In this document: one piece after another, positions 1 to 64,000 of the stretch
Layout: each line of letters begins with the position of its first letter
How positions within the stretch are numbered: the first letter of the stretch is position 1
Program-made: the position numbers and the translations under genes
Notes under the pieces: model-generated
What the model was told of the DNA's origin: nothing
What the model saw: only the letters and a program-made list of their open reading frames with translations
Databases searched by the model: none
DNA from: Corynebacterium jeddahense
GTDB taxonomy: Bacteria > Actinomycetota > Actinomycetes > Mycobacteriales > Mycobacteriaceae
Length of the DNA: 64,000 nt
Direction of reading: 5' to 3'
Assembly (NCBI RefSeq): GCF_028609865.1
Contig: NZ_CP063194.1
Location: 2,232,001-2,296,000 of the forward strand

Positions 1-1131
1 GTCCTTCACGCCGGAGAGCGTGATGGAGCCCGTCGCGGTCGGCTCGGCGATGCCTTCGAACTGCTTCTTGAAGTCGTCCCAGGACGTGGTGCCGTTCGGG
101 AACTTCTGCTTGAAGGAGTCCTGCAGCTGCGTCTCGGACGGAGCCTGGCCGGTGATCGCGCCCTTGTCGTCGATCGTGAAGGCCCAGTTGTCCGCGCCCT
201 TCGACGGGGTCACGCCGGTCTTCTCGATCGGGGCGTTCACCGTCTGGTCAGCGAACGGGTCCTTCGTCGTGCCCTTCGCACCCGGCTTCACCTGCGTGGC
301 GTCTGCGCCGTATTCCGGAGCGATGACGTTGATGCGCAGGTCGTCGCCGTTCTCGTCGCGGACAGTCTTGCCGTTGCCGTCCTTGATCACCACTCGAGCC
401 TCACCCGGCTTCGTGCCCTTCGGCACGGTCACCGTGATGTTGCCCTCGTTGTCGATCTCCACCTTCGAGCCCGGGATCTCCTTGCCGTTCGGGCCGACAA
501 CGGTACCGGTGTAGCCGCCGTCCTTCTTCGGGTTGTCGATGCGGCCGACCGTGTGCCCCTGGCCATCGGCCGGAACGTCCGGCGTGGTGACGCTGGAGGT
601 GTGGGAGCCGTTGTCGTCGCGGTTCTTCTCGTGGCCGGTCACCGGCACCTCGACCTCGACCTTGCCGTTCGGCAGCGACGGATCCTCGATGGTCACGGTG
701 ATCGGGCCATCGACATCAGTACCCGGCGTGACGACGACGTTTCCGTCGCCATCGATGGAAGCCTTGACTTCCTTGCCGTCCTCGTCCACCGCGGTGGCCT
801 TGGTGCCCTCGGTCGGGTTCTTCACCACGATGCCGGTCGGCTGCTCATCCTCGGTCGGGTTGACCGGATGGACGCCGTTGCGATCGACCGTGACGCGGTT
901 GTCATCGCGGTTCTTCTCGTGGCCGTTCACCGGCACCTCGACCTCGACCTTGCCGTTCGGCACGTCAGGATCGGTGATGGTCACGGTGATCGGGCCGTCG
1001 ACGTCCTCGCCCGGGATGACGCGGACCTTGCCCTGGTCGTCGATACGCACGTCAACGTCCTTGCCGTCTTCTTCAAGGCAATTCCCTTCGAAAGGAGTGG
1101 GGTGAACAGCGTCAAGGCTTTCAGCAAACAT
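1..1131 (-). pseudogene. Rib-repeat surface protein, 5'-truncated, continues past left edge
   Basis: The minus strand is open from an ATG at 1131 to the left edge. From about 1085 leftward it encodes tandem Rib/alpha-type repeats: two clear units share VDGPITVTI and NGKVEVEVPV followed by GHEKNRDDN, then comes a different domain (PGSKVEIDNEGNITVTVPKG). Such repeats normally form a stalk in cell-wall or secreted surface proteins. No signal peptide is present. Coding similarity stops inside a repeat unit at about 1085, and the residues before it (MFAESLDAVHPTPFEG) look unrelated. An in-frame TAA lies a little further upstream. I therefore read this as a surface-protein gene that lost its 5' end when the neighbouring DNA arrived. 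A functional gene with a new start is less likely. Its end lies outside the window. Confidence 0.75.
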
Positions 1132-1530
1132 ATCATAGACATACGTCTGCGACGTTTGATCAACTGGAGATTACGCCGGCTCACAGTGCACTTCAACGCT
1201 TTTTGCCGACAAAGCCGAAAGATTGAAATTGGCTAAGGAATAGCGCTTTTCAAACTTCAGCGGGTGACCACAGCACCCAAGCGTCACCTGTTTGCCAATT
1301 GTTCCGTTTCGGTGCCTTTTGTTGACACGTGACCCCACAACGACATACTCGACCCGCCAGGCATATCGGGGCCCCTGAGAGAATCCCTCAAAATCTCTTT
1401 TCTACACATGTCCCCGCAATACCCCACCTTGGGGTGACCCCCGCCCACGCACGCAGCACTCCGGATGACACGCCGCATCTGTCAGAACGAATTACACTTT
1501 GCATAGCTCTACGATTCTGAGGAGGTCACC
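1132..1530. promoter_or_regulatory. Intergenic region with probable ptuAB promoter
   Basis: These 399 bases are visibly less GC-rich than the rest of the window and hold no convincing gene. A TTGACA at 1322-1327 lies 16 nt before CATACT at 1344-1349 and is a plausible sigma-A promoter for the downstream pair. A small CCCCA/TGGGG hairpin lies near 1420-1440. The segment joins the truncated surface gene to the defence genes, so it probably came with the island. I see no integrase, tRNA or clear attachment repeat. Confidence 0.4.
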
Positions 1531-2856
1531 ATGCAGATCAGATCCTTACGGATGGCGAATTTCCGGCGGTTTGACCATCTCGAAGTCGATTTCGATCCAA
1601 AACTGACCGTAATAGCTGCGCGCAACGGCAAAGGAAAAACGACAGTGCTCGAAGCCACCGCACTTGCACTCGGTCCGTTTGTTGGCGCGTTCGATGAAAG
1701 TCGCGGCGAGAACATCAAACCCAGCGACGCCCGCTTCACTGGAGTGGAACGCGAAGGCGACAACGAGCAAGCATTTCCAGTTGTCATTGACGCGGTATTC
1801 AACAACCCCGTCCTGCGGTCAACCCGCGAACTTCGCGGTGCCAAGCGTTCAACTACAACCGGCGGTTCTCGCAATTTCGCGGACTACGGCAAGACGCTGC
1901 AGGACGCGGTTCGGGAATACCAACCAGTGGTTCTTCCGGCAGTTTGCTACTACAGCTCAAAGCGTTTGTGGGTGCACCACAACCGTAGTTCATTGAAAGC
2001 GGAGAGCAAGAGCCGGACCGCGGGGTACACCGATTGCCTGTCTGCCATGTCCAGCTTTAACCAGCTCACCGAGTGGGTGAAAAAGGCCGAGCTAGTAGAT
2101 CTGCAACAACAGCAGCGATTCGAAGGCGTACCAGTCGATTCTTCGAGGCTCCGCGGCGTTTCAGAAACTGTCTCCTACATGTTGCAAGACGAAGGCTGGT
2201 CCGACTTTCACTACGACTTTGGCGCAGATGCACTCGTCTTGCGACACGCTGACCACGGCAAATTGCCCGTAAACATGCTCAGTGACGGTATTCGCGCGAT
2301 GACCACGCTTGCAGCTGATCTTGCGCGCCGAGCTTGCCAGCTCAATCCCAGCCTCGGAGCCAGTGCCCCTCAACAAACTCCAGGCGTGGTCCTTGTCGAT
2401 GAGGTGGACCTCCACCTCCATCCCGAATGGCAGCAACGCGTATTGGGTGGGCTTACGCGGGCTTTTCCCGCCATACAGTTCATTGTGAGCACCCACAGCC
2501 CACAAGTCCTCAGTTCCGTTTCGCACCAGAACATCCGCACAATCTATCAAGATGCCGATGGACACTGGCAGGCAGAGGAGCCCCGCGAAGAGATCGTGGG
2601 CTTGTCGAGCGAAGTCGCCCTTTCCCAAGTCATGCGTGTCAACCCGAAGCCCCCGGTAGATGAGAAAGACATGCTAAACGAGTACACCAACCTGATCGAG
2701 CAAGGCTTGTCCCGGTCAGCCCAGGCGCTTGACCTTCGCACGTCGCTAGAAAATACCTATGGTGACGGCCACCAGGTACTCAGAGACGCCGACCGCCTCA
2801 TCCGATTTCAAGATCTGAAACTGCGGCGAGCAGGGCAGGAACAAAAATCACGATGA
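1531..2856 (+). CDS. ptuA: PtuA-like AAA/ABC-type ATPase, Septu anti-phage system
   Basis: A 441-aa SMC/RecF-like ATPase without a TOPRIM domain. It has an N-terminal P-loop, ARNGKGKT (residues 30-37), a signature-like LSDGIRAMTTLAADLA near 250, a Walker B VVLVDEVDLHLHPEW near 287-300 and a switch histidine in VSTHSPQV near 320. A strong ribosome site (GAGGAGG) precedes the ATG. The 4-nt ATGA overlap with an HNH nuclease gene is the standard Septu (PtuA-PtuB) arrangement, in which the ATPase is thought to sense phage infection and control the nuclease. This assignment rests on domain order and family knowledge, with no database search. Lower GC and the broken surface genes on both sides suggest horizontal acquisition. 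Confidence 0.82.
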   Translation: MQIRSLRMANFRRFDHLEVDFDPKLTVIAARNGKGKTTVLEATALALGPFVGAFDESRGENIKPSDARFTGVEREGDNEQAFPVVIDAVFNNPVLRSTRELRGAKRSTTTGGSRNFADYGKTLQDAVREYQPVVLPAVCYYSSKRLWVHHNRSSLKAESKSRTAGYTDCLSAMSSFNQLTEWVKKAELVDLQQQQRFEGVPVDSSRLRGVSETVSYMLQDEGWSDFHYDFGADALVLRHADHGKLPVNMLSDGIRAMTTLAADLARRACQLNPSLGASAPQQTPGVVLVDEVDLHLHPEWQQRVLGGLTRAFPAIQFIVSTHSPQVLSSVSHQNIRTIYQDADGHWQAEEPREEIVGLSSEVALSQVMRVNPKPPVDEKDMLNEYTNLIEQGLSRSAQALDLRTSLENTYGDGHQVLRDADRLIRFQDLKLRRAGQEQKSR

Positions 2857-3500
2857 GAAAACTCCAACGCCCCGGTGCACCCGCGGTGCTCGAAGAGTTA
2901 ACCCGGCGTGGCGCAACCTGGTCCGGTGTCACACGCACCGAGAAAAAGTTGATCCGACGCCCGCTCGAAGCGATGTCCATGCGGGGCAAGAGCTTGTTTT
3001 GCAACTACTGCGAATCGAAGGTCCAACCCGCCAGAGGCCACATCGAGCATCTCACAGCTCGCGCTTCCGACCCGGCTCTTGAGTTCGTTTGGGGCAACCT
3101 TTTCCTCAGCTGCGACTCGAATGCCCATTGCGGGCACTTCAAAGATTCGTCACGTGGAGTTGCATACTCGCCCGACCTAGTTATTCACCCGGACGTTGAT
3201 GACCCCGACAACTTTCTCCAATTCTTCTCGTCCGGGGAAGTACAACCGCGCCAAGGACTCGATCCGGGTTCCCAAACTCGAGCTCTCACTACTATTCAAG
3301 CGCTTAACCTCAATGACCCAGACCTTGTTCAAGCGCGTGCAGGACTAGCGCGCCAAGCGAGAGCGATGGTGTTTGACTACCTCGATTCGATTGAGGCGCT
3401 GACGCCCACGGATCGCGCGGAACTGTTCGCGGACGAGATCGCGGCCTTCGCGGGCTCACCGTTTTTCACTACGGTTCGCCAATTCTTCATCGAAGGCTAA
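2853..3500 (+). CDS. ptuB: PtuB-like HNH endonuclease, Septu system
   Basis: A 215-aa protein of the TIGR02646-like HNH family. The zinc and catalytic framework is visible: C50-x2-C53, then GHIEH (H63, H66), WGNLFLSC (N82, C87) and AHCGH (C93, H95). In Septu this protein is the nuclease effector held by the PtuA ATPase. The start is the ATG that overlaps the ptuA stop, implying translational coupling. The C-terminal half (DPDLVQARAGLARQARAM to the end) is helical, as is usual in this family. Codon use and GC are lower than in the purA block, in line with its partner. The alternative is a stand-alone HNH gene, but the coupling makes that unlikely. Confidence 0.8.
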   Translation: MRKLQRPGAPAVLEELTRRGATWSGVTRTEKKLIRRPLEAMSMRGKSLFCNYCESKVQPARGHIEHLTARASDPALEFVWGNLFLSCDSNAHCGHFKDSSRGVAYSPDLVIHPDVDDPDNFLQFFSSGEVQPRQGLDPGSQTRALTTIQALNLNDPDLVQARAGLARQARAMVFDYLDSIEALTPTDRAELFADEIAAFAGSPFFTTVRQFFIEG

Positions 3501-3528
3501 GCGTCGCCTTTTAGGAGGAGGCTAGGAA

Positions 3529-3550
3529 CCGGGAGGACGTCGATAAGCAA
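3529..3550 (-). repeat. Dispersed uptake-like motif copy next to terminator
   Basis: On the minus strand this reads TGCTTATCGACG followed by TCCTCCCGG, a full copy of the dispersed 12-mer with its degenerate flank. It lies just past the terminator that ends the surface-protein remnant, at the right edge of the defence module. Confidence 0.7.
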
Positions 3551-3563
3551 AAAGCCTCAAAAA

Positions 3564-3601
3564 GGCCGCCGCCCACTCCTGCGATAGAGCGGGCTGCGGC
3601 C
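3564..3601 (-). terminator. Rho-independent terminator for the surface remnant
   Basis: An 11-bp stem (3564-3574 with 3591-3601, one mismatch) is followed on the minus strand by two T-runs (TTTTTGAGGCTTTTT). It serves the minus-strand remnant that ends at 3641 and also separates it from the convergent ptuB. Confidence 0.8.
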
Positions 3602-3640
3602 TCGCGCGTGCGGTCAGATTACGGGACCGTCAGTGGCGTC

Positions 3641-4510
3641 CTACTTCCCGGCCGGGGTCGTGGTCGGGGCTGCCTTGGAAGTGGTCAGCTTGCCCGAGCG
3701 CTCCGAGGAGCGGTAGGTGTTGCCGGACGAGCCCTCCAGGCGCGGGTCCTCAACCGAGCTCTTCATGTCATCCGGGCCGCAGGCCTCGAAGATGATCGTG
3801 TCGGCGCGGATGCCAGCCGCGATCAAGGCCAGGCCCGCACCGACGGTGGCGACGTCAAGACCGAACTTGCGCAGCTGCGCATCGATCTCCGCCACCTGGA
3901 CGGCGGTGGACGGGTTGGAGATGCCCAGCTGGCGCTGGAGCTGCGCGTTCGCCTGCTCGATCTGGACGGAGACCTGCTCCACCACCGGGGTCAGGCCCGG
4001 GATGGCCATCTGGGTGGCCAGGCCGATCGGGATCAGCGCGATCAGCGGGATGCCCAGGTTCACCGAGGCGGCGATGCACTTCGGCTCCACCGTCTGGGTT
4101 GCCGTGGCGGTGGTGGTGCCGGCGGCCTTGTCGGCGATCTTGAAGGTCACCTCGCGGGTGTCCAGCACCTTGCCCTCCTCGCTGGTGGAGGTGAAGGTCA
4201 CCTTGAACTCGCCAGCCTTGGTCGGGGTGCCGGTGATCTTGCCGTCCTTGAAGGTCAGGCCGTCGGGCAGCTTTGCGCCGTCCGCAAGCGCCACGGTGGC
4301 GTTGTCGGCGGTGACCTCGATGGCGTCGATCGCCGTGCCCACCGTGCCGTTGAACGCGCCCTGGACGCGGATCGTGCCCGCCGGAGCGTCCTTCACCTTC
4401 GGGTTCAGGCCGCGGTTGATCTCATCGCCGTCGTTGATGCCGTCGCCGTCGGTGTCAGCGTTGGTCGGATCCAGGCCGCGGATGATCTCCTCGCGGTTGG
4501 ACACGCCGTC
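3641..4510 (-). pseudogene. C-terminal remnant of a surface protein with two-helix membrane anchor
   Basis: About 290 codons are open from just after an in-frame TAA at 4511-4513. The sequence starts abruptly at DGVSNREEI, the middle of a thrombospondin-3/calcium-binding-like repeat that continues DTDGDGINDGDEI. A cadherin/Ig-like 'putative Ig' domain follows (LPDGLTFKDGKITGTPTKAG), then the anchor: CIAASVNLGIPLIALIPIGL, a Gln-rich helix, a second hydrophobic helix (VATVGAGLALIAAG), EACGPDD and a Ser-rich tail. The same anchor layout ends the giant protein at 59201. There is no signal peptide and no ribosome site. It is probably a decayed gene whose 5' part was deleted against the purA terminator, or a silent recombination cassette. 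Confidence 0.75.
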
Positions 4511-4527
4511 TTACAGAGAAGCTATCT

Positions 4528-4573
4528 TCTACCCCGGTTCGGGGGTAGACGCTTTCGTCGATAAGCGAAAAGC
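4528..4573 (-). terminator. Terminator hairpins downstream of purA
   Basis: Reading the minus strand after the purA stop, a short GCTTTTCG/CGAAAGC hairpin has a copy of the dispersed 12-mer (4556-4567) in its loop. It is followed by a TCTACCCC/GGGGTAGA stem (4528-4535 with 4542-4549). The motif copy inside a terminator recalls uptake-sequence terminators. Confidence 0.6.
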
Positions 4574-4575
4574 CC

Positions 4576-5865
4576 CTACCGCTCCATGACGTCGTGGCGC
4601 ACGATCGTCTGATCGCGGCCCGGGCCGACGCCGATGTAGCTGATCGGCGCGCCGGAGAGCTCCTCGAGGCGCAGCACGTAGTCCTGGGCCTTCTGCGGCA
4701 GCTCGTCGAAGGTCGTGCACGAGGTGATGTCCTCGTCCCACGCCGGCATCGTCTCGTAGATCGGTGTGGCGTGGTGGAAGTCGGTCTGGGTGAGCGGCAT
4801 CTCGTCGAAGCGCGTGCCGTCGACGTCGTAGGCAACGCAGATCGGGATCTCCCCGATGCCGGTGAGCACGTCGAGCTTGGTCAGGAAGAGGTCCGTGAAG
4901 CCGTTGACGCGCGAGGCGTAGCGCGCGATCACGCTGTCGTACCAGCCGGTGCGGCGTTTGCGGCCGGTGTTCACGCCGACCTCGCCACCGGTGACCTGGA
5001 GGAACTCGCCCCACTTGTCAAAGAGCTCCGTCGGGAACGGGCCGGCGCCCACGCGGGTGGTGTACGCCTTGATAATGCCCAGCGACGCCGTAATGCGCGT
5101 CGGGCCAATGCCGGAGCCCACGCACGCGCCGCCGGCGGTGGGGTTCGAGGAGGTGACAAACGGGTAGGTGCCGTGGTCGACGTCGAGCATCGTGGCCTGG
5201 CCGCCCTCCATGAGCACGTGCTTTCCCTCGTCCAGCGCGTCGTTGAGCACGCGCTCCGCGTCGATAACCATGGGCGCGAGCCGCTCGGAGTAGCGCCCGA
5301 AGTAGTCCATGGTCTCCTCGACGCTGATGGCGCGGCGGTTGTACATCTTCACCAGCATCTGGTTCTTCACATCGAGGGCGGACTCGATCTTCTGGCGCAG
5401 GATGGACTCGTCGAAGACGTCCTGGACGCGCAGGCCCACACGCGCCACCTTGTCCGCGTACGTCGGGCCGATGCCGCGGCCTGTCGTGCCGATGGCGCGC
5501 TTGCCCAGGAAGCGCTCCTGCACCCGGTCGAGCTGCTGGTGGTACGGGGCGACGAGGTGCGCGTTGGCGCTGACCTTCAGCCGGGAGGCGTGCGCGCCAC
5601 GGGCCTCGAGCCCGTCGATCTCGTCGAAGAGCGCCTCGAGGTTGACCACCACGCCGTTGCCCAGGATCGGGGTGGCGTTCTCGCTGAGTACGCCGGCGGG
5701 CAGGAGCTTCAGCTCGTACTTCTCGCCGCCGACCACGACGGTGTGCCCCGCGTTGTTGCCACCGTTCGGCTTGACCACGTAATCCACCTTGCCGCCGAGG
5801 ATGTCGGTCGCCTTGCCTTTGCCCTCGTCGCCCCACTGGGCCCCGACGATGATGATGGCTGACAT
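4576..5865 (-). CDS. purA: Adenylosuccinate synthetase
   Basis: 429 aa, the usual length. It catalyses the GTP-dependent joining of IMP and aspartate, the first committed step of AMP synthesis, in the cytoplasm. The glycine-rich GTP loop QWGDEGKGK (10-18) includes the catalytic Asp13, and NNAGH supplies His41. [17 protein letters not shown] and the C-terminal VGPGRDQT are family signatures. The ATG follows AAGGAG at a good distance. A TACAAT -10 box lies about 35 nt upstream in the short divergent gap. It appears to be monocistronic, with its own terminator. In the IMP-loop region [13 protein letters not shown] replaces the more common EGAQGTLLDVDHG, a mild variant. Confidence 0.97.
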
Positions 5866-5917
5866 CGCACACTCCTTATATACGGCGCATTAACGGCCAT
5901 ATTGTAGCGTGAGGCCC

Positions 5918-6715
5918 ATGCGGCTCATCCACTGCGCGTGCGGCGCCGAGACCACCATTCCGGGGGCCGAGGAGCATCTGCTTAGCGACGCCCCCTCGCG
6001 GTCCGACCTCACCTTCCTCACCGACGCCGCCCGGGAGCTCCTCCCCGTCGACCCCACCCCCTCGCTCGACGAAATCCAGCGCAGCCCCAACGTCGCCCAT
6101 CTCGGCGAGCCTGCCTTCGCGCCCCAGGAGCCCGCGGAACGCCTCCGCGTCGTCGTTTCCGGCACGGATCGCTCGCTCGGGCTGGTGCTCACCCGCCTCA
6201 TGCGCGCCGACGCGATGTGGGTCGAGGTCGGGTACGTGCCCGTCGATACGCAATCGCCCGCCGCTGTGCTGTGGGGCGCCGGGCCGGTCGAGCTCGCCGT
6301 CGAGGGGGCGGTGCGGCCCGCGCCGTGCATCCGCACCGACTTCGGCGAGGTGGTCGCCGGATCCGCCGAGCTCATGCGCGGCGGGGGCGAGCGACCGTTT
6401 GTCGGCGAGGTCGTCGTCGACTCGGCGGTCCTCGTCCCCGGCGACGGCGACTTCGGCGCCCGCCTCGTGCCCACTGTCGACGCGCCGGGCCTCGCCGCCA
6501 CGCCCGTGACCACGCCGTTCGTGCCCTCGCGCCGCCTGCTGCGCCGCGTCCCGGTCGCGCGCACGGACGCCTCCCGCGTCCTTTCGGGTCGCGCGCTGCA
6601 GTCGGGGGGCGAGGACATCGCCGTGCGTATCGACGCCCACCTCCGGCCCCGCACCGTCAACCGCGTGACCTTCTACCGCCATTTGCGCGACATTCAGAGC
6701 GTCCGCGGCGCTTAA
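5918..6715 (+). CDS. Conserved hypothetical protein divergent from purA
   Basis: About 265 aa with no domain I can name. It begins MRLIHCACGAETT, suggesting a small Cys pair (CAC), and continues with mixed alpha/beta sequence rich in Val, Ala and Asp. There is no signal peptide or membrane helix. Two starts are possible, GTG at 5909 or ATG at 5918; the region has no clear ribosome site, so a leaderless or near-leaderless message is likely. The C-terminal part carries a complete copy of the dispersed motif (6624-6649), read as VRIDAHLRP, and another minus-oriented copy lies at 6241. It is divergent from purA. The protein is probably soluble; its function is unknown. Confidence 0.6.
   Translation: MRLIHCACGAETTIPGAEEHLLSDAPSRSDLTFLTDAARELLPVDPTPSLDEIQRSPNVAHLGEPAFAPQEPAERLRVVVSGTDRSLGLVLTRLMRADAMWVEVGYVPVDTQSPAAVLWGAGPVELAVEGAVRPAPCIRTDFGEVVAGSAELMRGGGERPFVGEVVVDSAVLVPGDGDFGARLVPTVDAPGLAATPVTTPFVPSRRLLRRVPVARTDASRVLSGRALQSGGEDIAVRIDAHLRPRTVNRVTFYRHLRDIQSVRGA
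6624..6649 (+). repeat. Dispersed uptake-like motif, near-complete copy
   Basis: TGCGTATCGACG is followed three bases later by ACCTCCGGCCCC. This is one of the best copies of the long form and lies inside the coding region, where it reads VRIDAHLRP. Confidence 0.8.
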
Positions 6716-7048
6716 AATTGACAATGTGATTTATATCACACTGGGGATATTGTGGCGTTTAGTTAGCGTTTCGTTACCTCCCCGGCGTTCGAACGTGCTG
6801 TAGTTTTCGTCGGTTTACGCTGAGCCGGTTTGCTTTACCGCACGTCAGTGGGCTAAGCGGCGCGCTACCGGAAAGCGCAGCGTTTCGCTTCCAAACATAC
6901 GTTTGCTAGGGTTGTTTTGGACACTCGTTCAGACGGGGTGTGGCGTGGCTAACTACATTCGGTTTTGTTCCCGCAACGACCGAGCGAATCCCGCTCGACA
7001 GCATGCGGAACCAGACAAATCTCACAACCTGAATCTTTAAGGAGAATC
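6716..7048 (+). promoter_or_regulatory. Long upstream region of the PRC-barrel gene with a GlxR site
   Basis: Within 333 noncoding bases, 6725-6740 reads TGTGATTTATATCACA, a perfect match to the corynebacterial GlxR/CRP consensus TGTGA-N6-TCACA. It lies right after the upstream stop codon and about 310 bases before the next ATG, so a promoter just downstream of it and a long leader are possible. Several A/T boxes (TAGGGT near 6910, TACATT near 6953) could be -10 elements; I cannot choose between them. No small ORF with a ribosome site is evident. Confidence 0.7.
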
Positions 7049-7915
7049 ATGGCTGACTTTAACCGCATCGAGGACCTCGCAAACGCTACCGCTTACGACG
7101 TGAACGGCGACAAGGTTGGTGGCGTCAAGGACGTCTACGTCAACGACACCACCGGCCAGCCGGACTTCGTTTCCGTCAACCACGGCCTCTTCGGTGGCGG
7201 CGACTCCATCGTTCCGCTGCGCGGCCACTCCCTGCGCGATGGCGAGCTGCACCTCGCATTCGCTAAGGACCGCATCGAGGACGCTCCGGATCTCGACGAG
7301 AACGGCCACCTCACCACCGAGGACCAGGAGGCCTTCTACCGCCACTACGGCCTCGAGGGCACCGAGGACGTGACCACCTACGAGACCGACAACCGCTTCG
7401 CTCAGGGCGCTGCCGCTGGTGCGGGCGCTGGCGCTGGCTACGCTGCCGGCGAGGGCGTCGACACTGACCGTCGCGACTCCGTCGAGGGCGACCGCCGCGA
7501 CGAGAACGGCGAGATCATCCGCTCCGAGGAGCAGCTCAACGTCTCCAAGGACCGCGTTGAGTCCGGCCAGGTCCGCCTGCGCAAGTACGTTGTCAACGAG
7601 ACCGAGACCGTCGAGGTTCCGGTTGAGCGTGAAGAGGTCCGCGTTGTCCGCGAGCCGATCACCGACGCTGACCGCGCTAACTACGACGGCACCATCGGCG
7701 AGCAGGAGGCTTCCGTCACCCTGCACGAGGATCGCGTGAACGTCTCCAAGGAGTCCGTCCCGGTTGAGAAGATCTCCCTCGAGAAGGACACCGTCCGCGA
7801 CACCGAGCGTGTTTCCGAGGAGGTCCGCAAGGAGCGCTTCGAGACCGACGGCGTTGTTGAGGGCGACCTGCGCGACGGCGACGTCCGCGACGCTGACCGC
7901 GACAACCTGCGCTAA
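7049..7915 (+). CDS. PRC-barrel / YsnF (DUF2382) stress-type protein
   Basis: 288 aa, starting at the ATG preceded by AAGGAG (a longer reading from 6965 has no such site). Residues 1-80 form a PRC-barrel (NRIEDLANATAYDVNGDKVGGVKDVYV). A low-complexity Ala/Gly linker follows near 115-130. The second half is a DUF2382/YsnF domain with three similar strand-rich blocks (EEQLNVSKDRVESGQVRLRKYV, ERVSEEVRKERFETDG). The protein is highly acidic, cytoplasmic and has no membrane segment. Family members are commonly linked to general stress; the molecular role is unknown. The GlxR site upstream suggests cAMP-linked control. Codon use is strongly biased, suggesting high expression. A strong terminator follows. 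Confidence 0.85.
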   Translation: MADFNRIEDLANATAYDVNGDKVGGVKDVYVNDTTGQPDFVSVNHGLFGGGDSIVPLRGHSLRDGELHLAFAKDRIEDAPDLDENGHLTTEDQEAFYRHYGLEGTEDVTTYETDNRFAQGAAAGAGAGAGYAAGEGVDTDRRDSVEGDRRDENGEIIRSEEQLNVSKDRVESGQVRLRKYVVNETETVEVPVEREEVRVVREPITDADRANYDGTIGEQEASVTLHEDRVNVSKESVPVEKISLEKDTVRDTERVSEEVRKERFETDGVVEGDLRDGDVRDADRDNLR

Positions 7916-7948
7916 GCACACCGCTAGCACCTGCTAGCAATTGCAACA

Positions 7949-7979
7949 CCCCGGCCGGGATTTTCCCGCCGGGGTTTTT
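7949..7979 (+). terminator. Rho-independent terminator
   Basis: A CCCCGGC...GCCGGGG stem with an inner GGGA/TCCC extension and a TTTTT tail ends the PRC-barrel gene. Confidence 0.9.
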
Positions 7980-8007
7980 GCCGCGCCGCGTCAGTGGAGG
8001 TCGCGCG

Positions 8008-9180
8008 TCAGTCGAGGTCGAAAGACTCCGGCTCGAAGCGCGGCGTTGACGACGTTGGCGCCAGCGCCGCCACCGCCGATTCGCGGGACATGCCGCACAC
8101 CATGAGCAGGTCCACGATGAGGGAGCGTGTCTGCGCCAGGACCGCGTAGGCCGAAAGCACCGCGTCCTCCGGCAGCGCCGACATACCGGCGTTCTGCGCC
8201 GCGCCGCGCAGCTGATTGACGCACTCCGGGATCACGTTCGCCTGGGCGACTCGCGAGTTCACGTCGTACACCTCCGAGATCTCCAGGCACACGTGCGCGA
8301 GCGTGTCCAGGATCTCCACCTGCTGCGGGCTGCACGCATCATTGTCCTCGACGAGCACCCGGGCGCGCCGCGCCAGGACCCGGGAGGTGCGCACCGCATT
8401 GTCCACCGGCGGGATCACGCGGGCCAGCGAGTTGATGTAGCGGCGCGTGCCCCAGAGGAACGGCGAGACCCGGCTCGCCTCCTCGCCCGATTTCACGGCG
8501 GAGGCTAGGTCGTCGATGCCGGTCTGGGAGCCGCGGATGATCTCGAGGGCTTCGTCGATGATCTCGGCGTCGCCGTGTCGGAGGCCTTTGGCGACGTCGT
8601 CAAGCACTGAACTCATAATGCCCATCACCTTCGACACCTCCGCCCGCGCCGACGCCATCGGCGCCTGTGGGATGAGCGCGATTGTGGCGAGGGCGACCAC
8701 GCAGCCGATGAACGCGTCGACGGTGCGGTCGATGCCGGTAACCTCGGCGCCCGGCGGCATGATGGTGGCGATGAGGATCGCACCGATGGCGGCCTGGTTG
8801 TTGATGAGCACTGAGCTGGAGAAGAACGACGCGATGAGCAGCGACCCGGCGACGATGACGGCGATCTGCCAGCCGCCGGCGCCGAGGCGGTAGAAGATGA
8901 GGTCGCCCACGAGCACGCCGAGGATGCACCCGAGCGCCATGTCGACGGACTTGGAGACGCGGTCCCCGCCCGTCATCCCGACGATGATGACCACGGTGAT
9001 CGGTGCGAAGAACGGGCGTGGGTGCCCGGCGACGTCGTGGGCGAGGTAGTAGGCGAGGCCCGACGCGAGCCCGGTCTGCATGATCGGGAGAAAGCGCTTG
9101 CGCACCCGCTTCAGCCGCGCCTGCAGCGATTTGTCTACCAGCTCGAGCCGCTCGCGCGTGCCCATCCTCTGTTTCGCCAT
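8008..9180 (-). CDS. FUSC / aromatic-acid-exporter-like membrane protein
   Basis: 390 aa from the ATG at 9180 (MAKQRMGTRERLEL); a longer reading to 9240 is possible but has poor composition. The N-terminal third contains about six short hydrophobic helices (PIMQTGLASGLAYYLAHDV, FFAPITVVIIVGM, MALGCILGVLVGDLIFY, IAVIVAGSLLIASFF, AAIGAILIATIM, AFIGCVVALATIALI). This matches the FUSC/ArAE fold, and a soluble helical C-terminal domain follows. Such proteins are inner-membrane efflux components, often for aromatic acids. The substrate here is unknown. It is downstream of fbaA but separated from it by a terminator, so it is probably transcribed separately. Confidence 0.75.
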   Translation of the reverse strand: MAKQRMGTRERLELVDKSLQARLKRVRKRFLPIMQTGLASGLAYYLAHDVAGHPRPFFAPITVVIIVGMTGGDRVSKSVDMALGCILGVLVGDLIFYRLGAGGWQIAVIVAGSLLIASFFSSSVLINNQAAIGAILIATIMPPGAEVTGIDRTVDAFIGCVVALATIALIPQAPMASARAEVSKVMGIMSSVLDDVAKGLRHGDAEIIDEALEIIRGSQTGIDDLASAVKSGEEASRVSPFLWGTRRYINSLARVIPPVDNAVRTSRVLARRARVLVEDNDACSPQQVEILDTLAHVCLEISEVYDVNSRVAQANVIPECVNQLRGAAQNAGMSALPEDAVLSAYAVLAQTRSLIVDLLMVCGMSRESAVAALAPTSSTPRFEPESFDLD

Positions 9181-9249
9181 GGTTAGACAGTGTAGGGCGT
9201 CGGCTCGTGGCAAAAGCAGCCCGGCAGGCACCTGAGCCAAAAACGCCGA

Positions 9250-9293
9250 ACCTCCGGTCAGCGGGGCTGGCCGGAGGTGGCGTCGATACGCAA
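9250..9293 (-). terminator. fbaA terminator merged with a long motif copy
   Basis: ACCTCCGG (9250-9257) pairs with CCGGAGGT (9271-9278), and on the minus strand the stem is followed by TTCGGCGTTTTT. The right arm is also the flank of a perfect dispersed-motif copy (9270-9293, TTGCGTATCGACG then CCACCTCCGGC on the minus strand). The flank therefore doubles as a hairpin arm. Confidence 0.8.
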
Positions 9294-9297
9294 ACTG

Positions 9298-10332
9298 CTA
9301 CTTGGAGACGGACTTGCCCACGGAGCGGAGGTCCTGGCACGTCTCGATGACGCGCTCGGACATGCCCTGCTCAGCCTTCTTCAGGTAGGAGCGCGGGTCA
9401 TAGGCCTTCTTGTTGCCCACCTCGCCGTCGATCTTGAGCACGCCGTCGTAGTTCTCGAACATGTGGGCGGCGATCGGGCGGGTGAAGGCGTACTGGGTGT
9501 CGGTGTCGACGTTCATCTTCACCACGCCGTAACCGAGGGCCTCCTCGATCTTCTCCTTCTCGGAGCCGGAGCCGCCGTGGAAGACGAAGTCGAACGGCTT
9601 GGCGCCGTCCTCGAGGCCGAGCTTCTTCGCGGCAACCTTCTGGCCCTCGTCGAGCACCGACGGGCGCAGCTCGACGTTGCCCGGCTTGTACACGCCGTGG
9701 ACGTTGCCGAACGTCGCGGCGAGCAGGTAGCGGCCGTTCTCACCGGTGCCGAGGGCGTCGATGGTCTTCTCGAAGTCCTCCGGCGAGGTGTAGAGGTTCG
9801 CGCCGTGCTTCGCGTGCACGCCGTCCTCCTCGCCGCCGACGACACCGATCTCAACCTCGAGGATGATGTTCGCGGCGTGCGCCTTGGCCAGCAGCTCCTG
9901 GGCGATCTCGAGGTTCTCGTCGATCGGGATCGCGGAGCCGTCCCACATGTGGGACTGGAACAGCGGCAGCTCGCCGCGGTCAACGCGCTCCTGCGAGATG
10001 GCGATGAGCGGGCGGACGTACTCGTCGAGCACCTCCTTCTGGCAGTGGTCGGTGTGCAGCGCGATGTTCACGTCGTAGTGCTGCGCGATCTCATGCGCGA
10101 ACGCGGCGAGGGCCTGAGCGCCCGCGACCTTGTTCTTCACGCCCAGGCCGGACCCGAACTCCGCGCCGCCGGTGGAGAACTGGATGATCCCGTCCGACTC
10201 CGCCTCGGCGAAACCCTTGATGGCGGCGTTGATCGTCTCGGACGACGTGCAGTTGATCGCCGGGAACGCGAAGCCGCCCTTCTTCGCGGTGTCCAGCATC
10301 TGGTTGTAGACCTCGGGGGTTGCGATAGGCAT
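9298..10332 (-). CDS. fbaA: Class II fructose-bisphosphate aldolase
   Basis: 344 aa, the normal length for the zinc-dependent class II enzyme. It cleaves fructose-1,6-bisphosphate into DHAP and glyceraldehyde-3-phosphate (glycolysis and gluconeogenesis). The zinc-binding ALHTDHC motif, the NIILEVEIGVVGGEEDG block and the substrate loop FVFHGGSGSEKEKI are all intact. GTAGGAGGAATCC lies just before the ATG on the minus strand. It is followed by its own terminator. Called fda in C. glutamicum. The assignment is secure. Confidence 0.97.
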   Translation of the reverse strand: MPIATPEVYNQMLDTAKKGGFAFPAINCTSSETINAAIKGFAEAESDGIIQFSTGGAEFGSGLGVKNKVAGAQALAAFAHEIAQHYDVNIALHTDHCQKEVLDEYVRPLIAISQERVDRGELPLFQSHMWDGSAIPIDENLEIAQELLAKAHAANIILEVEIGVVGGEEDGVHAKHGANLYTSPEDFEKTIDALGTGENGRYLLAATFGNVHGVYKPGNVELRPSVLDEGQKVAAKKLGLEDGAKPFDFVFHGGSGSEKEKIEEALGYGVVKMNVDTDTQYAFTRPIAAHMFENYDGVLKIDGEVGNKKAYDPRSYLKKAEQGMSERVIETCQDLRSVGKSVSK

Positions 10333-10380
10333 AGGATTCCTCCTGCTAGCGGGTTCAGTTACACCTCAAGTATGCCCGTT

Positions 10381-11577
10381 TTACGCCTCCATCGCAGCGA
10401 CCTTCGCCGCCGCCTCGAGCAGCATCCAGCCGGAGAGCTGGACCGAGAGGTCGCGCTCGTCGATACGCAAGAGCCCCACCGCTTCGCTTATCGACGAAGG
10501 CCCAAGGCCGTAATTGTGCGGGAGCTTCGCATCCTGCGTCCACTCGGCCGCGAACACGGGCAGGCCGTCCACCTCGAGGCGGTGGGACCAGAGCGACTCG
10601 GCGGACTGCATGACCAGGCGCGCCGCGATCTTCTTCGTGGCGATGTTCTCCTTCGAGTCCGCGGGCAGGCGCAGCGCGACCTCGGCGAGGTAGCGCGCGA
10701 GGATGCCCTTGAACAGGCCGCCGTCGCCCTCGCCGGACTCCTGCGGCGGGCTGACGAGCACGCCCTGCGGGGTGGCCAGGTCGAGCGCAACCGACTGGAC
10801 AATCGCCCGGATGTGGGTGATGTAGAACATGGACGCGTCCGCGCGCTCGGAGTACTCGAAGGAGTCGATCGGCTCGTCGTGATCGAGGCCGACGTCCTCG
10901 CGCAGGGCGAGCGCGATCTCCAGGCTCGCGCCGAGGACGGTGCCCTGGTTGTAGGTGTAGACCTTGTCCACCACCTCGGGCCCGCTCATGCGCATGCGGA
11001 TGCCGTCGTCGAGCAGGCCGTCCTCGCGCACGAGGTTGTCGAAGATCCAGTCCACGATCTCGCGGGCCTTGTCCAGGCGGCCGGTGGTGGCGAAGATGAT
11101 CGCGGCCGGCGCGTTCGAGGGGACGTTGTAGAACGTCTCGCCCTTGCGCCAGGGCAGCACGCCGGTCACCGGGTCGATGCCGGCGAGCAGGTCGAACTCG
11201 AGCTCGCCGAGCGCCCGGGTGCGCTTGATCCCGTCGAGCTGCGTCGCGCGGTTCCACGCGAGGGTGAGCCAGGCTTTGTCGTCGTAGTGCAGGTTCGCGG
11301 TGAGCTTGCCCCGGTTGCGGCGCTGGATCCCGCGCAGCGTGTCCGCGATGCGCCGGCGCCGGGTCTTCGTCCCGCGGCGCAGCGCGGCGTCCACCTGGCA
11401 GTCGAGGTACTGCGCCTGCCACCAGTAGTGCCAGTGCCAGAACAGGTGGTCCTTCAGCCCCGGCGGCCACGTGACCACCGCGAGGTTCGTTTTCGGCATG
11501 CCCCACAGCTTCTTGGCGTGGCGCTCGGTGACGGCTGATTCAGCCAGGTCGGCGCGGTGCGCCCACGTTTCCGTCAC
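10381..11577 (-). CDS. Glycoside hydrolase family 76-like protein
   Basis: 398 aa resembling GH76 (alpha-1,6-mannanase-like, alpha/alpha barrel): repeated aromatic helices such as HLFWHWHYWWQAQYLDC, YDDKAWLTLAWNRA, TYNQGTVLGASLEIAL, and the acidic pair expected near YDDKAW. There is no signal peptide, so it should act inside the cell, perhaps on mannan-type precursors; that is inference. Close to the 3' end two copies of the dispersed motif face each other (10458-10470 and 10484-10496) and are read as LLRIDER and PSSISEA. The gene lies just downstream of a perfect palindrome (11666-11699), which may be its operator. It could be part of an fbaA-linked cluster conserved in the genus. Confidence 0.72.
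   Translation of the reverse strand: MTETWAHRADLAESAVTERHAKKLWGMPKTNLAVVTWPPGLKDHLFWHWHYWWQAQYLDCQVDAALRRGTKTRRRRIADTLRGIQRRNRGKLTANLHYDDKAWLTLAWNRATQLDGIKRTRALGELEFDLLAGIDPVTGVLPWRKGETFYNVPSNAPAAIIFATTGRLDKAREIVDWIFDNLVREDGLLDDGIRMRMSGPEVVDKVYTYNQGTVLGASLEIALALREDVGLDHDEPIDSFEYSERADASMFYITHIRAIVQSVALDLATPQGVLVSPPQESGEGDGGLFKGILARYLAEVALRLPADSKENIATKKIAARLVMQSAESLWSHRLEVDGLPVFAAEWTQDAKLPHNYGLGPSSISEAVGLLRIDERDLSVQLSGWMLLEAAAKVAAMEA
10458..10496. repeat. Inverted pair of dispersed-motif copies inside a gene
   Basis: CGTCGATACGCAA (10458-10470) and TCGCTTATCGACG (10484-10496) face each other across 13 bases. The pair lies within the GH76-like coding region and could form a hairpin, like the inverted pairs of uptake sequences in other bacteria. 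Confidence 0.75.
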
Positions 11578-11665
11578 AGGGGATTCTCCTCTTGGTCAGC
11601 AATTCGTTTCTATATTGCCAGAGGTATTGGTTTCGTTTCACCGGTTCGGTTGGGGGTGGGTGTGC

Positions 11666-11699
11666 GAGGCAATGAGGACAATATTGACCTCATTGCCTC
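11666..11699. promoter_or_regulatory. 34-bp palindrome, candidate operator of the GH76-like gene
   Basis: GAGGCAATGAGG (11666-11677) and CCTCATTGCCTC (11688-11699) are perfect inverted arms around ACAATATTGA. The central 20 bases recur, with one change, at 19387-19406 next to a regulator gene. The palindrome touches the trmH stop and lies about 90 bases before the GH76-like start. No T-run follows on either strand, which argues for an operator over a terminator. Confidence 0.6.
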
Positions 11700-12382
11700 T
11701 ACCATGCCCCCGACAGGTCCGCGTGTTGGCGGATCCAGGCGTGCATCGCGATGCCCGCCGCCACGCCTGCGTTGAGCGAGCGCGTCGAGCCGAACTGGGC
11801 GATTGAACACGTCATCACCGCGGCGTCCTGCGCCGCCCGCGTCACGCCGGGGCCCTCCTGGCCGAAGAGGAGGACGCACTCGCGCGGCAGCTCGGCCGTC
11901 TCCAGCGGCACGCAGCCCGGCGTGTTGTCGATGGCCACGACCGGGATGCCCTCCCCGTCCGCCCACGCGAGCAGGTCCGCGACCGTCTCGTGGTGGCGGA
12001 TGTGCTGGTAGCGGTCAGTGACCATCGCGCCGCGCCGGTTCCACCGCTTCCGGCCGACGATGTGCACCTCCTTGGCCAAAAACGCGTTGGCGGTGCGCAC
12101 GACGGTGCCGATGTTCATGTCGTTCTCGAAGCTCTCGATGGCCACGTGGAACGGGTGGCGGCGCCGGTCGAGGTCCGCGACCACGGCGTCGAGGGACCAG
12201 TAGCGGTACGCGTCCACCACGTTGCGGGTGTCGCCCCCGGCGAGGAAGGCCGGGTCGTAGCGGGAGTCGTCCGGCCACGGGCCCTCCCACGGGCCGACGC
12301 CGTGGCGGCCCTCGTTCCACTCGGTGGGGCCGCGGTCGCTCGGGGTGGGGCTGGGCTCGCCGGAGGTGGCGTCGTTACGCAA
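11699..12382 (-). CDS. TrmH/SpoU-family RNA 2'-O-methyltransferase
   Basis: About 227 aa of the SPOUT superfamily. The three motifs of the knotted SAM-binding domain are visible: NDMNIGTVVRTANAF, LLFGQEGPGV and GSTRSLNAGVAAGIAMHAW. These enzymes methylate ribose in tRNA or 23S rRNA; the target cannot be read from sequence. I prefer a TTG start at 12382, which overlaps the pyrE stop and has GAGGA upstream; longer readings run into the pyrE frame. The chosen start is part of a dispersed-motif copy, so the N-terminus LRNDATSGEPSP is largely motif-encoded. It is translationally linked to pyrE. Confidence 0.85.
   Translation of the reverse strand: MRNDATSGEPSPTPSDRGPTEWNEGRHGVGPWEGPWPDDSRYDPAFLAGGDTRNVVDAYRYWSLDAVVADLDRRRHPFHVAIESFENDMNIGTVVRTANAFLAKEVHIVGRKRWNRRGAMVTDRYQHIRHHETVADLLAWADGEGIPVVAIDNTPGCVPLETAELPRECVLLFGQEGPGVTRAAQDAAVMTCSIAQFGSTRSLNAGVAAGIAMHAWIRQHADLSGAW
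12359..12382 (-). repeat. Dispersed uptake-like motif at the pyrE/trmH junction
   Basis: On the minus strand this reads TTGCGTAACGACG then CCACCTCCGGC, one base off the core. It supplies both the pyrE stop (TAA) and the probable TTG start of trmH. Confidence 0.7.
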
Positions 12383-12911
12383 GCCCGAGATCCTCGAGGC
12401 CGAGGAGGTAGCGGTACTCCAGGCCGGCGTCGTGGAGGGCCTGCTCGGCGCCCGTCGCGCGGTCGACAACGGTGGCCACCGCGACCACCTCGGCGCCCTC
12501 CGCGCGGCACGCCTCGACGGCGGTGAGCGGGGAGTTGCCGGTCGTGGTCGTGTCCTCCACCACGAGCACGCGCTTGCCCTCGATCGACGGGCCCTCGATG
12601 CGGCGCTGCATGCCGTGCTTCTTCGCCTCCTTGCGCACGACGAATGCGTCGATCGGGCGGCCGTCGGCGTGCATGATCGCGGTGGCCACCGGGTCCGCGC
12701 CGAGGGTGAGGCCGCCGACCGCGTCGAAGTCGAGGTCCGCGGTGAGCTCGCGGAGCAGCTGGCCGATCAGCGGGCTGGCCTCGTGGTGCAGCGTCGCGCG
12801 GCGCAGGTCAACGTAGTAGTCGGCCTCCTTGCCGGACGAGAGCGTGACCCGGCCGTGCACCACCGCGAGCTCCTTGACCAGCTCGGCGAGACGATCCTTC
12901 TTGGTGTTCAT
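12375..12911 (-). CDS. pyrE: Orotate phosphoribosyltransferase
   Basis: 178 aa. It transfers ribose-5-phosphate from PRPP to orotate to form OMP in pyrimidine synthesis. The PRPP-binding motif VLVVEDTTTTGNSPLTA near residues 109-125 is intact, and the orotate side has YYVDLRRATLH. GAGGAGGAA precedes the ATG, and the start overlaps the stop of the upstream gene by 4 nt (ATGA). It is part of an apparent unit with the upstream membrane-anchored protein and downstream trmH. Length and motifs are normal. Confidence 0.96.
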   Translation of the reverse strand: MNTKKDRLAELVKELAVVHGRVTLSSGKEADYYVDLRRATLHHEASPLIGQLLRELTADLDFDAVGGLTLGADPVATAIMHADGRPIDAFVVRKEAKKHGMQRRIEGPSIEGKRVLVVEDTTTTGNSPLTAVEACRAEGAEVVAVATVVDRATGAEQALHDAGLEYRYLLGLEDLGLA

Positions 12912-13789
12912 AGTTCCTCCTCAAAAATCGATGATGGCTTTTGCGTGCGCCGCACCCGGGTGAGATCCGTCCGGTGCTCCTCGCCGCCGATCGGCTCGAC
13001 GTCGTCGGTGCCGAGGGCGCGCTCCTCCACCTCGCCGCGCGCGCCGCCGGTGGAGCGGGTGGGCAGCTCGATGGGTTCCTCGGGGCGCGCGACGAGCTCC
13101 GGCTCCTCGGGCGCCGGCTGTTCGACGGTCTCCTCCCGCGCGGGGGCGGGGCCGCGCAGGTACGGCAGCTCGAGGGGGGGTGCGTCGCGCGGCGGCAGGG
13201 TGCGCGCCGCGTCCGCGAGCAGCGCGAGCGGGGCCAGGGTCGCGTCGAGGTCGGCCGCCTCGGCCCCGGGCGCGAGCTCGGCGATCGCCCACGCACCCTC
13301 GAACCACACCGCGCGCACCGCGGCGGGCAGCTGGTCGAGGGCCGTACGCACTCGCGTATCGACGAAGCGCAGCGCCGGCCCTGGGTGCGTCGTAAAACAC
13401 GCGAGGCCCTGCTCCTCCCCAACCGCGACGAGATCCTCCGACGCCTCACCGGCCGCGTCCGGCCGGAACCCGGCGCGCCGGAAGTCCACCACGACGTCGC
13501 TCTCCGCCCCGGTGCCCATGGCGACGACGGTGGCTTCGCCCAGGTCGGCGACGTAGGCATCGTGCCCGTACGCCGTGCCCGAGGCGACGCTGCGGGCTAC
13601 CGCGCCCGCGGAGGCGGCCCCCCGCTTCCACTCGGCAGAAAGCAGCTCGTCGGACCTGGTGAAGCCGAACCCGTGCTCGCGGGCCCACGCGCGGCGGGCC
13701 TTCGCGCCGCTGCTCGTTCTTTCCGACGCAAGCAGCGCGACCGCGCCCGCCAGCGAGGCGAGCGCGAGGAGGAAAAGCAACGTGACCAT
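12908..13789 (-). CDS. Membrane-anchored conserved hypothetical protein
   Basis: 293 aa. One N-terminal hydrophobic helix (VTLLFLLALASLAGAVALLA) acts as a signal anchor. A folded region follows (to about 195; YVADLGEATVVAMGTGAESDVVVDF, ALRFVDTRVRTALDQLPAAVRAVWFEGAWAI). The C-terminal third is Pro/Glu/Arg-rich, looks disordered and may be cytoplasmic or periplasmic. No enzyme motif is seen. A minus-oriented motif copy (13353-13364) encodes FVDTRV. Coupling to pyrE by ATGA overlap is probably a genus-level arrangement; it does not define a function. Confidence 0.7.
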   Translation of the reverse strand: MVTLLFLLALASLAGAVALLASERTSSGAKARRAWAREHGFGFTRSDELLSAEWKRGAASAGAVARSVASGTAYGHDAYVADLGEATVVAMGTGAESDVVVDFRRAGFRPDAAGEASEDLVAVGEEQGLACFTTHPGPALRFVDTRVRTALDQLPAAVRAVWFEGAWAIAELAPGAEAADLDATLAPLALLADAARTLPPRDAPPLELPYLRGPAPAREETVEQPAPEEPELVARPEEPIELPTRSTGGARGEVEERALGTDDVEPIGGEEHRTDLTRVRRTQKPSSIFEEEL

Positions 13790-13843
13790 CGAGAAGGATG
13801 TTACCGCGCTGCATCGGCCGCTCGGGCCTGGACTCGGCGGTGC

Positions 13844-14686
13844 TTAGACGTGGGTCGCGATCGGGTTGTTCCGGTCTGCGCTCCACTGCGACCAGCCGCC
13901 GACGTAGTGCGTGAGCAGCGGCAGACCCGCGTTCTCCAGCGCGGCGAGGAGCAGCGCAGAGTGGTTGCCAGAGCCGGAATAGACGATCACGGACGCCGGA
14001 TCGGTGTTCTGCGTGACGCCAGCCTGCGCGAGCCGGTCGCGCACGGCGTCGGCGCTTTTCACGGTGTTCGTCTCCTCGTCGTAGAGGTCGGCGACCGGCA
14101 CGTTGAGCGCGCCCGGGATGTGCCCGGCGCGCAGGTCGAGGATCTCGCGGCGGCCTTCGAAGCGGCGGGCGCCTCTGGCGTCGATAAGCATGCCCTCGAA
14201 GCCCCTCACCTCGTCGATGGTGGCGGTGGGCAGGTGGCCCTCGCTGAGCTCGATCGCGCGCGGGACGGCAACGCCGCCCGGCCCCGCGACCGTGGGATAG
14301 CCAGTGGTGTCCCAGTTGGCGAAGCCACCGTCGAGGATGTGCACGTCCTCAACGCCCGCCCAACGCAGCACCCACCACGCGCGAGCGGCGAACAGGCCGT
14401 TGCCGCCGTCGTAGAGGTAGACCGGGCGGCCCCGCTCGATGCCCCAGCCCGCGGCCGCCTTGGCGACAGTCTCCAGCGACGGCAGCGGGTTACGCCCCAC
14501 CTCACGCCCCGGCATGCTCGCGAGCTGCGCCGATGGGTCGCAGAAGAGTGCGGTGGGGATGTGCTCGGATTGGAATTTCGACCACGCCTTGCCCGCTTTC
14601 GGCTCCCACAGGCACGCGAGGATGGTTTGCTTTTGTCCGGTCTGAATTCGCTCGTTGAGTTCCGCGGCGGAGACAAAGACGCTCAT
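13844..14686 (-). CDS. sseA: Rhodanese-family sulfurtransferase lacking the active-site Cys
   Basis: 280 aa with two rhodanese domains, like thiosulfate/3-mercaptopyruvate sulfurtransferases. The N-terminal domain includes YLYDGGNGLFAARAWWVLRWAGVEDVHILDGGFANW. The C-terminal domain includes LIDARGARRFEG, GHIPGALNVP and the active-site loop position VIVYSGSGNHSALLLAAL. In typical enzymes that loop is CGSGVTA-like; here Ser-Gly-Ser-Gly replaces it, so the sulfur-carrying Cys is absent unless the true nucleophile is elsewhere. The protein may be non-catalytic or use another mechanism. A motif copy (14179-14190) encodes the conserved LIDA. Confidence 0.82.
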   Translation of the reverse strand: MSVFVSAAELNERIQTGQKQTILACLWEPKAGKAWSKFQSEHIPTALFCDPSAQLASMPGREVGRNPLPSLETVAKAAAGWGIERGRPVYLYDGGNGLFAARAWWVLRWAGVEDVHILDGGFANWDTTGYPTVAGPGGVAVPRAIELSEGHLPTATIDEVRGFEGMLIDARGARRFEGRREILDLRAGHIPGALNVPVADLYDEETNTVKSADAVRDRLAQAGVTQNTDPASVIVYSGSGNHSALLLAALENAGLPLLTHYVGGWSQWSADRNNPIATHV

Positions 14687-14707
14687 GGCCGCAAGTGTAA
14701 CGGGTGT

Positions 14708-15118
14708 TTAGGCCATGTACCCGGGGGCGAGCTGGATCGCGCCCTGCGCCTCGAGGCCGCCGAGCCACTCGGTGATGCCCTCCCGCGGGCAGTCCGCGCC
14801 GATGCTCGCCGCGAGCATCCCGCCCGGTCCGAGCTCCACCCGGCACCCGAACGCGAGCAGCGTCGCGGCGATGTCGTCCGCGTCCTCTTCAGGCAGAACC
14901 CTGATCGTCGACGCGCCGCCTCGCACGACGACGCTGTCCACGTGGTACGCGCCGCCGACCAGGACGCACTCGACGATGTCGCCCAGCGCGAGCGTCGTAT
15001 CGACGAACGGAACGCTCGCCACCACAAAATGACGCTCCCCGATCTGGTGCGCCTCCAGCTGCTCACTTTCGACGCCGGGGACAGCAACGCGGGTGAGAAT
15101 CGTGGTCGTCGGCTGCAT
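14708..15118 (-). CDS. DUF4265-like hypothetical protein
   Basis: 136 aa, soluble and acidic. The pattern (a beta-rich first half, FVVASVPFVDTTLALGDIVECVL, then IRVLPEEDADDIAATLLAFGCRVELGP and a short C-terminal helical part) resembles the small DUF4265 family. The function is unknown. It lies 21 nt upstream of sseA on the same strand and is probably co-transcribed. The ATG has no strong ribosome site. Confidence 0.6.
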   Translation of the reverse strand: MQPTTTILTRVAVPGVESEQLEAHQIGERHFVVASVPFVDTTLALGDIVECVLVGGAYHVDSVVVRGGASTIRVLPEEDADDIAATLLAFGCRVELGPGGMLAASIGADCPREGITEWLGGLEAQGAIQLAPGYMA

Positions 15119-15169
15119 GCGGGGGAGTTTAGACGTTTCGCTGCTGGCGCGGTGGGGTGGGTGTTCGGC

Positions 15170-15287
15170 GGGGCTAGATACTTACCCGAGGATGCATCTT
15201 CGTGGGATAAGCATCCTGGGTAAGCATCCTGGGGAGGTCGGGCACCGGGCAAAGGAAAAGCCGGACAGGAATTTCCCCTGCCCGGCA
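15170..15287 (-). repeat. Fold-back repeat copy 1 with adhA terminator
   Basis: Contains three copies of a GGRTAAGCATCC-type unit: 15178-15187 reversed, then near 15205-15216 and 15218-15230. The adhA terminator follows (GCCGGACAGG/CCTGCCCGGC, 15260-15286, T-rich on the minus strand). The whole block is repeated with an insertion at 16482-16667, on the other side of adhA. Confidence 0.75.
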
Positions 15288-15308
15288 ATGCCCGCTACAC
15301 GGCCGCGG

Positions 15309-16340
15309 TTAATACTTGATGGACATGCGGCCCGCGATCTTGCCGTTGCGCATGTTTTCAAATACCTCGTTAACGTCGTCCAGCTCGCAAGCGGTGACGT
15401 GCGGCTTCACCTTGCCGCGGGCGTAGAAGTCCAGCGCCTCCGACATATCCTGGCGCGTACCCACCAGCGAGCCGCGGATGTTGATGCCGCGCAGCACGAT
15501 GTCAAAGATGGGTGCCGGGAACTCCCCCGGCGGCAGGCCATTGAACACAATCGTGCCATTCGAGCGGCACATCGCGATGGCCTGGCCAAACGCGTCCGGG
15601 TGGACGGCGGTGACCAGCACGCCGTGCGCGCCGCCGTCGGTGTAGTCCTGCACTGCCTCGCCTGGGTCGGTTTCTTTGGCGTTGACGGTGAACTCGGCGC
15701 CGAGCTCTTTCGCCAATTCCAGCTTGTCATCGGCGACGTCCACGGCGATAACGCGCATGCCCATCGCCACCGCGTACTGCACAGCAAGGTGACCAAGTCC
15801 ACCGATGCCAGAGATGGCCATAAACTGTCCCGGCTTCGTCTGCGCTTCTTTCAGGCCCTTGTACACAGTCACGCCGGCGCACAGAATCGGCGCCACCTCA
15901 ACGGGGTCTGCCCCTTCCGGAATGCGCGGCGCGTAGCGGGTGTCCACCAGCATGTATTCGCCGAACGACCCATTCACCGTGTATCCGCCGTATTCCGCCT
16001 GTTTGCAGTAGGTTTCTCGGCCAGTGCGGCAGAACTCGCACTCACCGCATGCGGACCAGAGCCAGGCGTTGCCTACCATGTCCCCCACCTTGACGGAGTG
16101 TTCACCGGGTCCGAGCTCGATGATTTCGCCGACACCCTCGTGGCCGGGCACAAACGGCGGCTCCGGCTTCACCGGCCAGTCCCCCTCCACGGCATGGAGG
16201 TCGGTGTGGCAGATACCGGACGCGTGCAACTTCACCAGTGCCTGGAACGGGCCGGGCTTCGGCAGGTCGATCTCTTTGACGTTGACGGTCTGGCCGAACT
16301 GTTCGGCGACGGCCGCACGCATTGTGGTTGGGGTGGTCAT
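15309..16340 (-). CDS. adhA: Zinc-dependent alcohol dehydrogenase
   Basis: 343 aa, medium-chain dehydrogenase family, oxidising ethanol to acetaldehyde with NAD+. The catalytic zinc ligands are in GICHTDLH and PGHEGVGEI, the structural zinc cysteines in CGECEFCRTGRETYC, and the Rossmann loop is GIGGLGHLAVQYA with D for NAD. The start is the ATG at 16340, 7 nt after AAAGGAG; a longer reading to 16391 lacks a site. The product is the natural partner of the aldehyde dehydrogenase at 32367. The gene is bracketed by two copies of a fold-back repeat, which is unusual and may affect its regulation or mobility. Confidence 0.95.
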   Translation of the reverse strand: MTTPTTMRAAVAEQFGQTVNVKEIDLPKPGPFQALVKLHASGICHTDLHAVEGDWPVKPEPPFVPGHEGVGEIIELGPGEHSVKVGDMVGNAWLWSACGECEFCRTGRETYCKQAEYGGYTVNGSFGEYMLVDTRYAPRIPEGADPVEVAPILCAGVTVYKGLKEAQTKPGQFMAISGIGGLGHLAVQYAVAMGMRVIAVDVADDKLELAKELGAEFTVNAKETDPGEAVQDYTDGGAHGVLVTAVHPDAFGQAIAMCRSNGTIVFNGLPPGEFPAPIFDIVLRGINIRGSLVGTRQDMSEALDFYARGKVKPHVTACELDDVNEVFENMRNGKIAGRMSIKY

Positions 16341-16481
16341 GGGGCACTCCTTTCTAGGATTGGATGGAACACCGGTTATGGTACGCCTCACATTTGTTGA
16401 CTTGAAGAGGTTGAGATCACTTTTCGTTCCAGGCTTTCGAGGTTCGGTATGGCTTCGGGCGGTGGTTTCCGGCCTTGGCCA

Positions 16482-16667
16482 GGGCTAGATGCTTACCCGA
16501 GGATGACTACTCCTCGAGTGCCATGGTCTGCCGAGCGGCGCTGTACTCGAGGAGTAAGCATCCAAAAGTAAGCATCTTCGTGGGGTAAGCATCCTCGGGA
16601 GGACGGGCACCGGGCAATGAAAGGCTGGGCAAAGGAAAAGCCGGGCAGGGAATCGCCCCTGCCCGGC
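16482..16667 (-). repeat. Fold-back repeat copy 2 with clpB terminator
   Basis: Shares GGGCTAGAT, CTTACCCGAGGATG, GCATCTTCGTGGG and GGGCACCGGGCAA with copy 1. It has an extra inserted hairpin (TACTCCTCGAG at 16508-16518 with CTCGAGGAGTA at 16546-16556) and four TAAGCATC-type units. The clpB terminator (16640-16667, 11-bp stem, TTTTCC on the minus strand) closes it. It lies just upstream of the adhA promoter. Confidence 0.75.
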
Positions 16668-16701
16668 AAGCCGACTCAACCAGCCAACTCAGCCAGCCGA
16701 G

Positions 16702-19248
16702 CTACGCCGCGGTGACCTCGAGTTCCTCGCCGCCCTCGGCGACGTCCACGTGGACAGTGTCGCCGTCGCGGATCTCGCCCGCGAGCAGCTTCTTCGCAAG
16801 CCGGTCGCCGATTGCCTGCTGGATGAGGCGGCGAAGCGGGCGGGCGCCGTAGGCCGGGTCGTAGCCGCGCTCGGCGAGCCAGGCCTTGGCGGCGTCCGAC
16901 ACGTCGAGGGTGAGGCGGCGCGCGGCGAGGCGCTCCGCCAGCCCCTCGAGCTGGATGTCCACGATGCCGACGAGCTGCTCGCTGGTCAGCGGGTCGAAGA
17001 CCACCACGTCGTCGAGGCGGTTGATGAACTCCGGCTTGAAGTGGTGCTTCACCGCCTCCATGATCTGGTCGCGGTTGCCGCCGGCGCCCAGGTTGGAGGT
17101 GAGGATGACCACCGTGTTGCGGAAGTCGACGGTGCGCCCTTGGCCGTCGGTAAGCCGGCCCTCATCGAGCACCTGGAGGAGGACGTCGAAGACATCCGGG
17201 TGTGCCTTCTCAACCTCGTCGAACAGAACCAGGCTGTACGGGCGGCGGCGGACTGCCTCGGTGAGCTGGCCGCCGGCGTCGTAGCCGACGTACCCGGGAG
17301 GGGCACCGACGAGGCGGGCGACGGAGTGCTTCTCCCCGTACTCGGACATGTCGATGCGGATCATGGCGGACTCGTCGTCGAAAAGGAACTCCGAGAGCGC
17401 CTTCGCCAGCTCCGTCTTACCCACGCCGGTGGGGCCGAGGAAGAGGAAGGAGCCGATCGGGCGGTTCGGGTCCGCGACGCCCGCGCGGGAGCGGCGCACC
17501 GCATCGGAGACCGCGACCACGGCTTCCTTCTGGCCGACGACGCGCTCGCCGAGCACGCTCTCCATGTTCAGCAGCTTCTCGGTCTCGCCCTGCATCATCT
17601 TGCCGGCCGGGATGCCGGTCCAAGAGGACACGACGTCAGCGATGATGTCCGGGGTGACCTCCTCTTCCAGCATCGTCTTGTTGCTGGCCTCGGACTCGGC
17701 CTTGGCAACCTCGGCCTCGAGCTCCGGGATGCGGCCGTAGCGCAGCTCGGAGACCTTGGCGTAGTCGCCCTCGCGTTCGGCGATCTCGGACTCGTTGCGG
17801 AGTTTCTCCAGTTCCTCCTTCGCGGACTGGACCTTGTTCACCTCCGCCTTCTCGTTCTCCCAGCGCGCCTTCATCTCGCCGAGGCGCTCGCGTTGGTCGG
17901 CGAGCTCCTCGTGCAGGTGCTCGAGGCGCTGCTTCGAGGCCTCGTCGGATTCCTTCTGCAGCGCGATCTCCTCGATCTCGAGGCGGCGCACGATGCGCTC
18001 GAGCTCGTCGATCTCCTGCGGCGAGGAGTCGATCTGCATGCGCAGGCGGGAACCGGCTTCGTCGACAAGATCGATCGCCTTGTCCGGCAGGAATCGGTTG
18101 GTGATGTAGCGGTTCGACAGCTCGGCCGCCGCGACGAGCGCGGAGTCCTGGATACGCACGCCGTGGTGCACCTCGTAGCGCTCCTTCAGGCCGCGCAGGA
18201 TGCCGATCGTGTCTTCCACCGTCGGCTCACCCACGTAGACCTGCTGGAAGCGGCGCTCCAGTGCGGCGTCCTTCTCGATGTACTGGCGGTACTCGTCCAG
18301 CGTGGTCGCGCCGACCAGGCGCAGCTCGCCGCGGGCGAGCAGCGGCTTGATCATGTTGCCGGCGTCCATCGCGGAATCGCCGGACGCGCCGGCGCCGACG
18401 ATGGTGTGCAGCTCGTCGATGAAGGTGATGATCTGCCCGTCGGATTCCTTGATCTCGTCGAGCACCGCCTTGAGGCGCTCCTCGAACTCGCCGCGGAACT
18501 TCGCGCCCGCGACCATAGAGCCCAGGTCGAGCGAGATGAGCGTCTTGCCCTTCAGGCTCTCCGGCACGTCGCCGGCAACGATGCGGCGGGCCAGGCCCTC
18601 CACGATCGCAGTCTTACCGACGCCCGGCTCGCCGATGAGCACCGGGTTGTTCTTCGTGCGGCGGCTGAGCACCTGCACCACGCGGCGGATCTCCGCATCG
18701 CGGCCGATGACCGGGTCGATCTTGCCCTCGCGTGCGCGGGCGGTGAGGTCGGTGGAGTACTTCGCCAGCGCCTGGAACTGATCCTCCGGGTTCTCGGAGG
18801 TCACTTTCTTGCCGCCGCGCACGGAGGGGAAGGCCTCCTTGAGCGCGTCGTACGTGGCGCCGCGCTTGGTCAGCAGCTGCGCGGCGTCGTCGTTACCCTT
18901 CGCGATGCCGGCGAGCAGCACCTCCGCCGAAACGTACTCGTCGCCGAGCTCCTCGGCGAGGTCCTGCGCCGCGCTCAGCGCCGTCTGCAGGTCCCGGTTG
19001 ATGCCGGGGTTGGCCATGTTCTGGCCCTGCGCGCTGGGGTATCCGCTAATGAGCTCGCCCGCCTCACGCGCGACCGTGTCCGGGTCGACTCCCGTCGCCT
19101 TGAGCACCGGGACGGCGATGCCGTCTTCCTGCTTGAGCAGCGCCTCGAGCACGTGCGCCGGCCGCATGTCCGGGTTGCCGGCTGCGGACGCGCGCATTTG
19201 CGCCTGCTGCAGCGCCTCCTGCGTCTTCTGCGTGTACTTGTTAGCCAA
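16702..19248 (-). CDS. clpB: ATP-dependent disaggregase ClpB
   Basis: 848 aa from a TTG at 19248 (preceded by GAAAGGA); family length is about 850-860. With DnaK/DnaJ/GrpE it pulls proteins out of aggregates. Domains in order: N domain (1-150), AAA1 with [13 protein letters not shown] and [20 protein letters not shown], coiled-coil middle domain (about 400-520), AAA2 with [14 protein letters not shown] and LFDEVEKAH, and the C-terminal domain. The HspR (HAIR) site and SigH-like promoter upstream match known heat-shock control in the genus. The ORF extends to 19329 in frame, but that extension has no ribosome site and crosses the operator. Confidence 0.97.
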
Positions 19249-19301
19249 GTTCGTTGTCCTTTCGTGTGCGTTCAGTTCTATTGTGCTTTCGCACTCGGTG
19301 T

Positions 19302-19334
19302 AACGCACGCGAAGCTGAGTCTGTTCCACTCAAG
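19302..19334 (-). promoter_or_regulatory. clpB SigH-type promoter with HspR (HAIR) operator
   Basis: On the minus strand GGAAC (19327-19323) and CGTT (19305-19302) lie 17 nt apart, as in the dnaK promoter. The HAIR inverted repeat is at 19314-19334 (GCTGAGT, 7 nt, ACTCAAG; 12 of 14 positions match CTTGAGT-N7-ACTCAAG). The repressor site overlaps the -35 box. Confidence 0.8.
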
Positions 19335-19386
19335 CCGAGCCCGCGGTCGACCGGCTAGGATGCCGGGCGGGGGTATGCAGAGGGAA

Positions 19387-19406
19387 TGAGGACAATGTTG
19401 ACCTCA
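19387..19406. promoter_or_regulatory. Palindrome shared with 11666-11699, candidate autoregulatory operator
   Basis: TGAGGACAATGTTGACCTCA, identical but for one base to the centre of the 11666-11699 palindrome. The outer arms are also partly conserved. It lies about 45 bases before the start of the HTH regulator remnant. Confidence 0.6.
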
Positions 19407-19448
19407 ATCTCTCGCAGCACCACCCCACACTCAACGGGGGAGGACATT

Positions 19449-19909
19449 GTGGAAGCAACAACGCCGACCGCGCTCTGCGGCATGCACATCATCGAGCTGC
19501 TCCAGTGGGCGAGCGGCTGCAGGGGCACGAAATCGCGACCGCGCTGGGCATCGACAGGCGCTCCGTGCGCAGGCACATCAGCCAGCTCAGGGCCGCGGGG
19601 TACGAGGTCAAGAGCAGCCGGGGCTCGTACGGGAGCTACTGGCTCGGCCAGGGCAACACCATCGCGCCATTGCGTTTCGACGATCCGGAGGCCCGCACCG
19701 TCCTCCTCGCACTCTCGACATTGCTCGCCGCCCTCGACAGGAACGATCCGCTCTGGGAGGAGACACTCGAACTGCTCGAAAGCATGCGCGCCGTGCTGCC
19801 CGAGGCGGTCGTGGCCGAGGCGCGGGAGCAGGAACGCGAAGTTACCAGGCGCATCAAGAAGATGAGCGCGGTCTATGGGGTGTGGGAAAGGGCCGAAGGG
19901 CGTCGATAA
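19449..19909 (+). pseudogene. HTH (WYL-type) transcription regulator, frameshifted and truncated
   Basis: A GTG at 19449, five bases after GGAGG, begins METTPTALCGMHIIELLQ-like sequence. The frame then breaks near 19506, and the winged-helix continues two frames over as GERLQGHEIATALGIDRRSVRRHISQLRAAGYEV. Restoring one missing base gives the exact helix spacing of HTH_11/DeoR-type domains. The following region (PLRFDDPEARTVLLALSTLLAAL...LESMRAVLPEAVV) resembles the linker of YafY/WYL regulators, but the WYL effector domain is missing. The stop codon (TAA) is provided by a dispersed-motif copy (19892-19912), 10 nt before the convergent gene end. Doubly damaged, probably inactive. Confidence 0.65.
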
Positions 19910-19919
19910 GCACGATGCT

Positions 19920-21248
19920 TTACGACGGCTCGCGCACCGGCACCCACTTCCTCGCGAACGCGAGCACGACGACGGCGACCGCGATCGCGAACGCGATCCA
20001 GCCGAAGCCGGTGGTGAAGCCCGCAATGACCGCGATAGGCGCGAGGATGGTCATGCCGATCTCGAACGGCGCGAAGCCGACGTAGGCCACGCCGTACTCG
20101 TTGAGTGTGCCGGACTTGAGCTTCGGGTCCACCATCTTGAGCAGCGCGATGCCGGTGGCCACGGCGGCGGTAGCCCAGCCCCAGCCGAAGAGGCCGCGCT
20201 CGAGCCAGTTTTTGCCGAAGAAGAGCGGGCCGGCCCAGAACATCCACACCACGCAGAAGATCGTGCCCAGGACGAACATGACCACGAGCGCCTGCCAGTA
20301 CCCCGCGAGCGCGGCGGGGACGATGGAGGCGATGCCGAACGCGATCATGAAGTCGGTAGCCGCGCCGGAGATGGAGTTGATCGTCGCGCCGTCGAGGTAG
20401 TTCGGGCGGCCGGCGAGCTTGAGCAGGAAGCGGCCGAGCAGGCCCACGACGAACGACATCGCGAACAGCGGGATGGACACGTTCGGCCACTGCCCCTTAA
20501 TCGCGCTGTTGATCATGTACGCGACGAGCACCGTGAACACGATGAAGCCGCCGTGCAGCGCGAGCGGCTCGATCGAGGACGGGTTTGTGGTGGCCTTGCC
20601 GATGGAGGGGCGCTCGTCCTCGTTCTGGATGTAGCCGGTGCGCAGGTCCTGCGGCAGGTCGCCCGCGAGCTGCGAGGCCTTGCCGTTGCGGATGCCCCAG
20701 TTCGCCATGATCACGCCGCCGACGATGGCCACGATCGTGCCCACGGTCGCGGAGGTGAAGCCGAGCGATGACGCGCCGTCGACGCCGATCTCCTCGAGCG
20801 CCGAGCCGACCGCGGCGGCGGTGCCGAAGCCGCCGACGAAGCCGACGGGCAGCATGATGCCGAACCACGGCTCGGTGCCGAAGACGGGCGCGAAGAAGTA
20901 GATGCCGAGCAGCACAAACAGGCCCCACTGCCCCATGAACATCGCGGTGGAATAGCCCCACATGTTGCGCGCGCCGGTGGCCACGGAGCCGCCGAGCTCC
21001 ATCGAGTACGCCATCGACGCGAAGACGACGGCGATGAGCAGCATGGTGTACGTACCCACCTGGTCGGACCAGTGGATCACGCCGAGCACCTCGTCTCCGA
21101 GGAGGAGCCCGAGCAGGCCGGCCGTGATCGGCGCGGGCAGCAGGAGCGCCTGGAGCAAGCGCAGCCGGTTGCGCAGAATGTTGCCGATGATCAGCAGCAC
21201 CGCGATCCACCCGAGGTCCGTGAGCAGCGTGTAGGGCGTGAAGTCCAT
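19920..21248 (-). CDS. GltS-family sodium/glutamate symporter-like protein
   Basis: 442 aa with about 11-12 membrane helices, starting at MDFTPYTLLTDLGWIAVLLIIGNILR (ATG at 21248; AAGGTGA upstream). The two inverted halves each contain a Gly-rich re-entrant loop (PVGFVGGFGTAAAVGSALEEIG and GAATDFMIAFGIASIVPAALAG), as in the ESS/GltS family of Na+-coupled glutamate transporters. The substrate is inferred from family only. The gene is convergent with the regulator remnant and divergent from the FNR-like gene. A reading from 21365 is possible but would overlap the neighbour's start. Confidence 0.82.
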   Translation of the reverse strand: MDFTPYTLLTDLGWIAVLLIIGNILRNRLRLLQALLLPAPITAGLLGLLLGDEVLGVIHWSDQVGTYTMLLIAVVFASMAYSMELGGSVATGARNMWGYSTAMFMGQWGLFVLLGIYFFAPVFGTEPWFGIMLPVGFVGGFGTAAAVGSALEEIGVDGASSLGFTSATVGTIVAIVGGVIMANWGIRNGKASQLAGDLPQDLRTGYIQNEDERPSIGKATTNPSSIEPLALHGGFIVFTVLVAYMINSAIKGQWPNVSIPLFAMSFVVGLLGRFLLKLAGRPNYLDGATINSISGAATDFMIAFGIASIVPAALAGYWQALVVMFVLGTIFCVVWMFWAGPLFFGKNWLERGLFGWGWATAAVATGIALLKMVDPKLKSGTLNEYGVAYVGFAPFEIGMTILAPIAVIAGFTTGFGWIAFAIAVAVVVLAFARKWVPVREPS

Positions 21249-21337
21249 CCCGTCACCTTTCTTTCCAGTTGTGTCGGAAGCAACCATATCCCACCGCACT
21301 GACATTGCTTTCACAGCTTCGGCAGTACCCTGTTTCC

Positions 21338-22381
21338 ATGCCATTCCCCGAGTTAGCACAGACATTGCGCAGCCGGAGCCCGCAGGTCAGCGAAGCGTGG
21401 CACGCCCGGTTCCTCGAGGCGTACCCGCAGGCGGAGCGCATGCTGCCGCCCGGCGAGCGCATGCCGGAGATACTGCTGCGCGCCGCCGCGGCCGTGCTCG
21501 AGCGCTCCCCCGGGGAGCTCCGCGACAACCTGCGCGCGTTGGCGCTCGACCTGCGCCGCACCGGATTCCCGGCCGAGGAGTACCCCGCCACAGTGCAGTT
21601 GCTTATCGACGCCTTCGGCTCCGCCACCGAGCACGACGCCGACCTGTCCGACCTGTCGGATCTGTCCAGTCTCGCCGAGGCCGCCGAAATCATGCGCGAG
21701 GCGGCTTCGCTGGCCGACCACGCCGGCGTGCCCGCCGCCACCGCGGCCCGGGTGACCAGCGTGGAGGACCGCGGGGGCGTCCAGGTCGTGCGCGTCGAGG
21801 CCGGCACGCCGGTCATCTACTCCCCCGGCCAGGTGTTGCCGGTGATGTCGTCCGCGCGCCCCGGCGAGTGGACCGGCTTGATTCCCGCGATACCGTCCAA
21901 CCCGCTCGGCCAGTTGGAGTTCCACATCCCGGGCGATCTCGCGGTGGCGCCCGGCGAGTGGCTGACGTTGGGGGCGCCGCGGGGTGGGTTTCGGGACGTC
22001 GTCGCAACGCAACTGCTCGTCATCGCTGCGGAAGGGGGGTTCGCGGCGGCGAAGGCCCTGGTCTTCCACTACCTCGATGAGCCGGAGCCCCCCGCGGTGC
22101 ACCTTGTCGTGGGCGCCGGCGATGACGAGGGGCTGTACGACACGGCGGCGCTCGACGCGCTGGCCGCAACGCAGGGCTGGCTCGACGTGACGTGGATTGT
22201 GGAGTCGCGCGTGGGCGCCCCGCTCGAGCAGGTGGTCGCCGGGGCCGGCATGTGGTGGCAGCGCGAGGTGATCGTCTGCGCCGACGCGGAGCGCGCGTCG
22301 AGCCTAGCCTCGTCGCTCGAGGTGGCGGGCGCGCGCGACGTGCAGGTTATTGCCCACGACGCCGCCCCGGAGTGGTTCTAG
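21338..22381 (+). CDS. Globin-like plus FAD/NAD reductase-like two-domain protein
   Basis: 347 aa. Residues 1-130 are all-helical and globin-like in hydrophobic pattern (LRSRSPQVSEAWHARFLEAYPQ...). A ferredoxin-NADP reductase-type beta barrel follows (VTSVEDRGGVQVVRVEAG, YSPGQVLPVMSSARPGEW, LEFHIPG), then a nucleotide-binding domain (LLVIAAEGGFAAAKALVFHYL, VHLVVGAGDDEGLYD). The layout recalls flavohaemoproteins, but the FAD RxYS motif and NAD GGxGxTP loop are not clear, so function may differ. The message is probably leaderless: TACCCT lies about 5 nt before the ATG, with TTGCTT 17 nt further up. A motif copy at 21600-21619 is read LLIDAFG. It overlaps the convergent nitrilase by 4 nt. Confidence 0.6.
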   Translation: MPFPELAQTLRSRSPQVSEAWHARFLEAYPQAERMLPPGERMPEILLRAAAAVLERSPGELRDNLRALALDLRRTGFPAEEYPATVQLLIDAFGSATEHDADLSDLSDLSSLAEAAEIMREAASLADHAGVPAATAARVTSVEDRGGVQVVRVEAGTPVIYSPGQVLPVMSSARPGEWTGLIPAIPSNPLGQLEFHIPGDLAVAPGEWLTLGAPRGGFRDVVATQLLVIAAEGGFAAAKALVFHYLDEPEPPAVHLVVGAGDDEGLYDTAALDALAATQGWLDVTWIVESRVGAPLEQVVAGAGMWWQREVIVCADAERASSLASSLEVAGARDVQVIAHDAAPEWF

Positions 22382-23208
22382 CGCATCGTGCTGTTCGCGC
22401 GCATCGCGGCGAGCGGGAGCTGCTGGCGCGCCGCGGCGGTCTCCTCCGTGTCGATCTCCACGACGAGTGTTTCCGGCCCGTAGCCCGCTTCCGCCAGGCG
22501 CTTCCCGGTCGGGCCCACCACCGCGGAGTGGCCGGCGCCCGTCGGGCCTGAGGGCTGCCCGGCCTTCGCCTCGAAGTCGGGGCGCGCCTGGCCCGCCGCC
22601 GCAATGAACACCCCCGCGTCGAGCGCTCGCGCGGCGGTGAGGATGCGCCACTGCTCCACCTTTCCTGGCCCGTCTGCCCAGCTCGTAGGCACGACGACCA
22701 CCTGCGCGCCGCGGGCGGCAAGCTCCTGGAACTGCTCCGGGAAACGGATGTCGAAGCAGGTGGCCACGCCCACGGTGACCCCCTCGTGCACGAAGGTGAC
22801 CAGCTCTTCGCCGGGGCGGACGGTGTCGGACTCGCGGTAGTCGAAGGCGTCGTAGGTGTGGATCTTGTCGTAGCCCTTGTGCACCCCGCCGCCGGTGATG
22901 AGCGCCGTGTTGTACACCCGGTTGAGCCGCTTGTCGCCCACGTCGTTCGTGTCCGCGGGGCGGAACATCCCGGCGACAACGGTGATCCCCAGCTCGTCCG
23001 CGAGGTCGCGCAGGCCGGTAGCGAACGGCCCGGCGAGCTGTTCAGCCTGCGTATCCAGCCTGCCCTGCCCGAACGCCTGGCTCGCGCCCTCGGGGAGGAC
23101 GACGAGCGTGGCCCCCTGCGCCGCGGCGTCGCGGATGAGCGGGGCGACCATGGCCAAATTTTCCATCTTGTCGGCGCCGGACTCGATTTGCAAGAGCGCG
23201 ATCTTCAT
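22378..23208 (-). CDS. Carbon-nitrogen hydrolase (nitrilase superfamily)
   Basis: 276 aa with the Glu-Lys-Cys triad of the superfamily: LVVLPEGASQAF (Glu near 40), GGGVHKGYDKIHTYDAFDYRES (Lys) and VGVATCFDIRFPEQF (Cys). Cytoplasmic amidase, close in pattern to omega-amidase/Nit2-like and deaminated-glutathione amidase enzymes; the substrate is not certain. The start ATG overlaps a perfect DnaA box. Convergent, with a 4-nt overlap with the preceding gene. Confidence 0.88.
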   Translation of the reverse strand: MKIALLQIESGADKMENLAMVAPLIRDAAAQGATLVVLPEGASQAFGQGRLDTQAEQLAGPFATGLRDLADELGITVVAGMFRPADTNDVGDKRLNRVYNTALITGGGVHKGYDKIHTYDAFDYRESDTVRPGEELVTFVHEGVTVGVATCFDIRFPEQFQELAARGAQVVVVPTSWADGPGKVEQWRILTAARALDAGVFIAAAGQARPDFEAKAGQPSGPTGAGHSAVVGPTGKRLAEAGYGPETLVVEIDTEETAAARQQLPLAAMRANSTMR

Positions 23209-23247
23209 GTGGATAACTTTAGGTCCGCAGCGGGCGGGTTATCCACA
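23208..23247. promoter_or_regulatory. Two perfect DnaA boxes facing each other
   Basis: TGTGGATAA (23208-23216) and TTATCCACA (23239-23247) are exact 9-mer DnaA boxes in inverted orientation within 40 bases, in the gap between divergent genes. The first touches the nitrilase ATG. There is no AT-rich unwinding element, so this is not an origin. Confidence 0.65.
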
Positions 23248-23299
23248 GTTTTGGCCTATGGGCTTGAATCGCTCATTTCGTTCGTGGTTGGTTTGCTGC

Positions 23300-23551
23300 A
23301 TGACATACCTAGAACTCACCACCACAACCGCACCCGCCGCGCGTAGCTGCCTGCGCGCATTCCCGACCCTCCCGTCCGCCCACCTCCGCTCGTCGCGCTC
23401 GGCAGCCGCGCTCGCATCGTTGCAGCGCACCGAGCATTCGCGCATCGACGCCACCACGTCCCGCATGTCCTCCCACCTCGAGGCGGTTGCCGCCTTCGCG
23501 GACCGGGTCGAGCAGCTGGACGGCGACCTCGGACGGGGGCTCGCGCGATGA
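23300..23551 (+). CDS. Small helical protein paired with DUF1023-like hydrolase
   Basis: 83 aa, mostly Ala/Arg/Ser-rich helix (SAAALASLQRTEHSRIDATTSRMSSHLEAVAAFADRVEQLDGDLGRGLAR), with no signal peptide. It overlaps the next gene by 4 nt (ATGA), so the two are coupled. In size and position it resembles the WXG100/ESX-like or PE-like partner proteins found next to DUF1023-type proteins in actinobacteria, but no WXG motif is present. The start is uncertain: the ATG at 23300 has only a weak ribosome site and the frame is open far upstream. Confidence 0.55.
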   Translation: MTYLELTTTTAPAARSCLRAFPTLPSAHLRSSRSAAALASLQRTEHSRIDATTSRMSSHLEAVAAFADRVEQLDGDLGRGLAR

Positions 23552-24699
23552 CGTACCGCCCCGCACTCGACACCAACGAACTGGTGGCGGCGGCCGCGGC
23601 CGCCCACGCCGCCGCCCGATCCGCCGCCGAGCGCGCCGCCCACGCGCCGGCCTCCCGCGCCGCGCTCGCCGCTACCGGGTTCCGCGGCCCCGCCTCCGAC
23701 GCCTCCGCCGCGCGGCTCACCGGCTACGCCGTGGCGCTGGAGGCGAGCGCCGCCCGCCTCGAGGCCGCGGGCTTCGCGCTCGAGGCGGCGGCGCGCATCC
23801 AGCGCGAGCTCGACGAGGCAGCCGCGTTCGCCGCGAAGCACGCGCACAACCGCACCGTGCTCTGGCTCAACGCGATGTCCATGATGCTGGACCTGCAGCT
23901 CTCCCGCTCGCTCATGGGCACCGGGGACCGCCAGCAGGACTACGACCCGCTCTTCGCCCACCCGGACGCGGACGGCTCCGAGCTCCACGCGCGCTACGTG
24001 GGCACCGCGCCGGCGGCCACCCGTGAGGTCGTCGAGCGGGCCGGCGGCACGATCCTCGAGGCCGGGCCGGCCAGCACCACCGTCATCGTCGGCGACACCG
24101 AAAACCCCACGCGCGTGATCACCCTCGTCGCCGGCGCGACCACCGGCACCCCGGAGAAGCTCGAGGGCGAACTGGCGAAGGCGAACCGTCTTGCCCAGCA
24201 GACCGGCGCCGCCGTCGTGGTCTGGCAGGGGTACTCCCCGCCGCCGCTGCTCGTCGAGGCGCTCTCGCCCACCTGGGCCGACGGCGGTGCCGACGACCTG
24301 TCGATGTTCCAGGCAGCGCTGGACGAGCGGTACCCGGACGCGCAAAAGACCGTCGTTTCCCACAGCTACGGCACCCTCGTGGCAACGAAGGCGGCGCACG
24401 AGCACGGCCTCATCGCGGACGACCTCTGGCTCCTTGGCAGCGCCGGCGTCGACGGCGAACACGTGTCCGAGCTCACCCTCGCCAGCCCCGATGCCAGCGT
24501 GTACGTCGTGGATTCCCCTACCGACCCGATCCTGCTGCTGCGCTCCGGCCCGTCCGCCGCACTCGGCTCCTCGCCCTCCTACGTCGGGTGGGGCGGCGAG
24601 CGCGTGACCGGGGTGCGCGGCGGCCACTGCGACTACTTCACAGATCCCGCCTTCGTGTCTGCCTTGCAACAGAGTGCCAACCCGCCGGGCGGAATGTAG
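23548..24699 (+). CDS. Alpha/beta hydrolase (DUF1023-like)
   Basis: 383 aa. The first 120 residues are Ala-rich helices resembling a WXG100-type bundle. The second half is an alpha/beta hydrolase with nucleophile elbow VVSHSYGTLVATKAA, an acid candidate in VVDSPTDPILLL and a histidine in RGGHCDYF. This layout matches the actinobacterial DUF1023 family, often linked with secreted or type VII-associated loci. No secretion signal is seen. Substrate unknown. Translationally coupled to the small upstream gene. Confidence 0.72.
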   Translation: MTYRPALDTNELVAAAAAAHAAARSAAERAAHAPASRAALAATGFRGPASDASAARLTGYAVALEASAARLEAAGFALEAAARIQRELDEAAAFAAKHAHNRTVLWLNAMSMMLDLQLSRSLMGTGDRQQDYDPLFAHPDADGSELHARYVGTAPAATREVVERAGGTILEAGPASTTVIVGDTENPTRVITLVAGATTGTPEKLEGELAKANRLAQQTGAAVVVWQGYSPPPLLVEALSPTWADGGADDLSMFQAALDERYPDAQKTVVSHSYGTLVATKAAHEHGLIADDLWLLGSAGVDGEHVSELTLASPDASVYVVDSPTDPILLLRSGPSAALGSSPSYVGWGGERVTGVRGGHCDYFTDPAFVSALQQSANPPGGM

Positions 24700-24748
24700 C
24701 TACCATGGCGGACGCCTTATGAAACCACCAATGAGGAGCTTTTAGACA

Positions 24749-26512
24749 ATGACCAATTTCGCTCAGCAAGTAGTGAAGCGGCTCGAGGACCTTGGCGTCA
24801 AGCGCATTTACGGCCTCGTCGGCGATTCGCTTAACCCGCTTTCCGACGCCGTCCGGCAGTCCGACATCGAATGGGTCCACGTCCGCAACGAGGAGGCTGC
24901 CGCCTTCGCCGCCGGCGCCGACTCGCTGGCCGCCGACGAGCTCGCAGTCTGCGGCGCCTCCTGCGGCCCGGGCAACACCCACTTCGTCCAGGGCCTGTTC
25001 GAGTCCCACCGCAACGGCGCGAAGGTGCTCGCCATCGCCTCCCACATCCCGACCGTGGAGATCGGCTCCTCCTTCTTCCAGGAGACCCACCCGGAGCTAC
25101 TGTTCCAGGAGTGCTCCTCCTACTGCGAGGTCGTGCACAACGCCGACCAGGGCATGCGCGTGCTGCACAACGCGCTGCAGAACACCCTCGCCGGCAGCGG
25201 TGTCTCCGTGATGGTGGTGCCGGGCGACGTGTTCGCCGAGGACACCGCGGACGGCCCGCACACCTCCGACAGCGTCTACGCCACCGGCGCAAACAAGCGC
25301 GTCTACCCGGACCCGCAGGAGGCGGCGCGCCTGGTCGAGGCCATTAATAAGGCCGACAAGATCACCCTATTCTGCGGCTACGGCGCCCGCGACGCCCGCG
25401 AGGAGGTGTTCGCGCTGGCCGAGAAGATCAAGTCCCCCATCGGCCACTCCTTCCGCGGCAAGATGTACTTCGAGTACGACAATCCGTTTGACGTGGGCAT
25501 GTCCGGCCTTTTGGGCTACGGCGCCTGCGTGGACGCGATGGAGGAGTCCGACCTGTTCATCATGGTGGGCACCGACTTCCCGTACACCGACTGGTTACCG
25601 GATGAGAACGTCGCGCAGATCGACATCAACGGCGCCCACATCGGCCGCCGCACCACCGTCGAATACCCGGTCGTGGGCGACGTGAAGAGCGTCATCGAGA
25701 ACATCCTCCCCCACATCGAGGAGAAGAAGGACCGCAAGTTCCTGGACAAGATGCTCAAGCGCCACTACGAGCTGCTCGAGCACGTGGTGAACCACTACAC
25801 CCACAAGGCATCCGAGGCGAAGAAGCCGATCCACCCCGAGCTCGCCGCGTCCGTGCTGGACAAGCTTGCCGACGACGACGCGTACTTCACCGTCGACACC
25901 GGAATGTGCAACGTGTGGTCCTCGCGCTACCTCACCCCGAACGGCAAGCGCGACGAGGCCGCCTCCTTCTTGCACGGCACCATGGCCAACGCCCTGCCGA
26001 TGGCCATCGGCGTGCAGGCCGCGTTCCCGGACCGCCAGGTCATTTCCTGGTCCGGCGATGGTGGCCTGGGCATGCTCATGGGTGAGCTGCTCACCATCAA
26101 GCTGCACCAGCTGCCGGTGAAGGTCATCTGCTTCAACAACTCCTCGCTCGGCATGGTCAAGCTGGAGATGATGGTGGCCGGCATGCCGTACTTCGGCACC
26201 GACCACGAGCAGGCCAACTACGCCGAGATTGCCAAGGGCGTGGGCATCAAGTCCTTCCGCATCGAGGATCCGGACGACCTCGAGCCGGTGCTCAAGGAGG
26301 CCCTCGCGTTCGACGGCCCGGTACTCGTCGACATCGTCACCGATCCCGAGGCGCTGTCGCTGCCGCCGGGAATCACCTGGGACATGATGAAGGGCTTCAC
26401 CAAGTCCGGCGTGCGCACCGCGTTCCTTGAGGGCGGCGTCGGTCGCCTGTTCAACCTGGCGAAGTCCAACCTGCGCCACCTCGGCGGTGCCGCAGCCATC
26501 GAGTTCGGATAG
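24749..26512 (+). CDS. poxB: Pyruvate:quinone oxidoreductase (pyruvate oxidase)
   Basis: 587 aa, thiamine-diphosphate/FAD enzyme that converts pyruvate to acetate and CO2 and passes electrons to the quinone pool at the membrane face. The N-terminal PYR domain has the catalytic Glu in HVRNEEAAAFAA, the C-terminal PP domain has the ThDP motif SGDGGLGMLMGELLTIKLHQLPVKVICFNN, and the C-terminus (FNLAKSNLRHLG) could be the lipid-binding helix known in E. coli PoxB. GAGGAG lies 11 nt before the ATG, and a strong terminator follows. Single-gene unit. Confidence 0.95.
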   Translation: MTNFAQQVVKRLEDLGVKRIYGLVGDSLNPLSDAVRQSDIEWVHVRNEEAAAFAAGADSLAADELAVCGASCGPGNTHFVQGLFESHRNGAKVLAIASHIPTVEIGSSFFQETHPELLFQECSSYCEVVHNADQGMRVLHNALQNTLAGSGVSVMVVPGDVFAEDTADGPHTSDSVYATGANKRVYPDPQEAARLVEAINKADKITLFCGYGARDAREEVFALAEKIKSPIGHSFRGKMYFEYDNPFDVGMSGLLGYGACVDAMEESDLFIMVGTDFPYTDWLPDENVAQIDINGAHIGRRTTVEYPVVGDVKSVIENILPHIEEKKDRKFLDKMLKRHYELLEHVVNHYTHKASEAKKPIHPELAASVLDKLADDDAYFTVDTGMCNVWSSRYLTPNGKRDEAASFLHGTMANALPMAIGVQAAFPDRQVISWSGDGGLGMLMGELLTIKLHQLPVKVICFNNSSLGMVKLEMMVAGMPYFGTDHEQANYAEIAKGVGIKSFRIEDPDDLEPVLKEALAFDGPVLVDIVTDPEALSLPPGITWDMMKGFTKSGVRTAFLEGGVGRLFNLAKSNLRHLGGAAAIEFG

Positions 26513-26527
26513 GTCCGTTGGTTTTTG

Positions 26528-26563
26528 CCGCCCCGCTGCCGTTGTGGTTGCGGGGCGGTTTTC
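26528..26563 (+). terminator. poxB terminator
   Basis: CCGCCCCG (26528-26535) pairs with CGGGGCGG (26551-26558), followed by TTTTC. Confidence 0.88.
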
Positions 26564-26604
26564 GTTGGTTACCCATTCATTCGTAGATCGTTATACAACC
26601 GAAA

Positions 26605-26626
26605 CCTAATGATCGTACCTATTAGG
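26605..26626. promoter_or_regulatory. Inverted repeat before the membrane-protein gene
   Basis: CCTAAT and ATTAGG are separated by 10 bases in an AT-richer gap about 60 bases before the next ATG. It could be a regulator site; no family is recognised. Confidence 0.35.
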
Positions 26627-26685
26627 TATCGTTGCGCGGGTTGCCAAAAGTTGGCGAAAGACTTGAAGAAAGGGTCTAAACTTTT

Positions 26686-27483
26686 ATGACTTCCCCGCAA
26701 AACGGGCAGAACCGCCAGGTTCGCAAGACCACCACTCGCCGCACCGCTGCGCCGGCCACCTCTTCCACCGCCGTGCGCACCGATGTTGAGGACGACCAGC
26801 ACATCGGCCAGGAGGCCTGGATCGGCACCGACTCCACCGACGTGTCCAACGGCAACGTGTCCTGGGGCGCGATCATCGCAGGTGTGGTGACCTTCCTGGC
26901 CATTATGATCCTGCTCGGCGTCGGTGCTGCCGCCATGGGCCTGCAGGGCTCCTCCGGCATGGCGACCGGCATCTTCGCCCTCATCTCCCTGGCCGTGGCC
27001 TTCGCCGCCGCTGGCTACGTCTCCGGCGCCCTTGGCGTCCGCGCTGGCCTGTTCCACGGCCTGGGCACCTGGGCGACTTCCCTGATCGCCTCCCTGGTCC
27101 TCGCCGGCTGGCTCGGCGCTTCCGTGATCGGCGGCCTGGGTTCCGTCATCGGCAACGTTGCTGGCACCGCCGCTGAGACCGCAGGCAATGCAGCGAACGT
27201 CACCCGCCAAGATGCCGAGGACGCCTCCAACGCCGCGCAGGACAATATCTCCCAGAACGACGTTGACCAGGCTCGCGACCGCGCGACCGACGCCGCCAAC
27301 GATGCCGCCAACCAGGCACGCGACGCGTACAACGAGTACTCCGACGATGCCGCTGCCGGCACTTGGTGGACCTTCGCCGGTCTGCTGATCGGCGCACTGA
27401 TCTCCGCCCTCGCAGGCGCAGCCGGTGCCCGCTCCGTGCTCAACCGCGACGAGACCGCGGTGCGCACCACGGTTCGCCGCTAA
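26686..27483 (+). CDS. Membrane protein with helical Ala/Asn/Asp-rich insert
   Basis: 265 aa. A polar, Thr/Arg-rich N-terminus of about 55 residues precedes three or four hydrophobic helices (WGAIIAGVVTFLAIMILLGVGAA, GIFALISLAVAFAAAGYVSG, LIASLVLAGWLGASVIGGLGSVIG). A polar stretch of about 75 residues follows, with repeated DAxNxAxD heptad-like pattern (likely extracellular helix), then a last membrane helix (FAGLLIGALISALAGAAGA). It resembles actinobacterial YrzE/TIGR04086-like proteins of unknown role. Codon use is strongly biased, suggesting high expression. A strong terminator follows. Confidence 0.65.
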   Translation: MTSPQNGQNRQVRKTTTRRTAAPATSSTAVRTDVEDDQHIGQEAWIGTDSTDVSNGNVSWGAIIAGVVTFLAIMILLGVGAAAMGLQGSSGMATGIFALISLAVAFAAAGYVSGALGVRAGLFHGLGTWATSLIASLVLAGWLGASVIGGLGSVIGNVAGTAAETAGNAANVTRQDAEDASNAAQDNISQNDVDQARDRATDAANDAANQARDAYNEYSDDAAAGTWWTFAGLLIGALISALAGAAGARSVLNRDETAVRTTVRR

Positions 27484-27498
27484 ACCGGCTCGGCCTCG

Positions 27499-27538
27499 CC
27501 CCCGCTGCCTCTCCTTTCTGGGAGTCGGCGGGGGTTTT
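27499..27538 (+). terminator. Rho-independent terminator
   Basis: CCCCCGC (27499-27505) pairs with GCGGGGG (27528-27534), then TTTT. Ends the membrane-protein gene. Confidence 0.88.
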
Positions 27539-27583
27539 GCTTGTTTGGAGTTGCAGCGACCGGGGCCGCAGCGCCAGAGCTGG

Positions 27584-27652
27584 GGGTGGATATGGGTGTT
27601 TGGCGCATCACTGACAGATCTGTCGCAATTGCGCTGAGGCCCATATCCACCC
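27584..27652. repeat. Nested inverted repeat in the convergent gap
   Basis: A perfect 13-bp pair, GGGTGGATATGGG (27584-27596) and CCCATATCCACCC (27640-27652), encloses GCGCA/TTGCGC arms and the 12-bp palindrome GACAGATCTGTC (27613-27624). The gap of about 310 bases (27484-27792) between two convergent genes holds this element, the next hairpin and nothing else recognisable. Confidence 0.75.
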
Positions 27653-27690
27653 GCAGCCCTCGCGCCCCGACTGCTCACCCATGCCAACCG

Positions 27691-27763
27691 ACAAACCCGG
27701 CTAAGTAGACCCGACTATGTCTCTGAAAATCAGAGATAGCCGGGTCTACTTAGCCGGGTTTGT
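27691..27763. repeat. Long fold-back hairpin downstream of hspR
   Basis: About 33 bp of nearly perfect stem: ACAAACCCGGCTAAGTAG at 27691-27708 is mirrored at 27746-27763, with a loop of a few A residues. It lies 30 nt past the hspR stop between convergent genes and may act as a terminator on both strands. Its arm (CCCGGCTA, TAGACCCGGCTA) resembles the units repeated at 36186-36430. Confidence 0.8.
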
Positions 27764-27792
27764 GGGCGAGTTCGGAGGAAGGGGCCGCCCGG

Positions 27793-28209
27793 TTAAGCAC
27801 CAGGGCGGCGGCGTCGAGAAGCGGCGGGCTCCCAGGCCACCACAGCGGTTGAGCGCGGCACGTGGACGAGCTCACCGCCGCGGCGCGAACCGGATTGCAG
27901 CTTCTGGCGCAGCTCCTCGTTGTGGCCGCGTTGGGTTTCCAGCTCGTCCTGGAGCTGCTCGATTTGCTGGGTCATCTCGATGATCGTCTTGATGCCCGCG
28001 AGGTTGACGCCCTCCTCCTGGGAGAGGTACTGGATGCGCCGCAGCATGGTGATGTCGCGGCGCGAGTACCGGCGCCCGCCGCCCTTGGTGCGCATCGGGG
28101 TGACCAGGCCCAGCCGGTCGTAGGTGCGCAGGGTCTGCGCGTGCATGCCGGTGAGCTCGGCGGCGGCGGAGATGACGAAGTACTCGTTGTAATCCTTGTC
28201 TTCGGCCAT
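27793..28209 (-). CDS. hspR: HspR, MerR-family heat-shock repressor
   Basis: 138 aa. The N-terminal MerR helix-turn-helix reads FVISAAAELTGMHAQTLRTYDRLGLVTP with the wing RTKGGGRRYSRRDITML. A coiled coil follows (IKTIIEMTQQIEQLQDELETQR), then the typical tail ELVHVPRSTAVVAWEP. HspR binds HAIR sites (CTTGAGT-N7-ACTCAAG) and needs DnaK as co-repressor. HAIR sites are present before dnaK, dnaJ and clpB in this window. Last gene of the dnaJ-hspR unit; the start follows GGAGG at 17 nt from the dnaJ stop. Confidence 0.95.
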   Translation of the reverse strand: MAEDKDYNEYFVISAAAELTGMHAQTLRTYDRLGLVTPMRTKGGGRRYSRRDITMLRRIQYLSQEEGVNLAGIKTIIEMTQQIEQLQDELETQRGHNEELRQKLQSGSRRGGELVHVPRSTAVVAWEPAASRRRRPGA

Positions 28210-28226
28210 CTAAACCACCTCCTTAC

Positions 28227-29408
28227 CTAAAGTCCAGCCCAGCCGGCGCGCGGGTCGAAGCCCGCATCCTTTTCCGCCTGGGCGTAGGCGCGCAGCGCGG
28301 AGGTTGCCGACGGGTCGAGATTGGAAGGCACCTTCACCTCGATGGTGACCAACAGGTCGCCTGCAGCACCGGAGCGCTTGGGCACGCCGCGGCCCTTCAC
28401 GCGCAGGGTGCGGCCGTTCGGGGTGCCGGCCGGGACCTTGACCTTCACCGGGTTGTCCAAGGTGGGCACGGTGATCGTGGACCCGAGGGCTGCTTCGGCG
28501 AAGGTGACCGGGACGGTGACTTCGAGGTCGTCGCCGGTGCGGTTGAAGACGGCGTCGCTACGCACGTGCACTGTGACGAAGAGGTCGCCAGCGGGCGTGC
28601 CGTTCGGGCCGGCCTCGCCCTGGCCGGCGAGGCGCACCTTCTGGCCGTCGACAACGCCGGCGGGGATGCGCACCGTGATCGAGCGGGTACGCCGGACGGT
28701 GCCGGTGCCGCCGCAGGTCGGGCAGGGGTCCTCGATGACCTCGCCGGTGCCGCCGCAGTTCGTACACGGCCGGGCCATGCCGAACGCGCCGGAGTTCTCG
28801 CGGATGTACCCGGTGCCGGAGCAGACCTCGCAGGTGTGGGTCTTGCCGGACTTCGACCCGGAGCCGTGGCACGTGGTGCACGGCGCGTCGCCGGTGAGCT
28901 CGACCGGGATGGTCGTGCCCTTGGCGGCCTCGCGGAAATCGAGGGTTATTTCGGTTTCGACGTCGGCCCCCCGCGACTGCCGAGCGTTCCTGCCAGCACC
29001 GCCGCTGCGGCCAAAGATGCCACCGAAGAGATCACCAAGGCCGCCGTCTCCAGCTTCCCCACCGGCTGCGCCGAAGAGGTCGGAGAGGTCGAATTCCGCA
29101 TCCGTGCTGCGAAACCCGCCGGGGAATCCCGAGCCTCCTCCCCGCCCGAAGCGGCTGAAGCCGCCCGAGCTGATCATCGACTTCAGCTGGTCGTATTCCT
29201 TGCGCTTCTCCTCGTCACCGAGGACGTCGTACGCCTCGGCGACCCGCTTGAATTTCTCCTCCGCCTGCTTGTCCCCCGGGTGGGAGTCCGGGTGGTTCTC
29301 TCGTGCGAGCTTGCGGTAGGCCTTCTTAATATCCGCGGCGCTTGCGGACGAGCTCACGCCCAAGTCGCCGTAGTAGTCCTTGTCGGCCCATTCCTGTTGC
29401 ATTGCCAT
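28227..29408 (-). CDS. dnaJ: Chaperone DnaJ
   Basis: 393 aa full-length type I J-protein: J domain with the HPD tripeptide ([11 protein letters not shown]), a Gly/Phe-rich segment ([16 protein letters not shown]), four zinc-finger CxxCxGxG repeats ([32 protein letters not shown]) and two C-terminal beta domains. It delivers clients to DnaK and stimulates its ATPase. GGAAGGAGGG precedes the ATG. It is separated from grpE by a terminator and has its own imperfect HAIR site, so dnaJ-hspR can be transcribed independently. Confidence 0.96.
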
Positions 29409-29434
29409 CTCGCACCCTCCTTCCTTGTGAAAGA

Positions 29435-29455
29435 TTTGAGTCTGTCTCGCTAAAG
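29435..29455 (-). promoter_or_regulatory. HAIR-like site before dnaJ
   Basis: On the minus strand CTTTAGC, 7 nt, ACTCAAA: 11 of 14 bases match the HspR consensus. It lies about 30 bases before the dnaJ start, after the grpE terminator. Confidence 0.55.
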
Positions 29456-29484
29456 TTTGTTCGCTATCTAATCTAAAGAAAAAG

Positions 29485-29524
29485 CCGGGGCGAGGCCGCT
29501 TTCGCGCTTCCTCATGCCCCGGCC
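29485..29524 (-). terminator. grpE terminator
   Basis: GCCGGGGC (29485-29492) pairs with GCCCCGGC (29517-29524), with inner GAGG/CCTC pairing. On the minus strand it is followed by TTTTTCTTT. It splits the dnaK-grpE transcript from dnaJ-hspR. Confidence 0.85.
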
Positions 29525-29538
29525 TTGCTGGGTGAGCG

Positions 29539-30231
29539 TTACTGCTCGGCCTCGTCGGCGGCCTTGCCGGCCCCGCCCGCGGCCGGGTCGGCGATGATCA
29601 CCATGGCGTTGCGCACCAGGCGGTCCCCGATCGTGTAGCCCTTGCGCAGCGCGGTGCCGATGACCTTGTCGTCGCCGGTGGACAGATCCTGCACGGCCTC
29701 GTGGATCTCCGGGTTGAAGGGTTCGCCCTCCACGCCGAAGGACTTCACGCCCTGGCTGTCCATCACCGCGCGGAACTTGTCCGCGAAGCCCTTGAGCGGG
29801 CCCTCGGCGAGGTCACCGTGCTGCTCGGCGAGGTCAAGGTCGTCGAGGAGCGGGAGCAACTGGGTGGCGAACTTCGCCTTCGCGTTGTCCGTTGCCTGGC
29901 TGCGCTCGCGCTCGGTGCGGCGGCGGTAGTTCGCGTACTCCGCGCTTACGCGCTGCAGGGACTCGGTGCGCTCAGCGAGCTGGAGCTCGATGTCGCTCAC
30001 CGTGCCGTCGCCGTCGGCGTCCGGGTCGACCTCGCGGTCCGCCAGCTCGGCGGCGTCCTCGAGTTCGGCGTCGGAGACGGCTAGGAGGGGATCCTCGTCC
30101 GCGGAGAGCGCCTCGGACTCGGCGGCCTCGTCGGCCAAGCTTTCAGCTGCGTCCGGCGAGACGTACTGCTCGTCCGTCACCTCCGGGGCACCCGGGTTGT
30201 CGGGCATCTGCTCGTTGTACGGGTTCGTCAT
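29539..30231 (-). CDS. grpE: Nucleotide exchange factor GrpE
   Basis: 230 aa. The N-terminal 75 residues are very acidic and disordered. The GrpE coiled coil follows ([22 protein letters not shown]), then the beta domain ([44 protein letters not shown]). It releases ADP from DnaK. It is 30 nt downstream of dnaK, in the same unit. GGAGG precedes the ATG. Confidence 0.96.
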
Positions 30232-30261
30232 CAGACGTCGCCTCCTTCTCGCTGGGTCGGG

Positions 30262-32248
<1,987 letters not shown>

Positions 32249-32314
32249 CACCCCGCGCAACTTTTTTCGTTTGCGCAGCTCAGACCCTTACAACACGCAC
32301 ACCAGGCACGCAAA

Positions 32315-32346
32315 ACACCTCCGGGGCGAGGTGCCGCCGGAGGTGT
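32315..32346 (-). terminator. ald terminator overlapping a motif variant
   Basis: ACACCTCCGG (32315-32324) pairs perfectly with CCGGAGGTGT (32337-32346), followed on the minus strand by TTTTGC. The right arm continues into a degenerate dispersed-motif copy (32336-32359). Confidence 0.85.
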
Positions 32347-32366
32347 CGTCGTCAAGCAAGAAGCCC

Positions 32367-33887
<1,521 letters not shown>

Positions 33888-34041
33888 GTTCAGGGCCTTT
33901 CTCGTTTTCGGGTTGCGAATGTGGCCTACGCTACACCGCACACGTGTTGTGGTCTAGAACATTTTTCGTATCGACGGCCATTCGGCCCTCCCTCGCAGCT
34001 CACACATATGCAACGCGCAGCATCTCTGGCACAATGTCCGA

Positions 34042-35457
34042 GTGACCGAACGTAATAACACTGACTACGTGGGCGCGCTGGACACCGCCGTTGACGACGT
34101 CCACATGCTGCCCACCCCCGCCGACGCGGCCCAGGAGCTCTCGAGGGAGCCCATCGACCGCGGCGACATCATCGCCGCCGACGGCCGCACCGCCGCAGCG
34201 TGGGCGCTGCGCTTCATCATCATCGTCGCCGCGACCGCGATCCTGCTCTACCTGCTCAAGTGGGTCTGGATGGGCCTGCTGCCCATCCTGCTCGCGCTCA
34301 TCGTCTCCACCGTGCTGTGGCCGCCGGTGCGCTGGATGCGCATGCACAAGGTGCCCGCCGCACTCGCGGTGTTCATCGTGCTTATCGGCGCCTTCGCCCT
34401 CATCGGCGGCATCTTCGCCGCCATGGCGCCGACGGTGAAGTCACAGAGCGGCGACCTTGCCAACCAGGCCGAGGAGGGCGTCAACCAGATCGTCGACTGG
34501 CTCAAGGACCGTGACTTCACCTTCCTCGAGCCGGAAAAGATCCAGCAGGCGATGGACCAGGCCACCGCGTTTGCGAAGGGCCAAGCCTCCAACATCGCCT
34601 CGGGCGTGTTTTCCGGCATCGGCGTGATCGCGTCGGTAGGCACGACGCTCGCGCTGACGCTCGTGCTCACCTTCTTCTTCCTCAAAGACGGCGACCGCTT
34701 CCTGCCCTGGGTGCGCAAGTACACCGGCGTGCGCGCGGGCTGGCACCTCACCGAGGTGTGCATGCGCTCCTGGAACACGCTGTCCGGCTTCATCCGCACC
34801 CAGGCCATCGTGTCCATGGTTGACGCCGTGTTCATCGGCCTCGGCCTCGTGTTCCTTGGCGTCCCGCTGTGGCCGGTGCTCGCCGTGATCACGTTCTTCG
34901 CCGGCTTCATCCCGATCGTCGGCGCCGTGACCGCCGGCGCCCTCGCCGTGATCGTCGCCCTCGTGTCCAACGGGTTCATGAACGCGGTCTTCGTGCTCAT
35001 CCTCATCATCGCGGTGCAGCAGCTCGAGGGCAACGTCCTCTCCCCGATCCTGCAGTCCCAGGCCATGGGCCTGCACGCCGCCATCGTGCTGCTCGTCGTC
35101 GCCGTCGGCGGCACGCTCTTCGGCATCGTCGGCGCTTTCCTCGCCGTGCCGGTCGCCGCCGTCGCCGCCGTGTGGCTGCGCTACTGGGCGGAGATGGTCT
35201 CGCTGCGCTCGGGCGAGATCACCGCGGACGAGATACAAATAGCCACACAACAAACCCAGACCATGGACTCCAAGCAGTCCTTCCTCGCCGTGCGCGACCA
35301 CATGATGAAGATGGCCAAGCGCGAGCGCCCAAACACCAAGGTGCCGGTGAAGGAGGGCCTCGGTTCCACACGCGTGCCCACCGGCGACGAGGCCATCGAG
35401 ACCCACACCGACACCGAGGTGCCGGGCCGCGCCCGCGCCCTCGAGGAGCAAGAGTAG
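34042..35457 (+). CDS. AI-2E/PerM-family membrane transporter
   Basis: 471 aa. A polar N-terminus of about 50 residues is followed by about eight helices typical of the AI-2E family (WALRFIIIVAATAILLYLLKWVWMGLLPILLALIVSTVLWPPV, VLVLTFFFLKDGDRFLPWV, FIGLGLVFLGVPLWPVLAVITFFAGFIPIVGAVTAGALAVIVALVSNGF, LEGNVLSPILQSQAMGLHAAIVLL) and a polar cytoplasmic tail. Family members export autoinducers or act as Na+/H+ antiporters; the substrate is not predictable. The GTG at 34042 has no ribosome site, and CACAAT lies about 6 nt upstream, so the message is probably leaderless. Confidence 0.85.
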   Translation: MTERNNTDYVGALDTAVDDVHMLPTPADAAQELSREPIDRGDIIAADGRTAAAWALRFIIIVAATAILLYLLKWVWMGLLPILLALIVSTVLWPPVRWMRMHKVPAALAVFIVLIGAFALIGGIFAAMAPTVKSQSGDLANQAEEGVNQIVDWLKDRDFTFLEPEKIQQAMDQATAFAKGQASNIASGVFSGIGVIASVGTTLALTLVLTFFFLKDGDRFLPWVRKYTGVRAGWHLTEVCMRSWNTLSGFIRTQAIVSMVDAVFIGLGLVFLGVPLWPVLAVITFFAGFIPIVGAVTAGALAVIVALVSNGFMNAVFVLILIIAVQQLEGNVLSPILQSQAMGLHAAIVLLVVAVGGTLFGIVGAFLAVPVAAVAAVWLRYWAEMVSLRSGEITADEIQIATQQTQTMDSKQSFLAVRDHMMKMAKRERPNTKVPVKEGLGSTRVPTGDEAIETHTDTEVPGRARALEEQE

Positions 35458-35501
35458 GTACGGTGGATGACGCAATTGCTTATCGACGAAAGGACGTTTC
35501 C

Positions 35502-36026
35502 GTGTCTGACCTTAACGGCAAGACAATCGCGATCATCGCTACCAACGGCTTCGAGGATTCGGAGCTGACCTCCCCGAAGGAGGCCGTCGAGTCCGCCGAC
35601 GCGGCGACCAAGGTCGTCTCCACCGAAACCGGCGAGATCGAGGGCAAGAAGGGCGCGAAGGTCTCCGTCGACGAGACCACCGCCGACGCCTCCGTCGACG
35701 AGTTCGACGCCCTCATCCTCCCCGGCGGCACCACCAACGCGGACACCATCCGCACCGACAAGGACGCCGTCGCCCTGGTCAAGGCGTTCAAGGACGCCGG
35801 CAAGCCGATCGGCGTGATCTGCCACGGCGGCTGGATCCTCACCGAGGCCGACCTGGTCAAGGGCGTGAAGCTCACCTCCGTGGCCAACGTGAAGACCGAC
35901 CTGGTCAACGCCGGTGCCAACTGGGTCGACGAGGAAGTCGTGGTCGACTCCGGCTTCATCTCCTCGCGCACCCCGGACGACCTGCCCGCGTTCAACGCGA
36001 AGATTGTCGAGGAGTTCGCGAAGTAG
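35502..36026 (+). CDS. DJ-1/PfpI-family protein
   Basis: 174 aa. The core GKTIAIIATNGFEDSELTSPKEAV, the nucleophile elbow GVICHGGWILTEADLVKG (Cys near 107) and the C-terminal segment match the PfpI/YhbO class of stress-protective glyoxalase or deglycase-like enzymes. The start is a GTG preceded by GAAAGGA. That ribosome site is embedded in a dispersed-motif copy (35476-35493). A hairpin terminator follows. Confidence 0.88.
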   Translation: MSDLNGKTIAIIATNGFEDSELTSPKEAVESADAATKVVSTETGEIEGKKGAKVSVDETTADASVDEFDALILPGGTTNADTIRTDKDAVALVKAFKDAGKPIGVICHGGWILTEADLVKGVKLTSVANVKTDLVNAGANWVDEEVVVDSGFISSRTPDDLPAFNAKIVEEFAK

Positions 36027-36071
36027 CGCCCGCCACTCTTCGCGATCTCGGGCACCCTGCCCTATCCCGCC

Positions 36072-36100
36072 GCCCGCCGGTTCCGCGCCGGCGGGCGTTG
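36072..36100 (+). terminator. Terminator after the DJ-1 gene
   Basis: GCCCGCCGG (36072-36080) pairs with CCGGCGGGC (36088-36096), followed by GTTGTTG. The right arm and tail are partly duplicated just downstream. Confidence 0.75.
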
Positions 36101-36114
36101 TTGTGCCCGGCGGG

Positions 36115-36445
36115 CGTTTTCGTGCCCGGCCCGCTGTCCGCCACGCCCCGCCCCTCTGCCTGCCCCTCAGCCCCCCTCATTCCCGAAAACCGGCTACCTG
36201 GACCCGGCTTACGCGCGGTTTTCGCCCCGGTAGCCGGAACCTAGTAGCCGGTTCTGGTGTGGGGACGGGGTGCGGGACGCGGGGCGGGGCGGGGCGTTGT
36301 CGTGCCCACCTCCCCGGCCCGCTGTCCGCCACACCCCGGCCCCCAGCCCCCTCATTCCCCAAAACCGGCTACCTGGATCCGGCTTTCGCGCGGTTTTCGC
36401 GCCGGTAGCCGGAACCTAGTAGCCGGTTCTGGTGTGAGGACGGGG
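36115..36445. repeat. Two about 150-bp direct repeats carrying fold-back units
   Basis: Copy A (36115-36270) and copy B (36295-36445) share GTCGTGCCC-like starts, CCCGCTGTCCGCCAC, CCCTCATTCCC, and a fold-back core: AAAACCGGCTACCTGGA, GCGCGGTTTTCG, CCGGTAGCCGGAACCTAGT, AGCCGGTTCTGGTGTG. AACCGGCTAC (36188-36197) pairs with GTAGCCGGTT (36244-36253), and likewise in copy B. The 555-base gap 36027-36581 holds the terminator, these repeats and the GC tract only; no gene is supported. Confidence 0.8.
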
Positions 36446-36581
36446 CACGGCGCGCGGGCGGGGCGCGGGGCGGCGCGGGCGCGGGCGGGGCGCGGGCGGG
36501 CCGCGGGGCGGCGCGGGCGCGGGCGGGCCGGCCCGCCCAGGCCCTGCCACCCCAGGCCCCGCCCCGGGCCCAGGCCTAGGC
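36446..36581. repeat. Extreme GC tract of short G-run repeats
   Basis: About 136 bases that are almost entirely G and C on visual inspection, with many GGGCG and GCGGGC runs on the + strand, changing to CCC runs and ending in a duplicated CCTAGG. It has the G-run density expected of G-quadruplex-capable DNA. It directly abuts the stop of the next minus-strand gene. Confidence 0.75.
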
Positions 36582-37151
36582 CTAGGCGATGCCCAGCGCG
36601 GTCTTGACCAGATACGCGGCGAAGGTGGGCAGGTCGGACGGGTAGTCGTTGGCGGGGTCGGCGGCGAGCTCGGCGAGGCGATCCGGATCCTCGGGCAGAC
36701 CGAGCTTTGCCGCGCCCGAGAGCGCCTTCTTGTCAAAGACGGGCGCGAGTTCCGGCCAGACGCCCTGCGCCTCCCGGGCGAACATGGTGGCGCAGGCGGG
36801 GCCGACACCGTCGAAGACCTCGAGGGAATCTGGGGCACCGTCGCGGAGGGTGCGGAGGTCTGACCTGTGGTCGTCGATAAGGAGGTGCGACATTGCCTGA
36901 AGGCGGGTCGCCGAGGACTCGTCGTAGCGCGCGTAGCCCGCGGCGCCGAAGAGGCGGATGAGCTGCGAGCGCGGCGCGGCGGCCATCTTCTCGGGGGTGG
37001 TCAGGCCAGCGTCGAAGAGGGCGCGGGCGGCGTCGACGGCGACGGTGGCGCGGATGGGTTTCGCCTGCAGCATGCACAGGACGAGGAGCTGGAACAGCGG
37101 GGCGGGCTCGTCCTTGAGCCGGATGCCGGCGTCCTCAGCGAAGGTGCGCAC
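36582..37151 (-). CDS. HhH-GPD / endonuclease III-like protein
   Basis: 189 aa with the helix-hairpin-helix GPD fold pattern: FQLLVLCMLQAKPIRATVAVDAARALFDAGLTTPEKMAAAP and, near the C-terminus, the hairpin FDGVGPACATMFAREA. It lacks the C-terminal iron-sulfur cysteines of Nth/MutY. A Lys within VFDKKAL occupies the region where bifunctional glycosylases place it, but the usual Asp is not obvious. Possibly a DNA-repair glycosylase relative or a non-catalytic member. GTG start at 37151, overlapping the upstream gene by 17 nt. Confidence 0.65.
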   Translation of the reverse strand: MRTFAEDAGIRLKDEPAPLFQLLVLCMLQAKPIRATVAVDAARALFDAGLTTPEKMAAAPRSQLIRLFGAAGYARYDESSATRLQAMSHLLIDDHRSDLRTLRDGAPDSLEVFDGVGPACATMFAREAQGVWPELAPVFDKKALSGAAKLGLPEDPDRLAELAADPANDYPSDLPTFAAYLVKTALGIA

Positions 37152-37701
37152 GCAGGGCTTCCTCGAGCTCGACGCGGGCGCGCTCGAGGGCGGCCTCCCA
37201 GACCTCGGAGGCGGACTCGTCGGCGGAGTCCGACACCTGCTTGAGCAGCGTGATCGGCACCCCGAACGTGGAGCACACGGCGGCGAGCGCGTAGCCCTCC
37301 ATGTCCACGAGCTGGCACTCGCGGGCGAGCTCGGCGCGCAGGTCGGAGCGGTTGACGAAGGCGTCGCCGGTAGCGAGCTTCGCCTTCGGCAGGTCCGTGA
37401 TGGGGTCGAAGGAGAACCAGCGCGGGTAGACGAAGTCGGTGAGCTCGGAGGTGCCGCCGACCTTGAAGTCGTGCTTCACTGCGGCGGAGACCTCGTAGAC
37501 GCCCGGCTCGAGATCCGTGAGCGCGCCGGCGGTGCCGACGTTGATTACGCGCTCCGGCTTCTCGCCGGTGGCGAGGCGGCGGGTCAGCGCGATCGCGGCG
37601 GGCAGGGTGCCAATGCCGGTGATGAGCACCTCGTGGTCGCCGCCGGACATGATGTCCGCGGCCTCTTCCTTCATGGCTGCGACGATGAGCAAGTCAGACA
37701 T
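37135..37701 (-). CDS. MTA/SAH nucleosidase-like phosphorylase-fold protein
   Basis: 188 aa of the PNP/UDP phosphorylase superfamily: LLIVAAMKEEAADI, ITGIGTLPAAIALTRRL, VINVGTAGALTDLEPGVYEVSAAVKHDF and the base-recognition segment CQLVDMEGYALAAVC. It most resembles 5'-methylthioadenosine/S-adenosylhomocysteine nucleosidase, which recycles SAM by-products. That fits its position just downstream of the sulfur-assimilation operon. It is shorter than E. coli Mtn (about 230 aa). Confidence 0.8.
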   Translation of the reverse strand: MSDLLIVAAMKEEAADIMSGGDHEVLITGIGTLPAAIALTRRLATGEKPERVINVGTAGALTDLEPGVYEVSAAVKHDFKVGGTSELTDFVYPRWFSFDPITDLPKAKLATGDAFVNRSDLRAELARECQLVDMEGYALAAVCSTFGVPITLLKQVSDSADESASEVWEAALERARVELEEALRAHLR

Positions 37702-37712
37702 GGTTTCCGACT

Positions 37713-38651
37713 TTACGCGCGCACCGCCGGCGCCGGCTCCACAACCGAACCAGTCGCCCCCTCGCGCTCCGCCGCCGCCCGCGAGTTCGCCCGGGCCTTG
37801 CGCACGCCCCGCCAGGACAGCGCTCCGCCGATCGCCAGCACCGCCACCCGGACGAGCACGAGGCCAGACGTCACACCGAGGAACTTGAGCACCACGGGCA
37901 GGTTCAAGAACACGATCAGGGTGCCCACCACCCCGCCGAGCGCGATCGGGTTCATGCGCGTGACCAGCCACGCCGCCAGCGGCGCGGCGATCATCCCGCC
38001 GACAAGCAGCGCCACCACCGCGGCGAGGTTGGCCACCAGGTCGTGCCACATGCCGATGGCGAAGCCGAGGGTCGCGGCGAGCGTGACCAGGAACTCAGCG
38101 GTGTTCACCGTGCCCACGATCCGCCGCGGCTCCGCGCGCCCGGCGGAAAGCAGCGTCGAGGTGGTCACGGGCCCCCAACCCCCGCCGCCGGTCGCGTCGA
38201 CGAAGCCGCCGAACAGCCCGAGCCCCGCGAGGAACCCCGTCGAGTGCGGCCGCTGCGCCGCCTTGCGCTGCGTGAGCCCGCGGGAGAAGCGCCACATGAG
38301 GTTCAGGCCGATGAGCGCGAGGATGAGCGACATGATCGGCCGCGCCGCCTCCGTGGACAGGCGCACGAGCAGCGTCGAGCCGAGGAACGCGCCGATCGCG
38401 CCGGGGATGCCGATGGCGAAGGCGGTGCGCCAGTCCACGTTGCCGAAGCGCGTGTGCGACACGCCGGAGGCGAGCGTCGTCCCCAGCTCAGCGGTGTGCA
38501 CGACGGCGGAGGCGGCGGCGGGGGTGAGCCCGGCGAGCCCGATGAGGATGGTCGACGAGGTGACGCCGAAGCCCATGCCCAGGCCGCCGTCGACGAGTTG
38601 CGCGGCGAGGCCAGCCACCGCGATGAGGATAAGCGTTTCAAGTTTGTACAT
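37713..38651 (-). CDS. cysZ: TauE/SafE-family permease, probable sulfate transporter CysZ
   Basis: 312 aa, eight-helix TauE/SafE membrane protein (LETLILIAVAGLAAQLVDGGLGMGFGVTSSTILIGLAGLTPAAASAVVHTAELGTTL...) with the second conserved half DATGGGGWGPVTTSTLL. The last gene of the cys operon, 1 nt after cysY; from the C. glutamicum order (cysIXHDNYZ) it is expected to import sulfate. I chose the ATG at 38651 over a longer reading that overlaps cysY. The C-terminal 35 residues are polar. Confidence 0.85.
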   Translation of the reverse strand: MYKLETLILIAVAGLAAQLVDGGLGMGFGVTSSTILIGLAGLTPAAASAVVHTAELGTTLASGVSHTRFGNVDWRTAFAIGIPGAIGAFLGSTLLVRLSTEAARPIMSLILALIGLNLMWRFSRGLTQRKAAQRPHSTGFLAGLGLFGGFVDATGGGGWGPVTTSTLLSAGRAEPRRIVGTVNTAEFLVTLAATLGFAIGMWHDLVANLAAVVALLVGGMIAAPLAAWLVTRMNPIALGGVVGTLIVFLNLPVVLKFLGVTSGLVLVRVAVLAIGGALSWRGVRKARANSRAAAEREGATGSVVEPAPAVRA

Positions 38652-38652
38652 G

Positions 38653-39288
38653 TCAGGCAGCTTTCTCGGCAGCGGCGCGGTATCGGTCGGCGACAACACC
38701 CGCGAGGTCGGTGGTCAGGGGTCCGGACCGCGGCAGGTGCGCCGGGATCCGGTCGAGCAGGGTTGCGTAGGTGACAAAGAGGGGAAGCACATGCGTATCG
38801 ACGAACCTCCGGCCCCCGCCCGTCGCCGGCACGACGTCGACGTCGCGGCCGGTCCGGCGCGCGAGGTCGGCGGCGAGGCGGTCGTAGTTGCGGGCCTGGT
38901 CGGCGTCCGAGGTGCCCACGGGGTAGAGGGTGACGTGGGGGGCCGAAGGTGCGTCGATACGCAGGCGCTCCTCGAGAACCCCGGCGATGTCGGGGTCGGT
39001 GCCGAGCGGCTCGGCGAGGGTGCAGTCGAGGTGCTCGCGGGCCTCGGCGAGGTGGCGCGGCACGTCCACGCGCGCGTGGAAGGCGCGGGTGAACAGCAGC
39101 GGCACGACGATGGCGCGCTCGGCGGTCACCGAGGCGGCGGCCTCGGCGAGGGTGGGCGCGTCGAACTCGAGGTGCGCGGCCACGCCCTCGACGCCGAGCT
39201 CGGCGGCCGCGGCGGCGGTGAGCGCGCGGATACCCTCGGCGGCGCGCGGGTGGCGCGAGCCGTGCGAGAGGGTGATCAGCGCGGTCAT
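38653..39288 (-). CDS. cysY: Sirohydrochlorin chelatase-like protein CysY
   Basis: 211 aa with CbiX/SirB features: LITLSHGSRHPRAAEGI (metal-binding His), AIVVPLLFTRAFHARVDVPRHL (second His pair) and a repeat half VTLYPVGTSD. It inserts iron into sirohydrochlorin to make sirohaem, the cofactor of sulfite reductase CysI. Two copies of the dispersed motif lie in this one gene, facing each other (38792-38816 and 38941-38963), read FVDTHV and LRIDAP. Confidence 0.85.
   Translation of the reverse strand: MTALITLSHGSRHPRAAEGIRALTAAAAAELGVEGVAAHLEFDAPTLAEAAASVTAERAIVVPLLFTRAFHARVDVPRHLAEAREHLDCTLAEPLGTDPDIAGVLEERLRIDAPSAPHVTLYPVGTSDADQARNYDRLAADLARRTGRDVDVVPATGGGRRFVDTHVLPLFVTYATLLDRIPAHLPRSGPLTTDLAGVVADRYRAAAEKAA
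38792..38816 (+). repeat. Dispersed uptake-like motif, near-complete copy
   Basis: TGCGTATCGACG then AACCTCCGGCCCC on the + strand, inside cysY. Its partner in opposite orientation lies at 38941-38963 (minus strand TGCGTATCGACG then CACCTTCGGCC). Confidence 0.8.
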
Positions 39289-39302
39289 CGTCGTCCTCCC
39301 CG

Positions 39303-40610
39303 CTACCGCAGTCGCGTTCCCACGAGGCCCGCGGCGAGCGTGTTGCCGGAGGACTGGTCCACGAGCAGGAAGTTGCCCACGGCGCCGCGGGCGGCGTAGT
39401 CCTCCACCGGCAGCTCGTCGGCGGTTTGGATGGTCACGTGCGCGATCTCGTTGAGCGCGACGGCCTCGGGGGCGGTGTTGTCGCCGGCGGGGCCGTCGAG
39501 GTCAAGTACGCGGTCGACGCTGGCCACGCGGGCGCGCACGAACGCGGTGCCGTAGCGCAGCTTCACGGCCTGACCGGCGCGCAGCACCTTCTCCGTCAGT
39601 CCCACGACGGTGGCGTGGAACTCGCGCACGTTCTCCGGCCGGGTGCCCGCGGCGAGCAGGTCGCCGCGGGTGAGGTCGATCTCGTCGGCGAGGCGCAGCG
39701 CGATGGAATCCCCGGCGCGGGCGCTGTCCACCGGCCCGTCGGAGGTGTCGATGCCGGCGACGCTGGTGGTGCGCCCGTGCGGGGCGAGGATCTCGTCGCC
39801 GACCGAAATGGCACCGGCGTTGACGCGGCCGGCGTAGGCGCGGTAGTCGGAGGCGTGCTCGCGGAGCACGACCTGGATGTTGAAGCGGAAGTCGAGGTCG
39901 TCGGCGCGGCCGTGGTTGACCGGGATGGTCTCGAGGAGCTCGAGCACGGTCGGGCCGGCGTACCAGGGCGTCTCGGCGGACGGCTCGGCGACGTTGTCGC
40001 CCTTGAGCGCCGAGATGGGCACGACGTGCGGGTCCTCGATGCCCAGCTCCGCGGCCTTGGCGTCGAACTCCGCCTTGATCTCGTTGAAGGTCTCCTCGGA
40101 GTAGCCGACGAGGTCGATCTTGTTCACCGCGAGGATGACGGTGCGCACGCCGAGGAGCTTGGCCACGGTGAGGTGGCGCACCGTCTGCTCGACGACGCCG
40201 TTGCGGGCGTCGACGAGGAGCACGACAACCTGCGAGGTGGACATGCCGGTGACGGTGTTGCGGGTGTACTGCACGTGGCCGGGCGTGTCGGCGAGGATGA
40301 ACGTGCGCTTGTCGGTGGCGAAGTAGCGGTAGGCCACGTCGATGGTGATGCCCTGCTCGCGTTCGGCCCGGAGGCCGTCGACAAGCAGGCTCAAATCGAG
40401 GCCCTCGAAGCCGCGGTCGGCGGAGGTGCGCTCGACGGCGGCGAGCTGGTCCGCGAGCACGGACTTCGTGTCGTGCAGGAGGCGGCCGACGAAGGTGGAC
40501 TTGCCGTCGTCGACGGAGCCCGCGGTGCACAGGCGCAGGGTCTCGCGCGCGGCGAGCGCGTCGGAGGCGGTCGCGGCGGGCGCGCCGGACGTGGTGGTGG
40601 GGGCGGTCAT
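39303..40610 (-). CDS. cysN: Sulfate adenylyltransferase subunit 1 (GTPase)
   Basis: 435 aa EF-Tu-like GTPase: P-loop GSVDDGKST (31-39), DTPGHVQYTRN, NKIDL, plus the beta-barrel domains. With CysD it makes APS from sulfate and ATP, driven by GTP hydrolysis. There is no fused CysC kinase, consistent with the downstream use of APS. The start overlaps the cysD stop (TGATG). Confidence 0.96.
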   Translation of the reverse strand: MTAPTTTSGAPAATASDALAARETLRLCTAGSVDDGKSTFVGRLLHDTKSVLADQLAAVERTSADRGFEGLDLSLLVDGLRAEREQGITIDVAYRYFATDKRTFILADTPGHVQYTRNTVTGMSTSQVVVLLVDARNGVVEQTVRHLTVAKLLGVRTVILAVNKIDLVGYSEETFNEIKAEFDAKAAELGIEDPHVVPISALKGDNVAEPSAETPWYAGPTVLELLETIPVNHGRADDLDFRFNIQVVLREHASDYRAYAGRVNAGAISVGDEILAPHGRTTSVAGIDTSDGPVDSARAGDSIALRLADEIDLTRGDLLAAGTRPENVREFHATVVGLTEKVLRAGQAVKLRYGTAFVRARVASVDRVLDLDGPAGDNTAPEAVALNEIAHVTIQTADELPVEDYAARGAVGNFLLVDQSSGNTLAAGLVGTRLR

Positions 40611-41524
40611 CAGAAGTAGCCTTCCTTCTTGCGGTCTTCCATGGCGGATTCGCTGAGGCGGTCGTCGGCGCGCGTGGCGCCACGCTCGGTGAGGGTGGAG
40701 TTGGCGATCTCGACGAGCACCTCGTCGATCGTGGTCGCGTCCGAATCGACGGCGCCGGTGCAGGACATGTCGCCGACGGTGCGGTAGCGCACGCGGCGGG
40801 TCTCAAGCTGCTCGCCGTCCTTCGGGCCGCCCCACTCGCCGGCGGTGAGCCACATGCCACCGCGGTTGAACACCTCCCGCTCGTGGGCGAAGTAGATCGG
40901 CGGCAGCGCGATGCCGCGCGCGCCGATGTACTCCCACACGTCCGCCTCGGTCCAGTTGGAGATGGGGAACACGCGCACGTTCTCCCCCGGCAGGGTCGCG
41001 CCGTTGTAGAGGTCCCACAGCTCGGGGCGCTGGCGGCGCGGGTCCCAGCCGCCGAACGAGTCGCGCACGGAGAAGACCCGCTCCTTCGCGCGCGCCCGCT
41101 CCTCGTCGCGGCGGGCGCCGCCGAGCACGGCGTTGTAGCCGACCTCGGCGATGGTCTCCACGAGCGGGACCGTCTGCAGCGGGTTGCGGGTGCCGTCGGG
41201 GCGCTCCTGCAGGTCGCCGCGGTCGATCCAGTCCTGCACCTTTGCGACGCGCAGGCGCAGTCCGTGGCGCTCCACGACCTCGTCGCGGAACTCGATCACC
41301 TCGGGGAAGTTGTGGCCGGTGTCCACGTGCAGCAGCTCGATCGGCATCGCCGCCGGGTGGAAGGCGCGGCGCGCGAGCTCGAGCACGACGCAGGAGTCCT
41401 TGCCGCCGGAGAACAGCAGGCCGATCTTGTCGAACTGCCCGGCGACCTCCCGGATGATGTGGATTGACTCGTTTTCCAGGTCCTTCAGGTGCGGAGAAAG
41501 CTCCGGCGTCACTGTTTCAGTCAT
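40610..41524 (-). CDS. cysD: Sulfate adenylyltransferase subunit 2
   Basis: 304 aa, ATP-pyrophosphatase family. PP-loop LFSGGKDSCVVLEL (SGGKDS at 39-44), HVDTGHNFPEVIEFRD, RRDEERARAKERVFS and the C-terminal DRKKEGYF. It forms APS together with CysN. ATG at 41524 after GAGGAGAA. Longer readings cross the cysH end. Confidence 0.97.
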   Translation of the reverse strand: MTETVTPELSPHLKDLENESIHIIREVAGQFDKIGLLFSGGKDSCVVLELARRAFHPAAMPIELLHVDTGHNFPEVIEFRDEVVERHGLRLRVAKVQDWIDRGDLQERPDGTRNPLQTVPLVETIAEVGYNAVLGGARRDEERARAKERVFSVRDSFGGWDPRRQRPELWDLYNGATLPGENVRVFPISNWTEADVWEYIGARGIALPPIYFAHEREVFNRGGMWLTAGEWGGPKDGEQLETRRVRYRTVGDMSCTGAVDSDATTIDEVLVEIANSTLTERGATRADDRLSESAMEDRKKEGYF

Positions 41525-41538
41525 GGTTCCTTCTCCTC

Positions 41539-42315
41539 TTACTCGTGCAGGCCGCACTCGGTCTTGGCCGCGAACGCCCAGCGCCCGGCGCGCGGATCCT
41601 CTCCTTCGGCCACCGGCAGCGTGCAGGTGGCGCAGCCGATGGAGGGGTAGCCCTGGCGGGTCAGGGGGTGGATGATGAGGTCTTCCGCGCGCTCGAACTC
41701 GGCCGTGCCCTCCAGCGACCACGTCACCAGCGGCGAGATCTTCAGCCGGCCCGTCTTGTCCAGGCTGAGCGCGGGCGCCTCGGCGCGGGTCGGTCCGTCG
41801 GCGCGGCGCAGGCCCGTCACCCACCCGGCGTACGGGCTCATGTGCACCGCGAGCGGCTCCACCTTGCGCATGCGGCAGCACGCGCTCGGCGCGCGCAGGT
41901 ACAGGTTCGGCCCGTACACCTCGTTTTGCTCCTCGCGCGTGAGCTGCGCCTTCGCGCGCACGAGCCGGTGCGTCGGGTAGCGCGCCTCCACCTCGTCGGC
42001 CACCTCGAGGGTCTCCGGGAAGTGGTACTCGGTGTCCAGAAACAGGAAGTCCGCGTCGGGCAGGTGCCGCTCGGCCAGCTCCGCGAGCACGGTGTTCTCC
42101 ATCGACAGGGTGACCACGAGCTTGCCCGGCGCGTGGGTGTGGGCCCAGTCGAGGATCTCGCCGGCGGTGGCGCTGTAAAGCTTGTCCGCCCACTCCTCCA
42201 CGAGCTGCGCATTTTGCGTTGCGACGCCCTCCGGCAGCGCCGCCGTTTCCTTCGGCCCCTCGGGGCTGACCTCCGGGTCGCGGTAGCCGCCCGGCTGGTT
42301 AAGCAGGTTGATCAT
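41539..42315 (-). CDS. cysH: Adenylyl-sulfate (APS) reductase
   Basis: 258 aa. The two Cys pairs, ACCRMRK and CATC, that bind a [4Fe-4S] cluster mark it as an APS reductase (not a PAPS reductase), and the C-terminal TECGLHE holds the catalytic Cys that reacts with APS. It converts APS to sulfite with thioredoxin-type electrons. The absence of a cysC gene fits. The ATG overlaps the cysX stop by 4 nt. Confidence 0.95.
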   Translation of the reverse strand: MINLLNQPGGYRDPEVSPEGPKETAALPEGVATQNAQLVEEWADKLYSATAGEILDWAHTHAPGKLVVTLSMENTVLAELAERHLPDADFLFLDTEYHFPETLEVADEVEARYPTHRLVRAKAQLTREEQNEVYGPNLYLRAPSACCRMRKVEPLAVHMSPYAGWVTGLRRADGPTRAEAPALSLDKTGRLKISPLVTWSLEGTAEFERAEDLIIHPLTRQGYPSIGCATCTLPVAEGEDPRAGRWAFAAKTECGLHE

Positions 42316-42572
42316 CGGGTCGCCTCCTTCAAAACTGCGGTGTGACCGTGGCGCGCGAGCGAGGCCTGGAGCGCCTCCTCCGTCGACGGCGCCGCCGCGT
42401 GCGGGGTGGCCGGGTCGTCCTGGCCGTGGTACTTCACCTCGAAGACGCGCAGGCACTCCCCGCACTTCCAGGCGAAGTCCGTCTCCTCGTTCGGCCACAG
42501 CTCCTCGCCGCCGCAGTACGGGCAGTACGAGGGGAAGTTGCGGTTGGGGTTCGGCTCGCGGCGAAAGCTCAT
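42312..42572 (-). CDS. cysX: CysX, small CxxC/CxxC ferredoxin-like protein
   Basis: 86 aa. Four Cys in two CxxC pairs (SYCPYCGGEELWP and AWKCGECLRVFEV) form a zinc-ribbon or iron-sulfur site; the C-terminal 35 residues are polar. In C. glutamicum the corresponding small protein lies in the same place and is proposed as an electron carrier to CysI. It overlaps both neighbours by 4 nt, so expression is coupled. Confidence 0.88.
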   Translation of the reverse strand: MSFRREPNPNRNFPSYCPYCGGEELWPNEETDFAWKCGECLRVFEVKYHGQDDPATPHAAAPSTEEALQASLARHGHTAVLKEATR

Positions 42573-44227
42573 CGCAGGGCCTCCTCGTCGGCGCGGGCGA
42601 CCCAGGTGCGGAACGTCTCTCCGTCTTCGCGCTGGTCCACGTAGTGCTGCACCACCCGGGTGACGTAGTCCGTCAGCTCGGTGGAGAGCACCTTGTGGCC
42701 GCGCAGCTTGCGCCCGAAGTTCGCGCCCTCGCCGATCGTGCCGCCGAGGTGGACCTGGAAGCCCTCGACCTTCTCGCCGGCGCCGTTGTCCACCATCTGG
42801 CCCTTGAGCCCGATGTCGGAGACCTGGTGGCGCGCGCAGGCGTTCGGGCAGCCGTTGAGCGAGATGGTGATCGGGCTGTCGAGGTCGCCGAAGCGCTCCT
42901 CCAGCTCGTCCGCCAGCTCGATCGCGCGCGACTTCGTGGTCACGTGCGCGAGCTTGCAGTACTCGAGGCCGGTGCACGAAAGCAGCCCGCGCCGGAACTC
43001 GCTCGGGTTCGAGTACAACCCCATCTCCTCGAGCTCGGCTTGCAGCGTTTCGACGTCCTCCGGTTTCACCCCGAGCAGGAGCACCTCCTTGAACGGGGTG
43101 AAGCGCAGGTCGGTGACGCCGTAGCGTTCGGCGAGGCCAGCGAGCGCGATGAGCTGTTCGCCCGACATGTGGCCGAGCGTGGGCTTGACGCCGATGTAGA
43201 CGTTGCCGTCTTTCTGCTCGTGCACGCCGATGTGGTCGCGGTCGACGAGGTTGTCGGGCGCCTTTGGGCCGTCGGGAAGCGAATAGCCCAGGTACTCCTC
43301 TTCGAGGACCCGGCGGAACTTCTCAATGCCCCACTCGGCGACGAGGAACTTCAGGCGCGCGCGGTTGCGCAGTCGGCGGTAGCCGTAGTCGCGGAAGATG
43401 CGCACGACGCCGGCCCACACCTCGGGCACCTGCTCGAGGGTGACGAATGCGCCGAGGGACTGCGCGAGCATCGGGTTGGTGGACAGGCCGCCGCCGACGT
43501 AGCACTCGAAGCCCGGGCCGAGCTCGGGGTGCTCGACGCCGATGAAGGCGAGGTCGTTGATCTCGTGGACGACGTCCTGGCGGGCGTTGCCGGAGATCGC
43601 CGTCTTGAACTTGCGGGGCAGGTTCTGGAACTCCTCGTTGGTGACGATCTTCTGGATCTCCCGGATCGCCGGCGTCGCGTCGATGATCTCGTCCTTGGCA
43701 ATGCCGGCCACGGGCGAGCCGAGGATGACGCGCGGCACGTCGCCGCAGGCGTCCCAGGTGTTCAGGCCGTGCTGTTCGAGCGTCTCCCAGATCGTGGGAA
43801 CGTCTTCGATGCGCACCCAGTGCAGCTGGATGTTCTGGCGGTCGGTGAGGTCCACGGTGGAGCGGGCGTAGTCGCGGGAGAGTTCGCCGACGGCGCGGGC
43901 CTGCGCGGTGGAGCAGATGCCGCCGTCGAAGCGCACGCGCATCATGAAGTACTTGTCCTCGAGCACGCTGTTGTCCTCGCCGGTGAACTCGCCGCCGAGG
44001 TTCTGCTTGCGCTGGGTGTACAGGCCGAGCCACTTGAACCGCGGGTAGAGGTCCTCGCGGTCGATGGAGTCGAAGCCGGTCTTGGAGTAGGTGTCGATGA
44101 CGCGCTGCTTCACCTCGAGCACCGGGGCGGCCTGCTTGATCTCCTCGTCGTGGTTGAGCGGAGCCGTGCCGTCGATACGCCACTGCCCCTCCGGCTTCTT
44201 TGCGCGGGGTTTCGTGGGTGCGCTCAT
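42569..44227 (-). CDS. cysI: Ferredoxin-type sulfite reductase
   Basis: 552 aa, sirohaem/[4Fe-4S] enzyme that reduces sulfite to sulfide with six electrons. Both ferredoxin-like halves are present; the cofactor cysteines are in LLSCTGLEYCKLA and LNGCPNACARHQ. First gene of the operon, with its start about 70 bases from a partial McbR-like site. The electron source is probably Fpr2 through ferredoxin or CysX. A motif variant lies near the N-terminus (44169-44181). Confidence 0.96.
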   Translation of the reverse strand: MSAPTKPRAKKPEGQWRIDGTAPLNHDEEIKQAAPVLEVKQRVIDTYSKTGFDSIDREDLYPRFKWLGLYTQRKQNLGGEFTGEDNSVLEDKYFMMRVRFDGGICSTAQARAVGELSRDYARSTVDLTDRQNIQLHWVRIEDVPTIWETLEQHGLNTWDACGDVPRVILGSPVAGIAKDEIIDATPAIREIQKIVTNEEFQNLPRKFKTAISGNARQDVVHEINDLAFIGVEHPELGPGFECYVGGGLSTNPMLAQSLGAFVTLEQVPEVWAGVVRIFRDYGYRRLRNRARLKFLVAEWGIEKFRRVLEEEYLGYSLPDGPKAPDNLVDRDHIGVHEQKDGNVYIGVKPTLGHMSGEQLIALAGLAERYGVTDLRFTPFKEVLLLGVKPEDVETLQAELEEMGLYSNPSEFRRGLLSCTGLEYCKLAHVTTKSRAIELADELEERFGDLDSPITISLNGCPNACARHQVSDIGLKGQMVDNGAGEKVEGFQVHLGGTIGEGANFGRKLRGHKVLSTELTDYVTRVVQHYVDQREDGETFRTWVARADEEALR

Positions 44228-44296
44228 TCCCTCTCCCTCGAATAGACAGCTTGGTTCAAATCCAGCAGTGCCGGACGTGCTGTTGGCCCAGTGTGC

Positions 44297-44312
44297 CGTA
44301 CTGCTCGGTCTA
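44297..44312 (-). promoter_or_regulatory. Partial McbR-like site before cysI
   Basis: Minus strand TAGAC, 6 nt, GTACG: 7 of 10 bases match the McbR operator TAGAC-N6-GTCTA. It lies about 70 bases before the cysI ATG. Confidence 0.4.
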
Positions 44313-44417
44313 ACACAACCGATCCACCGAAAGTGCCGGTTGGAGGCATGAATGAAAACTCGTAGCGCCGGTTTTGGGGCACACTCGGCATGAGCGAATG
44401 AAATTGCCCGGAAGTTT

Positions 44418-44444
44418 AAGACCGCTCTGTCTATGCGCTATAGT
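44418..44444 (+). promoter_or_regulatory. fpr2 promoter with McbR-type operator
   Basis: AAGAC (44418-44422), 6 nt, GTCTA (44429-44433) matches the McbR operator in 9 of 10 bases. TATAGT at 44439-44444 is a likely -10 box, so the operator would block polymerase. McbR represses sulfur genes in C. glutamicum. Confidence 0.65.
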
Positions 44445-44486
44445 GTCCTGCGACAACGAACCCTTCCGCGAAAGGACCTGAGACTT

Positions 44487-45857
44487 ATGAGTCTGCGCGT
44501 CGCCGTCGTCGGCGCTGGCCCCGCCGGCATTTACGCCTCCGACATGCTCATCCGCAACGAGGAGCACGACATCCACGTCGACCTCTTCGAGCAGATGCCC
44601 GCCCCGTTCGGCCTCATCCGCTACGGCGTGGCGCCCGACCACCCGCGCATCAAGGGCATCGTGAAGAGCCTGCACAACGTGCTGGACAAGGACAAGCTGC
44701 GCCTCATCGCCAACGTCACCGTCGGCCGGGACATCACTATCGACGACCTCCGGGACTACTACGACGCCGTCGTCCTCTCCACCGGCGCCGTGCGCGACCG
44801 CGAGCTGCTCATCCCGGGCGGCGACAAGTCCATCGGCGCCGGCGAGTTCGTCGGCTTCTACGACGGCAACCCCCGCTTTGAGCGCGACTGGAACCTCGGC
44901 GCGAAGGAGGTCGCGGTCATCGGCGTGGGCAACGTCGCCCTCGACGTCTCCCGCATCCTGGCCAAGACCGGCGAGGAGCTCACCGTCACCGAGATCCCGG
45001 ACAACGTCTACGAGTCGCTGAAGAACAACCAGGCGGAGGTCGTGCACATGTTCGGCCGCCGCGGCCCCGCCCAGGCGAAGTTCACCCCGAAGGAGCTGCG
45101 CGAGCTCGACGAGTCGGACACCATCCAGGTGCTCGTCGACCCCGAGGACATCGACTACGACGAGCTCTCCGAGGAGGTTCGCCGCGCCGACAAGTCCATC
45201 GACCTCAACTGCCAGGTGCTCGAGCAGTACGCCATGCGCGAGCCGGACGACGCGCCGCACAAGATCTACATCCACTTCTTCGAGGAGCCCGTGGAGGTGC
45301 TCACCGACGACTCGGGCGCAATCACCGGGCTGCGCACCGAGCGCCAGGAACTCGACGGCGAGGGCGGCATCCGCGGCACCGGCAAGTTCACCGACTGGCC
45401 GGTCCAGCAGGTCTACCACGCCGTGGGCTACCGCTCCGAGCCGATCGAGGGCGTGCCCTTCGACCTCAACCGCCACGTCATCCCCAACGACGGCGGGCAC
45501 GTGCTTCACGACGCCTCCGGCGAGACCGGCTTCGAAGACAAGCTCTACGTCACAGGCTGGATCAAGCGCGGCCCGATCGGCCTGATCGGCAACACCAAGT
45601 CCGACGCCAAGGAGACGACGGACATGCTCATCGCCGACGCGGACGCCGGCCTGCTGGCCGCCCCGTCCCATACCGGCGAGGACGAGATCTTCGACCTGCT
45701 GCGCGAGCGCGGCGTGGACTACGCCACCTGGGAGGGCTGGTACAAGCTCGACGAGGCGGAGCGCGCCCTCGGCGCCGCCGACACCGAGCACCCGCGCGAG
45801 CGCAAGAAGATCGTGGAGTGGGAGGACATGCTCGGCCACTCCCGGTTCCAGGGGTAG
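44487..45857 (+). CDS. fpr2: FprA-type ferredoxin/flavodoxin-NADP+ reductase
   Basis: 456 aa of the adrenodoxin-reductase-like family: FAD loop VAVVGAGPAGIYASDMLIR, the family segment APFGLIRYGVAPDHPRIK, NADP loop VAVIGVGNVALDVSRILA and the C-terminal GWIKRGPIGLIGNTKSDA. It moves electrons from NADPH to ferredoxin, here presumably for sulfite reduction, as in the divergent fpr2-cys arrangement of C. glutamicum. The ATG follows AAAGGA. Confidence 0.93.
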   Translation: MSLRVAVVGAGPAGIYASDMLIRNEEHDIHVDLFEQMPAPFGLIRYGVAPDHPRIKGIVKSLHNVLDKDKLRLIANVTVGRDITIDDLRDYYDAVVLSTGAVRDRELLIPGGDKSIGAGEFVGFYDGNPRFERDWNLGAKEVAVIGVGNVALDVSRILAKTGEELTVTEIPDNVYESLKNNQAEVVHMFGRRGPAQAKFTPKELRELDESDTIQVLVDPEDIDYDELSEEVRRADKSIDLNCQVLEQYAMREPDDAPHKIYIHFFEEPVEVLTDDSGAITGLRTERQELDGEGGIRGTGKFTDWPVQQVYHAVGYRSEPIEGVPFDLNRHVIPNDGGHVLHDASGETGFEDKLYVTGWIKRGPIGLIGNTKSDAKETTDMLIADADAGLLAAPSHTGEDEIFDLLRERGVDYATWEGWYKLDEAERALGAADTEHPRERKKIVEWEDMLGHSRFQG

Positions 45858-45878
45858 CGCGCCGCGCACATGTACACC

Positions 45879-45964
45879 GAATCGACACGTCCGCGCGACG
45901 TGTCGATTTTTCGTTGCAAAATCGACACGACGGGCGGGAGCGCCTGGTCGCGGTTCGGGCGACG
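45879..45964. repeat. 86-bp direct repeat, copy downstream of fic
   Basis: About 82 of 86 bases match 47076-47161. It contains two perfect inverted repeats: TCGACACGTC/GACGTGTCGA around CGCGC, and TGTCGATTTT/AAAATCGACA around TCGTTGC. Confidence 0.9.
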
Positions 45965-45973
45965 CATACCGGG

Positions 45974-47068
45974 TTACCGGCGGGTGAGCACCTCGAGCGC
46001 CGCCGTGTTGAGGAACACCTTGGACCGGCCTGCTTTCTGTTCTTCCAGGATGCCGGCGTCAGCCAACTGAGACAGCCACATCGAGGCGGTTTGACGCTTC
46101 GCCAGACCCGCGTCGATGACGTCCGTGATGCGGATGTATGGCTGGACAAACAACAACTCCGCCAGCTCAGCTGCGGGAGAAACCCCGGCGGCGCGGACGC
46201 GAGATGTGGTCGCGTCTTGGAGGCTGCGAAGCTCGTCGATAAGCGAACTGGTGCTCCGCGCCGACTCGGTCACCGCGTTGACCATAAAGAGAATCCATTC
46301 CTCCCACTTACCACCAGCGGTCACAGCAAGGAGCAGGCGGTAGTACTCGGCTTTGTTGTCGACGATCGTGCCGGAGAGGTAAAGCACCGGCAGCGCGAGG
46401 ACCTGTTCTTGGAGGAGAAGCAGGATATTCAAAATGCGTCCGGTGCGGCCGTTACCGTCGTAGAACGGGTGGATCGCTTCGAACTGGTAATGCGTCACTG
46501 TCATCAACACCAACGGGTCGAGGCCGTGGTCGGAGTAGATGTAGCGCTCCCACGCAGACAGGTGCCGCTGAAGCACGTCCAGACCCTCGGGTGGGGTGTA
46601 GGCGCGAGTGCCCTGCACGGGGTCGCCAATGTAGGTACCTGGGGCGGAGCGGAGCGTCGCTTGACCGCCCTGCAGGATCGAGCACACTTCCGTAGCGACT
46701 TTCTCCGACACCGGGCGATCCGCAATCAGCTCCACGCCCCTACGAAGGGCGTCGCGGTAGCGCAGCGCTTCTTTTGTGGCAGGCGTCGGCTCGGGGGCGA
46801 CGCTCCAGTGCGCGCGGAACAGCTCGTCGTTCGTGGTCACGATGTTTTCGATCTCCGTCGACGCCTGTGCCTCACGCAACGGGATCGTGGAGGTGATGAT
46901 CTCCGGGTTCGGGATCAGCCTGCAGGCGGTGTTTAACGCGGCGAGCTCACTACGCGCCTCAATGACCGCCTTGAGCACCTTTGCTGTCTCCAGCTCCTGC
47001 TGTGGCGGCAGCGGCGGCAGGTCGTTGTACGGCAGCGCCGGATCGAACGCCGCCCTATTTCCGGTCAT
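45974..47068 (-). CDS. Fic-domain adenylyltransferase (class II), between direct repeats
   Basis: 364 aa. The Fic core HPFYDGNGRTGR begins at His200, giving the full HxFxDGNGRxxR active site for AMP transfer from ATP. The N-terminal Fic_N part has the inhibitory helix motif SxxxEN (STEIEN, 70-75), so the enzyme is probably autoinhibited in class II fashion. The C-terminal region holds a winged-helix-like segment (IRITDVIDAGLAKRQTASMWLSQLADAGIL). Starting at the ATG at 47068, it would be driven by TCGACA and TATTCT (17-nt spacing) lying in the upstream repeat. No antitoxin gene is adjacent. Confidence 0.88.
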   Translation of the reverse strand: MTGNRAAFDPALPYNDLPPLPPQQELETAKVLKAVIEARSELAALNTACRLIPNPEIITSTIPLREAQASTEIENIVTTNDELFRAHWSVAPEPTPATKEALRYRDALRRGVELIADRPVSEKVATEVCSILQGGQATLRSAPGTYIGDPVQGTRAYTPPEGLDVLQRHLSAWERYIYSDHGLDPLVLMTVTHYQFEAIHPFYDGNGRTGRILNILLLLQEQVLALPVLYLSGTIVDNKAEYYRLLLAVTAGGKWEEWILFMVNAVTESARSTSSLIDELRSLQDATTSRVRAAGVSPAAELAELLFVQPYIRITDVIDAGLAKRQTASMWLSQLADAGILEEQKAGRSKVFLNTAALEVLTRR

Positions 47069-47075
47069 GTCGAAA

Positions 47076-47161
47076 GAATAAACACGTCCGCACGACGTGT
47101 CGATTTTTCGTTGCAAAATCGACATGACGGGCGGGAGCGCCTGGTCGCGGTTCGGGCGACG
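47076..47161. repeat. 86-bp direct repeat, copy upstream of fic (contains promoter)
   Basis: Same orientation as 45879-45964. The TGTCGATTTT/AAAATCGACA palindrome is intact, while the second palindrome has two changes that create the fic -10 box (TATTCT on the minus strand). Confidence 0.9.
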
Positions 47162-47184
47162 GGACAGGACCTATCCTGGTCCGC

Positions 47185-48351
47185 ATGCAATGGCTGGCCC
47201 GGATCTGCTCCCTCCCGCTCGCGCTGCTGGCGCTCGCCGCCGCGTGGCTGGCGGTCGCGCCATTCACCCCGCGCATCCCGTACTGGGGCGCTGGGTCGCT
47301 CATCAGCCCGGAGTACATCGGCCCGGTGCTGCTGATCTCGCTCGCCGTGCTCGCCGTCTCGGCGGCGCTGAGCTTCGCGTCCAAGGCCAACGTGGTGCCG
47401 GCGGCGGTGGCCGCGCTGGCGGCCGTCGCAAGTGGTGCGCTGCTGGCCACGCAGGTTGCGGGCGCGCGCGAAATGGGCACCGACGTTGATGTCGCCGCCG
47501 CCCTGAGCTGGGACGGGCTGGAGAAGACCGACCGCGGGCCCGACGCCACCGTCGCCTACGACACCCACGACGGCGACGATCTCGACGTGGACGTCTACGA
47601 ACCCGGCGCGGGCGGGAGCCACCCGGTGCTGCTCTACGTCCACGGCGGCGGGTGGAACCAGATGAACAGGCGCTCCCAGGCCTACAACATGCGGGCCATG
47701 GCGGATGCCGGGTACGTCGTCGCCTCGATCGACTACACGCTCGCGCGCCCCGGGCACCCGACGTGGGACACGGCCGCACGCGAGGTCGGCTGCGCGCTGT
47801 CCTGGGTGGGAAGCCACGCCCGCGACTACGGCGGCGACCCAGGCAGGCTCTTCGCGTACGGCGAATCGGCCGGCGGCCAGCTCGTCCTCAACGCCTCCTA
47901 CGACGCCGCCGCCGGCACCCTGCCCTCCGACTGCGGGGGCACCCCGGCCGTGCCGCGCGCCGTGTACGTCGACTCCCCCGCGCTGGACATCCGCCACGTG
48001 TACTCGGCGGGCGACCCGTACGCCGGGCAGGGCTCGAAGGACACGGCGGTGAAGTACTTAGGCGGCACGCCGGACGATGTGCCGGAGCGGGCAAACTTTG
48101 TCACCTCCGCCAACCACGTCACCGACGCCTCCCAACCGACGATGATCGTGCGCAGCGACCACGACCGGCTCGTGCCCCCGGCGAGTTACGACGCGTTCCG
48201 CGCCGCGGCCCGCGAGCACGGCGTCGCGCTGACGGAGCAGGTCCGCCGCCACGCCGACCACGCCTCGGCGCTGAGCGCCCACGGGGTGTGGAACCAGAAC
48301 CTGCTGGCCACGATGCAGCGCTTCTTCGCGGAAAACGGGGCGGACGCGTGA
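47185..48351 (+). CDS. Membrane-anchored alpha/beta hydrolase (lipase/esterase type)
   Basis: 388 aa. About three N-terminal hydrophobic helices (ICSLPLALLALAAAWLAVA, YIGPVLLISLAVLAVSAALSF, VPAAVAALAAVASGALLATQV) are followed by an extracytoplasmic hydrolase domain with oxyanion HGGGWNQ, nucleophile YGESAGGQL, acid in RSDHDRLVPP and a His in RHADHASAL. It resembles the HSL/BD-FAE carboxylesterases. It is coupled to the histidine kinase by a GTGA overlap. The message is probably leaderless, with TATCCT about 7 nt before the ATG. Confidence 0.78.
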   Translation: MQWLARICSLPLALLALAAAWLAVAPFTPRIPYWGAGSLISPEYIGPVLLISLAVLAVSAALSFASKANVVPAAVAALAAVASGALLATQVAGAREMGTDVDVAAALSWDGLEKTDRGPDATVAYDTHDGDDLDVDVYEPGAGGSHPVLLYVHGGGWNQMNRRSQAYNMRAMADAGYVVASIDYTLARPGHPTWDTAAREVGCALSWVGSHARDYGGDPGRLFAYGESAGGQLVLNASYDAAAGTLPSDCGGTPAVPRAVYVDSPALDIRHVYSAGDPYAGQGSKDTAVKYLGGTPDDVPERANFVTSANHVTDASQPTMIVRSDHDRLVPPASYDAFRAAAREHGVALTEQVRRHADHASALSAHGVWNQNLLATMQRFFAENGADA

Positions 48352-49487
48352 ACCTCACCTGGCAGCGGGCGACCGTCCTCGTCCTCGTCGCAATCCTGGC
48401 CGTGGTCTTCGCTTTCGACTGGGCCACGGTGCAGTCCCCCTACGGCGCGGCCGGCACCGCCGCCGGCGCCGCGCTCATCGTCGCGTGCGGCGCGTGCTGT
48501 TTGGCGTACGGCGCACGCCCGGTCGCGGCCGTCGCCGGAATCGCCGCGTGCGCGAGCCTCGCGCTGTGCCTCAACGCCCTGAGCATCCCCCTCTACTGGG
48601 AGCCCGCGCTCGCCTTCGGTGCCGTCGTCACCTCCTCGCGGGTGCCCCGGCGCGACCGCGCCTGGCTCACGGTCTGGCTGCTTGCGATCCCCACGGTCGC
48701 CCTGTTCACCCACGGGCTGTTCGCCGAGGACTGGCCCGGCGGGCAGTCGGTGGGGCGCGCCGCCGCCGTCGCGGCCCGCGCGGTGGTGCTGTCGTGGGTG
48801 TTCCTCGGCTTCTTCTTCCTCCTCGGCGCGCAGCTGCGCAACCGGCGGGAGAAGATCTCCGAGCTGGAGCAGCAGATCGAGTTCGCCCACGTCCGCGAGC
48901 GCACGCAGATCGCCCGCGAGATGCACGACATCGTCGCCCACACGCTCGCCGGGATCACGGCGCTCGCCGACGGCGCGCGCTACGCGTCGAAGGCGGACCC
49001 GCAAGTCGCCCAGGAAGCGCTCGCCACCATCAGCGCGGAATCCCGCACCGCGCTGACGCAGATGCGCGGGCTGCTCAGCGTGCTGCGTGACGACGACGGC
49101 GCCCCCACCGGCGCAACCCCAGGCCGGCGCGACTTCGCGGCGCTGTTCGACGACGCCCGCAACCGCGGCCTCGACCTCACCGTCACCGGCTTCGACGAGC
49201 TGCCGGAGGATCTGCCCGCGCTCACCCAGTTCACCCTGTACCGCATCTGCCAGGAGGCCATCACGAACATGCTGCGCCACGCGTCCACACCACAAGGCGC
49301 GATCACCTTTTCCGCTGACGCGAAGTCGGTGCGGGTGGAGGCGGTCAACGCTGCGTCGAAAAGCAAGCACGGCCCCGACGGCTTCGGGCTGGTGGGCATC
49401 CGCGAGCGCGTTGCGGCGCACGGCGGGCGCGTGAGCGTGACCAACGACGGCGGCGAGTTCGTCCTCACCGCGGAGGTGCCGCGATGA
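48348..49487 (+). CDS. Sensor histidine kinase, NarL-type (HisKA_3)
   Basis: 379 aa. Five or six N-terminal membrane helices (to about 160) without a large sensor domain, a coiled coil, then REMHDIVAHTLAGI with phospho-acceptor His193 and an HATPase domain (CQEAITNMLRHA, GFGLVGIRERVAAHGG). Intramembrane-sensing kinases of this type often guard against cell-envelope stress or peptides. GTG start overlaps the hydrolase stop; the stop overlaps the regulator start. Confidence 0.9.
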   Translation: MNLTWQRATVLVLVAILAVVFAFDWATVQSPYGAAGTAAGAALIVACGACCLAYGARPVAAVAGIAACASLALCLNALSIPLYWEPALAFGAVVTSSRVPRRDRAWLTVWLLAIPTVALFTHGLFAEDWPGGQSVGRAAAVAARAVVLSWVFLGFFFLLGAQLRNRREKISELEQQIEFAHVRERTQIAREMHDIVAHTLAGITALADGARYASKADPQVAQEALATISAESRTALTQMRGLLSVLRDDDGAPTGATPGRRDFAALFDDARNRGLDLTVTGFDELPEDLPALTQFTLYRICQEAITNMLRHASTPQGAITFSADAKSVRVEAVNAASKSKHGPDGFGLVGIRERVAAHGGRVSVTNDGGEFVLTAEVPR

Positions 49488-50146
49488 TCCGCGTGGCGCT
49501 TGTGGATGACCAGCCGCTCGTGCGCGCCGGCTTCTCCATGCTCATTAACTCCCAGGACGATATGGACGTTATCTGGCAGGCGGGCGACGGCGCGGATGTG
49601 GCGGGGCAGCCGGCGGCGGACATCGTGCTCATGGACATCCAGATGCCCCGCACGGACGGCATCGAGGCCTGCCGCGCGCTGCTCGCCGAGCACCCGGAGA
49701 CCCGCGTGATCATGCTGACCACCTTCGACGAGCGCGACCTCGTCCTCGGCGCGCTCGACGCCGGCGCCTCCGGGTTCCTGCTCAAAGACGCCGACCCGGA
49801 CGAGCTGCTCGACGCGCTGCGCACCGTCCACGGCGGCGACGCGGTGCTCGCCCCGAAGGTGACGCGCCACGTCATCGGCGCGGCGCAGGCCCCCGAGCAG
49901 CGGGAGGCGACGCGCAACGAGGCGATGCTCGAGCACCTCACCCCGCGTGAGGTGGAGATCCTGCGCCTGGTGGCGCTCGGCTACTCCAACGAGGAGATCG
50001 CCGAGGCCGAGACGCTCTCGCCCGCGACGGTGAAGACGCACGTGCACCGCATCCTGTTCAAGACCGAGTCCCGCGACCGCGTCCACGCCGTCCTCTTCGC
50101 GTTCCGCGCCGGCCTGGTGGGCACCGGCGAGTTGCTGGGCCACTAG
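49484..50146 (+). CDS. Response regulator, NarL/LuxR family
   Basis: 220 aa. Receiver domain with acidic pocket DD (8-9), phospho-acceptor Asp51 in VLMDIQMPRTDG and Lys in FLLKDADPDEL. C-terminal LuxR helix-turn-helix LTPREVEILRLVALGYSNEEIAEAETLSPATVKTHVHRI. Overlaps the kinase gene by 4 nt, so they form a pair. The palindrome just downstream may be its target, controlling the ABC genes. Confidence 0.93.
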   Translation: MIRVALVDDQPLVRAGFSMLINSQDDMDVIWQAGDGADVAGQPAADIVLMDIQMPRTDGIEACRALLAEHPETRVIMLTTFDERDLVLGALDAGASGFLLKDADPDELLDALRTVHGGDAVLAPKVTRHVIGAAQAPEQREATRNEAMLEHLTPREVEILRLVALGYSNEEIAEAETLSPATVKTHVHRILFKTESRDRVHAVLFAFRAGLVGTGELLGH

Positions 50147-50148
50147 CC

Positions 50149-50170
50149 GCGTACACCCCAGGGTGTACGC
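50149..50170. promoter_or_regulatory. Palindrome before the ABC transporter, candidate regulator site
   Basis: GCGTACACCC (50149-50158) and GGGTGTACGC (50161-50170) are perfect inverted arms 2 nt apart. Two further half-site-like repeats follow (GATTTACACCCGC and GATTTCACCCGC near 50174-50200). No T-run follows, so an operator is more likely than a terminator. Confidence 0.55.
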
Positions 50171-50228
50171 GCCGATTTACACCCGCGGGCCGACGATTTC
50201 ACCCGCGCAGCGCGCGACCATCGGAACC

Positions 50229-51080
50229 ATGATCGAAGTTGAAAACCTGACCAAGCGATATTCGAGTTCCACCGCGGTGGACGCGCTGTCGTTCACCGCC
50301 CCGGACGGCGCCGTCACGGGCTTCCTCGGCCCGAACGGCTCCGGCAAGTCCACCACCATGCGCATGATCGTCGGGCTTGAAACCCCAGACGAGGGCGAGG
50401 CGCGTATCGACGGCTCCGCGTTCCGCTCCCTCGACCAGCCCGCACGCGCCGTCGGGGCGCTGCTCAACCCGGAGTGGATCGCCCCGCACATGACCGGGCG
50501 CGGCCACCTCAAGATGGTCGCCGACTACGCCGGCGTGCCCGAGTCCCGCGCCGACGAGTCCCTCGAGGCGTTCGGGCTCGCGGAGGCGGCGAAGCGGAAG
50601 GTGAAGCACTACTCCCTCGGCATGCGCCAGCGCCTCGGCGTGGCCAGCGCGCTCATCGCGGACCCGGCCAACGTCATCCTGGATGAGCCGGTCAACGGCC
50701 TCGACCCGCAGGGGGTGGCCTGGATGCGCGGGCGCATCCGCGAGATGGCCGCCGAGGGCCGCGCCGTGGTCGTCTCCTCGCACCTGATGAGCGAGATGCA
50801 GCTCACCGCGGACCGCCTCGTCGTCATCAACCGCGGCCGCCTCGCCGGCGAGGGCCCGCTCGAGGACTTCCTGGGCTCCAACCGGGTCGAGGCGACCTGC
50901 AGCGACCCGGCGCGGCTGGCCGAGGCCGTCGGCGGCAAGGTCGTCGGCGACGCCGTTTTCGTGGAAGGCGCCACCGCGCGCGACGTCGGCGAGGCCGCCC
51001 AGCGCGCCGGGGTAACGGTCTACTCCCTGCAGGAGTCGCGCCGCAGCCTCGAAGAAGTGTTCCTGGAATCGACGAAATAG
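50229..51080 (+). CDS. ABC transporter ATPase
   Basis: 283 aa. Walker A GPNGSGKST, signature YSLGMRQRLGVA, Walker B VILDEPVNGLDP, switch His in VSSHLM, and a short C-terminal domain. Matches the ABC-2/bacitracin-resistance (BcrA-like) class of export ATPases. The ATG lies 78 bases after the regulator stop. The partner membrane subunit follows. A motif copy (50400-50418) encodes ARIDG. Confidence 0.92.
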   Translation: MIEVENLTKRYSSSTAVDALSFTAPDGAVTGFLGPNGSGKSTTMRMIVGLETPDEGEARIDGSAFRSLDQPARAVGALLNPEWIAPHMTGRGHLKMVADYAGVPESRADESLEAFGLAEAAKRKVKHYSLGMRQRLGVASALIADPANVILDEPVNGLDPQGVAWMRGRIREMAAEGRAVVVSSHLMSEMQLTADRLVVINRGRLAGEGPLEDFLGSNRVEATCSDPARLAEAVGGKVVGDAVFVEGATARDVGEAAQRAGVTVYSLQESRRSLEEVFLESTK

Positions 51081-51097
51081 GACGTAGGAGGTTTTAC

Positions 51098-51793
51098 ATG
51101 CACACGTTGAAAGCAACGCTGCGGGAGATCTTCTCCCGCCCCGCGACGCGCATCCTGCTCGCGTTCGTCGCGGTCGCCCTCATCCTCGGACCCATGGCCG
51201 TGGCCATGCTCCTCGGCCCCAACGGGACGAGCGCGGCGGATCCCGCGATGCTGCTCATCCCGGCCAGCTTCATGCTCCCCGTGGCGTTCGCCGCGGCCGC
51301 CTTCCCCGCCGGCGGGGCGCACTCGCGCGGCACGATCGGCTACGCATACCTCGCGTCGAACCACCGCGGTTGGGAGCTCGCATGTCGCGTCGGAATCGCA
51401 GCTCTCGCCTGCACGCTGACGGCGTTTGCCGCCTCGGCGATCGGGCTCGGCGGCGCGCACGTGTTTGTTGACAGCGTCGCTCTGGGAGGCGCCAACAGCG
51501 CAGATATGGTGCGCAACCAGGCCGAGCTGTGGGTCGCGTACCCGCTCCTCGCGGCCCTGACAGCCGTACTGCTCGGTTCGGGCACCGCGTCCTTCTTCGT
51601 CTGGGTCGTCGAGTCGCTCATCGTGGAAACTGCCCTCGGCGCGGTCAACCAGCCGTGGGCTGCAGCCCTGGAGAAGCTCCTGCCGGGCGGCGCGGCCGGG
51701 AACGGCGCGGCCGGCGTGGCCACCCTCGTCGTATGGGTCGCGGCCCTCGCCGCCGCCGCGTACGCCGCCGTGCAGCGGAGGGCCGTGAAGTGA
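51098..51793 (+). CDS. ABC-2-type permease subunit
   Basis: 231 aa with six membrane helices (ATRILLAFVAVALILGPMAVAMLL, MLLIPASFMLPVAFAAAAF, WELACRVGIAALACTLTAFAASAIGLGGAHVFV, LLAALTAVLLGSGTASFFVWVVESLIV, ATLVVWVAALAAAAYAAV). Membrane partner of the preceding ATPase. TAGGAGG lies 7 nt before the ATG. Co-expressed with the two-component pair, so probably exports a toxic or envelope-active compound (inference). Confidence 0.82.
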   Translation: MHTLKATLREIFSRPATRILLAFVAVALILGPMAVAMLLGPNGTSAADPAMLLIPASFMLPVAFAAAAFPAGGAHSRGTIGYAYLASNHRGWELACRVGIAALACTLTAFAASAIGLGGAHVFVDSVALGGANSADMVRNQAELWVAYPLLAALTAVLLGSGTASFFVWVVESLIVETALGAVNQPWAAALEKLLPGGAAGNGAAGVATLVVWVAALAAAAYAAVQRRAVK

Positions 51794-53040
51794 CCCAAAA
51801 AGAGAGCACAAGACATGCCGGTGAGCGCACCGCGGCCCGCAGGCGGTTCGTCGCCCCCGACCTCGCGCGCGGGCTCGCCCTCGTCGGCATCGCGATGGCC
51901 AACATGGTCACCGACTGGGACCCGGCGGAGGGTGTCGACCACGCGGCGGGCCTCGGCGGCTACAACGGCGACGGCACCGCGTGGGAGAAGCTGCTCGTCT
52001 TCTTCGAGACGCTCTTCGTGCATGTGCGCGGCCTACCCATGTTTGCCACCCTCCTCGGAGTTGGCATCGGCATGATCTTTGTCAGCCTCGAACGGCGCGG
52101 CTACCCGCTGCGCGCCCGGCGCGGGGTGCTCGCGCGCCGCTACGGGTTCCTGTTCCTGTTCGGTCTGGTGCATAAGACGCTGTTTTTTACCAACGACATC
52201 ATGACGGCCTACGGCATCGCCGCACTTATCCTGTGCTTGTTCATCGGGTGGAGCGACAAGGCCCTCTACGCCCTCGCAGGTGCTGCGTTCGCCCTGAACG
52301 CGGTGCTTCGGGCACCTGGCGTATTCGCCGCGTTTTCGTCGACAGCAGAACCGATAGACGGCAGCCCCGCGCGCATCTTCGACCTCAGCGACCGCATAGC
52401 CGCGGGCCTGGCCAACTTCTGGGTGTACCCGGCAATGGGCGTGATCGAGATGCTCGCCTTCTTCCCGCTCGTCGTGGTCGGATTCGTCTGGGGCCGCCGC
52501 GGCGTCTTCGGCGACGTCGACGGCAACGCCCGGATGCTCCGCGGGTGGGCGATTCTTGCAGCCGTCGTTATCGCGGCCGTCGGCATCCCGTGGGGCTGTG
52601 CGGAAGTCGGCGCGCTCGGCCCGGGTTGGGCGGTCGGCTTCAACGCCGCGAACGAGGTCGCCGGCATGCTCACCGGCCCCGGCATCCTCGCCGCCATCGC
52701 GCTCGCGTGCCGGCCGTTGCAGTCGCGTATCGACGCCTCCGGCACCCTTCCGCCGCCGGCCCAGACCCTGGCCCAGCCGCTGGTGGCGCTAGGCAAGCGC
52801 TCCATGAGCGGCTACCTCGAGCAGACGGTCCTGTTCATCCTGACCACGCAGCCCGCGTTCTGGTGGGCGACCCGCGACGCCACCATCGCCGGCAAGCTCG
52901 GCTGGGCGCTGCTCGTCTGGCTGGCCACGCTGGCTGGCGCGTGGGCGCTGGACAAGGCGGGCAAGCCCGGCCCCTTCGAGTGGCTGCACCGCCGCCTGTC
53001 CTACGGCAAGGACGGCCTGCCGGAGCACTACCCCGGATAG
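51790..53040 (+). CDS. DUF418 membrane protein
   Basis: 416 aa, polytopic, with the family start FVAPDLARGLALVGIAMANM, the block ARRYGFLFLFGLVHKTLFFTNDIMTAYGI and the C-terminal DUF418 part GKRSMSGYLEQTVLFILTTQP...GPFEWLHRRLSYG. Related to YeiB-like proteins of unknown function that often accompany transporters. GTG start overlapping the permease stop. Contains a motif copy (52723-52743; SRIDASG). Confidence 0.88.
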   Translation: MTQKESTRHAGERTAARRRFVAPDLARGLALVGIAMANMVTDWDPAEGVDHAAGLGGYNGDGTAWEKLLVFFETLFVHVRGLPMFATLLGVGIGMIFVSLERRGYPLRARRGVLARRYGFLFLFGLVHKTLFFTNDIMTAYGIAALILCLFIGWSDKALYALAGAAFALNAVLRAPGVFAAFSSTAEPIDGSPARIFDLSDRIAAGLANFWVYPAMGVIEMLAFFPLVVVGFVWGRRGVFGDVDGNARMLRGWAILAAVVIAAVGIPWGCAEVGALGPGWAVGFNAANEVAGMLTGPGILAAIALACRPLQSRIDASGTLPPPAQTLAQPLVALGKRSMSGYLEQTVLFILTTQPAFWWATRDATIAGKLGWALLVWLATLAGAWALDKAGKPGPFEWLHRRLSYGKDGLPEHYPG

Positions 53041-53114
53041 CGCCAGAGCAGGAACCGTGCGCGTGTCGGACAGAGGTCTACACTTGCCCCCGACCAACAC
53101 GAGAGGGGTAATAC

Positions 53115-54824
53115 GTGGATCTCATCCGCCTCACCGCGCGCTATGGCAAGCGGTACGCGGGCCAGATCACGGTGGTGGTGCTGCTGCAGCTCATCACCAC
53201 GCTGGCCACGCTGTACTTGCCGGACCTCAACGCGGACATCATCAACACCGGCGTCGCCCAGGCGGATGTCGGCTACATCTGGCGCGTCGGCGGGAAGATG
53301 CTCGTCGTCGCGCTCGTGCAGGTCGCCGCGGCCATCGGCGCGATGTGGTTCGCCTCGCAGGCCGCGATGGGCACGGGCCGCGACATCCGCACCGCCGTGT
53401 ACGGGCAGGTCTCGTCCTTCGACAGCGAAGACATGGCTGCCTTCGACACCCCCTCCCTGATCACTCGCGGCACGAACGACGTCCAGCAGGTGCAGATGAC
53501 GTTCCTGCTCTTCCTCAGCTTTATGGTGGCCGCCCCGATCATGGCCATTGGCGGCATCGTCATGGCGCTGCGCCAGGACGCGGGCTTGTCCTGGCTGGTG
53601 GTCACGGCGGTGCTCGTGCTCACGGTCGTGGTGGCCATCATCGCCGCGCTGCTCATGCCGATGTTCAAGAAAATGCAGGCGAAGCTGGACGGCATCAACG
53701 GCCTGCTGCGCGAGCAGATCGCCGGCATCCGCGTCGTGCGCGCGTTCAGCCGCGAGGACTACGAGGAGCGCCGCTTCCACGACGCGAACGAGGAACTCAG
53801 CCGCCTCAGCCTCAACATCGGCCGCGTGTTCGTGACCATGTTCCCGGTCATCATGCTCATCATGAACCTCGCCACCGCCGCCGTGCTCTGGTTCGGCGGC
53901 CACCGCGTCGACGACGGCCTCGTGGAGGTCGGCTCGCTCTCCGCGTTCATGCAGTACCTGCTGCAGATCCTCATGACGGTGATGATGGGCGTGTTCATGC
54001 TCATGATGCTGCCGCGCGCGATCGTCTGCGCGGACCGCATCGACGAGGTGCTCGCGTACGAGCCGAGGGCGCGGCGGGGTACCGGAGGTCCGTCGAGAAG
54101 CGAGGGCCTCGTCGAGTTCGACGACGTCTCCTACACCTACCCCGGCGCCGAGCAGCCGGTGCTCGAGCACATCTCGTTTACGGCGCGCCCCGGCACGACG
54201 ACCGCGATCATCGGCTCCACCGGCGCCGGCAAGACCACGCTCGTCGGGCTCATCCCGCGGCTCTACTCGCCCACCTCGGGGCAGTTGCGTATCGACGGCC
54301 ATCCGGTGACCGACACCTCCCGCGAGCAGCTCGTGCGCTCGGTGGGCATGGTGCCGCAGAAGCCGTGGCTGTTCTCCGGCACGGTGGCGTCGAACCTGCG
54401 CATGGGCAAACCCGACGCGACGGACGAGGAGCTCTGGGCCGCGCTGCGCACCGCGCAGGCCGGCTTCGTCCAGGACCTGGACATGCCGATCGCCCAGGGC
54501 GGCACAAACGTCTCCGGCGGGCAGCGCCAACGCCTCTGCATCGCCCGGCTGCTCGTGGCCGACCCGGACGTCTACATCTTCGACGACTCCTTCAGCGCCC
54601 TGGACGCCACGACGGAGGCGAACCTCAACGCCGCGATGCACGAGACGGTGCGCACCAAGACGGTGATCGTGGTGGCGCAGAAGGTGAGCAGCATCCGGCA
54701 CGCGGACCAGATCCTGGTCATGGAGGCCGGGCGCATCGTCGCGCGCGGCACGCACGAGGAACTCATGGCCTCCTCGGAGACCTACCGCGAGATCGAACAC
54801 AGCCAGGCGGAGGTGGACGCATGA
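53115..54824 (+). CDS. ABC exporter half-transporter A (degenerate ATP site)
   Basis: 569 aa: six-helix ABC exporter domain (to about 310) and ATPase domain. Walker A GSTGAGKTT is normal, but Walker B is VYIFDDSFSALDA with Asp instead of the catalytic Glu, and the switch region is VVAQKV with Gln instead of His. This is typical of the non-catalytic site of heterodimeric exporters such as TM287/288 or LmrCD. The 4-nt overlap with the next gene supports the heterodimer. Starts GTG after GAGGGG. Motif-like insert GGPSRSEGL (54081-54103). Confidence 0.92.
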   Translation: MDLIRLTARYGKRYAGQITVVVLLQLITTLATLYLPDLNADIINTGVAQADVGYIWRVGGKMLVVALVQVAAAIGAMWFASQAAMGTGRDIRTAVYGQVSSFDSEDMAAFDTPSLITRGTNDVQQVQMTFLLFLSFMVAAPIMAIGGIVMALRQDAGLSWLVVTAVLVLTVVVAIIAALLMPMFKKMQAKLDGINGLLREQIAGIRVVRAFSREDYEERRFHDANEELSRLSLNIGRVFVTMFPVIMLIMNLATAAVLWFGGHRVDDGLVEVGSLSAFMQYLLQILMTVMMGVFMLMMLPRAIVCADRIDEVLAYEPRARRGTGGPSRSEGLVEFDDVSYTYPGAEQPVLEHISFTARPGTTTAIIGSTGAGKTTLVGLIPRLYSPTSGQLRIDGHPVTDTSREQLVRSVGMVPQKPWLFSGTVASNLRMGKPDATDEELWAALRTAQAGFVQDLDMPIAQGGTNVSGGQRQRLCIARLLVADPDVYIFDDSFSALDATTEANLNAAMHETVRTKTVIVVAQKVSSIRHADQILVMEAGRIVARGTHEELMASSETYREIEHSQAEVDA

Positions 54825-56773
54825 GCGACCAGACCAAGGAACTGACGGACGAGCAGCTGGCCGACTACGAGGAGAAGATGGCCGGCGACAACTACTCCAA
54901 CAACGCGCCGCGCAAGGCGAAGCACTTCTGGCCGTCCGCGAAGCGCCTGCTCGGCCTCCTCGCGCCGTACAAGCTGGCGCTGACGTTCGTGTTCATCATG
55001 AACGCGGCGTCGGTGTTCCTCTCCGTCTACGCGCCCCGCGTCATGGGCCGGGCGATGGACGTCATCTTCTCCGGCGTGGTGTCCAAGCAGGTGCCGGCAG
55101 GGGTGAGCAAGGAGCAGGCGATCGAGGGGATGCGCGCCGCCGGGCAGGACCGCTTCGCGGACATGGCCGAGGCGATGGACCTGCACCCGGGCAGCGGCGT
55201 CGACTTCGACCACCTGCGCGAGCTCATCCTCGCCGTGCTCGCGCTCTACGTGCTGTCCGCGGTGCTCATGTGGGCCCAGGGCGCCATCCTGAACAAGCTG
55301 TCCATCCGGGCGGTCTTCGACCTGCGCGAGCGGGTGGAGGCGAAGATCAACCGGCTGCCGCTGCGCTACTTCGACACCCGCCAGCGCGGCGACGTGATGA
55401 GCCGCACCACCAACGACGTGGACAACGTGCAGCAGGCGCTGCAGCAGTCGCTGTCGTCGCTGTTCAACGCGGCGCTCACGCTCATCGGCATCATCATCAT
55501 GATGTTCGCCATCTCCTGGCAGCTCGCCCTCGTCGCCCTGCTGGCCATCCCGCTGACCGGCCTGGTCATGGCCGTGGTGGGCACGCGCAGCCAGAAGGAG
55601 TTTGTCACCCAGTGGAAGGCCACCGGCGACCTCAACGGGCACGTCGAGGAGTCCTTCTCCGGCCATGACGTCGCCGTGCTCTTCGGGCGCACCGACCAGC
55701 TGCGCACACAGTTCGACGAGCGCAACGCCGAGCTCGCCGCCGCCGCGCAGAAAGCGCAGTTCCTCTCTAACTCCATGCAGCCGATCATGCAGTTCATCTC
55801 CTACCTCTCCTACGTGTTCATCGCGGTGCTCGGCGGGGTGAAGGTGGCCTCGGGCAAGCTCACGCTCGGCGACGCCACCGCGTTCATCCAGTACTCGCGC
55901 CAGTTCAACCAGCCGCTCGGGGAGATCGCTGGCATGATGCAGATGCTGCAGTCGGGCGTCGCGTCCGCGGAGCGCATCTTCGAGCTTCTCGACGCTGAAG
56001 ACGAGCACGCCGACCAGGCCACCGCCCACCTCGGCGGGCGCGCGGACGGCCTGGTGGAGTTCCGCGACGTCTCCTTCTCCTACACCGCCGAGCCGCTCAT
56101 ACGCGACCTCAACCTGCGCGTCGAGCGGGGCCAGACCGCCGCCATCGTCGGCCCCACCGGCGCCGGCAAGACCACGCTGGTGAACCTCATCCTGCGCTTC
56201 TACGACGTGGACTCCGGCGCGATCTCGCTCGACGGCGTGGACATCCGGGACCTCTCCCGCGAGGAGCTGCGCGGCCAGATCGGCATGGTGCTCCAGGACG
56301 CGGTGCTGTTCAAGGGCACGATCATGGACAACATCCGCTACGGCCGCCTCGACGCCACCGACGAGGAGGTCATCGAGGCGGCGAAGGCCACCTACGTGGA
56401 CCGCTTCGTGCGCTCGCTGCCCGACGGCTACGACACCGTGGTGGACCAGGACGGCGGCTCGATCTCCGCCGGCGAGCGCCAGCTCATCACCATCGCCCGC
56501 GCGTTCCTCTCGCAGCCGGCGCTGCTCATCCTCGACGAGGCGACGTCCTCGGTGGACACCCGCACCGAGGTGCTCGTGCAGGAGGCGATGAGCGCGCTGC
56601 GCTCCAACCGCACCTCGTTTGTCATCGCGCACCGCCTCTCCACGATCCGGGACGCCGACGTCATCCTGGTCATGCAGGACGGGCAGATTGTGGAGCAAGG
56701 GTCGCACGCGGAGCTCGTCGCAAAGCAAGGTGCGTATTGGCAGCTCCACCAATCCCAGTTCAGCGAGGACTAA
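54821..56773 (+). CDS. ABC exporter half-transporter B (catalytic ATP site)
   Basis: 650 aa. A longer N-terminus (about 35 polar residues, then helices) and a 40-residue extracytoplasmic loop near 90-125 precede the ATPase domain. Walker A GPTGAGKTT, signature ISAGERQLI (Ala for Gly in LSGGQ-like), Walker B LLILDEATSSVD with the catalytic Glu, and switch His in IAHRLSTIRD. It pairs with half-transporter A. Possible roles are multidrug or lipid/peptide export; the substrate is unknown. Confidence 0.93.
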   Translation: MSDQTKELTDEQLADYEEKMAGDNYSNNAPRKAKHFWPSAKRLLGLLAPYKLALTFVFIMNAASVFLSVYAPRVMGRAMDVIFSGVVSKQVPAGVSKEQAIEGMRAAGQDRFADMAEAMDLHPGSGVDFDHLRELILAVLALYVLSAVLMWAQGAILNKLSIRAVFDLRERVEAKINRLPLRYFDTRQRGDVMSRTTNDVDNVQQALQQSLSSLFNAALTLIGIIIMMFAISWQLALVALLAIPLTGLVMAVVGTRSQKEFVTQWKATGDLNGHVEESFSGHDVAVLFGRTDQLRTQFDERNAELAAAAQKAQFLSNSMQPIMQFISYLSYVFIAVLGGVKVASGKLTLGDATAFIQYSRQFNQPLGEIAGMMQMLQSGVASAERIFELLDAEDEHADQATAHLGGRADGLVEFRDVSFSYTAEPLIRDLNLRVERGQTAAIVGPTGAGKTTLVNLILRFYDVDSGAISLDGVDIRDLSREELRGQIGMVLQDAVLFKGTIMDNIRYGRLDATDEEVIEAAKATYVDRFVRSLPDGYDTVVDQDGGSISAGERQLITIARAFLSQPALLILDEATSSVDTRTEVLVQEAMSALRSNRTSFVIAHRLSTIRDADVILVMQDGQIVEQGSHAELVAKQGAYWQLHQSQFSED

Positions 56774-56793
56774 ACCCGCGTACCATCGGGCGC

Positions 56794-57045
56794 ATGACTA
56801 CCGAAAACGAAGGCCTGTACACCAGCATCGACACCGGCAAGACCGGCGACGAGAAGCAGCAGAACGACAACTCCGACAACCCGAACAACGACATGGAGAC
56901 GCTGCCCGTCGGCGAGGGCGTGCACACCGTCGACGAGGCGGACCACCACCACGACATGCAGCACTGGAACGACGGCAACCTCCCCCGCGAGACGGAGGGT
57001 GAGGAGCACCAGCACAACGGCCAGGCCGCCGACGGCGACGAGTAG
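56794..57045 (+). CDS. Small acidic, His-rich, disordered protein
   Basis: 83 aa, extremely hydrophilic, rich in Asp, Glu, Asn and His (HTVDEADHHHDMQHWNDG, EEHQHNGQ), with no signal peptide and no known domain. Codon pattern and a TACCAT box 7 nt before the ATG support a leaderless gene. The HHH cluster could bind metal. Function unknown. Confidence 0.6.
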   Translation: MTTENEGLYTSIDTGKTGDEKQQNDNSDNPNNDMETLPVGEGVHTVDEADHHHDMQHWNDGNLPRETEGEEHQHNGQAADGDE

Positions 57046-57070
57046 CTCCGCCGGGGCTACCATGTGACGC

Positions 57071-57673
57071 GTGAGTACCCCCTACGGCAATTTTCGAATC
57101 GGCGACCAGGAGCGCATGGACGCCATGGACGTGCTCGGCCGCGCGCTCGGCGAAGGTCGGCTCACGATGGCGGAGTTCGACGAGCGATGCCGCGCGGTTG
57201 CCGAGGCGCAGACGCACGCCGACCTCCAGCCCGTGTTCGCGGACTTGCCGACGGTGGGGGCCGGAGGTGGCGTCGAGAAGCGAGCGCCCGCGGACGCCGT
57301 CTTCTACTCCCAAGCCGAAATCATGGAGGCCCGCCGGGCGGGCAAGCGCACGCGCGCCGGCATCTTCTGGCTGGGCACGCTCGCCTCGCTGGGGCTGACG
57401 GCGCTGCACCCGATCTTCCTCCTGCTCATTCCGACCCTGTACATCCTGCTGTACGTGATGAAGGTGGGGCCGGACTCCTGGTACGCGCCGAGCCTGCGCC
57501 AGCTGGAGACGCGCCGCCGCCAAGAGCTCAAGGCGCGCCAGCTCGAGATCGAGGCCGCGAAGGCGCAGCAGCAGGCGCTCATGCGCGCGCAGCGGCAGGA
57601 TCAGTTCAACCAGCTGACCTCCGACGCCCTCAACGCCGCACAAAACACTGTCAACCGTTTCCGCAACCACTAA
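57071..57673 (+). CDS. DUF1707 membrane protein with coiled-coil tail
   Basis: 200 aa. The first 60 residues are a DUF1707 domain (FRIGDQERMDAMDVLGRALGEGRLTMAEFDERC), then a linker carrying a degenerate dispersed motif (57260-57283), a hairpin of two membrane helices (AGIFWLGTLASLGLTALHPIFLLLIPTLYILLYVM) and a C-terminal helix rich in Gln/Ala (RRQELKARQLEIEAAKAQQQ). DUF1707 proteins are common in actinobacteria and of unknown role. Starts GTG, with TACCAT 7 nt upstream, so leaderless. Confidence 0.82.
   Translation: MSTPYGNFRIGDQERMDAMDVLGRALGEGRLTMAEFDERCRAVAEAQTHADLQPVFADLPTVGAGGGVEKRAPADAVFYSQAEIMEARRAGKRTRAGIFWLGTLASLGLTALHPIFLLLIPTLYILLYVMKVGPDSWYAPSLRQLETRRRQELKARQLEIEAAKAQQQALMRAQRQDQFNQLTSDALNAAQNTVNRFRNH
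57260..57283 (-). repeat. Degenerate copy of the dispersed motif
   Basis: On the minus strand CGCTTCTCGACG then CCACCTCCGGC: the flank is perfect but the core carries TC for AT. Same variant as at 54081-54103. Confidence 0.6.
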
Positions 57674-57694
57674 ACCGGCCTACAGTGGGGTGGC

Positions 57695-58936
57695 ATGAGT
57701 GAGCCACTGCAGAAGCACCGCCATTTCGACCAGGCGGACAAACTGAAAAACGTCTTCTACGACATCCGCGGCCCGGTGACCGCGACGGCGGAGAAGATGG
57801 AGCGCGACGGCCACACCATTTTGAAGCTGAACACCGGCAACCCCGCCATCTTCGGATTCGAGGCGCCGGACGTGATCATGCGCGACATGATAGCCAACCT
57901 GCCCACCTCCCAGGGCTACACCACCTCGAAGGGCATCACTTCCGCCCGGCGCGCCGTGGTCACCCGCTACGAGATGATCGAGGGCTTCCCGGAGTTCGAC
58001 ATCGACGACGTCTACCTGGGCAACGGCGTCAGCGAGCTCATCTCCATGGTCACGCAAGCTTTGCTTAACGACGGCGACGAAATCCTCATCCCCGCCCCCG
58101 ACTATCCCCTGTGGACCGCGGCGTCCACGCTCGCCGGCGGCAAGGTCGTCCACTACATGTGCGACGAGGAGGACGGCTGGAACCCGTCGCTCGACGACAT
58201 CCGCGAGAAAGTCACCGACCGCACCAAGGCGATCGTGGTGATCAACCCCAACAACCCCACCGGCGCCGTCTACTCGCGCGAGGTACTCGAGGGCATCGCG
58301 GACGTCGCCCGCGAGCACGAGCTCATGATCCTCGCCGACGAGATCTACGACCGCATCCTTTACGACGGCGCCACGCACACCTCCATGGCCGAGATCGCCC
58401 CGGACCTGCTGTGCATCACCTTCAACGGGCTATCCAAGGCGTACCGGGTGTGCGGTTACCGCGCCGGCTGGATGGTAATCACCGGGCCGCGCCGCCGTGC
58501 CGAGGGCTTCATCGAAGGCCTCGACCTGCTCAGCGGCACGCGCCTGTGCGCCAACGTGCCCGGCCAGCACGCGATCCAGGTGGCGCTCGGCGGCCGGCAG
58601 TCCATCTACCAGCTCACCGCCGAGGGCGGACGCCTGCACAAGCAGCGCGACGTGGCGGTTCGCAAGCTCCGCGAGATTCCGGGCGTGTCCGTCGTGGAGC
58701 CGAAGGGCGCGCTGTACTGCTTCCCCAAGATCGACACCGAGATGTACAACATCCACGACGACGAGAAGTTCATGCTCGACCTGCTCAAGAGCGAGAAGAT
58801 TCTCATGGTCCAGGGCACCGGCTTCAACTACCCCACCCCGGACCACTTCCGCGTGGTCACGCTGCCGTGGGCGTCGCAGCTGGAGAATGCGATCGAGCGC
58901 CTGGGCAACTTCCTGGTGGATTACCACCAGCACTAG
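57695..58936 (+). CDS. alaT: AlaT-like aminotransferase
   Basis: 413 aa, fold-type I class I/II PLP enzyme. N-terminal FYDIRGPVTATAEKMERDGHTILKLNTGNPAIFGF, LGNGVSELISMVTQALL, INPNNPTGAVY and the PLP lysine in NGLSKAYRVCGYRAGW. It best matches the alanine/valine-type aminotransferase AlaT/AlaA (pyruvate/glutamate), known as alaT in C. glutamicum. ATG with a TACAGT box 8 nt before it, so likely leaderless. A fold-back element follows its stop. Confidence 0.9.
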   Translation: MSEPLQKHRHFDQADKLKNVFYDIRGPVTATAEKMERDGHTILKLNTGNPAIFGFEAPDVIMRDMIANLPTSQGYTTSKGITSARRAVVTRYEMIEGFPEFDIDDVYLGNGVSELISMVTQALLNDGDEILIPAPDYPLWTAASTLAGGKVVHYMCDEEDGWNPSLDDIREKVTDRTKAIVVINPNNPTGAVYSREVLEGIADVAREHELMILADEIYDRILYDGATHTSMAEIAPDLLCITFNGLSKAYRVCGYRAGWMVITGPRRRAEGFIEGLDLLSGTRLCANVPGQHAIQVALGGRQSIYQLTAEGGRLHKQRDVAVRKLREIPGVSVVEPKGALYCFPKIDTEMYNIHDDEKFMLDLLKSEKILMVQGTGFNYPTPDHFRVVTLPWASQLENAIERLGNFLVDYHQH

Positions 58937-58990
58937 GGGCCTGCGGAGCGGGGGCGTTGAGCGCTCGTCTTCGTGCTACCCCAGATCGTC

Positions 58991-59117
58991 TAGTAGACCA
59001 TCCGTCTCCGCTATACCATCGAGAGCGCGGGGCCACGTTCCCCCCAGGTGATATTGACATTGGTTGTCGTTAGGTAGCGGATGGTATAGCAGCCAGGCTC
59101 GGCCGCTAGACCATCCG
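58991..59117. repeat. Cluster of four GCTATACCATCCG-type units with hairpin
   Basis: Units: TAGTAGACCATCCG (58991-59004), GCTATACCATCG (59010-59021), reversed CGGATGGTATAGC (59078-59090) and GCTAGACCATCCG (59105-59117). The last two form a hairpin with a 14-nt loop. The rest of the 264-base gap shows no gene. Confidence 0.75.
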
Positions 59118-59169
59118 CAGCTATCCACGGGCGGCGCGTGGGCGCCGGGGCCGGCGGGCACAGTTCTGG

Positions 59170-59207
59170 GAAGCGCCCTCTCTACGACGAAGCGCCCTCT
59201 CTACGAC
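59170..59207. repeat. Perfect 19-bp tandem duplication over the surface-gene stop
   Basis: GAAGCGCCCTCTCTACGAC occurs twice in a row (59170-59188 and 59189-59207). The stop codon of the minus-strand surface gene (59201-59203) lies in the second copy. Confidence 0.85.
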
Positions 59208-62200
59208 GCCGAGCTGCCCTCCCCGTAGCGGGTCACGCTGCTCTTGTCCTGCAGGCTGGAGCCGTTCTCGAAGTCGATCGACGTCGCGGCTTTGCCCGGG
59301 TCGGCGGTGCACCAGTCGTACAACACGGCGCTAAGAGCAACGACGCCCAGAATGCCTCCGACGACCTTGCCCAACTGCTGCACCTCCGGCTGGCCGGCAA
59401 CTTGCTGGAACTGAGCGTTGACGGCATTTGCCCGTCGGCGCAGTTCCTCGAACTGCTCGTTGCGTTGCCCGCCGCGGCCGCCGACACCCCAGTCGCGGGT
59501 CTGCTCCTGCCAACGGCGGTTCATTTCCGCGTTGATCTGGTTGATCTGCGCCTGGTACTGGCCGATGTACGGCTTGACCAGATCGCCGCCCACTGTCGCC
59601 AGCAGTCCGATTGGAATCAGCCACAGGATCGGCGAGCGCACCGCGTTGGCCACGCACCGGTCAATGACCTCGCTGCCGGAGGAGCCGGTGGCATCGGTCG
59701 CGGTTGCCGAGGTTGTCGGGGGTGCTGGCTGGGTAACTGTTGCGGTTGCGGCCGGCTGGGTCACAGTAGCGGTCTCGGTGACCGCGGACTGCGGCACCGT
59801 CTCGGTGGCGCGCTCGGTGATCGTCTCCGTCGCCCCCGCCTGCGCCGGGCGGTAGCTGCCCGAGATCAGGTACGGGCCGTCCACCTTGGCGCCGTCCGTG
59901 CGGGTGTAATCGACTTGCACCTCCGTCAGCTCGCCGACGAAGTTCGGCTCTGGCACGAAGGTGACGTGGCCGTCCTCGTGGATCGTCCAGGTGCCCTGGT
60001 TCGGGATGGTGAGGGTGCGGGAATCGTCGCTAAGCAATGTGCCCTCGATGGGGCGGAACTTGCGCGATTGCTTATCGACGTTGCCGTCCTGCAGCACCAC
60101 CTGCACCACAGTTCCCTGGATGGTGTCGATGCGCGCGCGGCCGGGCGTGAACTCGACCGACGTGCCGGATTGCGCAGTTGACGTGACGGTGGCGTTGTTG
60201 GTGATCGTCACCGGGTCCGGGGTGACCGTGACCGCGGGCAGCGTCACCGTGACAGGCGCCGGGGTGACCGTAACCGGGATAGTTTCGGTGCCGCCCGGGA
60301 TGGTCGTGGTGACCGGGTTCGGGGTGACCGTCTTCGGCTCCGGGCTGATGGTCAGCGTGCTGGTGATCGCGCTGGGCTCGCCCGGGATGGTGACGACGGT
60401 CGTGATCGGGTCGTGCGTGACCGTCACCGGTGCCGGGGTGACCGTGACCGGCTGCGGCTCGTTGACCTGCGTGACCGTGGTGACCAACGGCTCGGGGGTG
60501 ACGGTGACCGGTTCCTGTGTGACCGTGACGGCGTCCGGTGTGACGGTGGTCGTCTCGACCGGGTTGGTCACGGTGAGGACGTCGGTGGCGGTGGCGGTCG
60601 CCGTTTCGGTAGCGGTTTCGGTGGTCGGCAGGTTGTAACCCACGGTCACCGTCGCCGAGGCGTGCGCCCTCACACCGTCACTGTTGTAGCCGGTGTAGTT
60701 GATCGGGGCCGGGTCACCGGTGAAACCGTCCTCCGGGGTGAACGTGAAGGTGCCGTTGGTCACCGTCCAGGTGCCCTGGCCCGGCACCACGAGCGTAGTC
60801 ACTTCCTGGCCTGAGTTGGTGAGGATGCGCACCGTGTCTCGGTTCACCTCGCCCGAGTACTTCGGCGTCACGGCAATCGGGCCCGGGGTGCGGACGATGC
60901 GCTCTGCGTCCGAAAGCGCGAGATCCGCAACCGTGATGGTGGTGGGCACGTTCGAGGTGATCGTGGTCGGAACCGACTGCGTCTGAGTCACCGTCGTCGG
61001 GGTGCCGTCAATGGTGGTCGGTACCTCGCGCGTCACCGTCACGGGTGCCGCAGTTTCTGTCTGCGTCGCGGTGGTGAGCACGTTCGACGTGGTGGTTGCC
61101 GTCGTGGTCGCCGTCGTCTTGCCCGTCACGGACACCTGGTAGGTGGTGGTCTTGGTAGCACCCGTCGCGGTGGTGGCCTGCACGGTCACCGGGTCCGGCG
61201 TGCCGCTGAAGTCCTTCGCCGGGGTGAAGGTGACCACACCCGTCGATGGATCAATCTGGAACGTGCCCTCATCGGTCTCAATCTTGTTTTCCGTCGCGCC
61301 CGCCAGCGAGTAAGTGACGGTCCAGGCGCTCGGGAAGGACGGGAACATTTCCGCGCCAGTCTTCGAGGTCTGGGTCTGGTTGAGGTCGCCAGTTGTCACC
61401 GACGGGGAGGTCCGCGGCGAGCGGTAGTCGCCGGAGACCGTGCCGGTGTCGGTGGACTGCACACCGTTGGTGTTCTTCGCGGTGTAGTTCACCGGGGTCG
61501 GAGTGCCGTAGTAGCCGTCTACCGGGGTGAAGGTGAACGTGCCGTTGTTATCGACGGTCCAGGTGCCCTGCCCGTCGACCTTGAGTTCCTTGCCTGCGGG
61601 TTTCCCGTCGGCACCGACGAACTCCACCGTGGACTTATCGACCGTGTCCAGGTACCTCGGCGTGACCTTCAGGGGGCTGCCGATGTTGCCGAGCACGGAG
61701 GCGTCGTAAAGGTGCACATCCACCGGCTCAACGACGGCGGTGTACTTCGCCGTCGGCGTGCCCTGCGCGTTCACGATCCCGATGCCCACCGACTGCGCCG
61801 TGCCGACGAATGCAGGGTCCGGGGTAAACGTGACCTGGCCGGTTGTCGGGTTGATGGTGTACGTGCCCTCGCCCGCGACGGTGAGGGTGTTGTTCTCCGC
61901 CGGGGTGCCGTCCGGGGCAAACAACCCGAAGACTGCCTGGTCCCACCAGGTGGCCTGGGCGATGTTCGGGAACATCTCCTTCGCAGTGAGACCCTGGTCT
62001 TGGCGGTTCTTGTCGTCGGAGTGCTGCGTCACGCCCTGCAGATTGGTCGTGACAGCCGACGTCGGATCCGGCGTGGGGTAGAACGCCGAGATCTGGCCGG
62101 GCACCTGTGCAGGGATTCCGTCGAGGTTGGTGGCGGTGTAGTCGATGGGGGTCGGGCTGCCCACAAACGCGCCGCCCTCACCGTCAGGTCCCTGCGGAGT

Positions 62201-64000
62201 GAAGGTGAAGTTGCCTTGCTCATCGACGGTCCATGTGCCCTCGCCTGGCACAACCAGCGTCTTGCCGTCATCGGAGAGCGTGCTGCCTTGCGGCGCGATG
62301 ATCCGGATCGTGCTCGTGTCGACAGTCTTGTCGAGGTATTCGGGCGTGATCGTGACCGGCTGGCCAATGCGGGTGGCCTTGGCGTAGTCGGACGGGATCT
62401 CAACGCGCACCGGCACCACGAACGGCTGGTAGGTGCTGGTCATCTCGGTCGGCTGGCCGCTGGCGTCCCTGAGGCCGACGGTCTGGATCTCCACTGCCGG
62501 GGCCTGGCCTGTGAAGCCCTTCTCCGGCTCGAACTTCACGGTGCCCTTGACCGGGTCGATGGTGTAGGTGCCCACACCGTCGACCGTAAGAACATTGTCG
62601 GTTGCACCTACGAGCTGGAACTTCACCGGGCTGTTGGCCTTGCCGTACCAATCTCCGGGCAGGTTCGGGAACATCTCGGCAGGGGTGCGGCCGGTGTCGT
62701 TCGCGTCCTTGTCGAAGCTGTTCTGGGCGGTGCCCTGCGGGCCGACGGTGGTGGCGGGGACCGTGATGGCCGCCGGGTAGGTGATGGTCACACCACCGGT
62801 GTCGGTCACCGTGCCGCCGTTGGTGGCCGCGGCGGTGTAGAGCACGCTCACCGGCGTGCCGACGAAGCCCGGCACCGGCGTGAAGGTGAATTCGCCCGTC
62901 GTTGGGTCGACGGTCCAGGTGCCTTGTCCCGGGATGTCCAGCGTCTTGCCGACGGGGTTGCCGGCAGCGTCGAGAAGCTGCACGCTCGTCGGGTCGATGG
63001 TGGTGCCGTAATCGGGCGTCGCCTTACCCGGCTCGCCGAGCGGCGCCGAGTTGGTGGCGGACGGCAGCGTGTACGTGCGGTCTTCGACGGTCGGGATGTA
63101 CTGCGCAATGAGCGTCGAGTTGACCTTCGTACCGTTGGCAGTGGTGTTGATGGCCTGAATCTTCACCCCGCCCGCCTGTTTCGAGGGCTGGCCGCCAAGG
63201 AACCCGGCGTCCGGGGTGAACGAGACCACGCCGGTGGCGGGATCGATGGTGTAGATGCCCTCGCCTGCGACGGGGAGGGTGTCGACGAGGTTGGTGCCGT
63301 CCACGAGCTTGAACTGCACCGGCGCGTTGAACCAAGCCTCGGGCAGGCCCGGGAAGAGCTCCGCGGTGGTCTTGCCGGCGTCGCCCGGGGAGTTCAGGTC
63401 GGTGGATTTCTGGGTGTCGGTCGGGCCGCCGATGGTGGTGGCGGTACGGGTGACCAGCGGGTTGTAGGTAACCGTGACGGTGGACGGCTCGCGGGCCGCG
63501 ATACCGTCGACACTCCGCGCGGTGTACTTCACCGGCGCCGGGTTGCCAAGGAAGCCCGCAACCGGGGTGAAGGAGAACTCACCGGTCGCAAGATCGACGG
63601 TCCAGGTGCCCTGGCCATCGACGGTGAGGGTGGTGCCGACGCGGTTGCCGGAGTCGTCGATAAGCGAAATGCTCTCGGTGTCGATCTTCGGCAGGCCGGC
63701 GATCGCGTAGTCCGGTGTGGCCTTGAGCGTGTCGCCGACGTTGCCGTTGGCGAACGCGGGCTGGAGGTACACGTTCGAGGCGGTAACCACGGGTAAGTAG
63801 GAGCCGTCCGCGCCGCGCTCCTGGCCGTTCGCGGTGGTGAGGTTGGCGATGCGCACGCCGACCTCCGGTGCGGGGCCGACGAAGAACGGGTCCGGGGTGA
63901 AGGTGACCTCGCCGGACGCGGCGTCGATGGTGTAGGTGCCAACGTTGTCGTACTTGAGCGCGGTGTTCGGCGCGATTGCGTTGCCGTTCCGGTCGACAAG
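59201..64000 (-). CDS. Giant CshA-repeat surface protein, continues past right edge
   Basis: About 1,600 codons are visible without a stop; the start is outside. Two repeat types of about 100 aa alternate: one with GQGTWTVDxxTGEFxFTPVxGF and PVxYTAxNxDG, the other with EMFPxLPxxW and GEGTYTIDPxTGxVTFTPD. This is the CshA-type fibrillar repeat plan used by adhesins. A Thr/Val/Pro segment of PVTVT repeats (60190-60600) follows, then a further repeat block. The end is an anchor of two hydrophobic helices (SPILWLIPIGLLATV and VVGGILGVVALSAVLYDWC) around a Gln/Asn-rich helix (QYQAQINQINAEMNRRWQEQ), with a Ser-rich tail. There is no LPxTG motif. Likely role: attachment or cell-cell contact. Confidence 0.9.
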   Translation of the reverse strand, partial: LVDRNGNAIAPNTALKYDNVGTYTIDAASGEVTFTPDPFFVGPAPEVGVRIANLTTANGQERGADGSYLPVVTASNVYLQPAFANGNVGDTLKATPDYAIAGLPKIDTESISLIDDSGNRVGTTLTVDGQGTWTVDLATGEFSFTPVAGFLGNPAPVKYTARSVDGIAAREPSTVTVTYNPLVTRTATTIGGPTDTQKSTDLNSPGDAGKTTAELFPGLPEAWFNAPVQFKLVDGTNLVDTLPVAGEGIYTIDPATGVVSFTPDAGFLGGQPSKQAGGVKIQAINTTANGTKVNSTLIAQYIPTVEDRTYTLPSATNSAPLGEPGKATPDYGTTIDPTSVQLLDAAGNPVGKTLDIPGQGTWTVDPTTGEFTFTPVPGFVGTPVSVLYTAAATNGGTVTDTGGVTITYPAAITVPATTVGPQGTAQNSFDKDANDTGRTPAEMFPNLPGDWYGKANSPVKFQLVGATDNVLTVDGVGTYTIDPVKGTVKFEPEKGFTGQAPAVEIQTVGLRDASGQPTEMTSTYQPFVVPVRVEIPSDYAKATRIGQPVTITPEYLDKTVDTSTIRIIAPQGSTLSDDGKTLVVPGEGTWTVDEQGNFTFTPQGPDGEGGAFVGSPTPIDYTATNLDGIPAQVPGQISAFYPTPDPTSAVTTNLQGVTQHSDDKNRQDQGLTAKEMFPNIAQATWWDQAVFGLFAPDGTPAENNTLTVAGEGTYTINPTTGQVTFTPDPAFVGTAQSVGIGIVNAQGTPTAKYTAVVEPVDVHLYDASVLGNIGSPLKVTPRYLDTVDKSTVEFVGADGKPAGKELKVDGQGTWTVDNNGTFTFTPVDGYYGTPTPVNYTAKNTNGVQSTDTGTVSGDYRSPRTSPSVTTGDLNQTQTSKTGAEMFPSFPSAWTVTYSLAGATENKIETDEGTFQIDPSTGVVTFTPAKDFSGTPDPVTVQATTATGATKTTTYQVSVTGKTTATTTATTTSNVLTTATQTETAAPVTVTREVPTTIDGTPTTVTQTQSVPTTITSNVPTTITVADLALSDAERIVRTPGPIAVTPKYSGEVNRDTVRILTNSGQEVTTLVVPGQGTWTVTNGTFTFTPEDGFTGDPAPINYTGYNSDGVRAHASATVTVGYNLPTTETATETATATATDVLTVTNPVETTTVTPDAVTVTQEPVTVTPEPLVTTVTQVNEPQPVTVTPAPVTVTHDPITTVVTIPGEPSAITSTLTISPEPKTVTPNPVTTTIPGGTETIPVTVTPAPVTVTLPAVTVTPDPVTITNNATVTSTAQSGTSVEFTPGRARIDTIQGTVVQVVLQDGNVDKQSRKFRPIEGTLLSDDSRTLTIPNQGTWTIHEDGHVTFVPEPNFVGELTEVQVDYTRTDGAKVDGPYLISGSYRPAQAGATETITERATETVPQSAVTETATVTQPAATATVTQPAPPTTSATATDATGSSGSEVIDRCVANAVRSPILWLIPIGLLATVGGDLVKPYIGQYQAQINQINAEMNRRWQEQTRDWGVGGRGGQRNEQFEELRRRANAVNAQFQQVAGQPEVQQLGKVVGGILGVVALSAVLYDWCTADPGKAATSIDFENGSSLQDKSSVTRYGEGSSAS
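60190..60600. repeat. Internal PVTVT-coding repeat tract
   Basis: Short, imperfect repeats of GGGGTGACCGT and GTGACCGT spacing (minus strand PVTVTP, EPVTVT and similar) run for about 400 bases within the surface gene. The tract could vary in length by slippage and is a probable flexible, extended stalk. Confidence 0.75.

Follow-up and report, generated by a model that had tools for sequence, protein, structure and literature searches.

The 12-bp word YGCKTATCGACG, dispersed through the genome of Corynebacterium jeddahense, is the head of a polar element composed of a core and a one-sided 3′ tract; in other species of the genus, some of the gene positions that it occupies are taken by a similar word with a different sequence. 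Judged by these genomic features, the element is probably an uptake signal by which Corynebacterium recognises its own DNA in natural transformation, and its pattern is closest to that of the uptake signal sequences (USS) of Pasteurellaceae and the DNA uptake sequences (DUS) of Neisseriaceae.

In the 64-kb window, the whole stretch of DNA analysed here, the exact 12-mer is present in 21 copies, 10 on the plus strand and 11 on the minus strand (Table 1). The count given by the initial annotation is a real observation, all 21 copies having been located, 17 of them at the positions reported there and four minus-strand ones one base away (true starts 3538, 10458, 46234 and 63655). With 19 one-mismatch sites, the window contains 40 sites at up to one mismatch, compared with 2.44 ± 1.55 in dinucleotide shuffles of the window, of which 0 of 100 reached 40. 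Within 20 bases of each of the 13 variants listed earlier lies a site with one or two mismatches; any single one-mismatch variant may be due to chance. The GCTTCTCGACG class of words shares the C-rich tract described below. A search of the window against Rfam gave no matches at the gathering threshold.

Table 1. Exact and one-mismatch copies of the 12-mer in the window.
Site	Position	Strand	Remarks
Exact, TGCGTATCGACG	1038..1049	-	
Exact, TGCTTATCGACG	3538..3549	-	
Exact, CGCTTATCGACG	4556..4567	-	10 bases past predicted stop codon, gene's own strand
Exact, TGCGTATCGACG	6241..6252	-	
Exact, TGCGTATCGACG	6624..6635	+	CCTCCGG 4 nt downstream
Exact, TGCGTATCGACG	9281..9292	-	7 bases past predicted stop codon; CCTCCGG downstream
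Exact, TGCGTATCGACG	10458..10469	-	Inverted partner of 10485 copy
Exact, CGCTTATCGACG	10485..10496	+	Inverted partner of 10458 copy
Exact, CGCGTATCGACG	13353..13364	+	
Exact, TGCTTATCGACG	14179..14190	-	Inside rhodanese-domain gene
Exact, TGCTTATCGACG	19901..19912	-	9 bases past predicted stop codon; CCTTCGG downstream
Exact, TGCTTATCGACG	21600..21611	+	CCTTCGG directly downstream
Exact, TGCTTATCGACG	35477..35488	+	Intergenic by the present gene calls
Exact, TGCGTATCGACG	38792..38803	+	Inside CbiX-domain gene; CCTCCGG downstream
Exact, TGCGTATCGACG	38952..38963	-	CbiX-domain gene shared with 38792 copy; CCTTCGG downstream
Exact, CGCTTATCGACG	46234..46245	-	Inside Fic-domain gene; GCTTCGC module downstream
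Exact, CGCGTATCGACG	50401..50412	+	GCTCCGC module downstream
Exact, CGCGTATCGACG	52724..52735	+	Inside DUF418 gene; CCTCCGG directly downstream
Exact, TGCGTATCGACG	54286..54297	+	Inside ABC transporter gene
Exact, TGCTTATCGACG	60069..60080	+	Antisense in CshA-type repeat protein gene
Exact, CGCTTATCGACG	63655..63666	-	Sense in CshA-type repeat protein gene shared with 60069 copy
One mismatch	5259..5270	-	
One mismatch	5979..5990	+	
One mismatch	12370..12381	-	
One mismatch, core GCGTTTCGACG	19671..19682	+	
One mismatch	23439..23450	+	
One mismatch, core GCTTCTCGACG	27812..27823	-	
One mismatch	28553..28564	-	
One mismatch, core GCTTCTCGACG	31002..31013	-	
One mismatch	33965..33976	+	
One mismatch	34379..34390	+	
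One mismatch	36872..36883	-	
One mismatch, core GCTTGTCGACG	40376..40387	-	CCTCCGG downstream
One mismatch, GGCGTATCGACG	44170..44181	-	Inside sulfite/nitrite reductase gene
One mismatch, core GCTTTTCGACG	49354..49365	-	
One mismatch, core GCTTCTCGACG	54091..54102	-	CCTCCGG downstream
One mismatch, core GCTTCTCGACG	57271..57282	-	CCTCCGG downstream
One mismatch	58062..58073	+	
One mismatch	60025..60036	-	
One mismatch	62217..62228	+	

Across the 2.57-Mb C. jeddahense genome the word has 447 copies, compared with a single copy of the reversed pattern, and in a 444-kb sample GCKTATCGACG occurred 95 times versus 7.17 expected from an order-5 Markov model. The abundance is far above Markov expectation and is not a peculiarity of the window, as the motif was found across the genome and in related Corynebacterium; the equal strand split noted in the window also extends to the genome, with 229 copies on one strand and 218 on the other. 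Relative to replication, 48 copies were assigned to the leading and 53 to the lagging strand on the sign of the GC skew, a rough assignment with near-zero skew at several loci, and this lack of leading-strand skew disfavours a KOPS (FtsK-orienting) sequence, against which the initial annotation had argued from the strand split. An excess of closely spaced inverted pairs is a feature of the known uptake sequences DUS and USS, though no requirement. The inverted pairing suggested earlier was not upheld: GCKTATCGACG sites in a 500-kb sample formed one close pair (≤60 bp) versus 1.7 expected, the copies at 10458 and 10485, and the copies at 38792 and 38952 are approximately 150 bp apart. Even spacing was sought among the first 100 of the 229 plus-strand copies, whose gaps look random (CV 1.14).

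The approximately 30 nucleotides 3′ of the core are C-rich and G-poor, alike in sense, antisense and intergenic copies. The mean of (C−G)/30 over this tract was compared between words that differ only at a base that is synonymous in the main reading frame: GCKTCTCGACG averaged +0.216 (n = 45) and GCKCCTCGACG −0.007 (n = 9); GCKTGTCGACG averaged +0.175 (n = 27) and GCKCGTCGACG 0.000 (n = 31); the synonymous word GCKCATCGACG had an intermediate value of +0.075 (n = 12). When genomes were scanned for downstream skew, a related word was not ranked first in 7 of 14. Genome G077 lacks the tract, and in G048 it is weak at best. A mini-hairpin module following the core, CCTYCGG/GCTYCGC, is strong in the C. 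jeddahense genome, with CCTYCGG within 20 nt downstream of 7 of the 21 exact window copies. Because 2 of 340 sites in nine relatives had CCTYCGG within 20 nt, a count that leaves aside two further word sets as too small (4 and 3 sites), we regard the module as an extension particular to the lineage. An outer stem formed by the upstream and downstream flanks was rejected, its covariation being no greater than that of permuted flanks (z of 0.07, 0.26 and −0.02).

A survey of 151 sampled Corynebacterium genomes, with thresholds for 'rich' set in the present analysis, distinguished three dialects of the word: D1 (YGCKTATCGACG), D2 (GCTTGYCGATGC) and D3 (MTTGYCGACGCC). At least one of these is abundant in 109 genomes, and counts of all three are low in 42; D1 and D3 both exceed the threshold in 64, and D2 reaches 52 to 429 copies in nine genomes and at most 22 in the others. 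High counts are confined to Corynebacterium among the 31 genera sampled. Dialect switching takes place in position: from D2 to D1, the homologous codon carried the own-dialect word in 32 of 93 comparisons and the other dialect in 1, while shifted positions gave 0 of 541, and from D1 to D2 the corresponding values were 21 of 171, 1 and 0 of 947, comparisons that share genes and represent, by inspection, about seven distinct positions. Further dialects are hinted at by TTTCCGACG/CTTGACGACG-type words in G048 and TGACGCC-type words in G054; de novo word scans gave weak candidates only in G132, G133, G147 and G039, and nothing clear in G014, G041 and G084. Corynebacterium macginleyi is poor in CTTRYCGACG (28 versus 33 reversed) and has one D2 word at a 7.4-kb locus; since it may therefore be a D2 user, it was not scored as a loss.

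The C. jeddahense genome holds genes for ComEA, ComEC, DprA, the Tad locus and a prepilin peptidase. All 151 genomes have ComEC and 148 gave a T2SSE (TadA-type) match, word-poor genomes included in both cases. The distribution of the machinery thus does not follow that of the motif, and the nearly universal presence of Tad or ComEC was discarded as a discriminator. The three genomes with no T2SSE match over the cut-off are word-rich, and all are fragmented or incomplete (G021, 80 contigs; G075, 190 contigs; G119, 53% complete). In G014, a word-poor genome within the D2 clade, the comEA, comEC and tad genes look whole, tadF being assigned by position only. Among the 44 genomes with under 10 copies, 30 had an open ComEC frame of at least 640 amino acids, versus 12 of the other 105 (149 of 151 genomes, leaving out G081, whose frame runs off its contig, and G001, which had no entry). 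ComEC length was nevertheless rejected as a functional marker: blastp shows the long forms to be extended mainly on the N-terminal side, and the split looks like one of lineage. The long frame of G144 proved to be a 556-residue protein. The analysis singled out no dialect-specific receptor, and a literature search of limited reach found nothing on Corynebacterium competence or a Corynebacterium uptake word.

A transcription-termination or RNA-processing element, in which the C-rich, G-poor transcript beyond a stop codon might let Rho enter, would suit both the composition of the tract and the position of some copies: on the gene's own strand, 10 of 110 begin no more than 10 bases beyond a predicted stop codon, compared with 1 on the other strand and 0.45 expected for each, the excess comprising copies 6–10 bases past the stop. 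The earlier placement in terminators or gene ends is to this extent correct as regards gene ends, but predicted genes contain 74 of 101 copies (37 in sense and 37 in antisense orientation); as antisense copies also have the same tract and dialects would be unexpected, such an element is very unlikely. The orientation-locked excess past stop codons is itself no prediction of an uptake signal. Of the 88 sense copies of the loose word GCKTNTCGACG, 83 are in one and the same frame, which speaks for a motif that merely follows from preferred codon pairs or amino acids (R-I-D, L-I-D), an explanation with next to no probability. Of 32 Arg codons that precede ATC-GAC-G, 19 are CGT (527 of 7,966 for all sampled Arg codons), and of 29 such Leu codons 17 are CTT (633 of 11,267), but when the next base is not G these fall to 0 of 10 and 1 of 7. 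In-frame copies thus have CGT or CTT only where the next base completes the word, which refutes codon-pair preference as a full explanation; moreover, antisense and intergenic copies exist, and the synonymous words are without the tract or nearly so. This dependence on the base after three codons, together with the tract comparison, bears out the initial view that selection acts on DNA rather than on peptide.

A genome-wide, strand-balanced word under DNA-level selection, abundant only in Corynebacterium among the genera sampled and not tracked by transformation genes, might also be bound by a protein that organises the chromosome or associates with the nucleoid; the word would then mark the whole host chromosome, and protein and site would co-evolve between species. 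Neither the one-sided 30-nt C-rich tract nor the low counts of all three words in 42 of 151 genomes is an obvious feature of such a site, and this explanation is considered unlikely. A recombination signal of the Chi kind, recognised by a helicase-nuclease in double-strand break repair, would likewise be polar, frequent and chromosomal. It is quite improbable, however, given the lack of bias relative to the roughly assigned replication direction (48/53) and the absence of matches in the C. jeddahense genome to RecC (PF04257), the one searched for among helicase-nucleases; in addition, Chi is a 5–8-mer, shorter than the present element.

The uptake-sequence reading, already offered in the initial annotation, agrees with the genome-wide excess and DNA-level selection, but draws no support from inverted pairing, which shows no excess, or from the random plus-strand gaps. 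The dialects, their position-preserving switching and the polar core with its 3′ tract are uptake-sequence features additional to those noted at the outset. In the proposed mechanism, a surface DNA receptor, perhaps a Tad/Flp minor pilin or a ComEA partner, would bind the core word in double-stranded DNA, and the asymmetric C-rich tract may help the DNA to bend or open on crossing the cell envelope. ComEA and ComEC would bring the DNA in, and DprA and RecA would recombine it. Preferential uptake of word-bearing DNA would spread copies arisen by point mutation via recombination, and as receptor specificity drifted the words would drift too, giving rise to dialects.

Micrococcus luteus, also an actinobacterium, transforms with a Tad/Flp pilus and ComEA/ComEC genes, which the C. 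jeddahense genome likewise has; M. luteus is not known to have an uptake word. The Pasteurellaceae USS (Hin and Apl types) are described as a core with AT-rich motifs on the 3′ side, with subclade-specific cores and persistent flanks, a density close to one per kb and an origin said not to be by insertion (PMC1626085). The Corynebacterium element similarly has a core, a one-sided 3′ tract, dialects and in-place switching, but its flank is C-rich and G-poor rather than AT-rich, its host is an actinobacterium, its exact copies are fewer than that reported density (447 in 2.57 Mb), and its role in uptake is a prediction from sequence. For Neisseriaceae, an over-represented 10–12-mer DUS with eight dialects, two of them together in one genome, and 943 to 5,918 exact copies is reported (PMC3630211). 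Several dialects among relatives, and two in one genome (D1 and D3), are found here too. In contrast to the 3′ tract of the present element, Neisseria DUS are described as being without flanking motifs (PMC1626085), and the DUS receptor, ComP, is known, whereas that of Corynebacterium is hypothetical.

Neisseria and Pasteurellaceae were called unique in 2013 in requiring short uptake sequences (PMC3630211). We lean slightly towards an uptake-signal system of mycomembrane-bearing actinobacteria, in which a core and one-sided C-rich tract, in three widespread dialects with hints of others, would act as both a barrier to and a guide of gene exchange across Corynebacterium. If this is true, sequence-specific DNA uptake extends beyond Neisseria and Pasteurellaceae, competence in a large genus becomes directly testable with ready-made reporter words, and species with different dialects provide natural controls for a receptor hunt. 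Even if the uptake reading is wrong, a dialect-forming, polar and selected DNA word across the genus needs explaining.

All 21 exact copies of the 12-mer YGCKTATCGACG that the initial annotation had counted in the window were recovered, 10 on the plus strand and 11 on the minus strand; four of the reported positions were displaced by one base and the others stood. At up to one mismatch, the window holds 40 sites, compared with 2.44 ± 1.55 in dinucleotide shuffles, none of which (0/100) reached 40. The word is not confined to the window, which spans genome positions 2232001–2296000: the whole Corynebacterium jeddahense genome (2,567,696 bp, single contig) contains 447 copies (229 + 218 on the two strands), compared with 1 + 0 for the reversed pattern, and between 0 and 531 copies were counted in each of 151 sampled Corynebacterium genomes. 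The excess also held in a check run against Markov expectation, with the looser 11-mer GCKTATCGACG occurring 95 times in a 444-kb sample for which an order-5 model, conservative because it was trained on that same sequence, gives 7.17. The earlier observation of a dispersed 12-mer is confirmed and extended. Further frequent words in the k-mer scan of the same genome include CTTGTCGCCCTT and CCGTCCTTGCCG, among others.

The 101 GCKTATCGACG sites in 480 kb comprise 37 sense and 37 antisense copies, 2 at gene edges and 25 intergenic copies, the last number being probably too high because the home-made gene calls cover 78% of the sample. Ahead of ATC-GAC-G, CGT accounts for 19 of 32 Arg codons and CTT for 17 of 29 Leu codons, the sample background being 527/7,966 and 633/11,267 codons, respectively. 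This preference is bound to the G after GAC, as CGT is found in 0 of 10 and CTT in 1 of 7 cases when another base follows; codon pairs, the alternative named alongside the original claim, therefore do not explain the word.

The element extends beyond this core. In 500 kb holding 94 GCKTNTCGACG copies in sense and 71 in antisense orientation, the 30 nt on the 3′ side are C-rich and G-poor relative to a codon-position-matched expectation, which is approached beyond approximately +41; in antisense copies, positions +23 to +30 have C at 0.50 (0.33 expected) and G at 0.22 (0.34 expected). The same tract follows 37 intergenic copies, judged against their own outer flanks. It is carried by GCKTCTCGACG and GCKTGTCGACG and is lacking from GCKCCTCGACG and GCKCGTCGACG, which differ from the tract-bearing words at a base that is synonymous in the main frame; GCKCATCGACG has an intermediate value (+0.075, n=12). 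A word-blind scan of 14 genomes, ranking all 7-mers by downstream C-minus-G skew, placed TATCGAC first in C. jeddahense (z 16.4) and in genome G149, TGCCGAT, a piece of the D2 dialect word GCTTGYCGATGC, first in G006 and G053, and TGACGCC first in G054, CGACGCC in G132 and GGACGCC in G147. In the other 7 of the 14 (G077, G048, G133, G084, G041, G039 and G014), no clearly related word ranked first. Related words are over-represented in the stretches from G048 and G077 (L112–L116 and L140–L143), where the C-rich tract is weak or absent.

In C. jeddahense, a CCTYCGG or GCTYCGC module often lies 3′ of the word. CCTYCGG occurs within 20 nt of 23% of 187 sites, compared with 1.3% of 1,429 control places. 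In the 14 nt that follow 203 sites, all 61 [CG]CTYCG[CG] words have matched outer bases (46 C..G, 15 G..C), the whole sample containing 348 C..G, 468 G..C, 460 C..C and 349 G..G. A larger stem around the word was tested for and not found. In nine relatives, CCTYCGG follows only 2 of 340 scored sites, and the module therefore looks like a lineage-specific extension.

Scans of motif-poor genomes turned up related words, or dialects. YGCKTATCGACG is the D1 word. The D2 word numbers 52 to 429 copies in 9 of the 151 genomes and no more than 22 in any other, and the D3 word, MTTGYCGACGCC, reaches 283. With arbitrary cut-offs of at least 40 (D1), 40 (D2) and 60 (D3) copies, 64 genomes are classed as D1 + D3, 29 as D1, 7 as D3, 9 as D2 and 42 as none. 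Some of the last show their own candidates, for example TGACGCC words in G054, and G048 (class D3) has TTTCCGACG words as well; no clear word emerged from k-mer scans of G014, G041 and G084. CTTRYCGACG lies far above its reversed pattern in C. gottingense (870), C. bouchesdurhonense (735), C. kefirresidentii (527), C. yonathiae (500), C. curieae (523) and two C. tuberculostearicum records (579 and 592), and shows no excess in C. macginleyi (28 versus 33 reversed). Outside Corynebacterium, the 11-mer totals 0 to 37 in 185 mostly larger genomes from 30 genera of the family, with some modestly above the reversed pattern. The largest such excess, itself modest, is 37 versus 1 in G250.

A helicase tree built for 20 genomes includes 7 of the 9 D2 genomes, and all 7 fall in one clade, with word-poor G014 inside it. 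For 7 D1 and 7 D2 genomes, strict words within predicted genes of the com and tad loci were mapped onto the other genomes by protein alignment. The genome's own dialect word (loose pattern) occupies the corresponding codon in 32 of 93 D2-to-D1 and 21 of 171 D1-to-D2 comparisons, and the other dialect in 1 each; comparisons shifted by 10 to 30 codons, a control that leaves amino acids not fixed, gave 0/541 and 0/947. Within dialects the values are 59/180 and 14/74 (shifted, 0/996 and 0/434). The comparisons are not independent, and by inspection the cross-dialect matches amount to approximately 7 distinct positions, including comEA, a helicase gene and a gene that we take to be lepA. This fits a word that would be converted by point mutation, not transposition.

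C. jeddahense encodes ComEC with ComEA adjoining it, DprA, a prepilin peptidase and a Tad locus containing an Ssd/CpaE-like gene (tadZ), tadA and two TadE-like genes (one above and one below the NCBIfam cut-off), together with genes that, judged by their position, are candidates for tadB, tadC and flp. RecC was looked for in this genome and not found. Of 16 ComEC loci returned, from which very near records are possibly omitted, the closest are from C. bouchesdurhonense (65% identity) and C. gottingense (59%). ComEC is present in 151 of 151 Corynebacterium genomes and a T2SSE match in 148 (145 above cut-off), so the presence of this machinery does not tell word-rich and word-poor species apart. 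No T2SSE match above cut-off came from G021, G075 and G119, which are rich in words but whose genomes are fragmented or incomplete.

Orientation relative to the leading strand is 48/53, the strand assignment from GC-skew sign being rough because several loci have near-zero skew. Among plus-strand copies (the first 100 of 229), gaps have a CV of 1.14, so the spacing looks random rather than even, and close inverted pairs show no excess (1 pair, 1.7 expected). In 500 kb, 10 of 110 sites begin no more than 10 bases after a predicted stop codon on the same strand as the gene and 1 of 110 on the other strand, with 0.45 expected for each. This orientation-locked excess, 6–10 bases past stops, is not predicted by uptake.

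Coordinates of individual word sites and of other features observed in the window and genome
Feature	Stretch	Position	Strand	Description
Word past stop	Window	4556		Example of the excess past stop codons
Word past stop	Window	9281		Example of the excess past stop codons
Word past stop	Window	19901		Example of the excess past stop codons
Glycosyl hydrolase gene	Window	10381–11577	−	Family 76
Fic-family protein	Window	45974–47068	−	SoFic-like C-terminal domain; likely AMP transferase
1,551-aa protein	Window	59201–63856	−	Ten CshA-type fibrillar adhesin repeat matches
CRISPR-like array, large	L004	9137–17705 (own genome ~399137–407705)		GGGGATGAGC or its complement matched 139 times within 8.6 kb

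PMC3630211 describes eight DUS dialects in Neisseriaceae, with two in one genome, and terms Neisseria and Pasteurellaceae unique in needing uptake sequences. PMC1626085 describes the USS as a core followed on the 3′ side by AT-rich motifs, the cores differing between subclades while the flanks persist, and Neisseria as being without flanking motifs; a section heading states that USSs are not insertions. The layout of the Corynebacterium element resembles that of the Pasteurellaceae USS and, as in both the USS and DUS systems, there are dialects. The main rival to uptake, that the word is the site of a chromosome-organising protein, seems to us unlikely. The best-supported reading, which we hold to be somewhat probable, is that the Corynebacterium word is a putative uptake signal.
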